A stretch of DNA of 61,468 nucleotides from positions 1 through 61,468 of the IMG/VR virus record IMGVR_UViG_3300027708_000078; one strand, 5' to 3'. Below, in pieces: positions 1-61,468 of the stretch. A program made the translations under genes and the position numbers. The stretch's first letter is position 1. Every line of letters begins with the position of its first letter. This DNA is from a virus. Below the pieces are notes generated by a model that did no database searches, was not told the DNA's origin, and saw only the letters and a list, made by a program, of their open reading frames with translations.

Positions 1-797
1 GGAAGAATAGAATTATAGTATCAACAGGTGGAACAACAACATTCACAGGTGATACTAATGGTAGTACAGTTTTATCTGTATCAGGTACAAATGGTAATTT
101 ATTATCAGTTGTTGATACTAATACGGGGACATTATTAGAAGTTTTAGATAGTTCAAATAATTTTATATTCCAGGTTGGAACCGTAGATAAAATAAAAATA
201 TCAGGTCTTACTCAATCAACTGACCCAAATGTATTAACAATTGATTCATCGGGTATCGTTCATACGTATCCAATATCAAGTATTGGTTTTACTGGAGGTA
301 CGGTTAATGGTGCAACAAATTTTACAAGTGGTGTAACTGCAAATACATTAACCGTATCTGCGGCAACAAACCCTGTTAAATTTGTAGGATTACAAAGTGC
401 TTCAGACACATCATTATTAACCGTAGATGGAACGGGTGTTGTTCATACAGCATCAACATCATCAATAGGTGGTTTAACATGGAACAATGCAACAACGGCG
501 CAAACGGCGTCTGTTAGTAACGGATACGTTGGAACTGCAACAACATTAACTACAATAACATTACCAACAGGTGCAACATTTGGAACTATAATAGAAGTCG
601 TTGGTACAGGTACAGGACTTTGGAGAATATCACAAAACGCAAATCAATTTATAAAATTTGGTATAACAGGTACAACAACAGGTGTAACAGGATATTTATC
701 AGCAACATCACAATATGATTGTGTTAAACTATTGTGTACGAGTGCAAGCACTGCGTTTGTGGTTACATCGGCAATAGGAAATATATTTTATAACTAA
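1..797 (+). CDS. Tail fibre protein, C-terminal part (5' end outside window)
   Basis: An open frame enters from the left edge (first full codon at 3) and stops with TAA at 795-797, giving about 264 residues. It is rich in Thr, Ser, Gly and Val. It contains two copies of a short unit (LTIDSSGIVHTYPISSIG and LLTVDGTGVVHTASTSSIGG, roughly residues 79-96 and 139-158). This low-complexity beta-rich repeat style is usual in the shafts of phage tail fibres. The last ~100 residues look like a compact beta-domain and may be the tip. Only 3 nt separate it from the next adhesin gene, so it is probably co-transcribed. The family call is by composition and context; no named domain is recognised. Confidence 0.6.
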   Translation, partial: KNRIIVSTGGTTTFTGDTNGSTVLSVSGTNGNLLSVVDTNTGTLLEVLDSSNNFIFQVGTVDKIKISGLTQSTDPNVLTIDSSGIVHTYPISSIGFTGGTVNGATNFTSGVTANTLTVSAATNPVKFVGLQSASDTSLLTVDGTGVVHTASTSSIGGLTWNNATTAQTASVSNGYVGTATTLTTITLPTGATFGTIIEVVGTGTGLWRISQNANQFIKFGITGTTTGVTGYLSATSQYDCVKLLCTSASTAFVVTSAIGNIFYN

Positions 798-800
798 TCT

Positions 801-1790
801 ATGGCAGGAATTATTAATAGTATAAACGAAGTCACGGACGTTAAGATTTATACAGGTGGTACAAACACTTGGACTAAACCAACGGGCGTACAATTTGTTT
901 ATGTTGTCTGTATTGGAGGTGGTGGAGGTGGAGGTGGTGGAGGTGCAACAACAGGTGCCGCATTTAGAATGGGTGGCGGTGGAGGTGGAGGTGGTGCAAT
1001 ATCATCAAGATTGTATTCTGCGTCTGATTTATCAACAACTGAAACTGTTATTGTTGCATCAGGCGGAACAGGTGGTAATGGTGGTGCTCCAACAAATACG
1101 GGTCAAGTAGGTTCCGTAGGAGGAAACTCAACGTTTAGTTCGGGAAATAATTTATTGACCGCATTTGGCGGTGGCGGTGGTGCTGGTGGAAGAATTAGTG
1201 GTGTTATTAGTTCAGGTGGTGGAGGTGGTGGTACTGCAAGTGTGGGTACAAATGGTGCCGGCGCTGCCGTTGCGGGAGGAAACCCTGCGGGATTATCGGT
1301 AACTGTTTTATCAATTGGTGGTACAGGTGGAGCAGGTACTGCGGCAACTCCCGGTGGTGGTTCTGCAGAATACGGAGGTGCTGGAGGAGGGGGGAGTTCA
1401 TCAACTGCGGCGAATTTTTCAGGTGGATGTTCATTATATGGTGGTGCCGGTGGTGGGTCAGGTGGAGGTACAAATAACGTACCAACGGCTTATGATGCAC
1501 AACCAGGAGGAAGTTCGGGTGTTTATGCTGGTGTGACAGGTGGTTCTTTTGGAACTAGTGGAGTCTCACCAACATTAGGAGGTAACGGAACAAGTAGAGT
1601 TGGATATGGTTGTGGTGACGGAGGTGGTGGAGGTGGTGGAAGTGCAACTGCAAGTACATCAGGTAGAAATGGTGGAAATGGTGGTTCACCTGGAGGAGGT
1701 GGTGGAGGAGGTGGTGGAGGTACAAATGCCGGTTCAGGTGGTGCCGGAGGAACAGGTGGTGTAGGTGAAGTTAGAGTTTATTCTTGGTAA
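801..1790 (+). CDS. Glycine-rich tail adhesin A
   Basis: This 329-residue protein starts with a short beta-domain containing NTWTKPTGVQFVYVVCIGG. The rest is dominated by runs of Gly (GGGGGGGG) separated by short variable loops, and it ends GGVGEVRVYSW. This matches the Gly-rich domain proteins of phage tails. It is analogous to the polyglycine receptor-binding adhesins (gp38) of T2/S16-type phages, where Gly runs pack as polyglycine-II helices and the loops contact the host. It is the first of three tandem paralogues that share the N-terminal motif and C-terminal strand. Role in host recognition is inferred from architecture. Confidence 0.7.
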   Translation: MAGIINSINEVTDVKIYTGGTNTWTKPTGVQFVYVVCIGGGGGGGGGGATTGAAFRMGGGGGGGGAISSRLYSASDLSTTETVIVASGGTGGNGGAPTNTGQVGSVGGNSTFSSGNNLLTAFGGGGGAGGRISGVISSGGGGGGTASVGTNGAGAAVAGGNPAGLSVTVLSIGGTGGAGTAATPGGGSAEYGGAGGGGSSSTAANFSGGCSLYGGAGGGSGGGTNNVPTAYDAQPGGSSGVYAGVTGGSFGTSGVSPTLGGNGTSRVGYGCGDGGGGGGGSATASTSGRNGGNGGSPGGGGGGGGGGTNAGSGGAGGTGGVGEVRVYSW

Positions 1791-1800
1791 AATTTAATAT

Positions 1801-2781
1801 ATGGGAATTTTTAATATAAATGCGGTTAATAGTGCGTTAGACGTACAGATATTTACAACGACAGGTAATTCAACTTGGACGAAACCAACGGGTGCAAAGT
1901 TTGTATATGTTGTTTGTATAGGTGCGGGTGGAGGTGCTGGAGGTGGTGGTTCAAGAGTGTTAAATAGTAACACAAAAGGTGGTGGTGGAGGTGGTGGAGG
2001 AGCTTACGCATATAAAATGATTACTGCGTCTGATTTACCTACAACAGTAACTGTATTTGTCGCATCAGGAGGAACAGGAGGTGCTGGAGGTACAACTGCG
2101 GCAGGTTCAAATGGAACTGTCGGCGGTAACACAACTTTTGGTACGGGAACTACAACATATCTTACAGCATATGGTGGTGGAAATGGTCAAGGAGGTGCGG
2201 CAAATGGTGCTGCAACCGCGGCCGGTGGAGGAGGAGGAACAGGTAGTGCTGGTGCGTTAGGTGCAGGTGCAAATCCAGGCGCAACTACAACAAACGCTGC
2301 AATTGCGGGACAAGGAGCTTTTGCAGCCTCAAACCCTATTGCAGGAAATGCCGAATATGGTGGAGCTGGTGGGGGTTCGATTAGTTCAGGGGCGGTAGTG
2401 GTTGGCGGAGGAAGCTCAACATATGGAGGTGCTGGAGGAGGTTCAGGTGCAAGTTCTTCAGGTGTTGCAAACTCTGATGCATCAGCTGGTGGTACGTCAG
2501 GTTCATATACTGCGGGTGGTGGAGGAGCTTTTGGGACAAGTGCACCTGCGGTTGCGGGAACAAGCGGAACATCAAGGAGTTCAGGTTCAAGATGTGGTGA
2601 CGGTGGTGGTGGTGGAGGTGGTCCTGTATTTAGTAGTGGAGTTGGTGCAAGTGGTGCCAACGGAGGAAATGGCGGTAATCCCGGTGGTGGTGGAGGTGGT
2701 GGAGGATTTGCAGTAAGTCCTGGTACAGGAGGAACGGGTGGAAATGGTGGTAGAGGCGAAATAAGAGTATATACTTGGTAA
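1801..2781 (+). CDS. Glycine-rich tail adhesin B
   Basis: Second paralogue, 326 residues. It has the same start module (STWTKPTGAKFVYVVCIGAG), Gly-rich body and C-terminal strand GGRGEIRVYTW as its neighbours, but the inter-glycine loops differ (for example more Ala/Ser). The start is ATG 10 nt after the previous stop, preceded by the A/T-rich AATTTAAT leader typical here. The conserved ends and diverged loops suggest gene duplication followed by diversification of the receptor-contacting surface. A large antisense open frame inside it is only a codon-composition shadow. Confidence 0.7.
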   Translation: MGIFNINAVNSALDVQIFTTTGNSTWTKPTGAKFVYVVCIGAGGGAGGGGSRVLNSNTKGGGGGGGGAYAYKMITASDLPTTVTVFVASGGTGGAGGTTAAGSNGTVGGNTTFGTGTTTYLTAYGGGNGQGGAANGAATAAGGGGGTGSAGALGAGANPGATTTNAAIAGQGAFAASNPIAGNAEYGGAGGGSISSGAVVVGGGSSTYGGAGGGSGASSSGVANSDASAGGTSGSYTAGGGGAFGTSAPAVAGTSGTSRSSGSRCGDGGGGGGGPVFSSGVGASGANGGNGGNPGGGGGGGGFAVSPGTGGTGGNGGRGEIRVYTW

Positions 2782-2793
2782 AATAATTAATTT

Positions 2794-3789
2794 ATGGCAG
2801 TTAACAATATTATAAACGAAGCGAGTGATGTTCAAACTTTTACAGGAACAGGTGTAAACACTTGGGTAAAACCTACGGGTTGTAAATTTGTATATGTGGT
2901 TTGTGTTGGTGCTGGCGGTGGTGGTGGAGGAGCTAGTGCGGGTGGTTCCACAATATCAAGAGCTGGTGGTAGTGGAGGAGGTGGCGGAGCAATATCATCA
3001 AGATTATATAACGCAAATAATTTAAGTGCAACTGAAACTGTATCTGTTGGTTCGGGTGGTACTGCTGGCACAGGAGCAGTTTCTGCTTCAGGTGCGACAA
3101 CTGATGGAGGAGGTGGAAATAATTCAACATTCAGTAGTGGAAATACTTTACTAACATCATACGGAGGAGGTGGAGGGTATAGAGGATTAATAAATGTAAC
3201 GTATCAAGCAAACGGCGGTGGAGGTGGTGGTACAGGGAGTGCAGGCTCAACGGGGGCATCAGGAGTAACTGGAACTGGTGGAGTCGGAGGTTATCCAGGC
3301 GCCGCAGTTGCTTTGGCAATTGGGGGTCACGGTGCGGATGCAAATAATACAGTAACCATTGGTGCTCGTTGTGGTGAATATGGTGGTGGTGCAGGAGGGT
3401 ACGTCAATACCTCCGGAGGTAATATTCTTTGGGCGGGAGGAGGTTCAATTTTTGGGGGTGCGGGTGGAGGTGGAGGAGATTCTTTAGTTGTTGGAAATTC
3501 GGGAGTAGGTCCAACTGCGGGTGGTGGTGTAGGTTCTTATACTTTTGGAGGTGGGGGTGATGCAGGTACATCAAATGTAAGTGGTGGTACAGGCATAGAT
3601 GGAAATTCAACGAAATGTGGTTCAGGTGGCGGAGGTGGTGGTTCAAGTTTTACCGGGACACAAATAGGTAGAAATGGTGGAAATGGTGGTAATCCCGGTG
3701 GAGGTGGAGGCGGTGGTGGTGCGGGTGTTCTTGGAGGAGGAAACGGAGGTACAGGAGGTAGAGGAGAAGTTAGGGTTTACTCTTGGTAA
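2794..3789 (+). CDS. Glycine-rich tail adhesin C
   Basis: Third paralogue, 331 residues. It carries NTWVKPTGCKFVYVVCVGAG near the N-terminus and GGRGEVRVYSW at the C-terminus, with Gly-run/loop alternation between them. It shares more of the post-N-terminal segment with copy A (AISSRLYNANNLSATETVSV versus AISSRLYSASDLSTTETVIV) than with copy B, so A and C may be the closer pair. Expected to lie at the distal end of a tail fibre as an alternative receptor-binding tip; this is inference. Confidence 0.7.
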   Translation: MAVNNIINEASDVQTFTGTGVNTWVKPTGCKFVYVVCVGAGGGGGGASAGGSTISRAGGSGGGGGAISSRLYNANNLSATETVSVGSGGTAGTGAVSASGATTDGGGGNNSTFSSGNTLLTSYGGGGGYRGLINVTYQANGGGGGGTGSAGSTGASGVTGTGGVGGYPGAAVALAIGGHGADANNTVTIGARCGEYGGGAGGYVNTSGGNILWAGGGSIFGGAGGGGGDSLVVGNSGVGPTAGGGVGSYTFGGGGDAGTSNVSGGTGIDGNSTKCGSGGGGGGSSFTGTQIGRNGGNGGNPGGGGGGGGAGVLGGGNGGTGGRGEVRVYSW

Positions 3790-3809
3790 TAAAATTTTAT
3801 AATAAAACT

Positions 3810-4124
3810 ATGGCAACATACTTAAAAATAAAACCATATTCAGTTTCAAATGACCAAGGATATGGTTTTGCAAACGCAATCTATTGGGTTGTGTCGGAAC
3901 TATATAGAGGTGATGAGAACGCTAAATTATTTTGTAATTTGGTAAATGTTTCTATTAGACAAATTCCCGATGAAAACGGAATATTACAAGATATTGAATT
4001 TATATCACCATCTCTTATGGACTTTCAAATGGATATAACAAAAGAAATGTTGGATGCTTGGGGTCCTGATAGTATAATTGATGATTTTGTATTGTCTTAC
4101 GATTCAAATTTTGAAAAAGAATAA
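3810..4124 (+). CDS. Hypothetical protein, 104 aa
   Basis: I place the start at the ATG at 3810 (MATYLKIKPYSV), not at an in-frame TTG at 3783, because the TTG lies inside the previous gene and adds only a non-conserved nonapeptide. The protein is acidic and has no signal peptide, membrane segment or recognised motif. It lies between the adhesin trio and the BspA-repeat protein. It could be a fibre chaperone or accessory structural protein, but nothing in its sequence proves this. Confidence 0.55.
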   Translation: MATYLKIKPYSVSNDQGYGFANAIYWVVSELYRGDENAKLFCNLVNVSIRQIPDENGILQDIEFISPSLMDFQMDITKEMLDAWGPDSIIDDFVLSYDSNFEKE

Positions 4125-4143
4125 ACTATTTATTTTTTTAAAG

Positions 4144-4150
4144 TATTTAT
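4144..4150 (+). promoter_or_regulatory. TATTTAT phage promoter-like motif
   Basis: AGTATTTAT lies 16 nt upstream of the ATG at 4167. It is one of about 18 copies of this motif in front of genes in the window. A second TATTTAT-like string sits at 4128-4133. Confidence 0.45.
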
Positions 4151-4166
4151 TAATAAAATTAATATT

Positions 4167-5951
4167 ATGGCTTGCAAAAAATATAACATAGTAAATAGTG
4201 GAGGTTCTGCAATATATTTCAACTATCAAAGATGTAATGATTCAATTTGGGAATATCAAGAATCATTAATGCCCGGAGAAAGTAAAAACTTATGGGTAAT
4301 TCCTGGAACATTTTCTTCCCCATTTAATACGTCTAATTTTCAACTAACAGATGAGGGAGTATTTCCTCCTGTTCCACTATCACCAACACCTTCAAAATCA
4401 CCTGTAACACCAACTCCAACGCCGACAAATACTGAAACTCCAACTCCAACGCCGACAAATACTGAAACTCCAACACAAACACCAACACAAACAAATACTG
4501 AAACACCAACACAAACACCAACTCAAACACAGACTCCAACAAATACTGAAACACCAACTCAAACACCAACTCAAACTACAACACAAACACCAAGTCCAAC
4601 TCCACCACCACCATTTATTAGTATTTGGACCACATCAACTAATGGCGATACGGTAACCTTACCTTTGGAATCAACAGGTACTTATTCTTTTACAGTTGAT
4701 TGGGGCGATGGTTCTATGTTAGATATAATAATGGCTTGGGATGACATGGCGGTAACTCATACATATACAACACAAGGTACATATACCGTAACAATACACG
4801 GAACAATTAATGGATTTACTTTTAATAATGGAGGAGATTGTTTAAAATTAATTGAAATAACTCAGTGGGGTTCTCTTAAATTAGGTAATAGTGGTGGATA
4901 TTTTTATGGATGTAATAACTTAATATTAAGTTCTGTTGTTGACACATTAAATTTAGTCGGAACAACTAATTTATCCAATATGTTTACAAATTGTTATTCA
5001 TTATCAACAATTCAAAATATATCAAATTGGGATGTTTCAAACGTTCAAAATATGTATTGGATGTTTACTAACGCATCATCATTCAATTCAGATATATCAA
5101 ATTGGATTGTTAGTGGTGTTACTAATATGTCACATATGTTTTCTAGCACACCGTATAACAATCCTTTGAGCGGATGGAACGTTTCAAACGTACAAAATAT
5201 GTCTAGTATGTTTTCTAGTTCTTTTTTCGATAGTGATATTAGTGGGTGGGATGTTTCTAATGTTCAGGATATGTCTAGTATGTTTAGTTATTCACAGTTT
5301 AATCAATCTATTAACAATTGGGGTACTCGTCTTGGAAATGTAACTAATATGTCTGGTATGTTTGATACCGCATATAATTTTAATCAGCCCCTTGATAACT
5401 GGAACGTTCAATATGTACAAGATATGAATAATATGTTTGCAAATGAAACACAATTTAACCTACCATTAAGTGCTTGGAATGTAGGGTATTGCACAAACTT
5501 TACAGGTTTTATGTCGGGTAAAGATAGTACTAACTATAGTACTCAAAATATTAGTACATTATTACAAAGTTGGAGTAGTCAAGGTTTACAACCATCTGTT
5601 GTTTTAGATTTAGGTAATATTGATATTCTTGATACGGACTTATCGTATATTTCAACATTACAGGGTAAGGGATGGACGGTTATTTATGGTAATGTAATTT
5701 ACACTTATAGTGCAGGATATGATGTGTCTAATCCAACAAACGCTTGTTCTGCGACACCATCAATATATTATTCTTCAGCATCAACTTTATCAAATTTGGG
5801 ATATATATTTACTGACACAACGTATACAACACCAGCACCTAACGGAGTTTATTGTTTAACTTGTCCAAATAATAGTGGAATTGAAACATTTTCAATTAAT
5901 TCATCATTAGCAAACCCAGGGCAACTTTTTTCTGTAACCACTTGTCCTTAA
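4167..5951 (+). CDS. BspA/DUF285-repeat surface protein on a Thr/Pro stalk
   Basis: A 594-residue displayed protein with clear modules. (i) Residues 1-70 form a small beta-domain. (ii) Residues ~70-149 form a Thr/Pro-rich stalk (TPTPTNTETPTQTPTQT-like). (iii) Residues ~150-213 form a PKD-like domain with the WGDG motif (DWGDGS) and HTYTTQGTYTVTI. (iv) Residues ~270-450 hold BspA-type/DUF285 leucine-rich-like repeats of about 25 residues (NWDVSNVQNM..MF). (v) The C-terminal module, from about residue 512, contains NACSATPSIYYSSASTLSN. BspA repeats and PKD domains mediate adhesion in Bacteroidota. In a phage fibre locus they probably bind host surface glycan or protein. The stalk is a candidate O-glycosylation target of the adjacent glycosyltransferases (inference). 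Confidence 0.75.
   Translation: MACKKYNIVNSGGSAIYFNYQRCNDSIWEYQESLMPGESKNLWVIPGTFSSPFNTSNFQLTDEGVFPPVPLSPTPSKSPVTPTPTPTNTETPTPTPTNTETPTQTPTQTNTETPTQTPTQTQTPTNTETPTQTPTQTTTQTPSPTPPPPFISIWTTSTNGDTVTLPLESTGTYSFTVDWGDGSMLDIIMAWDDMAVTHTYTTQGTYTVTIHGTINGFTFNNGGDCLKLIEITQWGSLKLGNSGGYFYGCNNLILSSVVDTLNLVGTTNLSNMFTNCYSLSTIQNISNWDVSNVQNMYWMFTNASSFNSDISNWIVSGVTNMSHMFSSTPYNNPLSGWNVSNVQNMSSMFSSSFFDSDISGWDVSNVQDMSSMFSYSQFNQSINNWGTRLGNVTNMSGMFDTAYNFNQPLDNWNVQYVQDMNNMFANETQFNLPLSAWNVGYCTNFTGFMSGKDSTNYSTQNISTLLQSWSSQGLQPSVVLDLGNIDILDTDLSYISTLQGKGWTVIYGNVIYTYSAGYDVSNPTNACSATPSIYYSSASTLSNLGYIFTDTTYTTPAPNGVYCLTCPNNSGIETFSINSSLANPGQLFSVTTCP
4411..4470 (+). repeat. Perfect 30-bp tandem duplication in the Thr/Pro stalk
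   Basis: Bases 4411-4440 and 4441-4470 are identical, encoding two copies of a 10-residue unit (TPTPTNTETP phase). Looser repeats continue to about 4600. Perfect tandem repeats allow slippage in whole-codon steps and so change stalk length without loss of frame. Confidence 0.9.
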
Positions 5952-5973
5952 TTTATAAAAAAATATTTTCAAT

Positions 5974-6004
5974 AAACCCTCCACTTTTGCTGGAGGGTTT
6001 TTAT
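5974..6004 (+). terminator. Rho-independent terminator
   Basis: A perfect 10-bp stem (AAACCCTCCA at 5974-5983 with its complement at 5991-6000), a 7-nt loop and a T-rich tail. It closes the adhesin block and separates it from the glycosyltransferase block. Confidence 0.9.
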
Positions 6005-6029
6005 TTTTACTTAAAATTATATAATAATT

Positions 6030-7298
6030 ATGAGCAAAATTTTTATACAAATTGCATCTTATAGAGACCCGCAATTAGTACCAACAATCAAAGATATGTT
6101 GGCAAATGCGAAAAAACCAAAAAATTTAGTTTTCAGTATTGCAAGACAATACTCGGAAACAGATGGTTTTGATAATTTAGATGAGTGGAGAAATGATAAG
6201 AGATTTAAAATATTAGACATTCCTTATCAAGAGGCCAAAGGAGTTTGTTGGGCGAGAAATCTGACACAACAACTTTATGATGGCGAGGAATATACACTTC
6301 AAATTGATTCTCATATGAGAACTGTTAAAGATTGGGATGATATTCTAATTAAGATGGTTAAGGGTCTTCAAAAGGATGGTTATCCTAAACCTTTACTTAC
6401 GGGTTATGTTCCATCCTTTGACCCTGACAACGACCCTCAAGCAAGAGCTCAAGAGCCTTGGAGAATGGTGTTTGATAGATTTATTCCTGAAGGTGCGGTA
6501 TTCTTTTTACCTGAAACAATTCCAGGTTGGAAAGATGTTAAAAAACCTGTTACATCAAGATTTTATTCTGCCCACTTCTGTTTTACGTTAGGACAATTCT
6601 CAACAGAAGTTCAACACAATCCTGAATATTATTTCCACGGAGAAGAAATTTCAATCGCAGCAAGAGCATATACTTGGGGTTATGATTTATTCCATCCTCA
6701 TATTCCTGTATTTTTCCACGAATACACTCGTAAGGGTAGAACAAAACAATGGGATGACGATAAAGATTGGGGTAAGAAAAATTCAATCTCACATCTAACA
6801 AATAGAAAATTATTTGGTATGGATGGGGAGACTCAGGAAGGCCACGATGGTCAATATGGTTTTGGTGCGATTAGAACACTTAGAGATTATGAAATCTATT
6901 CAGGATTATTATTTAGTGAAAGAGCAATTCAGCAGTGGACAATAGATAAAAATTATCCTCCAAATCCTTATGAATTTAATAATGAACAGGAATGGAAAGA
7001 TAGTTTTGCAAAAATATACAAACACTGTATTGATGTTGGGTACACTCAAGTTCCTGAAAAAGATTATGATTTTTGGGTTGTTGCATTTCACGGAGAAGAT
7101 GATGAGACTTTATTCAGAAAAGATTCTGACAAAAATGAAATTGATTCTTACTTCAGAGACCCTGACGGATATTGTAAAGTTTGGAGAGAATTTCAAACAA
7201 CACATATGCCAAAATATTGGGTGGTATGGCCTCACTCAGAATCAAAAGGGTGGTGTGAAAGAATCACAGGTCAACTAAACCATAACATTATTAGTTAA
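6030..7298 (+). CDS. GT60-like (Skp1-type) GlcNAc-transferase
   Basis: A 422-residue protein with the hallmarks of the glycosyltransferase (GlcNAc) family that includes Dictyostelium Skp1 GnT1. These are FIQIASYRDPQ at residues 5-15, GVCWARN at 71-77 and the metal/nucleotide-sugar motif LQIDSHMR at 90-97 (D93-x-H95). A further HGEE/HFCF region lies in the middle. In eukaryotes this family transfers GlcNAc from UDP-GlcNAc to hydroxyproline on Skp1; bacterial and viral members are largely uncharacterised. It is the first gene after a terminator and heads the glycan block. Family confidence is good; donor and acceptor in this phage are unknown. Confidence 0.75.
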   Translation: MSKIFIQIASYRDPQLVPTIKDMLANAKKPKNLVFSIARQYSETDGFDNLDEWRNDKRFKILDIPYQEAKGVCWARNLTQQLYDGEEYTLQIDSHMRTVKDWDDILIKMVKGLQKDGYPKPLLTGYVPSFDPDNDPQARAQEPWRMVFDRFIPEGAVFFLPETIPGWKDVKKPVTSRFYSAHFCFTLGQFSTEVQHNPEYYFHGEEISIAARAYTWGYDLFHPHIPVFFHEYTRKGRTKQWDDDKDWGKKNSISHLTNRKLFGMDGETQEGHDGQYGFGAIRTLRDYEIYSGLLFSERAIQQWTIDKNYPPNPYEFNNEQEWKDSFAKIYKHCIDVGYTQVPEKDYDFWVVAFHGEDDETLFRKDSDKNEIDSYFRDPDGYCKVWREFQTTHMPKYWVVWPHSESKGWCERITGQLNHNIIS

Positions 7299-7301
7299 CA
7301 A

Positions 7302-8027
7302 ATGGTTACTTGGGATGGTGTTAAAATTGCGGATAGTGGATTTTTAATTAATCTTGAAGAAAGAAAAGATAGGTTAGAGGAATCTTTAAAAGAATTTGAC
7401 AAGAATAATATTGTTGGTGTTGAGAGATTTAAAGCGGTCAAAATTACCGAAGATAGTGAGTTAGGTTGGAAAATAAGAGGGTGTACTCATAGTCATTTGG
7501 AAATTTTAAAAAAACAAGTTGAAAATAATTTTGAAAAAGTAATAATCTTTGAAGATGACTTTTTCTTAGACGTTTGTCAACAAGAAAAATTTGAAATTTC
7601 AGATGATGTTATAAAAAAATTATTTGAATCAAATTTTGATTTGCTTTTTTTAGGTTCTACTTTATTGGAAAAATCAGAACGATATAATGATTTTTTAATA
7701 AAGCCTAACAAATTTGTTCAAGCAACGGTGTATATTACTTCTTTAAAATTTGCAAAATTTGTAATTAATCATTTTAATTATTTGGATAAAAATTCGGTGG
7801 TTTACGGAGAACAGATAGACAGTTATTATAGTTTTTTAGCGACAAAAAACCATTGGAGAATGAACACAAATTTGAAAGGGATAAAAGAACTTTTGGAGCA
7901 TAATTTAAAAATTTATTTTCACTATCCAATACTTTTTAATCAAAGAATGGGGTTTTCTAATATTGAAAATAGATTTACATCTTATTGTGGGTTTAATAAA
8001 TTACAAAATATAAAAAATTATCCTTAA
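7302..8027 (+). CDS. GT25-family glycosyltransferase
   Basis: The 241-residue protein begins with INLEERKDRLEESLKEF, continues with ERFKAVKITED, then GCTHSHLEILKK, and has the acidic motif VIIFEDDFFLD near residues 84-94. This order (INLxxRxxR, Gxxx SHxxxx, FEDDxx) is that of the GT25 family, which includes LPS galactosyltransferases and collagen galactosyltransferases. A later YGEQIDSYYSF segment also fits. It starts 3 nt after the GT60-like gene, so the two are co-expressed. Collagen-type GT25 enzymes modify hydroxylysine in proteins, so a protein acceptor is possible but not shown. Confidence 0.75.
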   Translation: MVTWDGVKIADSGFLINLEERKDRLEESLKEFDKNNIVGVERFKAVKITEDSELGWKIRGCTHSHLEILKKQVENNFEKVIIFEDDFFLDVCQQEKFEISDDVIKKLFESNFDLLFLGSTLLEKSERYNDFLIKPNKFVQATVYITSLKFAKFVINHFNYLDKNSVVYGEQIDSYYSFLATKNHWRMNTNLKGIKELLEHNLKIYFHYPILFNQRMGFSNIENRFTSYCGFNKLQNIKNYP

Positions 8028-8048
8028 AAGGGATTAGAGAAATTTAAA

Positions 8049-8585
8049 ATGACATTAACCGAAATAGCAAATAAAATAGGTACTGACAAAGGAAATCAAA
8101 ATTTTGAATCCCACTCATATACTGAAATATATGAAAAATACTTTCAAGATATAAAAAATAACCCAATTAAACTTTTAGAAATTGGTGTTTATGACCCAAG
8201 ATTTCCGGGTGCGTCAATACAATTATGGAAAACTTTTTTTTCTGATTTAAAATTAATTGGTTTTGACATCAATCAAGACTCTAAAAAATTTGAAACAAAT
8301 GGTGTTAGTATTTTTATTGGTGACCAAAGTTCTAAAGAAGATTTAAATAAATGTATTGAAACCTATGGTGGTGAATATGACATTATAATTGATGATGGTT
8401 TACATAAACATTCTCATCATATAATAAGTTTTGAAACTCTTATTTCACATTTAAAAAAGGGGGGGTATTATATTATTGAGGACTTACACGCATATGATTG
8501 TTATTTAACAATCGAATGGTTTAAGGAAAATAATTTACCGTATAAATTATATTGTAATAATAAATTATTAATTTATGAAAAATAA
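8049..8585 (+). CDS. Class I SAM-dependent O-methyltransferase-like protein
   Basis: 178 residues. Near the start IANKIGTDKG, then HSYTEIYEKYF, the SAM-binding motif I LLEIGVYDP (about residues 39-47), IGFDIN (motif II acid) and YDIIIDDGLHKH are visible. The IGTDKG...Y...LEIGV...DDG..H pattern is that of the macrolide/sugar O-methyltransferases such as demethylmacrocin O-methyltransferase and related hydroxylase-like proteins. Probably methylates a sugar made by the neighbouring transferases, capping the glycan. The 3' end overlaps the next gene by 11 nt. Confidence 0.7.
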   Translation: MTLTEIANKIGTDKGNQNFESHSYTEIYEKYFQDIKNNPIKLLEIGVYDPRFPGASIQLWKTFFSDLKLIGFDINQDSKKFETNGVSIFIGDQSSKEDLNKCIETYGGEYDIIIDDGLHKHSHHIISFETLISHLKKGGYYIIEDLHAYDCYLTIEWFKENNLPYKLYCNNKLLIYEK

Positions 8586-9330
8586 TTTTGACATAGGAAT
8601 AACAACATTTTCATTAAGATATGATTTTGTTGAGAAATTAATTAATAAAATTAGGGAATTAAATATTCCTAATAATATCTTTTTATGTATAAACGGAGAA
8701 AAAGATTCTAATTTTAACGAGGAATATAGAAAAAAAATATTAACGTTGTGTTCATCTCAACCAAATGTATTTCCAATTTTTTTTGTAGAAATGAGGGGGT
8801 TATCCAAAATGTGGAATACATTACTAATACATTCAACTAAAGATGATATTTTATTATTAAATGATGATATTGAGTTAGTTAATGAAAATATGTTTGAGGT
8901 TGTTTCTAATCATATTGAATCTAATGAATATTACGGAATATCTAAAATCAATGGTACCTTTTCATTTTTTGTTGTCAATAAAAATCTTATAGACGAATTA
9001 GGTTATTTTGATGAAAGATTATTAGGGTTTGGCGAAGAAGACGGTGATATAACATATAGAATGTTAGAAAATAGAAATAAAGATGTATATCAATTATATG
9101 TTCAAGGAGTTTATAATATTGTGTCGGACATTAGACACGAACACGTAAAACCTGGCGTGGGTAAATATTCGTTTTTCAACAGAAATTTTACATTTAATTC
9201 TAAATACAATTGTAATAACCCAAAGAGTAATATTTCGGGGATGTTTGGAATGCCTTGTGATAGAGTATTACCTGATATCAATTTATACCCATATGAGAAA
9301 TTTTTTAAAGAAAACAAAAATAATCTATGA
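8575..9330 (+). CDS. GT2-like glycosyltransferase
   Basis: 251 residues with a GT-A fold signature: FDIGITTFSLRYDFVEKLI at the start, DDILLLNDDIELV (acidic metal site, about residues 82-94) and GYFDERLLGFGEEDGDITYRM, the acceptor/base region typical of GT2 and GT7-like enzymes. The ATG lies inside the methyltransferase 3' end (11-nt overlap), suggesting translational coupling. Substrate cannot be read from sequence. Confidence 0.65.
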   Translation: MKNNFDIGITTFSLRYDFVEKLINKIRELNIPNNIFLCINGEKDSNFNEEYRKKILTLCSSQPNVFPIFFVEMRGLSKMWNTLLIHSTKDDILLLNDDIELVNENMFEVVSNHIESNEYYGISKINGTFSFFVVNKNLIDELGYFDERLLGFGEEDGDITYRMLENRNKDVYQLYVQGVYNIVSDIRHEHVKPGVGKYSFFNRNFTFNSKYNCNNPKSNISGMFGMPCDRVLPDINLYPYEKFFKENKNNL

Positions 9331-9923
9331 TACATTTTATTACTCCATTATACAGATATAATAATATTAAGATTATTTATTCGGCAATTAAAAATCAAGT
9401 AACTGATTTTAACTGGCATTTAATTGAAGGTTCAAATAAAATTGGTGAAGAATCTTTAGATTTTTTAAAATCCGATGAAAGAGTTAAATTTTATAAAATT
9501 GATACTTTCCATCTTTGGGGTCACGAACAAAGAAATTATTTTATTTCTGACATAAAATGTGAAGATAATGATTGGTGTTATTTTTTAGATGATGATAATG
9601 TGGTTACTTGGGATTTAATTAAAACGTATAATGAAGAAAAAGAGACTGATGTTGATTTAGTTTTATTTTCTCAAAAGCAAGGATTAACTGAAAAAGATAG
9701 ATTATGGGGTTATGAAGATAGATTAAGATTAGGTGGTTGTGATATTGGTTCATTTATAATTAGATATAGATTAATTAAAAAAACTTTAATCCCCAATATT
9801 GAATGGAGAAATGCTGATGGTCATTATGCAGAACAAATAAATGGTTTTAGAAATCAACATACTTTTAAATTTTACAGTGATAGATATGTTAGGTATAACT
9901 CACTTTCGTTAGAAATATATTAA
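9327..9923 (+). CDS. Small GT-A type glycosyltransferase
   Basis: 198 residues starting MIHFITPLYRYNNIKII and containing WCYFLDDDNVVTWDLI (DDDN acidic motif at about residues 88-91) and a LWGYEDRLRLGGCDIG loop. This fits a compact GT2-type catalytic domain without accessory domains. It overlaps the upstream gene by an ATGA junction (9327-9330), typical of coupled translation. Confidence 0.6.
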   Translation: MIHFITPLYRYNNIKIIYSAIKNQVTDFNWHLIEGSNKIGEESLDFLKSDERVKFYKIDTFHLWGHEQRNYFISDIKCEDNDWCYFLDDDNVVTWDLIKTYNEEKETDVDLVLFSQKQGLTEKDRLWGYEDRLRLGGCDIGSFIIRYRLIKKTLIPNIEWRNADGHYAEQINGFRNQHTFKFYSDRYVRYNSLSLEIY

Positions 9924-9926
9924 ACT

Positions 9927-10898
9927 ATGGTTAAAATTAAGCTTGAATGTTGGTGGACAGATACTTCCTCATTAAATGCAAGAATGATAAGACAATTTGT
10001 TTCGGATGAAGATTTAAAACATTTTTCTTTAGTGAATGAAAATCCTGATTATACAATTGTTTTTGGAAGGACTGATTGGGATAAAATAGAGACTCCAAAA
10101 GAAAAAACTTTTTATATTTCACAAGAACCTTTGTGGTCCCCCAACCAACCAAAAGACGGTATACATAATTACTGTTCAAAAATTTTGATTTCAGATAAAA
10201 GAGATTATCCCGATAGAAATGAATATATTGAAACATTATTACCAATGTTTTATGGAGGTAGTGGGGAAAGTGATAGTAGAGAAGAGTGGGATTGGTCTTT
10301 AAAAATTAAAGACAAAGAGTACATAAAAAATAAACCAATCTCAATTATTGTAAGAAGAGATGGCTCAGTACATTATAATCATTTATCTAATCCAAATACT
10401 TCCGAAATAAATTACCCAAAAAGAACTAATTTAGGCGTAAAATTATCTGAAAATGAAAAAATAGATGTTTTTGGAATTCATTGGATAAATAATGGTAAAA
10501 ATATTAAAGGTGATGTTTGGAATAAGCACGTAGGGTTAGATGAATATTTTTTTTCCGTTGCTTGTGAAAACTCAATACAAAAAAATTATATAAGTGAAAA
10601 ATTTTGGGATACAATATTAACAGAATCAATACCGATATATTTGGGGTGTTCAAATATTACGGATTACATACCATCAAATTGTTTTATCAATTTAAACGGT
10701 ATGACTATTGAAGAAATGGTTAAAACAATTGATGATGTCATTTACAATTATTTAGATTATTATAATTTTTACATAAATAACATTAAAAACTTAAAACAAG
10801 ATTTTTTTAAAAATCCAAAATTTAATTTGTGGGAAAGAATAAAATACGAAATAGAATCTAATGAAAAAAATATTATTAACAATGAAATTTTGGACTGA
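9927..10898 (+). CDS. GT10 alpha-1,3/4-fucosyltransferase-like
   Basis: 323 residues. The C-terminal half shows the GT10 fucosyltransferase motif: FSVACENSIQKNYISEKFWD, then ESIPIYLGCSNITDYIPSN and CFINLN. This corresponds to the family pattern FxxxFENxxxxDYITEKxxxAxxxxxVPVxxGxxxxxxxxPxxSFI. An upstream TFYISQEPLWSPN segment also fits. The expected reaction is transfer of L-fucose from GDP-fucose to GlcNAc/Gal on a growing glycan. Its presence implies access to host GDP-fucose. The 3' end overlaps the next gene by 38 nt. Confidence 0.75.
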   Translation: MVKIKLECWWTDTSSLNARMIRQFVSDEDLKHFSLVNENPDYTIVFGRTDWDKIETPKEKTFYISQEPLWSPNQPKDGIHNYCSKILISDKRDYPDRNEYIETLLPMFYGGSGESDSREEWDWSLKIKDKEYIKNKPISIIVRRDGSVHYNHLSNPNTSEINYPKRTNLGVKLSENEKIDVFGIHWINNGKNIKGDVWNKHVGLDEYFFSVACENSIQKNYISEKFWDTILTESIPIYLGCSNITDYIPSNCFINLNGMTIEEMVKTIDDVIYNYLDYYNFYINNIKNLKQDFFKNPKFNLWERIKYEIESNEKNIINNEILD

Positions 10899-11583
10899 TG
10901 GTCAAGAAAATTCAACAAGAGTCAGAAATGTAAGTTATACTTGGGAAAAATTAAAAATTTTAAAAAATTTTTTATTAGAAAAAAACATAGACTGTGTTGC
11001 CCATTTATATGATTTTTCACCCGAAAAAATATTAGAAGAATCAATTCATATACCATTTGAATTAGGTTCATATATGAAATCCTCAAAAACAAACAAGATA
11101 ATTGAGTCTAATTTAGATTGTGATTTTATGTTTATGTTTGATTGTGACGCATTTTTTCTTGAGGATGATTTTAATTATTTATGTGAATTAATTAAGAACT
11201 TAGAATCTGGTGATTTTGTTACTTTTGATTTGGCAAAATTAGAAGAAGATGATACGGTATCTGTAATTAAAAATGATTTTGTTGATAAGAATTTTAATTG
11301 GTCATATGCATATTCAGGTAATAAAAATAATGGTCCGTTATGTTGCGGACATAGAGGAGGTTTGGGTGGTGTATATATTTGCGATTTAAATCTTTTAAGA
11401 GACTTAGGAGGATTTAATGAAAAATACGTTGGGTGGGGAGGAGAAGATGGGGATATGATTGACAGAATTACAAGCTCTAATAAAAAATATAGACAAATAC
11501 CAATAAATAAAATAGTACCTTTTCATTTATCACATTTTTATGATTGGTCAAGTGAGAAATATAGTAAAAGATTTAATAGTTAA
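10861..11583 (+). CDS. GT7/galactosyltransferase-like protein
   Basis: 240 residues. FMFMFDCDAFFLEDDF carries the DxD metal motif (about residues 90-95), and LGGFNEKYVGWGGEDGDMIDR near residue 183-203 is the classic C-terminal galactosyltransferase motif (GGFNExYxGWGxEDxD). This supports a beta-1,4-galactosyl/GalNAc-transferase-type fold. The ATG is 38 nt inside the fucosyltransferase gene and the N-terminus MKKILLTMKFW looks like a normal first beta-strand, so the overlap is accepted. Confidence 0.7.
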   Translation: MKKILLTMKFWTDGQENSTRVRNVSYTWEKLKILKNFLLEKNIDCVAHLYDFSPEKILEESIHIPFELGSYMKSSKTNKIIESNLDCDFMFMFDCDAFFLEDDFNYLCELIKNLESGDFVTFDLAKLEEDDTVSVIKNDFVDKNFNWSYAYSGNKNNGPLCCGHRGGLGGVYICDLNLLRDLGGFNEKYVGWGGEDGDMIDRITSSNKKYRQIPINKIVPFHLSHFYDWSSEKYSKRFNS

Positions 11584-11586
11584 AAA

Positions 11587-12483
11587 ATGAATAAAAAAAT
11601 AAAATTTATTACTGCAATATATTCTAATTTACACGGGACTGAGATTGGCGGTAGGCCAAGTAGGGGGGGTCATTATAAATGGAGTTTATTATCATTATTA
11701 AAAATGACTGATTCGGATTTTATTTGTTACACATCTGAGGAAGAGTTTGATGATTTATATAATTTTTTTCATATCGAAAATAATGTAGATACTGATAAAT
11801 TACAATTAGTAAAATATAATTTATCCGAGCATTATTTCTTAGAATTATTTAAAAAATATAAAGATATTGAAGGTGCAAAAAGAGGTGACAGGTGTATTGA
11901 AATACAATATATGAAATATATTTGGTTTTTATCTGAAGATATGTCATATGATTATTATTTTTGGATTGATGCAGGATTATCTCATTGTGGTTTAATCCCG
12001 AATAAATATTTAACTGCGGGAGGCCCTCATAATAAGGGATATTATGAAAGTCCGTTATTTAACAATACATTTTTAGATAACTTAATAAAAAACACTGAGG
12101 ATAAATTTACAATAATTGGAAAAGAAAATGATAGGAATTATTGGTCAGGAACCGTAGACCCAAAACATTTTTTTAATTATAATAGAAGCTATCATATAAT
12201 AGGAGGTTTATTCGGAGGAAAAAAAGAATTGTGGAATAATATGTTAGAACTGTTCAAAAAATATGTTTATCAAGTTACAGAAGAAGACGGTAGATTATAT
12301 CACGAAGAAGATATAATGACATTGATTTTTAGAAATCACGAAGATATGTTTAAAATGTATGATTTTGACATTTGGTGGCACGAAAACGAAAGAATTCCTG
12401 GTATTGATAATATGGTTGACTACATCAGTACAAGGAAAAGTTTTTATAAAATTTTAGAAGAATTAAACGGAATTTATGAGTAA
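11587..12483 (+). CDS. HtrL/YibB-like putative glycosyltransferase
   Basis: 298 residues. The first strand KIKFITAIYSNL, the central YYFWIDAGLSHCGLIPNKYL and a later IIGGLFGGKKELWNNM match the HtrL/YibB (WlaTC-type) family, associated with LPS and capsule loci and thought to be GT-A type transferases. It begins 3 nt after the previous gene. Function in the glycan block is inferred from family and position only. Confidence 0.65.
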   Translation: MNKKIKFITAIYSNLHGTEIGGRPSRGGHYKWSLLSLLKMTDSDFICYTSEEEFDDLYNFFHIENNVDTDKLQLVKYNLSEHYFLELFKKYKDIEGAKRGDRCIEIQYMKYIWFLSEDMSYDYYFWIDAGLSHCGLIPNKYLTAGGPHNKGYYESPLFNNTFLDNLIKNTEDKFTIIGKENDRNYWSGTVDPKHFFNYNRSYHIIGGLFGGKKELWNNMLELFKKYVYQVTEEDGRLYHEEDIMTLIFRNHEDMFKMYDFDIWWHENERIPGIDNMVDYISTRKSFYKILEELNGIYE

Positions 12484-14149
12484 AATAACATTAGTAACAG
12501 GTTTATGGGATTTAGGTAGAGGTAATTTGAATGAAGGTTGGAGCCGTTCGTTTGAACAATATTTGGATAAATTCAAACAACTTTTACAAGTTGATGAGAA
12601 TATTATAATATTTGGAGATGAAGAGCTTGCTTCTTTTGTTAAAGAACATAGAGCATCTGAAAATACTCAATTTATTTTAAGACCATTAGATTGGTTCAAA
12701 AATAATGATTATTACCCCTTAATTCAAGACATCAGAAATAATCCTGATTGGTATAATCAGGTAGGTTGGTTGACAGATTCAACTCAAGCGAAACTTGAAA
12801 TGTATAATCCATTGGTTATGTCTAAAATGTTTTTATTGCACGACGCCAAGATTATAGATAGATTTAATTCTGAATATATGTTTTGGATTGATGCGGGTTT
12901 GACAAATACAATCCACCCTGGATATTTTACTCACGACAAAGTTTTAGATAGATTAGAAAAATATATTTCAAAATTTTCTTTTATTTGTTTTCCATATGAC
13001 GCAAACACAGAAATACACGGATTCGAATATAATAAATTAAATTCAATTGCAGGTGATAAAGTTAATAAAGTATCGAGAGGAGGATTTTTTGGTGGACCAA
13101 AAGAATCAATCTCTAATATGAATTCAATATATTATGGGTTGTTATTATCTACATTACGGGAAGGTTATATGGGTACAGAAGAAAGTATTTTCACTATAAT
13201 GACATATAAACATTCGGATTTAATAAATTATTTTGAAATTGAAGGTAACGGATTGATGGGTAAATTTTTTGAAGATTTAAAAAATGATAGTTTAAAAGTT
13301 AAATCCGAAAGTAAAATATCTGTAGAAAACACGTTGGACACAAATAAAGTTGGTCTTTATGTTTTAACATTTAACAGTCCAAATCAATTTAGAACTTTAA
13401 TTAAATCGATGTTGGAATATGATAAAGATTTTATTTTAAAAACTACAAAATTTTTATTAGATAACTCTACAGATGAGACAACATTTAATGAATATTCAGA
13501 ACTTTGTAATGAACACGGATTTGAACACATTAAAAAAGATAATTTAGGTATTTGTGGTGGTAGACAATGGATTGCGGAACATTTTGATAAGACTGATTTA
13601 GACTATTATATTTTTAGTGAGGACGATATGTTCTTTCAACATAAACCAAACGAAACTTGTAGAAATGGTTTTAACAGATACTCACCAAATTTATTTTCAA
13701 ATACTTTACAAATAATTAAAAAAGAAAATTTAGATTTTATAAAATATAATTTTAGTGAATTTTATGGAGATAATAGTACTCAATGGTCGTGGTATAACGT
13801 ACCACAATCCGTTAGAGAACAATTTTGGCCTGAAAAAACTAAGTTACCCCAAATAGGATTAGACCCCAACGCACCTAAAACCAAATTCAATAATATTAAA
13901 ATTCATAATGGTTTACCTTATGCTGATGGTGAAATATACTACTGTAATTGGACTCAATTAATTAGTAGGACGGGAAATAAAAAAATGTTTTTAGATATTA
14001 CTTGGGCTCATCCTTTTGAAAATACGTGGATGTCTCATATGTATCAATTAACTAAGAAGGATGAGTTAAAAGGCGGGTTGTTATTACTTACTCCAGTTGA
14101 ACACAATAGATTTGACCATTATGATGGAAAGTTAAGAAAAGAATCATAA
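12476..14149 (+). CDS. Two-domain glycosyltransferase (HtrL/YibB-like + GT2-like)
   Basis: 557 residues with two catalytic modules. Residues ~1-260 repeat the HtrL pattern of the upstream gene (ITLVTGLWDLGRGN, MFWIDAGLTNTIHPGYF, GGFFGGPKESISNM). Residues ~290-557 form a GT2-like domain (VGLYVLTFNSPNQFRTLIKS, YYIFSEDDMFFQ with the EDD acid cluster, YCNWTQLISR). The joint is a short linker around residue 275-290. A natural fusion of two transferases suggests two consecutive sugar additions. It overlaps the upstream gene by 8 nt and ends the block. Confidence 0.65.
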   Translation: MSKITLVTGLWDLGRGNLNEGWSRSFEQYLDKFKQLLQVDENIIIFGDEELASFVKEHRASENTQFILRPLDWFKNNDYYPLIQDIRNNPDWYNQVGWLTDSTQAKLEMYNPLVMSKMFLLHDAKIIDRFNSEYMFWIDAGLTNTIHPGYFTHDKVLDRLEKYISKFSFICFPYDANTEIHGFEYNKLNSIAGDKVNKVSRGGFFGGPKESISNMNSIYYGLLLSTLREGYMGTEESIFTIMTYKHSDLINYFEIEGNGLMGKFFEDLKNDSLKVKSESKISVENTLDTNKVGLYVLTFNSPNQFRTLIKSMLEYDKDFILKTTKFLLDNSTDETTFNEYSELCNEHGFEHIKKDNLGICGGRQWIAEHFDKTDLDYYIFSEDDMFFQHKPNETCRNGFNRYSPNLFSNTLQIIKKENLDFIKYNFSEFYGDNSTQWSWYNVPQSVREQFWPEKTKLPQIGLDPNAPKTKFNNIKIHNGLPYADGEIYYCNWTQLISRTGNKKMFLDITWAHPFENTWMSHMYQLTKKDELKGGLLLLTPVEHNRFDHYDGKLRKES

Positions 14150-14154
14150 CAATA

Positions 14155-14161
14155 TATTTAT
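14155..14161 (+). promoter_or_regulatory. TATTTAT motif, 4 nt before ATG
   Basis: TATTTAT, then TGTT, then ATG at 14166. One of seven sites with 4-5 nt spacing, where a transcript starting after a -10-like box would have almost no leader. Confidence 0.5.
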
Positions 14162-14165
14162 TGTT

Positions 14166-16085
14166 ATGGAATTTTTTATCAAGAGTGGTGCAAATCTACC
14201 GGCACTTAAAATGCAGGTTATCTCTGACGGACGAAGCGATTTTAAGTCAGTAATAGAAAGTTTAGAGCAATCAAAAGTATTTTTATCTATGGTAGATGTT
14301 ACCACAGGTATAAATAAGATTGCATTAGCACCTTGCGATATTATAACTGAAACAAATCCTGACGGAACTTTAAATTATTTTATTTATTATAAGTTCACCA
14401 CAAAAAATACCAACAAGCCAGGTAGATACAAAGTAGAATTTTTCATACAAAATGTGGAAGGTAATTTAAATTTACCAATTAAAGATACGTTATTTGTTAA
14501 CGTTCAAGAATCTTTTGTTAGTATTGCAAATTGTTGTCCTGATAATACAAGAATAAGATTAAGATTATCGGCATACATTAGTTCTGGTTCTATTAACATT
14601 TTATATGTTTTAGAATCAAATAAAGAACTTCCTGTTGGATTTACATTAAATTTCACAAATACATATGATGTTTTTACGGGTCCTCCTATAGTTGTTTCAA
14701 CGGGTGTTACAATTAGTGCTGGTACTAAGTATGGTGAAACAAATGTTTATTTATCTTCTGAAGATTTTAATAATTTAAAAAGTATTGGTAATTTTTCAAA
14801 TCTAACATTTAATCCAAGTTATATTTCAAATATTTTTGATTTAACGGAACAATCATTTTTTGTTACGGCAACTCCTACTCCTACACCTAGTATTACTCCA
14901 ACATTAACATCTACTCCAACACCAACACCAACTCAAACTGAAGAGGTAATTACAGACGCAATTTTAACTACGGATATTGGTTTAATTTCAGTTGGTCTTG
15001 GATTCTACTTAAAATTTGTGGACTTTGAGCCAGAACAAAATATAACGGACGCAATATTAACAAATGATGGTGAATATATTTTGGTTGGAACCGATATGTA
15101 CTTGAGTTTTATTGACCCAACCCCAAATCCAACTCCAACTCAAACACCCACACAATCTAATACACCTACAAATACTTCTACTAATATTCCTATTAATACT
15201 CCTACACCAACTCCCACACCAACTCAAACAGAACAAGTTATAATTGATGCAATATTAACAAATGATGGTAATTATATTCAAGTTGGGAATGAAATATATT
15301 TAAAATATATTAACCCCACACCTCCACCAACACCAACCCAAACACCTACCAATACTCAAACACCCACAAATACACCTACTCCAAGTATAACTCCAACATT
15401 TACTCCAACCAATACTAAAACTCCAACACCTACACCAACAATAGCATCAATAGTTACAGATGGATTAGTGTTGTATTATGATTTTAGTAATCCTTTTAGT
15501 TATTCGGGAAGTGGAGTTAATATAATTGATTTATCACCTTCTAATAATAATGGAATTGTTGTAAATGATTATGTACATATATCTTATGTTAATTCAGGCA
15601 ACACTAGTTATTTTAATTGGGATAGTAACTCAGGTGGTAGTGGAGGAAATTCATTTGGCGGTAGTATACACACAAGTTCAGCAAATACTTATCAAGATTT
15701 TACTATGGTGTTTCAACCTGACTTTTTGGTGGGTGGAATGGCTGGTTTATTTAGTATTCCAAATGATAAAAGTTTAAGGGTTTATGGTAATGGTTGGGGA
15801 TTTCCAAATCCAGGTAATAACGATGATTGGGCAAGTTCATCAGCAACAAACTTCTATATAAATGGACAAGTAAGTAATCAAGCGGTGTCAGGATGGAATA
15901 TTATGGGTGGAGCAACAACCAATAGTAATTTTGCGGGACTTACCCAATTATACGTCGGTACTAGTGGATATCAAGATAGAAATATGCAAGGTAAGATTGC
16001 ATTAGTATTAATGTATAATAGAGCTTTAACAGGTCAAGAACAAATACAAAACTACAATTTCCTTAAAACTAGGTTTGGATTATGA
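14166..16085 (+). CDS. Baseplate/fibre protein with Thr/Pro stalks and LamG-like lectin domain
   Basis: 639 residues. The N-terminal ~235 residues (MEFFIKSGANLPALKMQVISD...) resemble the immunoglobulin-like attachment domain of phage upper baseplate proteins. Three Thr/Pro stalks (about 238-260, 318-356, 383-430) alternate with three copies of a ~27-residue unit (ITDAILTNDGEYILVGTDMY-type). The C-terminal ~210 residues look like a concanavalin A/LamG-like lectin: DGLVLYYDFSNPF, VNIIDLSPSNNNG, and the terminal LMYNRALTGQEQIQNYNFLK. The likely role is sugar binding at the host surface. The stalks are candidate acceptors for the upstream glycosyltransferases. Confidence 0.7.
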   Translation: MEFFIKSGANLPALKMQVISDGRSDFKSVIESLEQSKVFLSMVDVTTGINKIALAPCDIITETNPDGTLNYFIYYKFTTKNTNKPGRYKVEFFIQNVEGNLNLPIKDTLFVNVQESFVSIANCCPDNTRIRLRLSAYISSGSINILYVLESNKELPVGFTLNFTNTYDVFTGPPIVVSTGVTISAGTKYGETNVYLSSEDFNNLKSIGNFSNLTFNPSYISNIFDLTEQSFFVTATPTPTPSITPTLTSTPTPTPTQTEEVITDAILTTDIGLISVGLGFYLKFVDFEPEQNITDAILTNDGEYILVGTDMYLSFIDPTPNPTPTQTPTQSNTPTNTSTNIPINTPTPTPTPTQTEQVIIDAILTNDGNYIQVGNEIYLKYINPTPPPTPTQTPTNTQTPTNTPTPSITPTFTPTNTKTPTPTPTIASIVTDGLVLYYDFSNPFSYSGSGVNIIDLSPSNNNGIVVNDYVHISYVNSGNTSYFNWDSNSGGSGGNSFGGSIHTSSANTYQDFTMVFQPDFLVGGMAGLFSIPNDKSLRVYGNGWGFPNPGNNDDWASSSATNFYINGQVSNQAVSGWNIMGGATTNSNFAGLTQLYVGTSGYQDRNMQGKIALVLMYNRALTGQEQIQNYNFLKTRFGL

Positions 16086-16118
16086 TAATAAAAAAGTAAA
16101 TAATAAAATAATAAGAGA

Positions 16119-16125
16119 TATTTAT
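16119..16125 (+). promoter_or_regulatory. TATTTAT motif
   Basis: GATATTTATA 17 nt upstream of the ATG at 16143, in a 57-nt intergenic gap. Confidence 0.45.
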
Positions 16126-16142
16126 ATAAAAAAAGAAAAATT

Positions 16143-19100
16143 ATGTTAACAGGAAAAACAATAGGACAATTAACTTATTTGGAAACACCGACACCGGATA
16201 CTTTAATACCCGTAGAATTAAACGGTGCAACATATCATATTGACTTCTCCGCAATTACTTCTGGAGGATTTATTGAAGTGACTTACTCTGAACTTGTAGA
16301 TAAAATCACGGGTGAAACATTAACAAAAGGTATTCATTATATCATAACAGATTTTAAAACTTGTTATGATGTTCCCGAATATTATTATAATGGTAATCCA
16401 AAAGATAATGGTGTGATTGATTATATGCAAGGTAATGTTGAACCAATTATTGTTTTATCAACAAGCTCAAATACAATTAGTTCAACCGCGTATCAACAAG
16501 CATATCCAAATGATAGAATCCAATATGATTGGACTTTTAGTGCAACTGAAATAACTCAAGGTGTTGCGTATGGTAGAATTTCTGAAAGAATTGATGAATA
16601 TAACAATAGAACCGATTATGACCACAGAAATATCTATTTTAGTAGATTTCAATCATATAATAAGGGTTCTCAATTAACAGGAACTATAGGTAGTTATGAT
16701 AGTGCAACTGGTATAATATCAGGTAATAGTACATTATTTTTATCAGAAGTTTCAATTGGTGATATATTATTTTTTGAATATCAGGGTTATATGGTTGGTG
16801 TTAGGGTTTTTAGTGCTAGTACTAATACTTTAATATATGTTATTGTTGACCCATCATTTGGAAGTCAAGTAAACTTTACAGGAGGACTTATTCCTTTTTA
16901 TAGCTCAACATCAACAGGTGATTATAACGAATATAAAGAAGTATATATTGGACAAAAAATTGAGGAGGACTTTCAAAGAATCCTAACTTTTAATTTAAAC
17001 GGGACTGCGGTACATAACTATGTTGGTGATTATTCTAAATTTTATCTTGAAGACAATGTCAGTACCCCTATATTTTTATTAGCAAACAACGTGTTTTTTG
17101 GTAGTAACACTTACTCAAACACAATCGGTGATTTGTCTTATAATAATACCGCAACATATTCCTTTTCAAATAATAAAATATCCAATCAATTTTATAATAA
17201 TACAATTCATCAGAATGGTTTTTATAGCAATAATATTGGTCTATTATTTAACAATAATATTGTTTATGGTGAATTATGGAGTAATACAATTGAAGAAAAC
17301 TTTAATTCTAACATAATTTATTCTGAATTTTATGATAATCAAATAGGTTTAAATTTTGAAGAAAATACTATCGGTGACAATAGGAATTTAGGTAATTTTA
17401 ATTTTTATAGAAACAAAATAGGAAATGATTTTCGATATAATATCATTAGACAAAATTTCCAAAATAACCAAATTGGTAATCAATTTAACAATAACTTCGC
17501 TAATGGTAATTTTTATAAAAATGTTATTGGAAACGGATTTAATTATAACCGTAATATTGGGTATGATTTTTATGGTAACCACATTGGTAATGGGTTTAAT
17601 AATAATGAATTAATTGGAGATTATTTTCACGACAATCAAATCGGTGAATATTTTGAATATAATAGTATTTCATATAAATTTAATAATAACCAAATTGGTA
17701 ATATTTTTGAAAATAATACTTTAGGTGACACTCAATATTTTAATTGGAATAATACAAGTATTGAAAATTTAACGGCAAGAACTTATAACACATTTTATAA
17801 TTCATTATATGGTGATGGTGGACAAAACGTTGGTAATGTTATTTTAGGTAAGGAACTTATAATGCATTTTTATCGTGATTCAGGTACAACATTAACAAGT
17901 GGTTATTTGGTGGTTGGTGAGACATATGAAATAACAAACGTAGCGTTTGGCGGTGGTGATTTCAGTAATGTCGCCGATGTTCAAAGCGGAACTATTAATC
18001 AAAATGGTTGTATTTTCATCGCAACAGGAACTACACCAAGTAGTTGGTGTGGAATAACAGTAACCGAATTAACCGTTTATAATGAATATCACAAAGTTAA
18101 ATTCACACAATGGACTCAAGGTGGTAATGGTGGTGGTTTTTCGTATGAGAGAACAAAGGTATATCCGACATCGGAACCAACTTTTTATTTTACAAAATTA
18201 AATTACCAAGATATAATTGATATAGTTGTTCCTAGTCGTCTTGAAATAACCAGAAATAATAATGGGGCGATTTATAATGATGTAATAGAAAATGGATGGA
18301 ATCAAAACGTTTCGCCTGAAGGAACTCAATGGAACTCAATTTATACTCAACAATATAATGGTAGTAATTTTAAATATAATACAATTGTCAATGAATTTAA
18401 GGGTAACTATATTCGTGGCGATTTTCAATTAAATTCAATTGAGTCGTATGTTGGTACTAATCAATTTTCTGGTGATACATATCAGAATAAAATTGGTTCG
18501 TATACCTTTGGTAATGACTTTTTGGGTTATATGTTTAATAACTCGTGGATGGGTAGTTTTGATAATAATACCTTTGGATATAATTTAAATGCCAACACAT
18601 TTGGTTCGTCAATTAGCAATAACACAATTGGTTATGATTTCATTAATAATGAAATTAAATCTGATTTTGATAATAATACAATTGGTAATGGTTTTCAAAC
18701 TAATCAAATTGGTAGTAGTTTTACTAACAATACTATTGATGATAATTTTGGTTATGGGGTTTCATACCCACAAGGAAATAAAATAGGTAATAATTTTTAT
18801 AACAATACTGTTGGTGAATATTTCTACAATAACTCTATCCCTGATAATTTTATAGATAACACAATTGATAATTATTTCCAATGGAATATTGTTAACACAG
18901 CAATTAGTGGTGTTTGTTTAAGTACTGGTGCGTTATATCATAATACAACAGTTAATGTATTTAAAAATAAAAATGGTGATAATAGATTATCATATTATGA
19001 TGAATCTGATGTTCTAACAGTAGAAACATTAAATGAAGCGCCTTGTTTAAGTGGATTAAATGCGTTAGATATACCAGAAAATGATTTAAATTTTGGATTG

Positions 19101-19574
19101 GTGTTAAATTCCTCATTTACAGTATATTCTACAGATATTGTAAGTTATGGACAAGGAACTAATATAACGGCAAATGGAACAAGTGGGTTTGATTCAGGTC
19201 CATCTCAAACAGGTGTCGGTAATCAAGAGTATATTATTCAGGATAATATGAGTCAAAGATTAAAAGATGAAATACTTGGTTTATTTATTAGTGAAGGTTT
19301 ATCAACAAATAGTACGGGATATGTCTTTGATGTTACTTGGGGACCAGGTAGTACAATTACAAATGGTAAAGCGATGATAGGTTATTATTGGAATGGTGGA
19401 ACAAATTATGGTAATATACAACTTTCTCCTATTAGTACCGCCAATAATGATTGGATGACATCAGGACAAAATATGTTCACATCACCATTAGCGGCAGTTG
19501 GGACATTTAATTTTCCTGCAACATTTACTTTGTATAAACCAATAATTTCAAACCCAAGCAATTGGTATTGTTAA
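16143..19574 (+). CDS. Large tail spike/fibre with Asn-rich nonapeptide beta-solenoid repeats
   Basis: 1143 residues. Residues 1-~310 contain short beta modules (LTGKTIGQLTYLETPTPDTL, TKGIHYIITDFKTCYDV, DYDHRNIYFSRFQSY) seen in fibres of Bacteroidota phages. Two long blocks (about 318-535 and 735-915) repeat a nine-residue unit N-x-I-G-x-x-F-x-N (for example NQIGEYFEY, NSISYKFNN, NQIGNIFEN, NTLGD). Between them lies a module with GCIFIATGTTPSSW that also occurs in the protein at 22263. The last ~200 residues form a non-repetitive cap. The period, aliphatic/Phe positions and Asn ladder suggest a parallel beta-solenoid; function is probably host contact. Confidence 0.65.
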   Translation: MLTGKTIGQLTYLETPTPDTLIPVELNGATYHIDFSAITSGGFIEVTYSELVDKITGETLTKGIHYIITDFKTCYDVPEYYYNGNPKDNGVIDYMQGNVEPIIVLSTSSNTISSTAYQQAYPNDRIQYDWTFSATEITQGVAYGRISERIDEYNNRTDYDHRNIYFSRFQSYNKGSQLTGTIGSYDSATGIISGNSTLFLSEVSIGDILFFEYQGYMVGVRVFSASTNTLIYVIVDPSFGSQVNFTGGLIPFYSSTSTGDYNEYKEVYIGQKIEEDFQRILTFNLNGTAVHNYVGDYSKFYLEDNVSTPIFLLANNVFFGSNTYSNTIGDLSYNNTATYSFSNNKISNQFYNNTIHQNGFYSNNIGLLFNNNIVYGELWSNTIEENFNSNIIYSEFYDNQIGLNFEENTIGDNRNLGNFNFYRNKIGNDFRYNIIRQNFQNNQIGNQFNNNFANGNFYKNVIGNGFNYNRNIGYDFYGNHIGNGFNNNELIGDYFHDNQIGEYFEYNSISYKFNNNQIGNIFENNTLGDTQYFNWNNTSIENLTARTYNTFYNSLYGDGGQNVGNVILGKELIMHFYRDSGTTLTSGYLVVGETYEITNVAFGGGDFSNVADVQSGTINQNGCIFIATGTTPSSWCGITVTELTVYNEYHKVKFTQWTQGGNGGGFSYERTKVYPTSEPTFYFTKLNYQDIIDIVVPSRLEITRNNNGAIYNDVIENGWNQNVSPEGTQWNSIYTQQYNGSNFKYNTIVNEFKGNYIRGDFQLNSIESYVGTNQFSGDTYQNKIGSYTFGNDFLGYMFNNSWMGSFDNNTFGYNLNANTFGSSISNNTIGYDFINNEIKSDFDNNTIGNGFQTNQIGSSFTNNTIDDNFGYGVSYPQGNKIGNNFYNNTVGEYFYNNSIPDNFIDNTIDNYFQWNIVNTAISGVCLSTGALYHNTTVNVFKNKNGDNRLSYYDESDVLTVETLNEAPCLSGLNALDIPENDLNFGLVLNSSFTVYSTDIVSYGQGTNITANGTSGFDSGPSQTGVGNQEYIIQDNMSQRLKDEILGLFISEGLSTNSTGYVFDVTWGPGSTITNGKAMIGYYWNGGTNYGNIQLSPISTANNDWMTSGQNMFTSPLAAVGTFNFPATFTLYKPIISNPSNWYC
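17096..17750 (+). repeat. Nonapeptide-encoding repeat block 1
   Basis: About 22 degenerate copies of a 27-nt unit encoding N-x-I-G-x-x-F-x-N. The DNA is diverged (AT-rich wobble) while the protein pattern is kept, so selection acts on the protein. Confidence 0.75.
18350..18885 (+). repeat. Nonapeptide-encoding repeat block 2
   Basis: A second run of the 27-nt unit, with best-preserved copies NTFGYNLNA, NTFGSSISN, NTIGYDFIN, NEIKSDFDN, NTIGNGFQT, NQIGSSFTN. It is separated from block 1 by about 200 non-repeat residues. Confidence 0.75.
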
Positions 19575-19578
19575 TAAA

Positions 19579-20250
19579 ATGATTATTCATAGGTTACATA
19601 ATACAAGAGGGAATATTAAAGCGAGTTGGATTAATTCGTATAGGACATTTAGTTTTCCTTCATATTATGATGCTAATTATATGAATTTTGGTGACTTACA
19701 AACCATTAATGATGATAGGGTTCAACCTGGAGGACACGTACCGATACACGAGCACAAAAATATGGAAATATTTGGTTATGTGGTAGAAGGTGTTTGTAGA
19801 CATACTGATAGTCACGGAAAGGTATTAGATATACCATCAGGTGCAGTACAAAGAATGAGTACAGGACGAGGAATAAAACACACAGAAGGTAATGCTTCGG
19901 ACACTCCAAATCGTTATCTCCAACTATGGATTAAACCAAATGTGTTTGATACTGAACCAATACACGAATGGCATCAGTTTACAAGGGAAGATAAGTTAAA
20001 TAAATTTTGTGATATAACTGAAAAATTACCAATTAAACAAGACGCTAAATTATTATCGGGAATATTTACTGAAGATTTTACATTTGAACTTAATAACACA
20101 CGTAGATATTATCTATATGTCGTTTTGGGAGAAACAAATGTAAATAATCATTCATTAATTGAAGGTGATGGTTTAAGTTTTACAAATGAAGATAAAATTG
20201 AGATTCAATCAATAAATGAATCTGAAATAATACTATTTGATTTACAATAA
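19579..20250 (+). CDS. Pirin-family cupin protein
   Basis: 223 residues matching the pirin family over the whole length expected for a small bacterial member. The N-terminus has SYRTFSFPSYYDANYMNFGDL. The cupin motif 1 is GGHVPIHEHKNMEIFGYVVEG, with H57 and H59, and motif 2 is GRGIKHTEGNAS, with H101 and E103. These four positions are the canonical pirin iron ligands. Bacterial pirins such as YhhW oxidise quercetin; others act as redox-sensing regulators. It lies 4 nt after the solenoid protein gene, so it is probably in the same transcript. Its purpose in a phage tail-fibre locus is unknown. Confidence 0.85.
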   Translation: MIIHRLHNTRGNIKASWINSYRTFSFPSYYDANYMNFGDLQTINDDRVQPGGHVPIHEHKNMEIFGYVVEGVCRHTDSHGKVLDIPSGAVQRMSTGRGIKHTEGNASDTPNRYLQLWIKPNVFDTEPIHEWHQFTREDKLNKFCDITEKLPIKQDAKLLSGIFTEDFTFELNNTRRYYLYVVLGETNVNNHSLIEGDGLSFTNEDKIEIQSINESEIILFDLQ

Positions 20251-20272
20251 ATAAAAATAAAAAAATAAAAAA

Positions 20273-21349
20273 ATGATACAAGGAATTAGATTAACAAGTT
20301 CAAATTTATCAGGTAAAACAGCTGATGTAATTTTCAACCCCTCAACAGGTGGTACAATTAATTTAGGTACACAAACCATACCATTTAACAATATTAGTGA
20401 TTACCCATACGGTACTTATGAATTATCAGTTGTGGAATATGATAGAACATATGAAATAAATGTACCTGCACCATTAGATGGACAAAGTGCTTACACTCTT
20501 ACTGTGAGAGGTGTAACAGTAGATGGCGGCGTTCAACCATTTTCAGGCGCGGTATTATCTGAAGTATGGGGAACATATACAACACAATATATTACAGATG
20601 AAGGTATACCATCAACAGATATTGTTTATGCTCAAGGTATTTGTTCTGATGATGTTGATGCCCCAAAAGTACAAGCAAATATTGGTGGATGGCCAAATAG
20701 TATTAATTCATTTTTAGGACCATTTCAATCGGGTGGTTTGGCTGGATATCCATTTGTCGGTAGTGTTGGTTTTGGAGCATTTGCAAGTCACGTAGCAACA
20801 ACATCTGGTGGAACCTTATTTGTTACAAGTATGCCACATATTGGTGTTACTGAAGAAGGTAGTTCAGGTAGAATGTTACGTAGAGGTAAAGCCGATAGTA
20901 CAAACGATAATACTTGTGGTGCAGTATGGGGAGCAATTAACCAAGTTGTAAATGTATTAAGTGCACCCCCAAGTCAAAGTAATCCGCCATTTGATAATGG
21001 TAATTATTCTTTTTGGAAATTAACAGATATTTTATGGCCGTATAAATCAACCTTAACAGGTTTTACAGGTACTGCCGAACAAATATATAACAAACAAATG
21101 ATATTTGCAACAGAAACTATTAGGGATTCTGCATATGATTATATAATAGCGAATTTACCAGGTGCAACCGAAGCAAACACAGAAAATGATGTGTATTTTT
21201 TAAGTGGTATTTTTATTAATAGTGATGTTAGTGCGGGTACAACACAATATGAATCTTATGTTGTTGTTGATAAAGTTATGAAATATGTGTTTGAGGACCA
21301 ATGGTATGATATAACAGATAATTATAAGGCAGGATTACCAATTGACTAA
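20273..21349 (+). CDS. LCIB-like beta-carbonic anhydrase domain protein
   Basis: 358 residues. Residues 1-~85 are a beta-rich module (IRLTSSNLSGKTADVIF, PYGTYELSVVEYDRTYEI) resembling structural add-on domains. From ~95 onward the sequence follows the LCIB/LCIC carbonic anhydrase family: GICSDDVDAP (C124, D126), GGLAGYPFVGSVGFGAFASH (154-173), MPHIGV (H189), RMLRRGKAD (R203/R204) and NTCGAVWGA (C215). The Cys-His-Cys zinc site and Asp/Arg pair are the known catalytic set of this family (CO2 + H2O to bicarbonate). The family is best known from algae. I rely on motif memory, so confidence is moderate. Confidence 0.65.
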   Translation: MIQGIRLTSSNLSGKTADVIFNPSTGGTINLGTQTIPFNNISDYPYGTYELSVVEYDRTYEINVPAPLDGQSAYTLTVRGVTVDGGVQPFSGAVLSEVWGTYTTQYITDEGIPSTDIVYAQGICSDDVDAPKVQANIGGWPNSINSFLGPFQSGGLAGYPFVGSVGFGAFASHVATTSGGTLFVTSMPHIGVTEEGSSGRMLRRGKADSTNDNTCGAVWGAINQVVNVLSAPPSQSNPPFDNGNYSFWKLTDILWPYKSTLTGFTGTAEQIYNKQMIFATETIRDSAYDYIIANLPGATEANTENDVYFLSGIFINSDVSAGTTQYESYVVVDKVMKYVFEDQWYDITDNYKAGLPID

Positions 21350-21367
21350 AATTAAAAAATAACAATT

Positions 21368-21634
21368 ATGAGAATTTGTATATTATGTGAAGAATCAAAG
21401 GTTCTTCAAGCAAGAGAAAAAATGAAAAATAATAATATCTTAAAAATAGATTTATCGCCAACTGGAGAATTGCCTGCAACACATAAATTATGTGTTATGG
21501 CAGTTACCGAAGAAAAGGCCAAACAACTTATGGATTCTGCCGAATTAACAATAATTGAGGCGATGAACCCAAGTGAATTTTTAACAAAACATAATCTAAA
21601 AAAAATCGGTAAATACGGATTTGGAAACTTGTAA
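21368..21634 (+). CDS. Hypothetical protein, 88 aa
   Basis: Starts MRICILCEESK and is a soluble, mixed alpha/beta-looking protein with no recognised motif. One N-terminal CxxC (C4, C7) is present. It overlaps the downstream oxygenase gene by 14 nt, so the two are probably coupled. Two short motifs, LPATHKLCVMAVTEEKA and GKYGFGNL, might help a profile search. Confidence 0.55.
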   Translation: MRICILCEESKVLQAREKMKNNNILKIDLSPTGELPATHKLCVMAVTEEKAKQLMDSAELTIIEAMNPSEFLTKHNLKKIGKYGFGNL

Positions 21635-22241
21635 GATAAAAAAAAATTTCATCACACAAGATGAGGCAAACCAAATAGTAAATTGGTTAGATTCTGTTAA
21701 TCATACAGGTAGTGATAGTAATCACCATCTTACAGAATTATCTAAATCTCTAAATGGTGTATCTTATATGTTTGATATTTCAAACACACCTTTAACAAAT
21801 TATATTACAAAATTCCAATCAATATCTGATGTATCAAAAGAGGGTTTGCCCTCTTTTATTTTTAACATAATAGATAGAATATCAGAAGAATTTAATTTTC
21901 CAAAAGATAATGTTTTTCTTCAAGCTGTTGATATGAATAAAGGAGGAAAAATAAATCCCCATTATGACGCATCAATAGATGGATATGTTAATTATAAGTG
22001 TAATATTAGTGTATTATCAGAAGATTATGATTTTTATGTGGATAAAGATTCAGTTAAAATACAAAAAACTGATTTATACGGATTTGAGGCGTCTTTATAC
22101 AAACATTGGACAAACGAATTTAATTCAAGAAGAGTTTTTTTAAGTTTTGGGTTTTTATTAAAATATGAAGATGTGGGTAGAGATATGAATGACCCAAGAG
22201 TTAGGTTAAGTAAAAGAATTGAGAAATACTTTCAAAAATAA
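21621..22241 (+). CDS. 2-oxoglutarate/Fe(II)-dependent oxygenase (prolyl-hydroxylase-like fold)
   Basis: 206 residues from a TTG start at 21621; no in-frame ATG exists before residue 50 and the N-terminus IKKNFITQDEANQIVNWLDS is a normal family start. The iron triad is INPHYDAS (H114, D116) and H162 in LYKHW, followed 8-9 residues later by R170/R171 in RRVFLSFGF, the usual 2-oxoglutarate anchor. This is the pattern of the prolyl 4-hydroxylase-type superfamily. Substrate is unknown; hydroxylation of Pro in the phage's Thr/Pro stalks is an attractive possibility given the GT60-like enzyme nearby. Confidence 0.65.
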   Translation: METCKIKKNFITQDEANQIVNWLDSVNHTGSDSNHHLTELSKSLNGVSYMFDISNTPLTNYITKFQSISDVSKEGLPSFIFNIIDRISEEFNFPKDNVFLQAVDMNKGGKINPHYDASIDGYVNYKCNISVLSEDYDFYVDKDSVKIQKTDLYGFEASLYKHWTNEFNSRRVFLSFGFLLKYEDVGRDMNDPRVRLSKRIEKYFQK

Positions 22242-22243
22242 AA

Positions 22244-22250
22244 TATTTAT
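22244..22250 (+). promoter_or_regulatory. TATTTAT motif
   Basis: AATATTTATAA 12 nt upstream of the ATG at 22263. Confidence 0.45.
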
Positions 22251-22262
22251 AAAAAAAAGAAA

Positions 22263-23498
22263 ATGGCAACAAAATACATTGTAAATGATTTAACAGGACA
22301 AACCATAACGGGTAATTTAACAATTAATGGTAATATAATTGTTACTGGTTCATCAAATAATAGTGGTGTCTATAGGGCATTATTAACTCAAACAGGTTCT
22401 ATTAGTGGTACCACTATAAATACTTTTTATGATGGTTTGATTATTGGTGAAACATATACAATCTCAACGTATAATACAGGTGATGACTTTAGCAATATTG
22501 CAAATATCATAAGTGGTGGAACTCTTATGGATTTTGATTATGTTTGGACCTCATCAGCAGTGCCTTATTCGGGTTTTAATGGTCTTACAGGAACAACAAG
22601 TGGTTCGGGTAGTGGAGCCTCTTTTAATGCTTATTGGTGTGGAGCAACAAATACTCACGTTTATCTTCTAACTAGTGGGGTTGATTACGTCGTAGGAGAT
22701 ACAATAACAATATTAGGAACTGAACTTAGTGGTAATACACCTGAAAATGATATGGTAATTACGGTTACTGAGGTTAATCCCAATGTAACAGGTTGTGTGT
22801 TTATAGCAACAGGTGATACACCATCGGTTTGGTCACATTCTTCTCTATTGGTATCTGATGGTGGTTTGATTGTTGATGTACAAGAAAATACTCTTGGTTA
22901 TGACTTATATTGGCAATTGGGGCTTTTTGGTGGTTATGGTACTTATACTGCGTTTAATAATACTACGGGTTCTGTGTATAACGCTTTTAAAAGAGATAAA
23001 GTAGAAGTAACTACAACAAATACATATGCTTTTGATAATGGTCCTGGGCTTCCAGCATTTATTGTACCGTATGTTTCGAATTCATTTGCTAAAGATGATA
23101 GTATTGCTATAGATACGCTTTATGTAGGTGGTGGACCTGGTGGTTATTCGAATGATTTGTTATACTATACACCAGTTGAAATTAAAATTAAACAAGACTT
23201 GGATACAACACCTGTAGAGATATACGGTGAGATAGGCCCATCATTTCCTTTTTCTTATGTGTATACTAATTTATATTGTAGTGGACGTTTTATACAAGAT
23301 TTTTATGCTGCTAATCAATCGACTGTTAATAATATATCTGAATTAATAACATTATTAAATAATGATATTAATAATGTATATGGATTAGTTTATTCTGAAG
23401 GTGGCCCTGGTGGAATTCAGGTGACTATGCCAACAAGCCTTAAAAATCAATTTTGCGCTAATGGTACACTAACATTTATTATTTATAGCGATGATTAA
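22263..23498 (+). CDS. Tail fibre/structural protein
   Basis: 411 residues, beginning MATKYIVNDLTGQTITGNLTINGNI-like, a repetitive beta start common in trimeric fibre shafts. A module GLIIGETYTISTYNTGDDFS ... GCVFIATGDTPSVW is shared with the solenoid protein at 16143 but is here split by about 80 inserted residues. The rest is Gly/Thr/Asn-rich with LYVGGGPGGYSND and a C-terminal MPTSLKNQFCANGTLTFII strand. No enzyme motif. The call is by composition, shared module and position. Confidence 0.55.
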   Translation: MATKYIVNDLTGQTITGNLTINGNIIVTGSSNNSGVYRALLTQTGSISGTTINTFYDGLIIGETYTISTYNTGDDFSNIANIISGGTLMDFDYVWTSSAVPYSGFNGLTGTTSGSGSGASFNAYWCGATNTHVYLLTSGVDYVVGDTITILGTELSGNTPENDMVITVTEVNPNVTGCVFIATGDTPSVWSHSSLLVSDGGLIVDVQENTLGYDLYWQLGLFGGYGTYTAFNNTTGSVYNAFKRDKVEVTTTNTYAFDNGPGLPAFIVPYVSNSFAKDDSIAIDTLYVGGGPGGYSNDLLYYTPVEIKIKQDLDTTPVEIYGEIGPSFPFSYVYTNLYCSGRFIQDFYAANQSTVNNISELITLLNNDINNVYGLVYSEGGPGGIQVTMPTSLKNQFCANGTLTFIIYSDD

Positions 23499-23521
23499 AA
23501 TAAAAAATAAAAAACAATATT

Positions 23522-23761
23522 ATGATAAAATTAATACAAAGAACAACAGATAACAAATACCTTAAATCAGTTGAAACTGAAACTTGGGTTGAGGATATAA
23601 AAGACGCATTTGAAATGACGTATTTTGAATGTGAAACTGCTAAATCCGCATTGGATGGTGTTTTTCTTCCTGAGCAATTAAAAGAAATTGTTAATATGCG
23701 AAAAATAAAACCAATAACTAAAGAAGAAAAAAAAGAGTTGTTAGATTTATTAAAAAGATAA
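23522..23761 (+). CDS. Hypothetical protein, 79 aa
   Basis: Small charged protein starting MIKLIQRTTDNKYLKSVETE and ending in a Lys/Glu/Leu-rich helix (TKEEKKELLDLLK). No membrane segment or recognised domain. It follows the fibre gene by 23 nt and precedes the promoter region of DNA polymerase. An antisense open frame covering it is judged a shadow. Confidence 0.55.
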   Translation: MIKLIQRTTDNKYLKSVETETWVEDIKDAFEMTYFECETAKSALDGVFLPEQLKEIVNMRKIKPITKEEKKELLDLLKR

Positions 23762-23768
23762 AATTGAT

Positions 23769-23801
23769 TTTGACTTAACTGTTTTGGTTGATTATATTTA
23801 T
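23769..23801 (+). promoter_or_regulatory. Promoter region of DNA polymerase (TTTGACTTA-type plus TATTTAT)
   Basis: TTTGACTTA starts at 23769; 20 nt after its TTTG is TATATTTA (23793-23800), close to the Bacteroidota TTTG...TAnnTTTG promoter. A TATTTAT motif overlaps it at 23795-23801. The leader to the ATG at 23865 is about 60 nt, with no obvious hairpin. Confidence 0.5.
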
Positions 23802-23864
23802 AAGTAATGAGTAAGGTGAACTTCACAATGTTGTGAAAGCTAATAAACCACTCCTAATTTATAT

Positions 23865-26627
23865 ATGATAGACAGTCAAGAAATTGAATCGTTCCTCCAC
23901 GGAAACGACCCAGAAGAATTTATTGTTGCACTTGAATACGACTACGCTTCAGAGTGCATTTACAAAATCAAAGAAATCCCCGGTAAAGGTAAAGAGATTA
24001 GAAAAGACACGTTCATCCCGTTTGCGTGGGTTGGTGATTTACGTGGTATGAAGTTCTATAATGATTCCAAGGCATTACAAAAAGAGGCGATGTCTAAATA
24101 CGGAATTACTATAGATAAATTAGAAACGGGTGATAATGAAAGAATGAAAAATGGTTTAACTTATATGGTTAAATCACTTAAAGGTTATAGAGCATTATCC
24201 CAATTTTTCCGTGATGGCGGAATAGACCCCTATGGAGAGAAAGGAAAAGAAAAAATACTTATCCTCCCCCCTATTGAGCAGTATCTAATACAAAAAGAAA
24301 AAAGATTATTCAAAGGTTTTGAAGATTATAATGAAGTCACAAGACTTGTATTTGACTTGGAGACAACATCACTTGAACCCAAAGATGGTAGAATCTTTAT
24401 GATTGGAATTAAAACCAATAAGGGTTACCACAGGGTTATTGAGTGTATTGATGAGTCACAAGAGAGAGGTGCAATCATAGAATTTTTTAAAGTTATAGAT
24501 GAATTAAAACCAAGTATAATTGGTGGTTATAACTCCGCAAACTTTGACTGGCATTGGATATTTGAAAGATGTAAAATCTTGGGACTTGATGCTAAAAAGA
24601 TTTGTAAATCTCTTAACCCCGCAAATTCATTCACAAGAAAAGAAAGTATGTTAAAACTTGCAAATGAGGTTGAGGAGTATACTCAAACGTCAATTTGGGG
24701 TTATAATGTTATTGATATTATTCATGCTGTTCGTAGAGCACAGGCTATTAATTCAAGTATCAAATCCGCAGGACTTAAATATATTACCAAATTTATTAAG
24801 GCAGAAGCTGCAGACCGAGTTTACATCGAACACACAGATATTGGAAAGATGTACACCCAAAAGGAAGAGTATTGGTTAAACGTACAAAATGGTAACTACA
24901 AAAAAGCTTCCGAGTATCAAGATTTAGATGTTAAATTCCCTGGTGTATATAAAAAAATAACAGGTGATAAGATTGTTGAGATGTATCTTGATGATGATTT
25001 GGACGAAACATTAAAGGTAGACCAAGAGTACAATCAAGGTTCTTTCTTACTTGCGTCTATGATTCCAACTTCCTATGAGAGAGTTTCAACTATGGGTACT
25101 GCAACGTTATGGAAAATGTTGATGCTTGCTTGGAGTTATAAGAACGGACTTGCAATTCCCGAGAAAGAAAAGAAAACAGATTTTGTGGGAGGACTTTCAA
25201 GATTGTTAAAAGTAGGTTATTCAAAGAATGTTTTGAAACTTGACTTTAGTTCTCTTTATCCTTCAATCCAACTTGTTCACGATGTATTCCCCGAATGTGA
25301 TATTACAGGTGCGATGAAAGGAATGTTAAAATATTTCCGTGACACCCGTATCAAATACAAACAACTTGCCGAACAGCATTATGAAACCGATAAAAAAAAG
25401 TCGGAGTCGTATGGTAATAAACAACTTCCAATTAAAATTTTCATCAACTCAAAATTTGGTGCTTTATCGGCACCACAAGTATATGCGTGGGGTGATATGA
25501 ATTGTGGAGAACAAATTACCTGTACTGGTAGACAATATCTTCGTCAGATGTTAAAGTTTTTTTCAAAAAAAGGATATACCGCACTTGTTTGTGATACAGA
25601 TGGTATGAACTTCTCAATACCTGAAGGTGTTGAAGAAAGAGTGTATATTGGTAAAGGACTTAATTGGAAAGTTAAAGAAGGTAAAGAGTATAAAGGGTAT
25701 TACGCTGATGTTGCAGAATTTAATGATTTATTTCAAAGAGGGGAAATGGCGTTAGATTGCGACGGGACTTGGGATAGTTGTATTAATCTTGCAAGAAAGA
25801 ATTATGCGGTTATGGAATCTAATGGCAAAATTAAACTTACAGGTAATTCAATTAAATCTAAAAAATTGCCTCTTTATATTGAGGACTTCTTGGATGTGGC
25901 GGTTAAACTTTTACTTGAAGGTAAAGGAAAAGAGTTTGTTGAGTATTATTATGTCTACTTACAAAAGATATATGATAAACAAATTCCACTTATGAAAATC
26001 GCACAGAGAGCGAAAGTAAAACTCACGATGGAGGATTATAAGAAAAGGTCAACACAGAAAACAAAGGCGGGTGGTGCGATGTCTATGATGGCGCATATGG
26101 AACTTGCCCTTCAAAATAAATTAAATGTTAATCTTGGCGATGTAATATATTATGTTAATAATGGGGTTAAGGCATCAAATGGAGATGTTCAAAAAATAAC
26201 CAAACCAACAAAGAAATTACAAGAAGAATATATGTTGACCCACGGAAAACCAATTCCTGAAGGTTATGTTCAAATCAATTGTTATATGTTAGAACAAAGT
26301 AAGATTGAATCAAATCCAAATATGACGGGTGAATATAATGTACCAAGAGCAATTACAACCTTCAATAAAAGAATCGAACCTCTCCTTATTTGTTTTGGAC
26401 AAGAGGTTAGAGATGGATTACTTGTTGATGAACCAAAAGACAGAGGAATATTTACAACTCAACAATGTGAACTCATAAATGGTGTCCCGTTTGAACCTGA
26501 AGACCAAGATAATGTTGAAGATTTATTAACAATAACAGATTCGGAGATATTGTTTTGGGATAGAGTTGGGTTAAGCCCAAACTACATTTATGATTTAGCG
26601 GAACCAGGGTGGGAAAAATTTATGTAA
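23865..26627 (+). CDS. Family B DNA polymerase (T4 gp43-like)
   Basis: 920 residues, the length of T4-type replicative polymerases. The 3'-5' exonuclease motif I RLVFDLETTS is at about 160-169 and Exo II GGYNSANFDWHW at about 221. Polymerase motif A LDFSSLYPS (~459-467), motif B KIFINSKFGA (~524-533) and motif C VCDTDG (~575-580) are all intact, so both activities should work. Only about 65 residues separate motifs A and B, shorter than in T4/RB69, suggesting a compact fingers domain. It replicates the phage genome. A small RHH gene and an HNH endonuclease lie immediately downstream. Confidence 0.93.
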   Translation: MIDSQEIESFLHGNDPEEFIVALEYDYASECIYKIKEIPGKGKEIRKDTFIPFAWVGDLRGMKFYNDSKALQKEAMSKYGITIDKLETGDNERMKNGLTYMVKSLKGYRALSQFFRDGGIDPYGEKGKEKILILPPIEQYLIQKEKRLFKGFEDYNEVTRLVFDLETTSLEPKDGRIFMIGIKTNKGYHRVIECIDESQERGAIIEFFKVIDELKPSIIGGYNSANFDWHWIFERCKILGLDAKKICKSLNPANSFTRKESMLKLANEVEEYTQTSIWGYNVIDIIHAVRRAQAINSSIKSAGLKYITKFIKAEAADRVYIEHTDIGKMYTQKEEYWLNVQNGNYKKASEYQDLDVKFPGVYKKITGDKIVEMYLDDDLDETLKVDQEYNQGSFLLASMIPTSYERVSTMGTATLWKMLMLAWSYKNGLAIPEKEKKTDFVGGLSRLLKVGYSKNVLKLDFSSLYPSIQLVHDVFPECDITGAMKGMLKYFRDTRIKYKQLAEQHYETDKKKSESYGNKQLPIKIFINSKFGALSAPQVYAWGDMNCGEQITCTGRQYLRQMLKFFSKKGYTALVCDTDGMNFSIPEGVEERVYIGKGLNWKVKEGKEYKGYYADVAEFNDLFQRGEMALDCDGTWDSCINLARKNYAVMESNGKIKLTGNSIKSKKLPLYIEDFLDVAVKLLLEGKGKEFVEYYYVYLQKIYDKQIPLMKIAQRAKVKLTMEDYKKRSTQKTKAGGAMSMMAHMELALQNKLNVNLGDVIYYVNNGVKASNGDVQKITKPTKKLQEEYMLTHGKPIPEGYVQINCYMLEQSKIESNPNMTGEYNVPRAITTFNKRIEPLLICFGQEVRDGLLVDEPKDRGIFTTQQCELINGVPFEPEDQDNVEDLLTITDSEILFWDRVGLSPNYIYDLAEPGWEKFM

Positions 26628-26653
26628 AAATACTACTTTTAATAAAATTAAGA

Positions 26654-26660
26654 TATTTAT
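26654..26660 (+). promoter_or_regulatory. TATTTAT motif, 4 nt before ATG
   Basis: GATATTTAT, then TATT, then ATG at 26665. The same arrangement, with 5-nt spacing, precedes the paralogous cassette at 57349. Confidence 0.5.
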
Positions 26661-26664
26661 TATT

Positions 26665-26823
26665 ATGGGAAGACCTAAAAAAAACAAAGAAGAAAAAAAA
26701 ATTAAGGTTAGTATTAGTCTTGATAGAGTTTTGTACAATAAAATAAAAGAGGAAAAAATAATGCCTTCCCGTATGATAGAAAAATTAGTTAGAGAATATT
26801 ATGGAAACAAAAATTTGTTGTAG
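26665..26823 (+). CDS. Small ribbon-helix-helix-like protein upstream of HNH nuclease
   Basis: A 52-residue gene starting MGRPKKNKEEKKIKVSISLD. After a basic N-terminal tail there is a beta-strand (KVSISLD) followed by two predicted helices (YNKIKEEK, MIEKLVREYYG), the layout of Arc/MetJ/CopG ribbon-helix-helix DNA-binding proteins. It overlaps the HNH gene by 23 nt in another frame. A paralogue with the same start (MGR..K..E.KK.KVS) lies at 57349 in the same position relative to the second HNH gene. It may repress its own cassette or guide/limit the nuclease; that is inference. Confidence 0.7.
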   Translation: MGRPKKNKEEKKIKVSISLDRVLYNKIKEEKIMPSRMIEKLVREYYGNKNLL

Positions 26824-27379
26824 GTGTAACTTAGAAAAAAAATATTCAGATTTTAATATTTCAAAAAGAAATAAATCCGGATTGAGGGGTGAGTGTAGAG
26901 ATTGCCAAAAATTAACCTATTCGAATAATTCGGAATATTACAAAGAAAAAAGAAAAAAAAGATATTCCGAAAACCCAAAAAAAGAGTTAATTCGTAATAA
27001 AAAATATTATGAACATAAAAAACCTCAAATAATTGAAAATTTAAAAAATAAAAAGAGAGTTGATGAAATGTTGAGAGTTTCTTCTAATTTACGTAGTAGG
27101 ATATCACAATTTGTTAAATCAAATAAAATTCAAAAAGACAATAAAACTTTAGTTATGTTAGGTATTGATTTACCTAATTTTAAAAAATATCTTGAAGGAC
27201 AATTTAAACCGGGAATGTGCTGGGAAAATTATGGTGAATGGCATATAGACCATATTATCCCTTTATATTACGCCAAAACTACTGAAGATTTAAATAAACT
27301 TTGTTATTACACAAATTTACAACCGCTATGGGGTTTTGAAAATTCTTCTAAAAGAAACAAGTTAATTAGGATTGTTTGA
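26801..27379 (+). CDS. HNH endonuclease (probable homing endonuclease)
   Basis: 192 residues. The N-terminal zinc-ribbon-like CCRCNLEKKYSDF...CRDCQ has two CxxC pairs (C6/C9 and C32/C35). A Lys/Tyr-rich linker follows, then a C-terminal HNH domain WHIDHIIPL...CYYTNLQPLWG..N..K (about 147-187). This is the T4-type free-standing homing endonuclease style. It sits directly behind the DNA polymerase gene, a common target locus. The last 14 nt overlap the convergent gene ending at 27366. Confidence 0.85.
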   Translation: METKICCRCNLEKKYSDFNISKRNKSGLRGECRDCQKLTYSNNSEYYKEKRKKRYSENPKKELIRNKKYYEHKKPQIIENLKNKKRVDEMLRVSSNLRSRISQFVKSNKIQKDNKTLVMLGIDLPNFKKYLEGQFKPGMCWENYGEWHIDHIIPLYYAKTTEDLNKLCYYTNLQPLWGFENSSKRNKLIRIV

Positions 27380-27701
27380 GTCCGTCGCTGGATAAAATAT
27401 ACCAGTTCCCTTCACAGAATCTAAACTCAATACAAGCACCTTTATCGGCAACAATCTCGTCGAATTCTTCGTCAATTTTGCCGATATTGGGTTTGATTGT
27501 TACGTGAGTTAAACATTTAATAACCGTATGTTCCGTAGTTTTGGAATCCAAAATAATTTTTGATTGGGGAACTCCCTTAACAATAATACATTCTTCACCT
27601 GTTGTTGAGTAATTGGTTTCGGAAATAATTGATGTTTCAGAAACATTTACAAGTAAATTATTAACTCTTTTTTGTGTTGGTAGTGATTTTATAATTGCCA
27701 T
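27366..27701 (-). CDS. Hypothetical structural-region protein, 111 aa
   Basis: Starts MAIIKSLPTQKRVNNLLV and contains VIKCLTHVTIKPNIGKIDEE and FRFCEGNWYILSSDG near its C-terminus. Mostly beta-like, soluble. It starts 6 nt after the stop of the upstream minus-strand gene (27708-28835), so the two form an operon. The WYILSSDG ending resembles short virion decoration proteins, but I cannot assign a family. Confidence 0.5.
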   Translation of the reverse strand: MAIIKSLPTQKRVNNLLVNVSETSIISETNYSTTGEECIIVKGVPQSKIILDSKTTEHTVIKCLTHVTIKPNIGKIDEEFDEIVADKGACIEFRFCEGNWYILSSDGLKQS

Positions 27702-27707
27702 ACTAAA

Positions 27708-28835
27708 TTATATTACATATATCTGTCTTTGGAAAGCGTTAAATTTCAATTGCTTATTAAGATTTTCAGCTATCAACGCTTCTTTTTCCATTTGTTTTTC
27801 CGGTCTAAGTCTTGTAAGAAGTCCTTCAGCGCCTGTTAATTCTTCAATTAATTTTGACTTTTCATCTTTACCTTCAGTCGCTAAACTTTGATAATCCATT
27901 GTTAATTCACTATCAGGTGTCTTTAAATTACCGCTATACTTTCCTCTAACTCTACCTAAAGTTTCTTTAGCATATGCAAAGAACCATCTTCTAACCCACT
28001 GTTTTGCGGGTTCATTTAAATCTTCCCAACTCATTTCATCCAACGGAACATCTGATGGTAGTCTTATAATATCAGGATTCATCTTAAGACACTTATTTCT
28101 ATCAGGACCCTCAACTTCATAATACCAATACCAAACTTTTGTTCCCACATATGAACTATAAGCATTCCAATTAAATCTACCACCAGGTGTATTCATAAGA
28201 TGAATAAGTTTTTTTCCGTCTTGAATTGCAGTGATTCTATAAGTTAAACTACCTCCAAGTATTCTATTAAGAATATTTGCCTCCTGTGCTCTAACTAAAT
28301 AATCAAAACCCGACATCATAAAGAATGAGCCTTGCCCACCAAATTGTGCGAATCCTGATTGGTTAGCACCAAGACCAACACCATCGTATCCATATCCCAT
28401 CATACCGAAAGGACCAAATAAAGATGAAGTATTGTTTGAATACCAAAGAAGTTCATTCACTTCTCTACCCGCAGGTATTTCATATGTTTGTTGATTTTGA
28501 ACTAATTCAAAATAATCTAACTTAAGTTCCCAAGGACCAACCGCCTGAAGTCCAACTATTTTTGAATATGAATATTGAAATTGTTTCTCAAAATCGTGAG
28601 TTCTTGTAGAGAGTGCTCTTGCCACAGATTTTTGACTCATATCAAGATTAACCAAATTAGTCCAGTTGGTATCTATTAACCAATTCTGAATATATTGTTC
28701 GTAATCTTGAATGGATAATTCCATCAAGGAATCTAACATTTCGTCTGTTAGTTCAATACTTCTGATTGGTGCACCTAAAACGTGTTTCAATCTTGTATAT
28801 ATTTTGCTTCTTTCTGGTTCTTGGATTACTGGCAT
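27708..28835 (-). CDS. Probable neck/connector structural protein (T4 gp13-like by position)
   Basis: 375 residues, starting MPVIQEPERSKIYTRLKHVLG. The middle has an aromatic/Gly-rich stretch (FGPFGMMGYGYDG) and the C-terminal third contains KQWVRRWFFAYAKETLGRVR followed by GKYSGNLKTPDSELTMDYQSL and a charged helix. That C-terminal pattern recalls neck-region proteins of T4-like phages. The location beside neck and sheath genes agrees, though it is on the opposite strand. No enzyme motif. Assignment to gp13 is tentative. Confidence 0.45.
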   Translation of the reverse strand: MPVIQEPERSKIYTRLKHVLGAPIRSIELTDEMLDSLMELSIQDYEQYIQNWLIDTNWTNLVNLDMSQKSVARALSTRTHDFEKQFQYSYSKIVGLQAVGPWELKLDYFELVQNQQTYEIPAGREVNELLWYSNNTSSLFGPFGMMGYGYDGVGLGANQSGFAQFGGQGSFFMMSGFDYLVRAQEANILNRILGGSLTYRITAIQDGKKLIHLMNTPGGRFNWNAYSSYVGTKVWYWYYEVEGPDRNKCLKMNPDIIRLPSDVPLDEMSWEDLNEPAKQWVRRWFFAYAKETLGRVRGKYSGNLKTPDSELTMDYQSLATEGKDEKSKLIEELTGAEGLLTRLRPEKQMEKEALIAENLNKQLKFNAFQRQIYVI

Positions 28836-28839
28836 ACTA

Positions 28840-28846
28840 ATAAATA
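28840..28846 (-). promoter_or_regulatory. TATTTAT motif (minus strand), 4 nt before ATG
   Basis: On the minus strand: TATTTAT, TAGT, then ATG at 28835. It shows that the motif follows gene orientation. Confidence 0.5.
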
Positions 28847-28858
28847 TTTACAAAAACA

Positions 28859-30610
28859 TTAATTTCTTAAATTATTAATTTTTTGTAATATTTCTTCTGC
28901 AGTATCTGCGGAGTTTTGGTTATCACCCATTACAGTAGCTATAACTTGTTTTTTCGCATTTATAATATCGTATATCACACCTTCTACTGTATTTTCAAAA
29001 ATTGGATAATAAACAAGTACATTATTTTTTTGTCCGTATCTATACGCTCTGTCTTCAGCTTGTGCGTGGTCTGAAGGTAAAAAAGATAAATCATTCATTA
29101 TAACAACTTCTGCGGATGTTAAAGTAATACCAACACCTGCCGCTTTAATATTCCCAACAAAAACTTTAATTTTTGAGTTTGTTTGAAATTCATCCACCGC
29201 AAATTGTCTTTGTTCTTTGGAACAGGAACCATCAACTCTAACCGCACTCTTACCAAAATGTTCCACAATTCTATTTAATGAATCCGTGAAATTACAAAAT
29301 ATTATAACTTTCTTATCCTGTTCTATAATATTTTCGGCCATCTCAATTGTTTGAGAAATTTTCTCATTTGCAATAACTTGTCTTACTTTTGTAAGTTTTG
29401 AAAATTGAACTGTAAGTGATTTTGATTCCTCGGGATTTTTATCATACCAATCATAATACTCCCCCATAATTTCTTCATATTCTCTTGATTTTAACCTTAA
29501 ATATACCGGAGTTATAATCTTATCAGGTAAGTCCAAAACGTCCTCCTTGAGTCTCCTAAGTATCGTACCTGACGTTCTATCCCTTAACTCCTCAAGATTT
29601 GTTGCACCCATAACATTCCAAACTTTTCTTGGTCCCGCATTAAACTGAAAACCATTACAATATCTTATAACATAAGCCATCCAATTTTTGGCAACAGGAG
29701 AATCCACCAAATTTAATAAGTTATAATAATCAATCGGGCGAGAAGTCATAGGAGTTCCTGTAAGTAACCATAACCTATCAATATCTTTAACAATATCATT
29801 TATAAGTTTTGTTCTTTTTGCTTGTGCGTTTTTGATGTAGTGAGCCTCATCAACAATCACCAAATCAAAATTTGCATTCAACATATCAGAGTTCTTCTTA
29901 TCTTTTGTACTATGGAAGTTTTTGATGATGTCGTAGTTAATAATTACAAAATCGTGTTCTGTTGAAAAACTTTTGCTTTCGGCAATAAAAATACTTCTGT
30001 CTGTGTAGTTCTCAATTTCTCTTTTCCAATTTATTTTAAGGGTTGCTGGACAAACAATTAAAATCTTTTTAGCCCCCGTTTCAAGTGCCGCAATAATGGT
30101 GGATGTTGTCTTACCCAAACCCATATCATCAGCCAAAATAAATTTTTTATTCTCAACTAATTTTTGGATTGATTCTTTTTGATGTGTAAGTGGGGGACGG
30201 TGAGAGTATTTTTCATAATCAATAACAACATCTTTAACCGTATTATCTTTTATGATTGACGCTTTTGGTAACCAAAATTCGTGGAGTTCTTCTCTTTCAA
30301 ACATCTTACCCCAAATGTGATATGCCTTTTCTTTTTCAGCCAATATCTTTTCAACATAAACCTTTTCGGGGGTGACAGGATATAATTTATCATCTGCAAA
30401 CTTCTGTGCAAAATAGGCATCAAGAACCGCCCACTTTCTTGCAACCTTTGGTTGTTTGTTGTGGTTGTTAATAATGTACTCTGCTTGACTTCTTGTGGGG
30501 TAAAACTTTTTATTTATCTGTGACTTTCTTTTTAATTCTAAAATATAGTTGTTACCGCCTTCATAAGTTTCAAGAATAGTTATTGCTTTTGACTCTAAAC
30601 TAATATCCAT
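28859..30610 (-). CDS. SNF2-family DEAH helicase/translocase
   Basis: 583 residues with all SNF2 helicase motifs: I (LADDMGLGKT), Ia (VCPATLKINWK), II (VIVDEAHYIKN), III (LLTGTPMTS), IV (VIIFCNF), V (AAGVGITLTSA) and VI (QAEDRAYRYGQ). The N-terminal ~120 residues are a short accessory region. The motif spellings are closest to SMARCAL1/HARP-type annealing helicases. In T4 the analogous role (branch migration, fork remodelling) is held by UvsW, which is a different helicase type. It is probably a recombination/replication-fork remodeller. No TATTTAT box is seen just upstream. Confidence 0.9.
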   Translation of the reverse strand: MDISLESKAITILETYEGGNNYILELKRKSQINKKFYPTRSQAEYIINNHNKQPKVARKWAVLDAYFAQKFADDKLYPVTPEKVYVEKILAEKEKAYHIWGKMFEREELHEFWLPKASIIKDNTVKDVVIDYEKYSHRPPLTHQKESIQKLVENKKFILADDMGLGKTTSTIIAALETGAKKILIVCPATLKINWKREIENYTDRSIFIAESKSFSTEHDFVIINYDIIKNFHSTKDKKNSDMLNANFDLVIVDEAHYIKNAQAKRTKLINDIVKDIDRLWLLTGTPMTSRPIDYYNLLNLVDSPVAKNWMAYVIRYCNGFQFNAGPRKVWNVMGATNLEELRDRTSGTILRRLKEDVLDLPDKIITPVYLRLKSREYEEIMGEYYDWYDKNPEESKSLTVQFSKLTKVRQVIANEKISQTIEMAENIIEQDKKVIIFCNFTDSLNRIVEHFGKSAVRVDGSCSKEQRQFAVDEFQTNSKIKVFVGNIKAAGVGITLTSAEVVIMNDLSFLPSDHAQAEDRAYRYGQKNNVLVYYPIFENTVEGVIYDIINAKKQVIATVMGDNQNSADTAEEILQKINNLRN

Positions 30611-30646
30611 TTTTTATATGATATATAATTATAATAAAAATTTAAG

Positions 30647-30653
30647 TATTTAT
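30647..30653 (+). promoter_or_regulatory. TATTTAT motif, 4 nt before ATG
   Basis: AGTATTTAT, CAAT, then ATG at 30658, within the 47-nt divergent gap between the helicase and the neck genes. Confidence 0.5.
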
Positions 30654-30657
30654 CAAT

Positions 30658-31170
30658 ATGGAAAAATTAGTACCAATAACAAGATTAGGTAAGTTCTTTG
30701 GAGCCGAGGATTTTGATTTGGATGTTGAGATGGGAAGGGAGTGGTTAGAGGGTGATATGAACTTTACGGTTATTTTATATAGAGTGGATAGATATAAAAC
30801 CAAAACAGATGATGTTTATGGTGAGGTTGTTGAAGATGGTGTCAAGTTTTTACCCCCAATAGAATTAAAGGGTTTAGTAAAAATTGTTGCACCTACAAAT
30901 ACAAAATTAGGCAGTTCAAAATTAAGACAAGAAGAACCAGGAAATATTACATTTTCAATTTACCAAAAATATTTGGATGAGTTAAATGTTGATATTTTAT
31001 TTGGTGATTATTTGGGATATTATGAGACTGAAAGTAAAGTAAGGTATTATAGTGTGGCTGATGATGGTAGGGTTGTTTCAGATAATAAACACACATATGC
31101 GGGTGTTAAACCTTTTTATAGGACAATTTTAGCAACACCTACAAGTAGAAACGAATTTAAAGGAATATGA
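30658..31170 (+). CDS. Putative neck/tail-junction protein, 170 aa
   Basis: Starts MEKLVPITRLGKFFGAEDFD and contains YRVDRYKTKTDDVYGE, KFLPPIELKGLVKI and DILFGDYLGYY. These beta-rich segments are reminiscent of virion connector proteins, and the gene is first in the neck-sheath-tube run. I place it as a possible T4 gp14-position neck protein. No diagnostic motif is visible. It overlaps the next gene by 4 nt (ATGA). Confidence 0.4.
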   Translation: MEKLVPITRLGKFFGAEDFDLDVEMGREWLEGDMNFTVILYRVDRYKTKTDDVYGEVVEDGVKFLPPIELKGLVKIVAPTNTKLGSSKLRQEEPGNITFSIYQKYLDELNVDILFGDYLGYYETESKVRYYSVADDGRVVSDNKHTYAGVKPFYRTILATPTSRNEFKGI

Positions 31171-31589
31171 GGATAATAATTACAGAAACTCAAAGAAGAA
31201 TGTTGGTAGATTCATTAATAGGTGAAAAAGTTAAGGTTTATTATAACTTACATAAACACACTTTTTCAGTTCAAAAAAATGGGTTAGTTGTTATGCATGC
31301 CGATTTTATTAAATTAGAAAACGTAGAATTTAAAGTTAGACCTACAGGAAAAGAAAAAGTTAGACAAGAAAAATCGAAGAATGTTCACGCATTTGTTATT
31401 GGTAACTTGGTTGATTTTTGTGAATATCCTTGTGATGATATTCCTGAAGAACCAACTGGAGATATTGTAACTTATGACCCATACAAGTATGATAGTTTTG
31501 TTTATAAAGAAACTGAAGAACCTGTATTTAACGCTAACGAAGTTGATTTAATAAATTCAAAAAATAAACTATTTGTTATAGAACAATAA
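31167..31589 (+). CDS. Hypothetical protein, 140 aa, with MRIIITE N-terminus
   Basis: Begins MRIIITETQRRMLVDSLIGE, then a short beta-rich domain (VKVYYNLHKHTFSVQKNGLV) and an acidic C-terminal half. The N-terminal MRIIITE is echoed in the minus-strand gene at 58543 (MKILITENQ) and the HAD gene at 36180 (MKKIILEG). All end in [I/L]-x-E at residues 5-7, the type of site cut by T4-like prohead protease. The gene is coupled at both ends (4-nt and 1-nt overlaps) to structural genes. Confidence 0.5.
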   Translation: MRIIITETQRRMLVDSLIGEKVKVYYNLHKHTFSVQKNGLVVMHADFIKLENVEFKVRPTGKEKVRQEKSKNVHAFVIGNLVDFCEYPCDDIPEEPTGDIVTYDPYKYDSFVYKETEEPVFNANEVDLINSKNKLFVIEQ

Positions 31590-32629
31590 TGGCATTTCCA
31601 AAACAAATAAAAAAAACATTACCTTTAGTTCCTGATAAAGAATTATCTGAACGTAGAAGAGAACTATCTCAATTTATAACTAAAGATGGAACTTATTTAC
31701 CTAAATCCGTGTTACACGCAGATTTGGATAGGGGTATGCTGGATTTTGTTAAAAATGATTTACAGATTAAATCTGAAGGAAAGATTGTTCCTATGGTTGA
31801 TATTATATTAACTACTCAAAATTGGGCTCAGTTCACAGAAACTTGGAAATTTGTTGATACTGACTTTAACGCTCAACCCCCATTTGTTACTGTGGTTAGA
31901 CAACCTGAAGTTAAATACGGTACAAACCCATCTTTATTATATACAATACCAAACAGAAAACAATTTTATTTCGCAACAGTTCCTACTTGGAACGGAAACC
32001 AACAAGGTATGGATGTGTATACAATACCTCAACCAGTTCCTGTGGATGTTAATTATAATGTTAAAATTGTTTGTAATAGAATGAGAGAGTTAAATCAATT
32101 TAACAAAGTTGTATTACAAAAGTTTTCATCAAAACAAGCTTATACTTTTATTAAAGGACAATATATTCCAATAGTATCTACAAATATTTCAGATGAGTCA
32201 GTTATGGATATTGATAAGAGAAAATATTATATACAAAATTATGACTTTACGATGCTTGGTTATTTGATTGATGAAGAAGAGTTTGAAGTTAAACCAGCAA
32301 TTAACAGAGCATTAATGATGGTTGAAGTGGACACAAGTAATAGAAAACAAAAATTTGTACCTAAACAAGAGAATAAAAATAGTTTTCAGTTGTCCTTTAA
32401 TTTCCCAATCGGTAATGATTCATATATAAAAAGTATGGATTATACAATTAATATGGGTGTGGAAAAAACAAAAAACATCACAACTTACGATGTTTATATT
32501 AATGGTGATTTTTATGGTAGTGATATAACACAAATACCGATAAACACTAATGATACATTACAAATTGATATTACAAGAAACGATGTAAATCAAGAATCAA
32601 ATATTTCTTTTGTAAATAAGTTGGTTTAA
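31589..32629 (+). CDS. Probable tail terminator/sheath-stabiliser (T4 gp15-like by position)
   Basis: 346 residues. The central part (VDIILTTQNWAQFTETWKFV, VVRQPEVKYGT, YNVKIVCNRMRELNQFNKVV, MLGYLIDEEEFEVKPAINR) looks like the compact alpha/beta fold of tail terminator proteins. The C-terminal ~90 residues add a beta-domain (YDVYINGDFYGSDITQIPI). Position directly upstream of the sheath gene agrees with gp15. Assigned from fold-like pattern and synteny only. The stop codon overlaps the end of the convergent small gene at 32626. Confidence 0.5.
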   Translation: MAFPKQIKKTLPLVPDKELSERRRELSQFITKDGTYLPKSVLHADLDRGMLDFVKNDLQIKSEGKIVPMVDIILTTQNWAQFTETWKFVDTDFNAQPPFVTVVRQPEVKYGTNPSLLYTIPNRKQFYFATVPTWNGNQQGMDVYTIPQPVPVDVNYNVKIVCNRMRELNQFNKVVLQKFSSKQAYTFIKGQYIPIVSTNISDESVMDIDKRKYYIQNYDFTMLGYLIDEEEFEVKPAINRALMMVEVDTSNRKQKFVPKQENKNSFQLSFNFPIGNDSYIKSMDYTINMGVEKTKNITTYDVYINGDFYGSDITQIPINTNDTLQIDITRNDVNQESNISFVNKLV

Positions 32630-32793
32630 TTTTCTCCGTAAATATCCTTACTCACTTTACAGTTTTCTTTAATTAAGTCCTCTAAAAACTTATAAATCTT
32701 AATACCTTTCTTATCACAATACTTTTTTAGTATTGCGTGAACATCTTTTGAAATCTTAATATTTTTTATATCTCTATTATCATTCTGGGACAT
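32626..32793 (-). CDS. Small RHH-like protein on the minus strand, 55 aa
   Basis: The reverse complement of 32793-32626 reads a 55-residue frame starting MSQNDNRDIKNIKISKDVHA and ending DIYGEN-stop. A strand (IKNIKIS) followed by two helices (VHAILKKYCDKKG, YKFLEDLIKEN) gives the ribbon-helix-helix layout of small DNA-binding regulators. It accounts for most of the 280-nt gap before the sheath gene and ends nose-to-nose with the upstream gene. It has its own TATTTATA box 34 nt upstream, divergent from the sheath promoter. It could repress the divergent sheath promoter; that is inference. Confidence 0.7.
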   Translation of the reverse strand: MSQNDNRDIKNIKISKDVHAILKKYCDKKGIKIYKFLEDLIKENCKVSKDIYGEN

Positions 32794-32827
32794 AAGCAGA
32801 AAATAAGCAGAATTTTAGGCGCTTGTT

Positions 32828-32835
32828 TATAAATA
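32828..32835 (-). promoter_or_regulatory. TATTTATA motif (minus strand)
   Basis: Minus-strand CTATTTATAAA, 34 nt upstream of the ATG at 32793 and only about 40 nt from the oppositely oriented sheath motif. Confidence 0.5.
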
Positions 32836-32872
32836 GTTTTGAAAAAGTAAAGTTTTTTCATTTATTTACTAA

Positions 32873-32879
32873 TATTTAT
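32873..32879 (+). promoter_or_regulatory. TATTTAT motif of the sheath gene
   Basis: AATATTTAT 30 nt upstream of the sheath ATG at 32910, with an A-rich leader (ACTAAATAGAATAACATA). Confidence 0.5.
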
Positions 32880-32909
32880 CTATAAAATAAAACTAAATAG
32901 AATAACATA

Positions 32910-35900
32910 ATGGCAACAACTCAAGTTAATCAAAAAGTGTTTGTATCACCAGGTGTGTATACTTCAGAAACGGATTTATCATTCGTAGCTCAAAGTGTCG
33001 GTGTTACTACATTAGGTCTCGTTGGAGAGACTTTAAGAGGTCCAGCATTTGAACCAATCTTCATAACAAATTATGACGAATTCCAAGCGTTTTTTGGCGG
33101 TACGGAACCAACAAAATTTGTGAATACACAAATCCCAAAGTATGAGGCTGCTTATATCGCAAAATCATACTTACAACAATCAAATCAATTGTTCGTAACA
33201 AGAATCCTTGGTTTATCGGGATACGATGCGGGTCCTTCTTGGAGCATCAAAGTAAAGGCAAATGTTAATGGTAATACTGTTGATATTGATTCAAACGTTG
33301 CAACTGCACCGTGGTCTATTGATTTTACAGGTGACACCACTCTTAACACATTTACAATTACAAGTGGTTCATTACCTGCAGAAGTTATTGCTAACTACTA
33401 CACTCAATACAGATTATTAAATGGTAATGTTTCTACTTTATCTTCAGATTTTAATAATATTCTTAATAATTTTGCTAAAGACCCAACAACAACAGGTACG
33501 ACCGCAATTTTATATGGTTCAATACCAAATCCTGATTATAATAATATAATTACAAAATATACTGTTATTAATAATGTATTAAGTACATACGAACCAAGTA
33601 TAAAATATAATGATTTAGCGGCAGGAGATAATGACGCTTGGTACTATGCAAACTTTGAAAACACTATGGGTAATGATTATTCAGGTTATTCATTTGATTA
33701 TGTTGTAACAAGTATGTTTACGGCATCAACCACATTCACAGGTACAGTAACAGGTAATACTTATGTTTTCTCAGGAACTGCTTGGGATGATGTTAATAAC
33801 TTAGTTGTCGCGACAATACGTTCAAGAGGTATTTCCGAATACAACTCAACACAACACGGTCCTCTTTATGAAGTTTCAGGTAGAACAGACCAATTTAATA
33901 CTTATATTGGTGATGATTTACAAATGATATGTTCAGGTAGTTATCAATATGTTACATCAAATCCTTTTGCAACTTTCTTACTTTCAGGTTATACAATAGA
34001 TAATACAAATTTCTCTTATGAAGTTAGTTTGGACCAATCAAGTAGTAAATTTATAACTAAAGTTCTTGGTGAAGATAATTTTGGTAAAAATAGATATCAG
34101 GTTCCAATTTTTGTTGAAGAAATTTATGCAGGAGCTCTTAACTATCTTTATAATAAAAATAAAGTTCGTGGTTTAGATTGTTCTTTAATTGCTCTTCCAA
34201 GTGCAAGAAGTTTAAGTACTCAATCTATTGGTTGGTATTTGGAACAATATCAAACTCCTATGACTCCCTTCTTAGTTTCAGAATTACGTGGTAGCGAAGT
34301 ATTCAACTTATTTAGATTTGTCTCTATTTCAGATGGTAACGCTGCAAATACTGAAATTAAAATTTCAATTATTAACATTTCTTTTAATAATCAAACTTTT
34401 GATGTGTTAGTTAGAAGTTTCTACGATAGTGATAAAAATCCTGTAATTTTAGAAAAATTCACAAACTGTACTTTAGATATAAATTCTAATAGTTTTGTGG
34501 CGAAAAAAATAGGTTCTGTAAATGGTGAGTTCGCTTTAATTTCTAAATATATTATGGTTGAAATGGCGGATGAATTCCCTGTCGATGCGTTACCTTGTGG
34601 ATTCCAAGGATACAATCAAAGAGTTTATGGAAGTGTTGATAACTTACCACCATTACCAGTATATAAACAATATTATTACGACCCAGGTCAAACAGAATAT
34701 AATCCACCATTCAATACTCCTCAAAATTTGTCAAATGTGACTATATCGGCGGGAGATAATGTTAGAAGAACTTATTTAGGTTTTTCTACAAAATATGGTG
34801 TGGATGATTCTTTCTTACAATATAGAGGTAAACAAAACCCTGTAACTAATTTTGGAACTGCAGTAGATGCTAGTGAATGGGGTTATAGAACCAAAGGTTT
34901 CCATATGGATTCGGGTGCAACTGTTGTATCAATCTCAACTAACTTTTTAACAAGTGGTACAACCGCATTTGCTTGTGGAGATGGTAGTTTCCATAGTGAA
35001 CCAACATCACAAACAAATCCATATTATTTCTCGTATTCAAGAAAATTCACAGTATGTTTTGCTGGTGGTTTTGATGGATGGGATGTATACAGAGAATATA
35101 GAACCAACCAAGATAGATTTGGACTTGGTCAGTCAGGTTATTTAGCAGGTGCTGCACCAAGTAGTAGATACCCACAAGCAACAGGTGCAGGTATGTTTAA
35201 ACAAATAACAATTAATCAAAACACAGTTGATTGGGCAAATACTGACTACTACGCTTATATTTTAGGTATTGAAACTTTTGCAAATCCTGAAGCGACAAAC
35301 ATTAATGTATTTGCATTATGTGGTGTTGATTATGTGAATCATTCAAATGTTGTAGAAGCAGCAATTAATATGGTTCAATATCAAAGAGCCGATTCAATAT
35401 TTGTTGGAACAACACCTGATTATAAAATGTTTACACCTGATGCTGGAGACAACACAAATAGAATTTTACCACAAGAGGCGGTTGATAATTTGGATGAAAC
35501 AGGAATTGATTCAAACTACACCGCAACTTATTATCCTTGGATATTAGTTAGAGATACTGTTAATAACACTCAAATATATCTTCCGCCAACAGGTGAAGTT
35601 TGTAGAAACTTGGCGTTGACTGATAATATTGCTTTCCCTTGGTTCGCATCTGCGGGTTACACAAGAGGTTTAGTTAATTCAGTTAAAGCGAGAATTAAAC
35701 TGACCCAAGAAGATAGAGACACACTTTATCAAGGTAGAATCAATCCAATCGCAACCTTCTCTGATGTTGGTACTGTAATATGGGGTAATAAAACTCTTCA
35801 AATTGCTGATACAGCTTTAAATAGAATAAATGTTAGAAGATTATTATTACAAGCTCGTAAATTGATTTCTGCAGTTGCGGTTAGATTACTGTTTGAACAA

Positions 35901-43400: not shown

Positions 43401-45387
43401 AACAACTAAAACTGAAAGTACATTAAAAACACAAACAGTTGATGTTGCACAAAATACAACCACCACAACACAAGTGCCGCAAGAAGTTACAAAAACAGTT
43501 ATCAAAGACAACATAACTAAAAGAGTTTTAAGGGCATTACTAACGGAGTGTGATTATTTTGAAACAATTAAAGAAGAAACCCCTATGGTGTATGATAATT
43601 TAAGAGAAAAACTTAAATTTTTTAATCCTGCGTTCCATTCAACAACACCTGAAGGACTTAACTCAAGATTAACATTTTTACAACAGTGTATGAGGCCTGG
43701 AGATACAATACCTGTCGTACAAAAAGATGGACAACTTCAGTATAACAACGCAACAAATACTTCGTTTGGTGCACCACCTGTTCTTATTTTAAGAGTAGGT
43801 GATTTCTTCCATAGTAAAATAATACCCGATAATTTACAATTAACATACGAAAATTTAGATATTAATCCTGAAGGTATTGGTATTCAACCGATGATTGCAA
43901 ATGTTACCTTAAGTTTTAAATTTGTTGGAGGACACGGACTTGCAGCTGCGGTTGATAAGTTACAGAATGCGTTAAGCTTTAATTATTATGCTAATACAGA
44001 AATGTATGATGATAGGTCTGATGTGACAGATACAAGTTATCAAGTTTTAGATAAAGAATTTTTAGATTATTTTAACATACAAGTACCACCACCAACAGTA
44101 AACTCGGTACCAAATATTAATGGCCAAACTAATAATCAAACAATAGGTGTTATCACTTCGGCAACAACAACAACGTCAGGAGAGACAGGACAAATAAATT
44201 ACCAAGGGTATATGAATGGTTTTATTTTATCCACACAAACATACTTCACAAATGTATTAAATAAAAGTAAAGAAGTGTTTTCTCAATATAATAATGGAAT
44301 TAGACAGTTTTGGGCTTCAGATAGAAACTATCAAAAAGGAACAACAAATATTAATAGGACTAAAGATGTTCCTTTATTTGGTAAACCTAAAGATATTGAG
44401 AAAAAAATTGATGGATTGTTTTCAGACTTTATAAGTGATATTAATAATGATAAAGAAGGTCTTATAATTTTCTTAAAAGGAACTCCTGACAACCCAAAAA
44501 ATTTCTCAAGTAAAGTTATTAGGGCTTTAAAAGACAGTTACATAACTTATCTTAAAAGTAAAAAGTCAACATTTGAAAGTTCTTTAACACAAATAACTCA
44601 AAGTTTTTTAACAATACAACAAAATCTAATAAATAATGTTGCAAAAAATAACGTTGTTAACTTTGGACAACCTAATAATGTTTCAGGAACAGATGGTTTA
44701 CAACAAAAAAATGGATTTGTTAAATTGTATGTAACAAGCGGAACCGCATTAACTGAACTTAGTAACGATAGTTTAAAAATATTTGATAGTATTAAAAACT
44801 TTAGAGATGATACTGAAAAAGTTGTTAGTTTTGATAAATATAACGGAAATTTAGTGTATAGTGCTTTACCAACAAATCAAATATTTTCAGTATTTTCTAC
44901 TGACACAACATTTCAAAATGATTTATCATTCCAAAGAAGTTATTGTATTTTAAGTCAAGATATAATTGATGATGTGAAATATACAAAGTTCAAACAACAA
45001 ATTCTTGGGTCTTTAATTACTAATACCGCATTATTTAGTAGTGGTCCTGACGCAACAGAATTACAAGCACAATTTGATGCCTATTGGAAAACTTCGGCGA
45101 AACCAAAATTTGTTGAAGAAAATACAATTACAACATCATTCTATAATGTGTTAGAAAAAACTACTTTAAAAAATTATTTAAATTATAAACCTTTTGATGG
45201 TGCGGAAACTAAAAAATATGAATTAACTTTTACAACAGAACAAGGACCTGCGGAGTTAGCGCTTAAAGATGAAAGAGAAAAACTTATAAAGGCTTTGGGT
45301 GTCTCCCAAAATGAATATAAAACTTTTGATAATTGGGCTGACATTACAACTGGAAGTCTTGTCATATGTAAAGTAAAATTAAACTAA
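40408..45387 (+). CDS. Very large baseplate protein with an OmpA-like segment
   Basis: 1659 residues, starting MANSPLDFPSTQTFRNRLNV. The first ~900 residues are Asn/Ser/Gly-rich and structural-looking. Around 850-935, IEKLAIEIDKLLSNTQNTGK, LTIEGSASAPAS and NKSLSERRINSLKTYF follow the OmpA C-terminal (peptidoglycan-binding) pattern, where LTIEGxAS and N..LSerR are hallmarks. Residues ~1100-1200 (LILRVGDFFHSKIIPDNLQL, GIQPMIANVTLSFKFVGGHG) look like a baseplate hub/tail-lysozyme-type beta domain. Probably a central baseplate or wedge component. Domain limits are estimates. Confidence 0.6.
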   Translation: MANSPLDFPSTQTFRNRLNVRNLVPYAKSPTRYTPPLNFPYIQSNYAVIDSPDSLIDTPILANRLYPLNFYGANGGFNQYADPNILLGTRSGAGEYGVQNAHIIDEAAAQANGQNGWKGLNAYGDGLTLIDSAEAFSTLEIMQINQSRQGNAQPYPTTFLASFYNPLNILLSDNPRGSNGSLSQDSFLARLGAKTLRKEFQDRIAREIRRQTLGRANIFNANSGSDILGMVTGTIPLIEPNYQITVPANPLTAAAQLALSLAGSTLPLSLIPGSYFDASINSGQPTTTQQLQNAYLNTAGQSSILGSVSSLLSNPKTGSQIFLDNTGAGQKSRLFKNLDYNRFKPGYDRGILNRLGGAIVGTTTNNSNYYIGSTTSEPSRVLSPSRDLPVNEFGQEQQSEVYGPVEIAKLYEGETSKNIKLGSNGPIYSDGGGIEGGMTWVSPKYKNNAGKKVGVGGDVIKEDNDFKESSYGPTESTTLNFKSGSILDETQRLINSQPEGAKRLQHVGNAIDQVSKVFNDGYRELTKGSRVLAYVGDIGLEKGAEYCRVFAKDIPYLQYNDLQKTDGMTTEGRRFSFSVLDKTYNLNMYPNKREGGQDSTNLVMGGVNGEYAKKYMFSLENLAWRTSNRPGYTVSDLPVCERGPNGGRVMWFAPYGLTFTEGSSANWKSTDFLGRPEPVYTYNNTSRTGSLTWKIVVDHPSVLNLVVNKVLAKETNKARIDSILESFFAGCRKYDLYELAKKYYTVNPNDIFEIQKELEYKDVSTERVEYIKKEVTTGKDGSTDITSTKTQLPDLHEFKDTAVYFGNDYPKPGNNAQNYTIEYNRYTTPSNVSLYTKNNSNTATFFSSVITPNYQAIEKLAIEIDKLLSNTQNTGKITLTIEGSASAPASTTYNKSLSERRINSLKTYFAENPKTKTHVASKRLLFNEIASGEIAEVQQFSNGSMQAGAKVNCSDTKTVNGEDSVGPKDVFTTNAMACRRAVIKNIDTTTLSAPDTQVTTKTESTLKTQTVDVAQNTTTTTQVPQEVTKTVIKDNITKRVLRALLTECDYFETIKEETPMVYDNLREKLKFFNPAFHSTTPEGLNSRLTFLQQCMRPGDTIPVVQKDGQLQYNNATNTSFGAPPVLILRVGDFFHSKIIPDNLQLTYENLDINPEGIGIQPMIANVTLSFKFVGGHGLAAAVDKLQNALSFNYYANTEMYDDRSDVTDTSYQVLDKEFLDYFNIQVPPPTVNSVPNINGQTNNQTIGVITSATTTTSGETGQINYQGYMNGFILSTQTYFTNVLNKSKEVFSQYNNGIRQFWASDRNYQKGTTNINRTKDVPLFGKPKDIEKKIDGLFSDFISDINNDKEGLIIFLKGTPDNPKNFSSKVIRALKDSYITYLKSKKSTFESSLTQITQSFLTIQQNLINNVAKNNVVNFGQPNNVSGTDGLQQKNGFVKLYVTSGTALTELSNDSLKIFDSIKNFRDDTEKVVSFDKYNGNLVYSALPTNQIFSVFSTDTTFQNDLSFQRSYCILSQDIIDDVKYTKFKQQILGSLITNTALFSSGPDATELQAQFDAYWKTSAKPKFVEENTITTSFYNVLEKTTLKNYLNYKPFDGAETKKYELTFTTEQGPAELALKDEREKLIKALGVSQNEYKTFDNWADITTGSLVICKVKLN

Positions 45388-45710
45388 TGGCATTACAATA
45401 TTATAATAGATATAGTGATTTTTTAATAAATGGGCAACAAACCGTTGTTCCTTTCGTGCAAATACCACAAAAAACAACCGACAAAGTTTACATTTATAAA
45501 GTAGGACAAAGTAGGTTAGACAAAATTTCCCAGGAATATTATGGGACACCTGTGTTTGGATGGTTAATATTACAGGCAAATCCACAATACGGAGGATTAG
45601 AAAACTTTATTCCTGATGGCAGTATATTGATTATCCCTTATCCTTTACTACCTTCTTTACAAGACTATAAAGGAGCATTAAATAACCATTTTTATTATTA
45701 TGGCAGGTAA
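45387..45710 (+). CDS. LysM-like baseplate wedge protein (T4 gp53-like)
   Basis: 107 residues. After YYNRYSDFLING the core VYIYKVGQSRLDKISQEYYG, then WLILQANPQYGG and IPDGSILIIPYP form a LysM-like fold, as in T4 gp53 and tail protein X. In phage baseplates this domain connects wedge components or contacts peptidoglycan. The A of its ATG is the last base of the previous stop codon and its own end overlaps the next gene by 11 nt, so the three large baseplate genes are translated as a coupled unit. Confidence 0.75.
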   Translation: MALQYYNRYSDFLINGQQTVVPFVQIPQKTTDKVYIYKVGQSRLDKISQEYYGTPVFGWLILQANPQYGGLENFIPDGSILIIPYPLLPSLQDYKGALNNHFYYYGR

Positions 45711-48700
45711 AATTCAAGGGGACAATAGTGGTAATATATTGGTAGAATATGACTACGATAACATTATACTTGTTGACCCAAACAAAACTATTAAGGATGG
45801 TAAAGTATCAGAAAGATTAGTTGACCACGAAAATTTGGTTATGTATGCTAATTTGGAGGCTGAACTATTACCAAGAACTAAGTTAGCAATTGGAAGTTCT
45901 CCTGATAATATCAGGACAGTCGCAATTGCAAAAATTAATTTTTTAAAACCAGGAACAAAAGATTTTCTCAGTACAGGGTATTACGATGAATTGACAGGTA
46001 AAGACACCACACAAGGTAAAGGTACGAACCAACAAAAAAGGGAATATATACCTCCTATGAACGGAGAGAAAGCTTATTATAAAATGAGCTCGATGGTCGG
46101 AGGAGAAGAAGGCTCAATAGATAATGGGTTATTAGGTATTACAAATATTAATATAAGAATATCGGCATCTTTTATACCTTCAGTTACAATAGATTTAGAA
46201 GACGCACAAGGAAGAGCCTTATTCCAACTTGGAGAAGACTCACCATATGCCGCATTTTTTCACTTACCATACCCACCATTTTATTTAACGTTAAAAGGAT
46301 ATTACGGACAAGCAATAAGATACCAACTTAATCTTGAAAAATTTAGTGCAAGTTTCAATTCTTTTAGTGGTAACTATCAAATTAAATTAGAATTCAAAGG
46401 ATACAAGTTCAATATATTAAATGAAATTAATATGGGTCATTTGCTTGCGACCCCCCATATGTATTCATCAAGGTTTGACATATCAAATTCAAGTAATGGA
46501 GAACAATCATCAAACTCATTACAAACCGCGGCAACACAGCAAGGTACTAATATTCCAAATACATCAAATAGTAAGAAAACTATTGTAGAACAAATGTATG
46601 TTGAGAGAGGGTATCAAAAAATTATTGAAGTTTATAGTGAGTATAAAGCGATAGGTTTAATTGATGCTAATTTTCCGGAGTTGACTGTTCAACAACTTAT
46701 GAATAAATTGGATATGTTTGAAAAAAACATAATTGATAACTATGAACCTAAAGTTAATGTTGTTGGATTAACAAATATTAGAAATTATAAGAAAAAATTA
46801 AAAGCGTTATATGATAGTGTTATCGGTGACTCACCTTCTTGGTTTTCTAAAAACTTAAACCCAAAACCATTTATTTTAAAAGAAACAGGACAAAAAATTT
46901 ATGCTTTTAAAAACAATTTTGACCTAACAAAAAAACCAACAGCAAAAACAGAATTATCGGGAATTATTAAAGAATATAATGAAGTTTTAAATAGTAACCC
47001 AACACTTGGGGAAAACGGAACAACAAAAATTACAAATGGTATAAGTATTAACGCAATTACTGCAACAACAACTAAAGATGATATTGATTGGATAAAAACA
47101 ACAACAGAACAAACAGGAATTATCTCTCCAACAACAATACAAGTTGAACAAGTAATAAATCAATACGATAAATTATTTAACGTTGGTTTATTTTCAAAAG
47201 TCGCAGCTCAAGTAACAGAAGCGTTTGTAGGACCTAAAGAACCTGGCCAAACATTTACAACTAAAGGAAACAAAAACACGGATACAACTGTTTTTGATGA
47301 TGTGTTTTTTATTTTTGATGGTAAAAATAGATTTATAAGTACCGTACAAGAAATGGATGCGGAGGCGAGTAAAAAACTTTCAGAGTTAGAAGATACTGTT
47401 AGTAAAGATTTAGCAAAGAAAATAGAAGACCCTGCAACAGGATTGGGTTTTAAACCTACCGTTAGAAATATTATTGCAATTATTATGGCATCTGCAGAGG
47501 CGTTCATAAGACTTATGGATGACTGTCATACAAAGGCTTGGGATGTAAAATATGACCCGGTTAGAAAAAATGCAATTTTAACAAATGAGATTGGTTCGGA
47601 CACTAAAAATATGGTTCAGTCAACATTTGTTAATCAATCCAACGATAGTAATTCACAAATACCCGTTTATCCTTGGCCTCAAGTATTTGTTGAACAAAAT
47701 GATGACAATAAAAAAGGAAAGTATCAATTAAAATATCCGGGAGACCCCTCGATTGTTGATAAAACAAAAGGTTTTTTATATGATAAATGGCCTGAAGTAG
47801 AATTTGTTGAAGAATTTGTAAAAGGATTAACTCAAAAATTTACACCACCAAATACACCGGCACCCTCATCAATAGAACAATTTACAAACATATTAAATAT
47901 AAATTCAATACAATTTCCTTTAGCGGATTTAACGTATCTTAATAAAGAAGAAGTTAAGTTTTTTTATGAAATATGGGAAAGACAATTTTTAACATCAAGA
48001 TATGAGAATTTAGTTAGATTAGGAGGTAACAATTCCGAGTATAATGATTTATTAAATTTACTTGTGGATGTGGAGTATAAAAATGTTTTAAACAGTTTGG
48101 GTAAAAGTAATCCATCTTTAAATTTTAATTTGAAGAATTTTAATTTTACTTCTGCAAACTATATTGATTTTTTCAAACAAATAAAACCTACAAACGTAAG
48201 TGAATCCTATATAAATTTTACTAAAGATAAATTTATAACTTCATACATACAAAATATAACTAATAGTTCCTTTTCAATTTCAAGTTTAACAGATTTAGGA
48301 AAAACACCAACAACCCAATTAGATGACAAAAAACTACAACAAATAGTTAAATCAACAAAAACTAATGAACCAAATATAATGGATTTATATCCATTTACTG
48401 TATCTGCTTGGTGTGATACGAACCTAGTTGATAGAAGCGTTAGTACGGGTAATTTAGTCTACAATACAACAAATTCTTTATTCATATTCAAACAAAGAAA
48501 TGTTATTTCCAATTTTACTGAATTAACAGATTATTCTAAAAATAGACCTGTGACTAATTTTTCTTTTGATAAAGTTTCCAATCCATTATCACAAAGTCAA
48601 TTTTATTCGTCGACAAACCAAACAGTTTTTTTACCGACATTTTATAATAATAGAGTACCTAAAGATTTTATACCGACAGAAGGATATTGTAATTTTAGTG

Positions 48701-51700
48701 TTCCAACATCACAGTTACCTGTTAAAACAACTACATCAATTTTAAACACTCCTTACTTTATAAATTCAATATTGTACGGTGTTAGTAAGTGGAACGGTGG
48801 TCAAAAAACAGAGACTTACGCGACTGCCGCATATCTTTTTATAAATTCATTACCTTTAACTTCGTTAAGAGAAAAATATAAAACAAACGGTACTAACTTA
48901 AACCAACTTGATTATATTTTTGCAACTCTAAAAAAATTCGGAGGAATCCATAAATTACCATACGCTTGGATTTTAAAGTTAGGTTCAATATGGTATAGAT
49001 ATAAAAAATATAAAACAAACGGTACGGATATTTTAAGTAGTGTTTGGGGTAATACAAATTATATTAATAATTTTGACCCCATAACCGCAAATCCAAACAA
49101 AGCTTACACATTAGATTTTAATGGATTAACAGGAAAAACAATACAACTTGAAAGTATCAACACAACAAGCATTTCAGTTCAGGCTGGGTTTTATCCAAAA
49201 CTTATAAATGATTTCAATATTTTTTATAAAGGAAATACATTATATACGACATATAGTGATAGTGAAATTCAAAAAACTATTGATAATGGTTTAAAACTAT
49301 ATAATTTCACACAGTCAAATTTAAACTTAACACAAAATTCATTACCTCTTATATATACAACTTGGTCTGTTCTATTACCAACAGATGATAGTACAGGTTA
49401 TTATTTCATACCATCATTTGGTGGAAATCAAAACCAAATTGTTAACTCATTAACAAGTAATGGTGTTGTTGTAGGAAATCATACCGTAAATGGTAATCCA
49501 TTTGTTTATAATGGCTCAACAAGATTACTTTGGGCGTCATCAAACTATGGGTATTTTGATACAAGTCAAATTGTAAAACCTGATGAGGAATCTTATTTAA
49601 ATAATATTACAGGATTAGGAAATGACTTATCACCTTTCGGATTACTTAATCAAAACAATTATTCAAAAATTGAAGAACTTTTTTCTGTTTTTAATAAAGA
49701 TATTTTAGATTCTTTTGAGAAAGAATTTATAGAATTTTCAAACCCCGCCGATAATATAAAAGTTACATCAACATCCACAACTTACGACCAATCTTTAGGT
49801 GACCCAAATATTAATTTTAAAAACTTCCAATTATTATTTAGAAGTTTGATGTTTATAAATTCACCAAAACAAAGTGATACTAATGATACTTATTTTTCAA
49901 GTTCAATTGCGTCTCAACTTAATAATTTTTCTTTAATAATAAAAAACTTTTTACAGTATGATGTTATTTTTAGATATGGTAATCCTTCAGACTATAATAG
50001 ATATATTTTTGATTCTTTTTTACAACATAATTTAAGTTTAACAAACATACAAACAACGACTAATAGAATTACGGGAGACACATTAAATAATATTTTTGCA
50101 GAAAAGTTTGGACCATATGTTGCAGGAACCTTACCGTCATCAAACGGAACCATAACGTTGAATCAATCAAAAGCCGCTCATTCAAATGAATGGTTGGATT
50201 TAGAACTGTATGTTGGATTCTCAACAATATCACAGTTGGTGTATGATAATAATGGTTCATATATAACTGATTTCTTTATAGATAATAATATTGCTTTTAC
50301 TTCAAGTAATATTAAAAATCTGGCAACAATAATAAAAATGTATGCGACACAAAAATTAAATAACTCAAGGATAACCCCAAAAGAATTTAATACAAAAATT
50401 AATGATTATTTAGGTTTATGTAGTAAATTACAAAACGATACATTAGATGCAATATTAGGTAAATTAAGAAAAGATTTACCTGATTACCAAGAAGTACAAG
50501 AAAAAACAATTGACTCTCAAGTTTCAGGACAACAATCAAAAGTTGATTTATATGAAAACTTTAAAGCATTAAACGATAAATGGATTGCAGGTGGGGATTA
50601 TAAGACAACCACATATTATGAAGATGTTTTATTTTTAGATAGAGCGTCAAGAAATATTGGAGACACCATATTCTTAGATATTTTTTCGCTTAAAGAAGTG
50701 TTAAATGAAAAATCAATAAACGCCACTATGTCAGTTCATACATTTATAAGTGGGTTATTGATTAGAAATAACTTTACAGTAATGAACCTTCCTGCGTATG
50801 TTAATTTTTATAATGTTAGAAATATTGATGGAGTACCAACACCTAAAGCCGACGGCTCAAACGAATTTGCGGATAATATGTGGGGAACATTTTTGAATGT
50901 TGATTATAGAGATTCAGGACCAAAGATGGTGTGTTTTTATGTTGGTAAGCCATCAAGTTATCAAGATATGGATAAGAGTAAAAATTTCTTATTTAGGTCT
51001 GATGCATTCCAAATTGAAAGAAACGATAACCCATTAGTTGAAGACCAAAACGGGAAAAAAGACCATTTATTTTCTAACAAGTGTGTTGGTTTTAATGTTG
51101 ATATTGGTATTAGAAATCAAAACGTATTCAACTCGTTTACTGTTTCTCAAGATAATGGGAAGGCAACCGCAGAATCAATAGACACACTTCTTAATATGGT
51201 TAATCAAGCCACAGGTAGAGATACCGCAACACAAAACGTTAGTCTTTGGAATTACTATAATAATAGGAGTTATGGATGTCAAGTAGTTTCTTTAGGAAAC
51301 GCGTTGATACAACCCACTATGTATTTTAATTTACGACACGTTCCTATGTTTAATGGGCCTTACTTTATAACAGATGTAAGTCACGTAATATCTCCTGGTA
51401 ATTTTCAAACAACGTTCACAGGAACTAGACAGGCCATATTCGATTATCCTGCGTTAGATAGTTTTTTACAAAGTATCAACAGAAATCTTTTAACAAAAAT
51501 AGAACAGGCGATAACACAAAAATCTAGCGATACTGTAAACACAGGAACCGACGAGATTTCAAAATCAAAGTATGTTCAAAAAAATTCTGATATTACAAAA
51601 TCAACGCCAAACAGTTGTGTAAATGTTTTAAACCCAGCATATCAAACTGCAGGATTTACTTCTATAGCGGCTGTCGAAACAAATATTAATGCTCAAGATT

Positions 51701-52194
51701 TGGCAAATCTAATAAAACAATATACAACTGATTTAAATTTACAAGCATATATCTTTACAATTTGTTATACAAAAACATTTAAGTCCAAAGCGTTCAGAAC
51801 TTTTGGACATAATTTTGGACTTGTATCTTTGGAAAACGATTTTTCACCTTTTGTATTTAGTACCAAAAATTATTCTTGTTTAAATATTCCTGTTGTCGGA
51901 GGGTCATATTCCGTTCCTATGGCCAATTTTGAGACACCGAATCAATTTATATTATTTATGATTTCAAGATTACAAAATAATTTGGGTAGAATTGCAAAGA
52001 TAGGTTTATTTAAATATTACAATTGTTATTGGCCGAAAACTTCAATATCTGAAGATGAATTAAATAAAAATGTGAATACGGCACCATATCCTGACATTAG
52101 AAAAAGATTAGAAAACGGATTAGCGGTTGCTAATGCAAATGGTATATCTGTTAATTTAACTAATTTAGCAACAATTATGGATGGTACGGGATAA
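45700..52194 (+). CDS. Giant baseplate protein, 2164 aa
   Basis: The longest gene in the window. Residues ~140-260 (LLGITNINIRISASFIPSVT, GRALFQLGEDSPYAAFFHLP, LTLKGYYGQAIRYQL, KLEFKGYKFNILNEI) resemble the hub/wedge beta-barrels of contractile tails. A second conserved-looking stretch lies near 1640-1900 (YEDVLFLDRASRNIGDTIFL, NFYNVRNIDGVPTP, FYVGKPSSYQD, HVPMFNGPYFITDVSHVISP). The final ~150 residues (KAFRTFGHNFGLVSLENDFS, NFETPNQFILFMISRLQNN) vaguely resemble glucosaminidase-type lysozyme domains. Probably a multi-domain hub/wedge fusion. Exact T4 counterpart cannot be assigned. Confidence 0.6.
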   Translation: MAGKIQGDNSGNILVEYDYDNIILVDPNKTIKDGKVSERLVDHENLVMYANLEAELLPRTKLAIGSSPDNIRTVAIAKINFLKPGTKDFLSTGYYDELTGKDTTQGKGTNQQKREYIPPMNGEKAYYKMSSMVGGEEGSIDNGLLGITNINIRISASFIPSVTIDLEDAQGRALFQLGEDSPYAAFFHLPYPPFYLTLKGYYGQAIRYQLNLEKFSASFNSFSGNYQIKLEFKGYKFNILNEINMGHLLATPHMYSSRFDISNSSNGEQSSNSLQTAATQQGTNIPNTSNSKKTIVEQMYVERGYQKIIEVYSEYKAIGLIDANFPELTVQQLMNKLDMFEKNIIDNYEPKVNVVGLTNIRNYKKKLKALYDSVIGDSPSWFSKNLNPKPFILKETGQKIYAFKNNFDLTKKPTAKTELSGIIKEYNEVLNSNPTLGENGTTKITNGISINAITATTTKDDIDWIKTTTEQTGIISPTTIQVEQVINQYDKLFNVGLFSKVAAQVTEAFVGPKEPGQTFTTKGNKNTDTTVFDDVFFIFDGKNRFISTVQEMDAEASKKLSELEDTVSKDLAKKIEDPATGLGFKPTVRNIIAIIMASAEAFIRLMDDCHTKAWDVKYDPVRKNAILTNEIGSDTKNMVQSTFVNQSNDSNSQIPVYPWPQVFVEQNDDNKKGKYQLKYPGDPSIVDKTKGFLYDKWPEVEFVEEFVKGLTQKFTPPNTPAPSSIEQFTNILNINSIQFPLADLTYLNKEEVKFFYEIWERQFLTSRYENLVRLGGNNSEYNDLLNLLVDVEYKNVLNSLGKSNPSLNFNLKNFNFTSANYIDFFKQIKPTNVSESYINFTKDKFITSYIQNITNSSFSISSLTDLGKTPTTQLDDKKLQQIVKSTKTNEPNIMDLYPFTVSAWCDTNLVDRSVSTGNLVYNTTNSLFIFKQRNVISNFTELTDYSKNRPVTNFSFDKVSNPLSQSQFYSSTNQTVFLPTFYNNRVPKDFIPTEGYCNFSVPTSQLPVKTTTSILNTPYFINSILYGVSKWNGGQKTETYATAAYLFINSLPLTSLREKYKTNGTNLNQLDYIFATLKKFGGIHKLPYAWILKLGSIWYRYKKYKTNGTDILSSVWGNTNYINNFDPITANPNKAYTLDFNGLTGKTIQLESINTTSISVQAGFYPKLINDFNIFYKGNTLYTTYSDSEIQKTIDNGLKLYNFTQSNLNLTQNSLPLIYTTWSVLLPTDDSTGYYFIPSFGGNQNQIVNSLTSNGVVVGNHTVNGNPFVYNGSTRLLWASSNYGYFDTSQIVKPDEESYLNNITGLGNDLSPFGLLNQNNYSKIEELFSVFNKDILDSFEKEFIEFSNPADNIKVTSTSTTYDQSLGDPNINFKNFQLLFRSLMFINSPKQSDTNDTYFSSSIASQLNNFSLIIKNFLQYDVIFRYGNPSDYNRYIFDSFLQHNLSLTNIQTTTNRITGDTLNNIFAEKFGPYVAGTLPSSNGTITLNQSKAAHSNEWLDLELYVGFSTISQLVYDNNGSYITDFFIDNNIAFTSSNIKNLATIIKMYATQKLNNSRITPKEFNTKINDYLGLCSKLQNDTLDAILGKLRKDLPDYQEVQEKTIDSQVSGQQSKVDLYENFKALNDKWIAGGDYKTTTYYEDVLFLDRASRNIGDTIFLDIFSLKEVLNEKSINATMSVHTFISGLLIRNNFTVMNLPAYVNFYNVRNIDGVPTPKADGSNEFADNMWGTFLNVDYRDSGPKMVCFYVGKPSSYQDMDKSKNFLFRSDAFQIERNDNPLVEDQNGKKDHLFSNKCVGFNVDIGIRNQNVFNSFTVSQDNGKATAESIDTLLNMVNQATGRDTATQNVSLWNYYNNRSYGCQVVSLGNALIQPTMYFNLRHVPMFNGPYFITDVSHVISPGNFQTTFTGTRQAIFDYPALDSFLQSINRNLLTKIEQAITQKSSDTVNTGTDEISKSKYVQKNSDITKSTPNSCVNVLNPAYQTAGFTSIAAVETNINAQDLANLIKQYTTDLNLQAYIFTICYTKTFKSKAFRTFGHNFGLVSLENDFSPFVFSTKNYSCLNIPVVGGSYSVPMANFETPNQFILFMISRLQNNLGRIAKIGLFKYYNCYWPKTSISEDELNKNVNTAPYPDIRKRLENGLAVANANGISVNLTNLATIMDGTG

Positions 52195-52211
52195 TTATGT
52201 GATAAGTGAGA

Positions 52212-52219
52212 TATTTATA
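52212..52219 (+). promoter_or_regulatory. TATTTATA motif
   Basis: GATATTTATAAAT 13 nt upstream of the ATG at 52233. Confidence 0.5.
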
Positions 52220-52232
52220 AATAAAATATATT

Positions 52233-52457
52233 ATGGACTTAACATCAAAATTGAATAACTATCTCGGTAAACAGGGACAGTATTCTGAACAAAGTTTAGG
52301 AAACGGCACTAAAGAAGTTTGTGATTTAGAAACTGGCGACTGTTATGTTGTTAGAGAAAAGGACGGACTTATTGAAAGAGCTGGACACCAAACAACAGTA
52401 AATAGACAAGTAAAAGTAGAAACCGCAAGAGGTATAAAACAATTATTAAACGGATAA
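52233..52457 (+). CDS. Small structural-region protein, 74 aa
   Basis: MDLTSKLNNYLGKQGQYSEQ at the N-terminus, a CDLETGDCYVVREKDGLIER hairpin-like centre with two cysteines spaced seven apart, and VKVETARGIKQLLNG at the C-terminus. Soluble and mixed charge. Five nt upstream of the next gene, so probably an operon of two small virion or scaffold-type genes. No family recognised. Confidence 0.55.
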   Translation: MDLTSKLNNYLGKQGQYSEQSLGNGTKEVCDLETGDCYVVREKDGLIERAGHQTTVNRQVKVETARGIKQLLNG

Positions 52458-52462
52458 TTAAA

Positions 52463-53113
52463 ATGGCAATAGATAAGAAAATTCTTAGTGAAATAGAAAG
52501 ATATAAAAGTATTAATAAATATATTATGGAGCAAGATGCTCCTCCACCTCCACCCCCACCACCCGGAGGAGATTTAGGGGCGGTGCCACCACCGGCCCCT
52601 GAAGCGGGAGCAACACCCCCACCAGCCGCAGGTGCAGAACCAACACCAATTGATGTTGAGGCGGATGACGAGGTTGAAAAAATTGATGAGAAAGGTAAAT
52701 CAGAAGAAAATAAAGAGGACTCTGAAGAACTTGACGTAACGGATTTAGTTAAGTCTCAAGAAAATATTGAAACAAAACAAGAAGAGTATTTTAATAATTT
52801 ATTTTCACAACTTTCAAATCTTGAAGGTAAACTTAAAGAGATGGATGGTGTTATGGCAAAATTAAATTCCCTTGAAAACAAAATTGAAAAATATAGAGAA
52901 AAAACTCCACAAGAAAAATTGGATTTAAGAAAATATGATTCATATCCTTTTAACCAAAAACTTTCTGATTTCTTTAACGACAAACAAGATGAATTTGAAA
53001 AAACAGGAAAAACAGATTATGTTTTAACTACAGATGATGTTACAGATATATCGGATAGTGAGATTAAAGATACTTTCCTACCAACGGATGAAAAAGATTT
53101 TGAAAAAATGTAA
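52463..53113 (+). CDS. Pro-rich, acidic coiled-coil protein, 216 aa
   Basis: N-terminal helix KKILSEIERYKSINKYIMEQ, then a poly-proline/Ala-Pro segment (PPPPPPPPGG, VPPPAPEAGATPPP, about residues 26-64). Next come a highly acidic stretch (VEADDEVEKIDEKGKSEENK), a coiled coil (LFSQLSNLEGKLKEMDGVMA, about 108-140) and an acidic tail. This resembles scaffold/core or assembly proteins, and the N-terminal ILSE and IMEQ could be protease-type sites. Function cannot be assigned. A very strong hairpin follows the stop. Confidence 0.55.
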   Translation: MAIDKKILSEIERYKSINKYIMEQDAPPPPPPPPGGDLGAVPPPAPEAGATPPPAAGAEPTPIDVEADDEVEKIDEKGKSEENKEDSEELDVTDLVKSQENIETKQEEYFNNLFSQLSNLEGKLKEMDGVMAKLNSLENKIEKYREKTPQEKLDLRKYDSYPFNQKLSDFFNDKQDEFEKTGKTDYVLTTDDVTDISDSEIKDTFLPTDEKDFEKM

Positions 53114-53151
53114 TTAAGAAAGGGAGTCAAAAAAGACTCCCTTTCTTAATT
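53112..53151 (+). terminator. Long perfect terminator hairpin
   Basis: A 17-bp perfect stem (53112-53128 with 53135-53151) around a loop of six A. It begins within the TAA of the preceding gene and its T-rich arm merges into the next promoter's TTTG, separating structural from replication genes. Confidence 0.95.
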
Positions 53152-53181
53152 TGACTTATTCCCAAGTGATTACTATTATTG
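53150..53181 (+). promoter_or_regulatory. TTTGACTTA-type promoter of the gp32-like gene
   Basis: TTTGACTTA starts at 53150; 20 nt after its TTTG is TATTATTG (53174-53181), one mismatch from TAnnTTTG. The ATG is at 53215 after an A/T-rich leader. Confidence 0.6.
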
Positions 53182-53214
53182 TAATATAAATTAAACAATT
53201 AAAATTAAACAACT

Positions 53215-54066
53215 ATGATGAGTTCACTCGACGCCGTATTGGCACAGTATGAGAAATCAACACAAGGGGGCGGGGCCCAAAGCAAAATGTCGCAAGACGA
53301 AAGAATGAAAAAGTATTTCGCTTTATTATTGAACGACAAAGAAAAATCAGGACAAAGAAGAATTAGAATCCTACCAACACCCGACGGTTCTTCACCATTT
53401 AAAGAAGCTTGGTACCACGAAATCCAAGTTGGAGGACAATGGCAAAAATTCTTTGACCCAGGAAAGAACGACAACGAACGTTCACCATTAAATGAGGTTT
53501 ACGAAGAATTAATGTCTACAGGTAAAGATTCTGATAAAGAACTTGCCAAACAATACAAGTCTCGTAAATTCTATATTGTTAAAGTTATAGACAGAGACAG
53601 AGAAGAAGACGGACCAAAGTTTTGGAGATTCAAACACAACTATAAGAATGATGGTATCCTTGATAAAATCATTCCTATTTGGAAGAACAAAGGTGATGTA
53701 ACTGATGCTGAAAAAGGACGTGATTTGATTATTGAATTGGCAAAATCAAAAACAGGTAAAGGTAAAGAATACACTTCCGTTTCAACCATTATGTATGATG
53801 ACGTTCAACCACTTTCGGAGGACAAAGACCAAATGAAAGAGTGGATGAGTGACGAATTAACTTGGAGAGATGTTTATTCTAAAAAACCTGTTGAGTATTT
53901 GGAAGCAATCGCTCAAGGAAAAACTCCAAAATGGGATACTGAAAAAGGTGGATACGTTTATGGAGATAGCGAAGAATCAACCACAACAATTGGTGGAAGT
54001 TCAAAATCTAAATCTTACTCTGACCCACAAATGGATGCTGATGTTGATTCAGACTTACCATTCTAA
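53215..54066 (+). CDS. Single-stranded DNA-binding protein (T4 gp32-like)
   Basis: 283 residues (T4 gp32 has 301). N-terminal SLDAVLAQYEKS, core RRIRILPTPDGSSPFKEAWY, RKFYIVKVIDRDREEDGPKF and a terminal acidic tail DADVDSDLPF, which in SSBs recruits replication partners. Unlike T4 gp32, no His/Cys zinc cluster is seen between ~65 and ~100 (YHEIQVGGQWQKFFDPGKND has no Cys). It coats ssDNA and coordinates replication and recombination. It could also start at the second Met (53218). Own promoter and upstream terminator suggest independent expression. Confidence 0.8.
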   Translation: MMSSLDAVLAQYEKSTQGGGAQSKMSQDERMKKYFALLLNDKEKSGQRRIRILPTPDGSSPFKEAWYHEIQVGGQWQKFFDPGKNDNERSPLNEVYEELMSTGKDSDKELAKQYKSRKFYIVKVIDRDREEDGPKFWRFKHNYKNDGILDKIIPIWKNKGDVTDAEKGRDLIIELAKSKTGKGKEYTSVSTIMYDDVQPLSEDKDQMKEWMSDELTWRDVYSKKPVEYLEAIAQGKTPKWDTEKGGYVYGDSEESTTTIGGSSKSKSYSDPQMDADVDSDLPF

Positions 54067-54081
54067 AGATTTGTTGTTAGA

Positions 54082-54088
54082 TATTTAT
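54082..54088 (+). promoter_or_regulatory. TATTTAT motif, 4 nt before ATG
   Basis: GATATTTAT, TCTT, then ATG at 54093. Confidence 0.5.
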
Positions 54089-54092
54089 TCTT

Positions 54093-54791
54093 ATGAATAA
54101 ACAACTAACAATAGTAATACCTTGTAAAAATGAGAGTTCTCTTATAATTGAGACTCTCATTTTTATTTTAGGACAAACCGAAAAATTTAAAATAATTGTT
54201 GCGGACTCATCTACCGATAAAGAAAGTATTGATTTACTTAAAAAGTTTCAAAAAAAATATAAAGAACAAATAAAGATAATTGGTGGAGGATTACCATCTG
54301 TTGCGAGGAACAAAGGAGCGGAGTTAGTTGATACTCCTTATGTGTTATTTTTGGATGCGGATATTCACATTAAACAAGATGATTTAATTGTTAAATGTTT
54401 GAATGAAATGATTGTAGGAAGGTATGATTTGTTAACCTGTAAGTTTAAGACATTAGATGGTAAATTTGATTGGATTTACAAAATATTTAATGTTGTGCAA
54501 TGGGTTAGTTCAAAGACAACACCATTTGCGTTGGGTGGGTTTATGTTGTTTAAAACTGAAACATTTAACAAATTAAAAGGATTTAATAATGAGGATAAAA
54601 TTGCCGAGGACTATCATCTTAGTTCTAAAATTGCTCCGAGTAAATTTAGAGTGGAGAATCTTTTTGTTTATACTCCTTCTAGAAGATTTGAGAAGAAGGG
54701 TGTTTACTGGATGATTAAATTATTAATAATTTGTTGGTGGAATAGAAATAACGATAATTTTTATAAAAAGTCATACGGATATTGGGATTAA
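54093..54791 (+). CDS. GT2-family glycosyltransferase
   Basis: 232 residues. Classic GT2 order: LTIVIPCKNESSLIIETL at the start, IIVADSSTD, the SVARNKGAELVDTPYVLFLD segment with D-A-D (LFLDADIHI, about 86-94), and GGFMLFKTETFNKLKGFNN with the acidic EDYHLSSK. A hydrophobic C-terminal segment (WMIKLLIICWW) may lie at the membrane. It stands apart from the main glycosyltransferase block, between gp32 and an endonuclease. A 12-bp hairpin lies inside its 5' coding part. Confidence 0.8.
   Translation: MNKQLTIVIPCKNESSLIIETLIFILGQTEKFKIIVADSSTDKESIDLLKKFQKKYKEQIKIIGGGLPSVARNKGAELVDTPYVLFLDADIHIKQDDLIVKCLNEMIVGRYDLLTCKFKTLDGKFDWIYKIFNVVQWVSSKTTPFALGGFMLFKTETFNKLKGFNNEDKIAEDYHLSSKIAPSKFRVENLFVYTPSRRFEKKGVYWMIKLLIICWWNRNNDNFYKKSYGYWD
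54126..54164 (+). terminator. Intragenic terminator-like hairpin
   Basis: AAAAATGAGAGT (54126-54137) is perfectly complementary to 54153-54164, with a 15-nt loop and a following TTTTATTTTA-like tract. It lies within codons 12-24 of the glycosyltransferase and may end transcripts arriving from gp32. Confidence 0.6.
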
Positions 54792-54801
54792 TTTTTATTT
54801 T

Positions 54802-55419
54802 ATGGCATACGTATATAGACATATTAGATTGGATAATAATGAACCTTTTTATATTGGAATTGGAAGTGACAACGATTATAAAAGGGCATATAAAAAAACA
54901 CAAAGAACTAAACATTGGAAAAGTGTGAGTGATAAGGGATATGAGGTTGAGATTTTAATTGATGGTTTAACTTGGGAAGAGGCGTGTGAGAAAGAAAAAG
55001 AATTCATTCTTTTATATGGTAGAAAAGATTTAGGTACGGGTAATTTAGTTAATTTAACTGAAGGGGGTGAAGGAACTGTAGGAAGAGTGGTAACTAATAA
55101 AACTAGAAAAATTCTTAAAGAAATATTTACAGGAAGAAAAAGACCTGACTTAAAAGGTAAAAAAAGAGTTATATCCGAAGAGCAAAAACAAAAAACATCA
55201 AATACATTAAAAGGGAGAAAACTCTCAGAACAAACTAAAGACAAAATGAGAGGGTTTAAAAGATTACCAATGTCGGAAGAAACAAAAAGAAAGATAAGTG
55301 AATATAGAAAAGGTAAATCTAACGGGCAAACAGGGTTAAAACGTTCGGAAGAAACTCGGATAAAAATGAGTGAATCACAAAAAATGCAAATCGCACAAAA
55401 AAAAACTAAAAAAAAATAA
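54802..55419 (+). CDS. GIY-YIG homing endonuclease with NUMOD3 repeats
   Basis: 205 residues. GIY-YIG motifs VYRHIRLDNNEPFYIGIGSD, KYxxR-type KRAYKKT...HWK and the catalytic Glu region CEKEKEFILLYGRKDL, LVNLTEGGEG. From ~105 on come NUMOD3-type DNA-binding repeats (SEEQKQKTSNTLKGRKLSEQ, MSEETKRKISEYRKGK, RSEETRIKMSESQK). This is the Seg/Mob-type layout of free-standing homing endonucleases in T4-like phages. The antisense frame of similar length is a shadow. Confidence 0.9.
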   Translation: MAYVYRHIRLDNNEPFYIGIGSDNDYKRAYKKTQRTKHWKSVSDKGYEVEILIDGLTWEEACEKEKEFILLYGRKDLGTGNLVNLTEGGEGTVGRVVTNKTRKILKEIFTGRKRPDLKGKKRVISEEQKQKTSNTLKGRKLSEQTKDKMRGFKRLPMSEETKRKISEYRKGKSNGQTGLKRSEETRIKMSESQKMQIAQKKTKKK

Positions 55420-55454
55420 TTCATAGTTTTTAAACAAGATTTTAATTATTGAAT

Positions 55455-55547
55455 ATGAAAAAAAAAGTAGATATTAATTTTGAGTTTATTGTTGTATCAA
55501 CTGCAGCAACACTAATAATCCTTACAAAACTAATTTGTGGGATATGA
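55455..55547 (+). CDS. 30-aa single-membrane-span peptide
   Basis: ATG at 55455 opens a 30-codon frame: a basic start MKKKVDINFE, then a hydrophobic stretch FIVVSTAATLIILTKLICGI. Its TGA overlaps the next gene's ATG (ATGA at 55544-55547), which favours real translation and coupling. It may be a small membrane peptide, but the length makes this uncertain. Confidence 0.4.
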   Translation: MKKKVDINFEFIVVSTAATLIILTKLICGI

Positions 55548-56287
55548 AATATAAAGCAATAATTGTTTCTGACTTACATCTTGGAACAAAGGACTCAAAA
55601 GCCAAAGAGTTTATTGAGTTTATTGATTCTCACCCCACTAATTTATTAATATTAAATGGCGATATTGTTGATGGTTGGGCACTTAAGCGTGGCTCCAAGT
55701 GGAAGAAACCACACACAAAAGTTATTACAAAACTTTTGAAGTTATCAAAAAAAACAAAGATTATATGGATTAGGGGAAACCACGATGAATTCTTAACCGA
55801 TTTTATGGATATTGATTTGGGGAAGATTGAGGTTAGGGAAGATTATATTATTGATGTTTATGATAATACAACAGATGATTTTTTTGTTAAAAAGAGTTAT
55901 TACGTTTTTCACGGGGATAAGATAGATGTGTTCATAACCAAATATAGGTGGTTGGCAAAGATTGGTTCGGTTGGATATGATATGGCGTTATGGTTAAACA
56001 GGTGGTATAATAGATATAGAACGTGGAGGAAATTACCATATAAGTCAATATCACAAGAAATTAAAAATGGGGTTAAAACTGCGACAAACTTTATAAATGA
56101 TTTTGAATCCGAAGCCGTAAAAATGGCTCACAAAAAAGGATGTTATGGTGTTATCTGTGGACACATACACCAACCTTCAAACACGATGACTGACGATGGT
56201 CATTATCTAAATTCTGGTGATTGGGTTGAAAATAGAACCGCAATACTATTGGACAATTCAAATAATTTTACTATATTTAGAATGTAA
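55544..56287 (+). CDS. LpxH-like metallophosphoesterase
   Basis: 247 residues from the ATG at 55544 (MKYKAIIVSDLHLG); an in-frame TTG at 55535 is less likely. All calcineurin-like motifs are present: SDLHLG (D10, H12), LNGDIVDGW, IRGNHDEF, VFHGD, and CGHIHQP with LNSGDWVE. The spelling is closest to UDP-2,3-diacylglucosamine diphosphatase (LpxH)-type proteins common in Bacteroidota, which act in lipid A synthesis. The in-phage role is unknown; it lies just upstream of uvsX, so nucleic-acid metabolism is another option. Confidence 0.8.
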   Translation: MKYKAIIVSDLHLGTKDSKAKEFIEFIDSHPTNLLILNGDIVDGWALKRGSKWKKPHTKVITKLLKLSKKTKIIWIRGNHDEFLTDFMDIDLGKIEVREDYIIDVYDNTTDDFFVKKSYYVFHGDKIDVFITKYRWLAKIGSVGYDMALWLNRWYNRYRTWRKLPYKSISQEIKNGVKTATNFINDFESEAVKMAHKKGCYGVICGHIHQPSNTMTDDGHYLNSGDWVENRTAILLDNSNNFTIFRM

Positions 56288-56300
56288 AATAGTAAAATTT

Positions 56301-57296
56301 ATGGCAGGAATTAAGAAAAAAGATATTGGTGGAATTGGGAACATAAAAGATAAGTTCTCAACCAAAACAAAATATAAAGAAACAAACTACTACAATTGTG
56401 GTGAAGCGTTTCACAACGCTTGTGGAATACCAGGTCCTGTAATGGGTGGTATCAATATGTTCTTGGGACATAGTAATAGTAGTAAAACAACGGCTATGAT
56501 ACTTGCGGCTGCAGATGCTCAAAAGAAAGGACATCTACCTGTGTTTATTATTACCGAAAAGAAATGGAGTTGGGACCACGCAGTTGAGTTAGGATTACAA
56601 GCAACAAAGAATGAGAACGGAGAGTGGGATGGTGATTTTATCTTTAATGATTCGTTTGATTATATTGAGCAAGTAACAGAATTTATAAATAATGTGTTGG
56701 ATGCTCAAGAAAAAGGCGAGGTTCCGTATAACTTACTATTCTTATGGGATTCGGTTGGTTCTATCCCATGTAAAATGACATTTGACGGTAAGGGTGGCAA
56801 ACAACATAATGCGGCAACATTAGCGGACAAGATTGGTATGGGAATTCACTCAAGAATAACCAAATCCAAAAAAGACGATTACCCTTATTATAATACTATG
56901 GTTGTGGTCAATCAGCCTTGGGTTGAGTTACCTGACAATCCTTTTGGACAACCAACAATAAAAAGCAAGGGAGGAGAGGCAATTTGGTTAGCATCATCTT
57001 TAGTGTTTTTATTTGGTAATCAAAAGAATGCAGGTATCAATCATATTACCGCGACTAAAAACGGTAGAACAGTTTCTTATGCGGTAAGAACAAAAGTGTC
57101 TATTCTTAAAAATCACGTAAATGGACTTGGTTATAAGGACGGTAAAGTAATTGCAGTACACAATGGGTATATTCAAGATACTAAAGAAGATTTGGAAAAA
57201 TATAAAAAGGATTATTCACAATATTGGAACGCGATATTATCTGGTGATGGTGATATAAATCTTGAAGAATCTGAAGAAGTAGAAATTACAGAATAA
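56301..57296 (+). CDS. RecA-like recombinase (UvsX-like)
   Basis: 331 residues from the ATG at 56301 (MAGIKKKDIGGIGN); the upstream in-frame extension overlaps the previous gene and is rejected. Walker A GHSNSSKTT (about 56-64), a VFIITEKKWSWDHAVELG segment and Walker B LLFLWDSVG, then loop region SKGGEAIWLASSLVFLFG. The acidic C-terminus LEESEEVEITE fits T4 UvsX. It catalyses strand exchange in phage recombination-dependent replication, together with the gp32-like protein encoded nearby. Confidence 0.85.
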   Translation: MAGIKKKDIGGIGNIKDKFSTKTKYKETNYYNCGEAFHNACGIPGPVMGGINMFLGHSNSSKTTAMILAAADAQKKGHLPVFIITEKKWSWDHAVELGLQATKNENGEWDGDFIFNDSFDYIEQVTEFINNVLDAQEKGEVPYNLLFLWDSVGSIPCKMTFDGKGGKQHNAATLADKIGMGIHSRITKSKKDDYPYYNTMVVVNQPWVELPDNPFGQPTIKSKGGEAIWLASSLVFLFGNQKNAGINHITATKNGRTVSYAVRTKVSILKNHVNGLGYKDGKVIAVHNGYIQDTKEDLEKYKKDYSQYWNAILSGDGDINLEESEEVEITE

Positions 57297-57336
57297 AAAA
57301 ACTTGTGAATAATCACACTTTTCATAATTATTCAGA

Positions 57337-57343
57337 TATTTAT
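57337..57343 (+). promoter_or_regulatory. TATTTAT motif, 5 nt before ATG
   Basis: AGATATTTAT, TATAT, then ATG at 57349; same context as at 26654. Confidence 0.5.
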
Positions 57344-57348
57344 TATAT

Positions 57349-57510
57349 ATGGGACGAGTATTAAAAAAAGAAGAAGAAAAAAAAACAAAAGTATCGGTTG
57401 CCTTGGAACCTGAACTATTAAATTATTATAGAAATCTTCATATAAATTTATCATCCCTTGTAAATAAATTACTTAAAGATTATAGAGAAAATGGAAACAA
57501 AAGTTTGTAG
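57349..57510 (+). CDS. Small ribbon-helix-helix-like protein, second copy
   Basis: 53 residues starting MGRVLKKEEEKKTKVSVALE, a paralogue of the gene at 26665. Strand KVSVALE then helices LLNYYRNL and LSSLVNKLLKDYREN fit the ribbon-helix-helix fold. It overlaps the downstream HNH gene by 20 nt in a different frame, as the first copy does by 23 nt. The shared arrangement supports a two-gene unit. Confidence 0.7.
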   Translation: MGRVLKKEEEKKTKVSVALEPELLNYYRNLHINLSSLVNKLLKDYRENGNKSL

Positions 57511-58108
57511 TAAATGTAAAGAAGAAAAAGAATTGTGCGAGTTTAATAAAATGTCTAAAGTTAAGTGTGGTGTTAGAAGTTATTGTAGGGAGTGCCAAAG
57601 AGTAGAAAGTAAAAAATATAAATCACAAAACAAAGAAAAGATTAAAGAATACAATCATAAATGGAACTCTGAAAATAAAAAATATTATCAAGATTATAGG
57701 AAAGTATGGGAAGTGGAGAACTATGAAAAAGTATTGGCGAAAAGAAAAAGATTTTGGGATAATAATCCGGGTTACATAAATGAATATTTAAAAAATAGAA
57801 GAAGAGAGGATATTTTATTTGCTTTGCTTGAAAAAATGAGACATTCTGTTAATAGATATTTAAAGTATAAATCAAAAAGAACCTCTGAAATAGTTGGTTG
57901 TACACCACAAGAATTAAAGGAACATTTGGAGAAACAATTTGCTTCGGGAATGAGTTGGGAAAACAGAGCAGAATGGCATATAGACCACATTATTCCATTA
58001 TCGTCCGCAAAGACAGAAGAAGAACTTTACAAACTATGTCATTACACAAATCTCCAACCATTATGGGCTGAGGAAAACCTGAAGAAAAGTAACAAGATAT
58101 TAAATTAA
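57491..58108 (+). CDS. HNH endonuclease, second copy
   Basis: 205 residues, paralogous to the protein at 26801: METKVCSKCKEEKELCEFNK with CxxC pairs, a Lys/Tyr-rich linker, GCTPQELKEHLEKQFASGMS and a C-terminal WHIDHIIPLSSAKTEEELYK with CHYTNLQPLWAEENLKKSNK. The catalytic HNH residues (DH and N/K) are intact. Located directly after uvsX and closed by a terminator. Likely a homing endonuclease that spreads the cassette. Confidence 0.85.
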   Translation: METKVCSKCKEEKELCEFNKMSKVKCGVRSYCRECQRVESKKYKSQNKEKIKEYNHKWNSENKKYYQDYRKVWEVENYEKVLAKRKRFWDNNPGYINEYLKNRRREDILFALLEKMRHSVNRYLKYKSKRTSEIVGCTPQELKEHLEKQFASGMSWENRAEWHIDHIIPLSSAKTEEELYKLCHYTNLQPLWAEENLKKSNKILN

Positions 58109-58120
58109 AAATTAAAAATT

Positions 58121-58149
58121 AACCCCTCCCATTAAAGAGGGGTTTTTTA
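58121..58149 (+). terminator. Rho-independent terminator
   Basis: AACCCCTC (58121-58128) pairs with GAGGGGTT (58137-58144), 8-nt loop, then TTTTATTT. Confidence 0.92.
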
Positions 58150-58181
58150 TTTGACTTAACACTCGTTAACAATTATACTTA
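58150..58181 (+). promoter_or_regulatory. TTTGACTTA-type promoter-like site
   Basis: TTTGACTTAA starts at 58150; 20 nt after its TTTG is TATACTTA (58174-58181). No + strand gene starts within 490 nt, so it may drive a non-coding or antisense transcript through the gene on the opposite strand. Confidence 0.4.
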
Positions 58182-58194
58182 ACAAGTTAACAAT
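58165..58194 (+). repeat. Two direct repeats of GTTAACAAT, 21 nt apart
   Basis: GTTAACAAT at 58165-58173 and 58186-58194. The spacing of two helical turns around the -7 box would suit a repressor or activator pair. Confidence 0.5.
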
Positions 58195-58231
58195 ATTTTA
58201 TCACCTCACAAATAGATAAGTGAAAACACTT

Positions 58232-58543
58232 TTAATTGACGGTAGATTGCAACTTAATAGGTTTTATATCCTCTAAATTTAAACGTGCATCAAACCATTT
58301 TTTAATAAGTTGTTGAGTTTCATCATAATCTGATGAAAACATATTGGAAATATCACCCCAAATTGTAAAATTAACTAACAAAAATTTTGATTTTTCTAAT
58401 TCTAATAGTACCTTACCATCTTTTATCCAAAATCTGGAATCGGGATAATCTTCTGATTCAATCTCGTGCATTCCATCAAATAAGTAATCCAAATACTTAA
58501 ACTGAACTTTTCTTAATTGATTCTCCGTTATTAAAATCTTCAT
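58232..58543 (-). CDS. Hypothetical protein, 103 aa, with MKILITE N-terminus
   Basis: Starts MKILITENQLRKVQFKYLDY and is acidic/aromatic afterwards (DSRFWIKDGKVLLELEKSKF, FSSDYDETQQLIKKWFDARL). It shares the N-terminal [I/L]-x-E motif with the genes at 31167 and 36180. Stand-alone on the minus strand between the uvsX block and the early array, with its own TATTTAT box. No domain recognised. Confidence 0.6.
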   Translation of the reverse strand: MKILITENQLRKVQFKYLDYLFDGMHEIESEDYPDSRFWIKDGKVLLELEKSKFLLVNFTIWGDISNMFSSDYDETQQLIKKWFDARLNLEDIKPIKLQSTVN

Positions 58544-58548
58544 AACAT

Positions 58549-58555
58549 ATAAATA
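58549..58555 (-). promoter_or_regulatory. TATTTAT motif (minus strand), 5 nt before ATG
   Basis: Minus strand: AATATTTAT, ATGTT, then ATG at 58543. Confidence 0.5.
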
Positions 58556-58582
58556 TTAATATTATATATATTAATACTTTTT

Positions 58583-58603
58583 TTTGTATTAAATTAATAC
58601 AAA
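58583..58603 (+). repeat. Perfect inverted repeat, possible operator
   Basis: TTTGTATTAA, one central A, then its exact complement (10-bp arms). It lies in the divergent gap between the minus-strand gene and the early array, about 15-35 nt upstream of the promoter boxes. Confidence 0.65.
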
Positions 58604-58616
58604 CCTAAAAAATAAA

Positions 58617-58647
58617 CTTGTTAAGTTAAATATTTTATGTATTTTTG
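58617..58647 (+). promoter_or_regulatory. Bacteroidota-type promoter of the early gene array
   Basis: CTTG (58617-58620), 19 nt, then TATTTTTG (58640-58647), a full TAnnTTTG match. The first gene starts at 58676. Unlike structural genes, no TATTTAT box precedes this array, suggesting host RNA polymerase use. Confidence 0.6.
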
Positions 58648-58675
58648 TATTCTAAATCAATAAAACTTAAATAAA

Positions 58676-59020
58676 ATGGAAAACAAGACACCAATAGAAA
58701 AATCACAAGAATTAGTTAGTAAATATAGAATGTACACTGAATTTAGTTCTGTTCATGCATCTACACAATGTGCTTTAATAGCAGTAACTGAAATAATTAA
58801 AGTTTTGGAAGAAGTATGTGATGATAGAGGATATGACCCTTTTGAAGCACCATTAGGTCATTTAAAGTATTATAAAGAAGTAAAACAAGAATTATTAAAA
58901 GATGAAATATCAAAGGTAAATAAAGAAAGTGATGAATGTTATTTTGAACCAACATCCAACATAAGTAGTGCTACTATTTGCAAACATTGTGGTAGAGAAA
59001 AATATTTACATAAACTTTAA
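58676..59020 (+). CDS. Small early protein with C-terminal zinc-knuckle-like motif, 114 aa
   Basis: Begins MENKTPIEKSQELVSKYRMY, has a helical middle, and ends CYFEPTSNISSATICKHCGR followed by EKYLHKL. The CKHCG and LH residues could bind zinc. Nearly the same ending occurs in the protein at 59603, which has a different N-terminal half, so the tail is a mobile module. The leader ACTTAAATAAAATG is repeated before several genes here. Confidence 0.6.
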   Translation: MENKTPIEKSQELVSKYRMYTEFSSVHASTQCALIAVTEIIKVLEEVCDDRGYDPFEAPLGHLKYYKEVKQELLKDEISKVNKESDECYFEPTSNISSATICKHCGREKYLHKL

Positions 59021-59032
59021 AACTTAAATAAA

Positions 59033-59245
59033 ATGGAAAACAAACTAATTGCAAAAGGTATAACAACAGACCTTAACTCTTTCATCTTTAGTATTAAAGA
59101 TGAACCTATTATAGTAATAACTGAAGAAGGGTTTAAATACAAAGGAGAATTGATTGAAGATGGTGGTGAAATCTATGAACTATTTAAAGAATTTCTTATC
59201 CAATCTAAAAAAGATAAATTATGCCAACAAAACAATACACAATAA
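59033..59245 (+). CDS. Small early protein, 70 aa
   Basis: MENKLIAKGITTDLNSFIFS, then a beta-hairpin-like IIVITEEGFKYKGELIED and a helix YELFKEFLIQSKKDK. The last eight residues (LCQQNNTQ) are read across the start of the next gene in another frame (25-nt overlap). No family recognised. Confidence 0.55.
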   Translation: MENKLIAKGITTDLNSFIFSIKDEPIIVITEEGFKYKGELIEDGGEIYELFKEFLIQSKKDKLCQQNNTQ

Positions 59246-59373
59246 CCATCTTGAATGGTTTGTTACAAGGAAAAGAAATCATTAAATACTCTACTTATGA
59301 TGTAGATAATACAATAGAATGCCTTAAAGAAATAGGATATTCAGTATCAGTAAAAGAACAATCATTAATTTAA
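59221..59373 (+). CDS. 50-aa early protein, copy 1 (MPTKQYT family)
   Basis: MPTKQYTITILNGLLQGKEI ... TIECLKEIGYSVSVKEQSLI. A close paralogue (MPTKQYTITILNGSLQGKQY...) is at 61114, so the frame is under selection despite its length. Predicted beta-beta-alpha-beta. It is followed by the MNAINFI gene in both copies. Confidence 0.65.
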   Translation: MPTKQYTITILNGLLQGKEIIKYSTYDVDNTIECLKEIGYSVSVKEQSLI

Positions 59374-59385
59374 AACTCAAATAAA

Positions 59386-59537
59386 ATGAATGCAATAAAC
59401 TTCATAAAAGAACAACTTAGCAAGAATAACGATATTAGGTGGAGAGGTACTGATATTGATGTAATATTAGAACAAGCAGAACAAATTTTAGAAAAACAAA
59501 TGATTAGTATAATTGATGAAGTATCACCAAATTGGTA
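59386..59537 (+). repeat. 152-nt exact duplicate of 61288-61439
   Basis: Every base from the ATG through the ATTGGTA string is the same in both copies. The preceding MPTKQYT gene is also duplicated but diverged, giving a two-gene duplicated segment about 1.9 kb apart. Confidence 0.9.
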
Positions 59538-59601
59538 CAAGTGTTACACTCAAGAAGATAAAAAAGAACACTTATCAAAAATAATCTCAAAATTTAAATA
59601 A
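59386..59601 (+). CDS. 71-aa early protein, copy 1 (MNAINFI family)
   Basis: MNAINFIKEQLSKNNDIRWR, then DIDVILEQAEQILEKQMISI and a C-terminal WYKCYTQEDKKEHLSKIISK. Mostly helical. The first 152 nt are identical to the copy at 61288, so duplication or gene conversion is recent. Function unknown. Confidence 0.65.
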   Translation: MNAINFIKEQLSKNNDIRWRGTDIDVILEQAEQILEKQMISIIDEVSPNWYKCYTQEDKKEHLSKIISKFK

Positions 59602-59602
59602 A

Positions 59603-59986
59603 ATGGAAAACATGACATCAATAGAATGGTTATGGGAACAGATAGATGGTATTATACCATATCAAGATATTAAAACATCACAACTTTTTAATGGTGTGCT
59701 TGAACAAGCAAAAGAAATACACAAGCAAGAGATAATAGATGCTTATGAGCAAGGTAGTGATGATGAAATTGTTGCCTATGATGGCACAAGAAAATATAAA
59801 CATGGTTTATACTACTATCAAGAAACATTTGTAAGTAAGGGAAAATTAAAAGAATTATACCCTGATGCTTTTAGTATATTGGGTGAAGTACTTTATAAAA
59901 AATGTCAGTTTGAACCAACAACCAACACAAGTAGTGCAACCATTTGTAAACATTGTGGTAGAGATAAATTTTTACATACAACCTAA
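59603..59986 (+). CDS. Early protein with IEWL start and zinc-knuckle-like tail, 127 aa
   Basis: MENMTSIEWLWEQIDGIIPY, middle EQAKEIHKQEIIDAYEQG, GLYYYQETFVSKGK, and a tail FEPTTNTSSATICKHCGRDK with LH. The start and middle modules recur in the protein at 60593 and the tail in that at 58676. Members of this IEWL/AKExHKQEIIDAY style are frequent in phages of Bacteroidota; no function is known to me. Confidence 0.65.
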   Translation: MENMTSIEWLWEQIDGIIPYQDIKTSQLFNGVLEQAKEIHKQEIIDAYEQGSDDEIVAYDGTRKYKHGLYYYQETFVSKGKLKELYPDAFSILGEVLYKKCQFEPTTNTSSATICKHCGRDKFLHTT

Positions 59987-59998
59987 AAACAATTAATT

Positions 59999-60253
59999 AT
60001 GGAACAAAATCAAACAAAAATAGTAGATGAGCAAAACTATGAAAATTATGACCCATCAGCAGAACTTACTGACTATTCCTACATTGAAAAAAATAAAAAA
60101 TTAATTTGGTTATTATCCAAGTATGAAATTGCTTCTGATAGATATATGGATGCAGAAAAATTTATACTTGAAATTGCTGAAATGAAATGGTATCAAAGAA
60201 TATTTATTTTTAATAAAATAATGAACTTTTTAAATAGTAGAAAAGAAATCTAA
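59999..60253 (+). CDS. Small early protein, 84 aa
   Basis: MEQNQTKIVDEQNYENYDPS, then helices KNKKLIWLLSKYEIASDRYM and MKWYQRIFIFNKIMNFLNSR. Charged and aromatic, soluble. Preceded by the CCTAAAAACAATTAATTATG-type leader seen with variation at 60593 and 60949. No family recognised. Confidence 0.55.
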   Translation: MEQNQTKIVDEQNYENYDPSAELTDYSYIEKNKKLIWLLSKYEIASDRYMDAEKFILEIAEMKWYQRIFIFNKIMNFLNSRKEI

Positions 60254-60277
60254 ACAATCACTAAAAAGTTAAATAAA

Positions 60278-60508
60278 ATGAAACAACCAACACCAATAGA
60301 ATGGTTACAAGAACTATATAAAGTAACGGGAGCATTAAAAGAATCAGATTTTGATTATGCAAATAATTGGACTAAAGAACACACCTATACAGAAAAGCAA
60401 GTGTTAGAAATTATTAAACTGTCAAGACAAACAAAAGAAGTAGAGAATATTAGATTTCCTATACCTAAATACACTGAACAAGAAATTATTGATACAATTA
60501 ACAAGTAA
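60278..60508 (+). CDS. Small early protein with IEWL start, 76 aa
   Basis: MKQPTPIEWLQELYKVTGAL, then YTEKQVLEIIKLSRQTKEVE and PKYTEQEIIDTINK. It shares the [TP]IEWL N-terminus with other early proteins but has a different body. It ends before the only longer non-coding gap in the array (84 nt). Confidence 0.6.
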   Translation: MKQPTPIEWLQELYKVTGALKESDFDYANNWTKEHTYTEKQVLEIIKLSRQTKEVENIRFPIPKYTEQEIIDTINK

Positions 60509-60516
60509 AACTTAAA

Positions 60517-60566
60517 TAGTATTCCCACAAGTCCCTGAAGTAATTCAAACTTGTGGGTTAATACTA
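60517..60566 (+). other. Structured intergenic hairpin
   Basis: TAGTATT+CCCACAAGT (60517-60532) pairs with ACTTGTGGG and AATACTA (60549-60557 and 60560-60566), giving 9+7 bp with a 2-nt bulge. A small TGAA/TTCA stem lies in the loop. There is no T run, so it may be an RNA element rather than a terminator. Confidence 0.6.
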
Positions 60567-60592
60567 AACAATAAACCTAAAAAAGATTAATT

Positions 60593-60946
60593 ATGACATC
60601 AATAGAATGGTTAATAGACCAACTGATACCTGAAAATCAACACGAGGGAATAATGGATATTATAGAAGATGCTAAGGAAAGGCACAAGCAAGAGATACTA
60701 GATGCTTATAACAAATCTTTTGAATTAAGAGATAAGCCATATTCAACAGCAGATAAATACTATCAAGAAACATTTGTAAGCAAGGGAATTGATGACCATA
60801 TTTCTGACATCAGCAAAATGGTAGAAGTTCCCCAACAAGAAACTCTATATACAGAGGAACAAGTTAGTAGAGCAATAGCATTATACTTAGAAGGTCATTC
60901 ATTTAGTGAAATTATTCAATTACTTAAACAACCTAAAAAAGATTAA
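60593..60946 (+). CDS. Early protein with IEWL start, 117 aa
   Basis: MTSIEWLIDQLIPENQHEGI, middle DAKERHKQEILDAYNKSFEL, KYYQETFVSKGIDDHISDIS, then a helical C-terminus (EEQVSRAIALYLEGHSFSEI) instead of the zinc-knuckle tail. The YYQETFVSKG segment equals that of the 59603 protein. Confidence 0.65.
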   Translation: MTSIEWLIDQLIPENQHEGIMDIIEDAKERHKQEILDAYNKSFELRDKPYSTADKYYQETFVSKGIDDHISDISKMVEVPQQETLYTEEQVSRAIALYLEGHSFSEIIQLLKQPKKD

Positions 60947-60948
60947 TT

Positions 60949-61101
60949 ATGACAGACAGAGAATTATCACTATTTCTAAGATGGCTACTTAAACATTACT
61001 CCACCACTACTATTGATGGTATGTTTGGATATGTAGATTCTATGGGTAGAGAAGTAGATATAGAAACAATTATTAACCATTACAAATCAGAAACAATTTA
61101 A
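60949..61101 (+). CDS. Small early protein, 50 aa
   Basis: ATG at 60949, 2 nt after the previous stop: MTDRELSLFLRWLLKHYSTT, then GYVDSMGREVDIETIINHYK. It uses the same leader string as 60593 (an exact 24-nt match covering both start codons). Compact helical protein of unknown function. Confidence 0.6.
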   Translation: MTDRELSLFLRWLLKHYSTTTIDGMFGYVDSMGREVDIETIINHYKSETI

Positions 61102-61113
61102 AACTTAAATAAA

Positions 61114-61266
61114 ATGCCAACAAAACAATACACAATAACCATCTTGAATGGTTCATTACAAGGAAAGCAATACATTAAATATTCTACTTATGAAGTAGAA
61201 GGTATGTTAGAATACCTTGAACAAATGGGATATTCAGCATCAATAAAAGAAGAATCAATCACTTAA
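61114..61266 (+). CDS. 50-aa early protein, copy 2 (MPTKQYT family)
   Basis: MPTKQYTITILNGSLQGKQY ... YLEQMGYSASIKEESIT, about 70% identical to the copy at 59221. Followed, as there, by a MNAINFI gene. This copy is not overlapped by an upstream gene. Confidence 0.65.
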   Translation: MPTKQYTITILNGSLQGKQYIKYSTYEVEGMLEYLEQMGYSASIKEESIT

Positions 61267-61287
61267 ACAACATAAAAAATAAATAAA

Positions 61288-61468
61288 ATGAATGCAATAA
61301 ACTTCATAAAAGAACAACTTAGCAAGAATAACGATATTAGGTGGAGAGGTACTGATATTGATGTAATATTAGAACAAGCAGAACAAATTTTAGAAAAACA
61401 AATGATTAGTATAATTGATGAAGTATCACCAAATTGGTATAAATGTTATACTGAACAAGATAAAAAAG
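61288..61468 (+). CDS. MNAINFI-family early protein, copy 2 (3' end outside window)
   Basis: The first 152 nt equal those of the gene at 59386; differences begin near WYKCY(T)(Q/E). It runs off the right edge without a stop. Confidence 0.65.
   Translation, partial: MNAINFIKEQLSKNNDIRWRGTDIDVILEQAEQILEKQMISIIDEVSPNWYKCYTEQDKK

Follow-up and report, generated by a model that had tools for sequence, protein, structure and literature searches.

In the Skp1 pathway of Dictyostelium and Toxoplasma, the first transferase, Gnt1, belongs to glycosyltransferase family GT60, and the second enzyme, PgtA, is assigned to GT74 and GT2 (excerpt of PMC6939170). Other members of the GT60 family act on mucin-type domains, and the protist GT60 polypeptide transferases differ from the GT27 enzymes mainly in having no ricin-like domain (excerpt of PMC8724618). 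For phages, at least two virion glycoproteins of XacN1 have been detected by proteomics, possibly modified by the phage's own transferases, of which ORF334 is one of the two named in an excerpt of PMC5852040. ORF334 is a relative of the GT60 enzyme reported here. Our searches, whose coverage leaves most subscription journals outside, found no literature joining the Pfam family PF11397 with phages, and glycosylation of phage Thr/Pro stalks is absent from titles and abstract openings among the matches listed. The linkage of GT60 to Thr/Pro stalks described below is new evidence.

The locus lies in a viral sequence of 61,468 nucleotides (positions 1 to 61,468 of IMG/VR record IMGVR_UViG_3300027708_000078), referred to as the window; all features described are on the plus strand. 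We consider it likely that the genes of this locus direct mucin-type O-glycosylation of Thr/Pro stalk proteins made by the phage itself. An earlier note on this DNA had proposed that the phage glycosylates its stalks through hydroxyproline; adjacency and co-occurrence uphold a protein-glycosylation pathway aimed at the stalks, but not the hydroxyproline route.

Gene content and the GT60 enzyme

All ORFs named in the earlier note were recovered at their positions, and the cluster is indeed flanked by two proteins with Thr/Pro stalks, whose segments contain 36-40% Thr and 24-27% Pro. Stalk protein 1 (4167-5951) consists of an anchor-like N-terminal region of about 66 residues, a single 93-residue stalk (T 40%, P 27%), and PKD-like and DUF285 domains. 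Stalk protein 2 (14166-16085) has an N-terminal domain of about 124 residues, three Thr/Pro segments of 34, 44 and 55 residues (T 36%, P 24%) and a weakly LamG-like C-terminus. Both are proposed acceptors and would presumably be displayed on the virion. Synonymous codons are mixed in the Thr/Pro segments of both genes. The N-terminal ~66 residues of stalk protein 1 have matches in other loci, some of them stand-alone proteins of 69-71 residues, and the N-terminal 124 residues of stalk protein 2 correspond to a stand-alone protein of 125-126 residues in relatives.

Between the first stalk gene and the GT60 gene lies a rho-independent terminator-like hairpin (5974-6000), and a hairpin followed by a T-run is found at this place in 23 of 24 sampled relatives. 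The two genes are therefore probably transcribed separately, and we judged a single transcript unlikely. Terminator-like sites overall number 9 against 6.4 expected, and promoter-like sites 132 against 136; the T4-type late promoter TATAAATA is not enriched (16 matches, 16.2 expected).

Nine ORFs extend from 6030 to 14149. Eight glycosyltransferases had been counted among them, a number that the Pfam and PHROGs results for each ORF reduce to five with profile support, YibB included, and one or two likely ones, while one ORF is left without assignment. The proposed initiating enzyme (6030-7298) is followed by a GT25-like transferase (7302-8027; PF01755, 3.2e-11), a methyltransferase (8049-8585) for which phrog_21658 (1e-20) bears out the earlier annotation with Pfam below its cut-off, and a weakly GT2-like protein (8575-9330; Pfam 4e-4, below cut-off, and phrog_29879, 5e-6). 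For the product of 9327-9923, none of Pfam, PHROGs and NCBIfam gave a match. A GT10 fucosyltransferase-like protein (9927-10898; PF00852, 3.4e-14) and a GT7-C-like galactosyltransferase (10861-11583; PF02709, 1.1e-10) come next, both above the Pfam cut-off and as previously named. The product of 11587-12483 is likewise unmatched in all three collections, and is YibB-like by its 30% identity to the YibB part of the next protein (149 columns, 2e-6). That protein (12476-14149) joins an HtrL_YibB domain (PF09612, 9.8e-18) to a glycosyltransferase-like C-terminal part, which weakly matches phrog_842 (2.7e-4). Pfam gives the function of the YibB family itself as unknown. The NCBIfam search of the cluster returned YibB as its sole match, below its cut-off. 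No GT74-named match occurs among the Pfam results for the cluster, the existence of a GT74 model in Pfam being unconfirmed.

The assignment of the first enzyme to GT60, already suggested in the earlier note, is secure at the family level (PF11397, E = 5.7e-64, 217.2 bits against a curated cut-off of 21). Asp93 and His95, which we take to be the DxH metal-binding motif of GT60 and GT27 enzymes, are invariant in 40 aligned sequences, and Ser94 is nearly so. A PDB sequence search with the protein found nothing. The AlphaFold model (pLDDT 89.9) has a GT-A fold that is nearest to the mucin-type polypeptide GalNAc-transferases, which occupy ranks 1-26 throughout in Foldseek and ranks 1-29 in VIA-align (Z = 22.3-19.1, r.m.s.d. 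3.4-3.9, 261-282 residues, identity 10-14%), the next row having Z = 17.9. The best score was obtained for GalNAc-T2 (Z = 22.3, r.m.s.d. 3.4, 275 residues aligned).

Linkage of GT60 genes with Thr/Pro stalks

For 80 loci chosen through GT60, we determined the distance from GT60 to the nearest stalk gene. It was below 1 kb in 71 loci (below 200 bp in 65, the remainder of this range in 6), below 5 kb in 2 more and 5 kb or above in 1; in all 6 loci that show no stalk gene, the contig breaks off before 1 kb upstream is reached. In the same loci a stalk gene lies within 200 bp of 64/80 GT60 genes, compared with 0/76 pol genes and 73/512 unlabelled ORFs, and ORFs matching 20273 (9/9) and 16143 (5/5), which also neighbour the stalk cluster, are just as close. 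Beyond the main clade the association is looser: of 20 further GT60 loci (32-79% identity), 12 have a stalk gene less than 1 kb away and 14 have one within 5 kb, and 6 have none within about 5 kb. In loci selected through the oxygenase discussed below, 5/13 GT60 genes are less than 1 kb from a stalk gene.

Across 67 viral records the stalk motif occurs in 32/32 with GT60 and in 17/35 without it (Fisher p = 5e-7, uncorrected for kinship), with median densities of 24.7 and 0 per 100 kb, contrary to the possibility raised in the earlier note that stalks are equally common without the enzymes. A set of 45 records, a subset of the large contigs among 160 loci, gave 26/26 against 6/19 (p = 4e-7, likewise uncorrected), with the near-identical pairs G024/G025, G027/G028 and G031/G034 each counted as two records. 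A sister-clade set of 25 records gave 8/8 against 11/17, which alone is not significant (p = 0.13). Four of the stalk-positive, GT60-negative records look like cut contigs when set against relatives (G004 and G005, both compared with G006; G013, compared with G024; and G041, whose contig breaks off a short way upstream of YibB), and their post hoc exclusion from the 45-record table gives p = 6e-9. Since the records are related, the Fisher values overstate independence, and most records are fragments.

The converse, that a stalk implies GT60, was rejected. In a stalk-first sample of 37 records from among the 80 stalk loci listed, GT60 was found in 12 and was absent from 25 among the matches listed, and G022 (217 kb) and G023 (211 kb) also have stalks and no GT60; stalks can therefore do without GT60. 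By tblastn, GT60 was found in 3 of 50,697 phage records, a collection and a method that differ from those of the stalk-first sample. Candidate Thr/Pro acceptor domains are nevertheless encoded together with GT60, with these exceptions, as expected of mucin-type O-glycosylation.

The pairing recurs in other lineages. Among XacN1-like jumbo phages, XacN1 and RAS14 each carry GT60, a YibB/GT gene and the gene of a giant protein containing a Thr/Pro segment within about 10 kb; XacN1 also encodes a GT9. In a distant viral contig (L380/L381) a GT60 with 37-38% identity adjoins a stalk gene, with YibB absent, and in G101, where GT60 is at 180 kb and pol near 122 kb, GT60 still adjoins stalk genes. 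Two bacterial genomes have a stalk gene flanked by two GT60 genes, one bacterial genome has GT60 and YibB/GT together, and bacterium G404 has GT60 and no stalk within the examined stretch. Other bacteria of that order gave few stalk-motif matches in their genomes, mostly at the level of the reversed control; for G144 there were 23, against 11 in that control. Because GT60 lies near stalk genes in several lineages of phages as well as in two bacteria, we think that these phages probably coat their own fibres with sugars.

The last gene of the cluster is a conserved companion of GT60. A match to 12476 is present in 80/80 loci and one to 11587 in 70/80, and YibB occurs in 17/21 GT60-positive records, 4/21 being without it, against 1/19 GT60-negative ones, the sole exception ending before the expected position of GT60. 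The cassette between these two genes varies strongly among phages, with matches to the GT25-like gene in 63/80 loci, to GT10 in 10/80, to GT7 in 6/80, and to the methyltransferase, the GT2-like gene and 9327 in 5/80 each.

Alternative acceptors and the oxygenase

The variable cassette also fits an enzyme set that modifies host LPS, capsule or lipid-linked sugars, for instance to exclude competitors, with the stalks adjacent through a shared variable region. GT25, GT10, GT2-like and methyltransferase families are common in surface-glycan synthesis, and these four members of the cluster could serve another glycan. We regard this explanation of the whole locus as unlikely: the predicted fold of the GT60 enzyme is nearest to polypeptide transferases, and GT60 keeps its place beside stalks far from pol in G101, in the distant viral contig and in two bacteria.

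It is more improbable still that GT60 acts on another virion protein, such as capsid, tail tube or baseplate, with an indirect linkage to the stalks. Glycosylation of phage capsids and tail tubes exists in mycobacteriophages (Freeman 2023, cited in an excerpt of PMC12619734), and the identities of the XacN1 glycoproteins are not given in the excerpted text of PMC5852040, but among the 67 records the stalk motif is present in all 32 GT60-positive ones and missing from 18/35 GT60-negative ones.

The Skp1-like route, in which the 2-oxoglutarate/Fe(II) oxygenase-like protein at 21621-22241 would hydroxylate stalk prolines and GT60 would add GlcNAc to hydroxyproline, now appears very improbable. 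In its favour, the GT60 family includes Gnt1, which acts on hydroxyproline (excerpt of PMC6939170), and the proposed oxygenase triad is confirmed, His114, Asp116 and His162 being invariant in 32 aligned sequences together with Arg170 and Arg171. The product has no credible Pfam or PHROG match and one chance match in a PDB sequence search; in its model (pLDDT 88.6) the HxD...H triad and a basic residue are placed in a double-stranded β-helix, as expected of a P4H. Its fold matches prolyl hydroxylases as well, but gives them no preference over AlkB homologues. VIA-align scores are tied or nearly so for ALKBH6 (Z = 14.2), algal P4H with a (Ser-Pro)5 peptide (13.4), PBCV-1 vCPH (13.2) and PHD2 (12.8), and the best 50 Foldseek matches listed are nearly all AlkB homologues, with P4H absent.

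Genome distribution speaks against hydroxylation of the stalks by this enzyme. The oxygenase occurs in 1/34 GT60-positive records (at least 100 kb, chosen through GT60 or pol) and in 0/80 GT60 loci with flanks of up to 10 kb, and 13 records have it with neither GT60 nor the stalk motif. GT60 is present in 16/34 oxygenase-selected records, so within part of the group one genome often contains both. The constant partners of the oxygenase are an Asn-rich repeat protein (16143-19574), found upstream in 57 of the 59 loci whose upstream flank spans 4 kb or more, and also in phages without stalks, and an abutting ORF of 70-95 residues (54/59), here the 88-residue ORF (21368-21634) over the oxygenase start. 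We judge the oxygenase and the Asn-rich protein to lie outside the glycosylation module. PF13640 oxygenases occur in 13/26 GT60-positive and 0/10 GT60-negative records, and a different oxygenase could therefore act in some phages; yet the complete XacN1 and RAS14 carry GT60 and stalks with neither a 21621-type oxygenase nor a PF13640 match. The transferases also differ from the Skp1 set: the second Skp1 enzyme is GT74 and GT2 (excerpt of PMC6939170), and the fucosyltransferase-like protein here is GT10. With the oxygenase uncoupled from GT60, the hydroxyproline pathway was rejected as a general mechanism, and the GT60 enzymes that act on mucin-type domains fit better. A carbonic anhydrase (20273) was likewise rejected as part of the module, 71/95 alignments to it spanning just the N-terminal ~64 residues.

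Glycosylation of modified bases in phage DNA is the least probable explanation: there is precedent for phage transferases hypermodifying DNA (cited in an excerpt of PMC12619734) and phrog_842, weakly matched by 12476, is a β-glucosyl-HMC-α-glucosyltransferase, but the family and predicted fold of GT60 indicate protein acceptors, GT60 is linked to stalks, and GT60 and YibB/GT also occur in a bacterial genome.

Proposed pathway and comparison with known systems

Mucin-type glycosylation of the stalks is supported by family, fold, conservation of a catalytic motif, adjacency and co-occurrence; from these we infer the sugar, the site and the function. The GT60 enzyme would transfer an α-linked HexNAc, most likely GlcNAc from UDP-GlcNAc, straight to Thr in the stalks of 4167, 14166 and similar displayed proteins. 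This would take place inside the infected cell, prior to assembly or in the course of it, and would not need prolyl hydroxylation. The YibB/GT protein, usually with its neighbour 11587, might then extend or cap the first sugar, and the swappable set (here GT25, methyltransferase, GT2-like, GT10 and GT7) might supply phage-specific outer sugars. The glycan may stiffen the stalks, shield them against proteases and alter what host or grazer surfaces see.

A wider proposal, which we put forward tentatively, is that phages and a few bacteria run their own mucin system, with GT60-started O-glycans on modular stalks that would present interchangeable adhesin, lectin or enzyme domains. With GT60 and the YibB/GT fusion fixed on either side, the transferase cassette would be swapped, as in bacterial capsule loci, varying the glycan from phage to phage and amounting to a glycan-type diversification of virions. 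If the pathway is as proposed, the mucin-type O-glycosylation of animals and protists would extend to tailed-phage fibres and be common among uncultured phages (361 GT60 relatives in IMG/VR from one query). It would also give a function to the widespread gene set of PF11397 and HtrL_YibB, account for the peculiar Thr/Pro stalks found in large phages, and provide a small mucin-type system testable in E. coli.

Mycobacteriophage virion glycosylation employs other enzyme families than those found here, and Chlorella virus PBCV-1 is a eukaryotic virus that modifies its capsid protein Vp54 by another pathway. Mycobacteriophages share with the proposed system the presence of glycans on phage virion proteins, which are carried by capsid and tail-tube C-termini rather than by Thr/Pro stalks (Freeman 2023, via an excerpt of PMC12619734). 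PBCV-1 likewise encodes transferases for its own structural protein (cited in an excerpt of PMC5852040). Compared with Skp1 glycosylation, the prolyl hydroxylase is uncoupled, GT10 stands in place of GT74, and the candidate acceptor is a repetitive stalk. The animal and apicomplexan GT27 GalNAc-transferases are the closest solved folds to the GT60 model and share its DxH motif, although identity in the structural alignments is as low as noted above. The protist GT60 α-GlcNAc-transferases, the mucin-type enzymes of T. cruzi and Dictyostelium, belong to the same Pfam family and likewise have Thr/Pro-rich candidate acceptors; in contrast to these, the enzymes described here are encoded by phages and a few bacteria, are linked to YibB-type proteins and would have a virion fibre as their acceptor.

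Enzyme cluster and predicted fold of its GT60 protein

The window comes from a T4-like myophage. Beyond the first 4 kb of the window the G+C content is ~31%, and the tail sheath (32910) matches T4-like sheaths; a family-B DNA polymerase (23865) and a RecA-like protein (56217) were labelled from reading the sequence. Three glycine-rich proteins lie in tandem at 801-3789, with PF21722 in the two that were scanned and a G+C content of 43-47%, compared with lower values elsewhere in the window.

Nine ORFs occupy positions 6030-14149, flanked by two genes (4167 and 14166) whose products have Thr/Pro-rich segments, here termed stalks. The strongest identification in this cluster is that of 6030, which matches PF11397 (GT60) at 5.7e-64 (217 bits; the cut-off is 21). 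Downstream, matches to GT25, GT10, GT7-C and HtrL_YibB exceed their own cut-offs, and the methyltransferase of the cluster matches phrog_21658. The earlier note had counted eight glycosyltransferases. The five families just named are supported, but 8575 yields a weak match only, 9327 has none in Pfam, PHROGs or NCBIfam, and 11587 is similar to the YibB part of the adjoining YibB/GT fusion 12476, and the count is therefore generous. Another GT2 glycosyltransferase (PF00535, 8.8e-16) is located at 54093-54791, distant from the cluster. A terminator-like hairpin separates 4167 from the GT60 gene, and of 24 relatives sampled, 23 have a hairpin followed by a T-run at this place, so that GT60 and the enzymes following it probably start a new transcript; ORF spacing from GT60 to 14166 shows no comparable gap.

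An AlphaFold model of 6030, built on 20 aligned sequences (mean pLDDT 89.9), was compared with the PDB, mainly over residues 1 to 330. Foldseek matches 1-26 and VIA-align matches 1-29 are all polypeptide GalNAc-transferases (for the latter, Z = 22.3 to 19.1, 261-282 residues aligned, rmsd 3.4-3.9), several of them with a mucin peptide bound, going by their titles. The next VIA-align row is a bacterial glycosyltransferase (Z = 17.9), followed by polysaccharide synthases. A common fold does not establish activity, but the nearest enzymes among solved structures act on polypeptides, and 6030 may do so as well. Asp93 and His95 are invariant among 40 aligned sequences with identities down to 29%, and presumably represent the DxH metal site of GT27/GT60.

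Association of GT60 with stalk genes

An ORF was counted as a stalk gene if Thr and Pro together made up at least 50% of some 40-residue stretch in it (Thr at least 20%, Pro at least 15%). We analysed the best 80 of 361 GT60 relatives from one IMG/VR scan. The nearest stalk gene lies <200 bp from GT60 in 65 of these loci, <1 kb in another 6, <5 kb in another 2 and at 5 kb or more in one; no stalk was seen in the remaining six, whose contigs all stop <1 kb upstream of GT60. When non-overlapping ORFs of the same loci were counted, a stalk gene was found within 200 bp of GT60 in 64/80 cases, compared with 0/76 for the polymerase, 1/81 for YibB and 73/512 for unlabelled ORFs; ORFs matching 20273 (9/9) and 16143 (5/5) are also this close. 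Part of the adjacency is explained by shared synteny, since the 80 loci are closely related (80-93% identity). Among loci selected through the oxygenase, 13 contain GT60, with a stalk gene <1 kb away in five and <5 kb in six more. Polymerase-selected loci include 39 with GT60; 25 have a stalk within 1 kb, and the other 14, with an upstream flank of at most 10 kb from the polymerase, have none in the locus.

Co-occurrence was scored with a DNA motif for TPTxTPT. In a first set of 45 records of at least 69 kb, mostly fragments (34 chosen by oxygenase, 11 by polymerase), the motif is present in 26/26 records with GT60 and 6/19 without (Fisher 4e-7, kinship not corrected). A sister-clade set of 25 records of at least 60 kb, picked by polymerase alone, gave 8/8 and 11/17 (p = 0.13, kinship not corrected). 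Over the 67 different records of both sets, again mostly fragments, the values are 32/32 and 17/35 (5e-7, kinship uncorrected), with medians of 24.7 and 0 motif hits per 100 kb; stalks are less frequent in these records where the enzyme is missing, and equal frequency is what the earlier note had named as refuting its proposal. In the reverse direction, GT60 is present in 12 of 37 records sampled by stalk motif from among the matches listed; a tblastn search of a different collection found it in 3 of 50,697 phage records. GT60 thus accompanies stalks, while stalks do not require GT60. Two large phage records, G022 and G023 (L218, L228), are clear exceptions to the pairing: they have many Thr/Pro stalks and one and five GT2-type matches, and neither GT60 nor HtrL_YibB was found in them. 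HtrL_YibB itself tracks GT60 (17/21 records with and 1/19 without), and the sole GT60-negative record carrying it ends ahead of the expected GT60 position.

All 80 loci have matches to the YibB/GT fusion, 70 to 11587 and 63 to GT25. For the methyltransferase, GT2-like, 9327, GT7 and GT10 proteins of the window, no more than 5 to 10 loci each have a match; unmatched ORFs occupy the place of this variable cassette elsewhere. Such a fixed frame with a swappable middle would be expected for a glycan with variable outer sugars. The stalk proteins are likewise modular: the N-terminal ~66 residues of 4167 and ~124 residues of 14166 are also found as short stand-alone proteins. At 20273-21349, the window encodes a phage LCIB-type carbonic anhydrase (PF18599, 9.8e-30); ten of the oxygenase-selected loci have it in full length at 80-89% identity. 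The enzyme shares its N-terminal ~64 residues with Thr/Pro stalk proteins in related phages and may therefore be displayed on the virion. A phage Pirin (PF02678, with PF17954) lies at 19579-20250, flanked by structural-looking genes.

Oxygenase 21621 and the proposed hydroxyproline route

GT60 includes Gnt1, which is described as requiring hydroxyproline on Skp1 (PMC6939170), and the earlier note had proposed a Skp1-like pathway in which the 2-oxoglutarate oxygenase 21621 hydroxylates stalk prolines for GT60. The oxygenase has an invariant triad and a confident model, which AlkB homologues and prolyl hydroxylases fit about equally well. Mildly in favour of the route, 16 of 34 oxygenase-selected records have GT60, and PF13640 enzymes are present in 13/26 GT60-positive versus 0/10 GT60-negative records. 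However, only one of 34 large GT60-positive records chosen through GT60 or polymerase has the oxygenase, and this is the closest relative; in the complete jumbo phages XacN1 and RAS14, neither a 21621-type oxygenase nor PF13640 was found. The oxygenase instead belongs to a recurrent cassette (window 16143-22241) with the Asn-rich repeat protein 16143 and a small ORF (88 residues in the window), found together in many phages. Of 80 loci, 59 include 4 kb or more of upstream sequence; 57 of these have a 16143 match upstream of the oxygenase and 54 an abutting ORF of 70-95 residues. The association extends to phages having neither GT60 nor stalks. Given this company and its rarity alongside GT60, a hydroxyproline route is not supported as the general mechanism, although some members of the GT60 group could make use of an oxygenase. 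As a guess, 21621 might modify the Asn-rich repeats of 16143.

Taken together, the GT60 fold, the stalk adjacency and the co-occurrence make a phage-encoded mucin-type O-glycosylation system directed at the Thr/Pro stalks the best-supported reading, and one we consider fairly probable. The central proposal of the earlier note is thus retained in a form that dispenses with hydroxyproline; the sugar, site and benefit of the modification are what we infer.

Related loci and known glycosylation systems

Pairing of GT60 with stalks extends beyond one clade. For 20 further GT60 genes (32-79% identity) from GT60-positive records, some of them stalk-selected, a stalk gene lies <1 kb away in 12 and <5 kb in 14; none was found for six in the stretch examined. 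In record G101, GT60 is located at 180 kb and the polymerase near 122 kb, and the gap between GT60 and stalk is 85 bp. XacN1 and the Stenotrophomonas phage RAS14 cluster GT60 (about 44-46% identity) with the YibB/GT fusion and a relative of 11587; ~10 kb or less away, a gene encodes a giant protein that has a Thr/Pro segment towards the C-terminus. RAS14 and CM1 are cultured GT60 phages. The stalk motif is present in 13 of 15 records (12 that underlie the 17 loci retrieved with the XacN1 enzyme, plus XacN1, RAS14 and Jiulongibacter), the other two being pieces of 29 and 40 kb. On the viral contig L380/L381, a stalk gene immediately precedes a GT60 gene 37-38% identical to the two queries; no YibB was found on it.

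In the bacterium Jiulongibacter sediminis (L383, 4949-15151), a Thr/Pro protein gene is flanked by two GT60 genes, next to genes for an FkbM-YibB fusion and a carbamoyltransferase. The stalk motif has five hits in this 4.5 Mb genome, every one inside the Thr/Pro protein gene. PF11397 matches occur in 7/390 genomes of this order, Jiulongibacter included, and three are strong. The second strong genome, G422 (C1:1784988-1789100), again places a stalk gene between two GT60 genes; in the third, G404, no stalk gene was found within the 3.6 kb examined, and the single motif hit is far off. By eye, the Thr/Pro proteins of L383 and G422 have a Tat-like N-terminus, and the two loci possibly represent a bacterial mucin-type system.

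Glycans on mycobacteriophage capsids and tail tubes have been reported, as cited in PMC12619734, and for XacN1 proteomics is reported to have found at least two virion glycoproteins, possibly products of the phage's own transferases (PMC5852040). ORF334, one of the two transferases named there, is a relative of the window's GT60. According to PMC8724618, GT60 also includes protist enzymes that initiate mucin-type O-glycans, and those of Dictyostelium show evidence of fucose caps.
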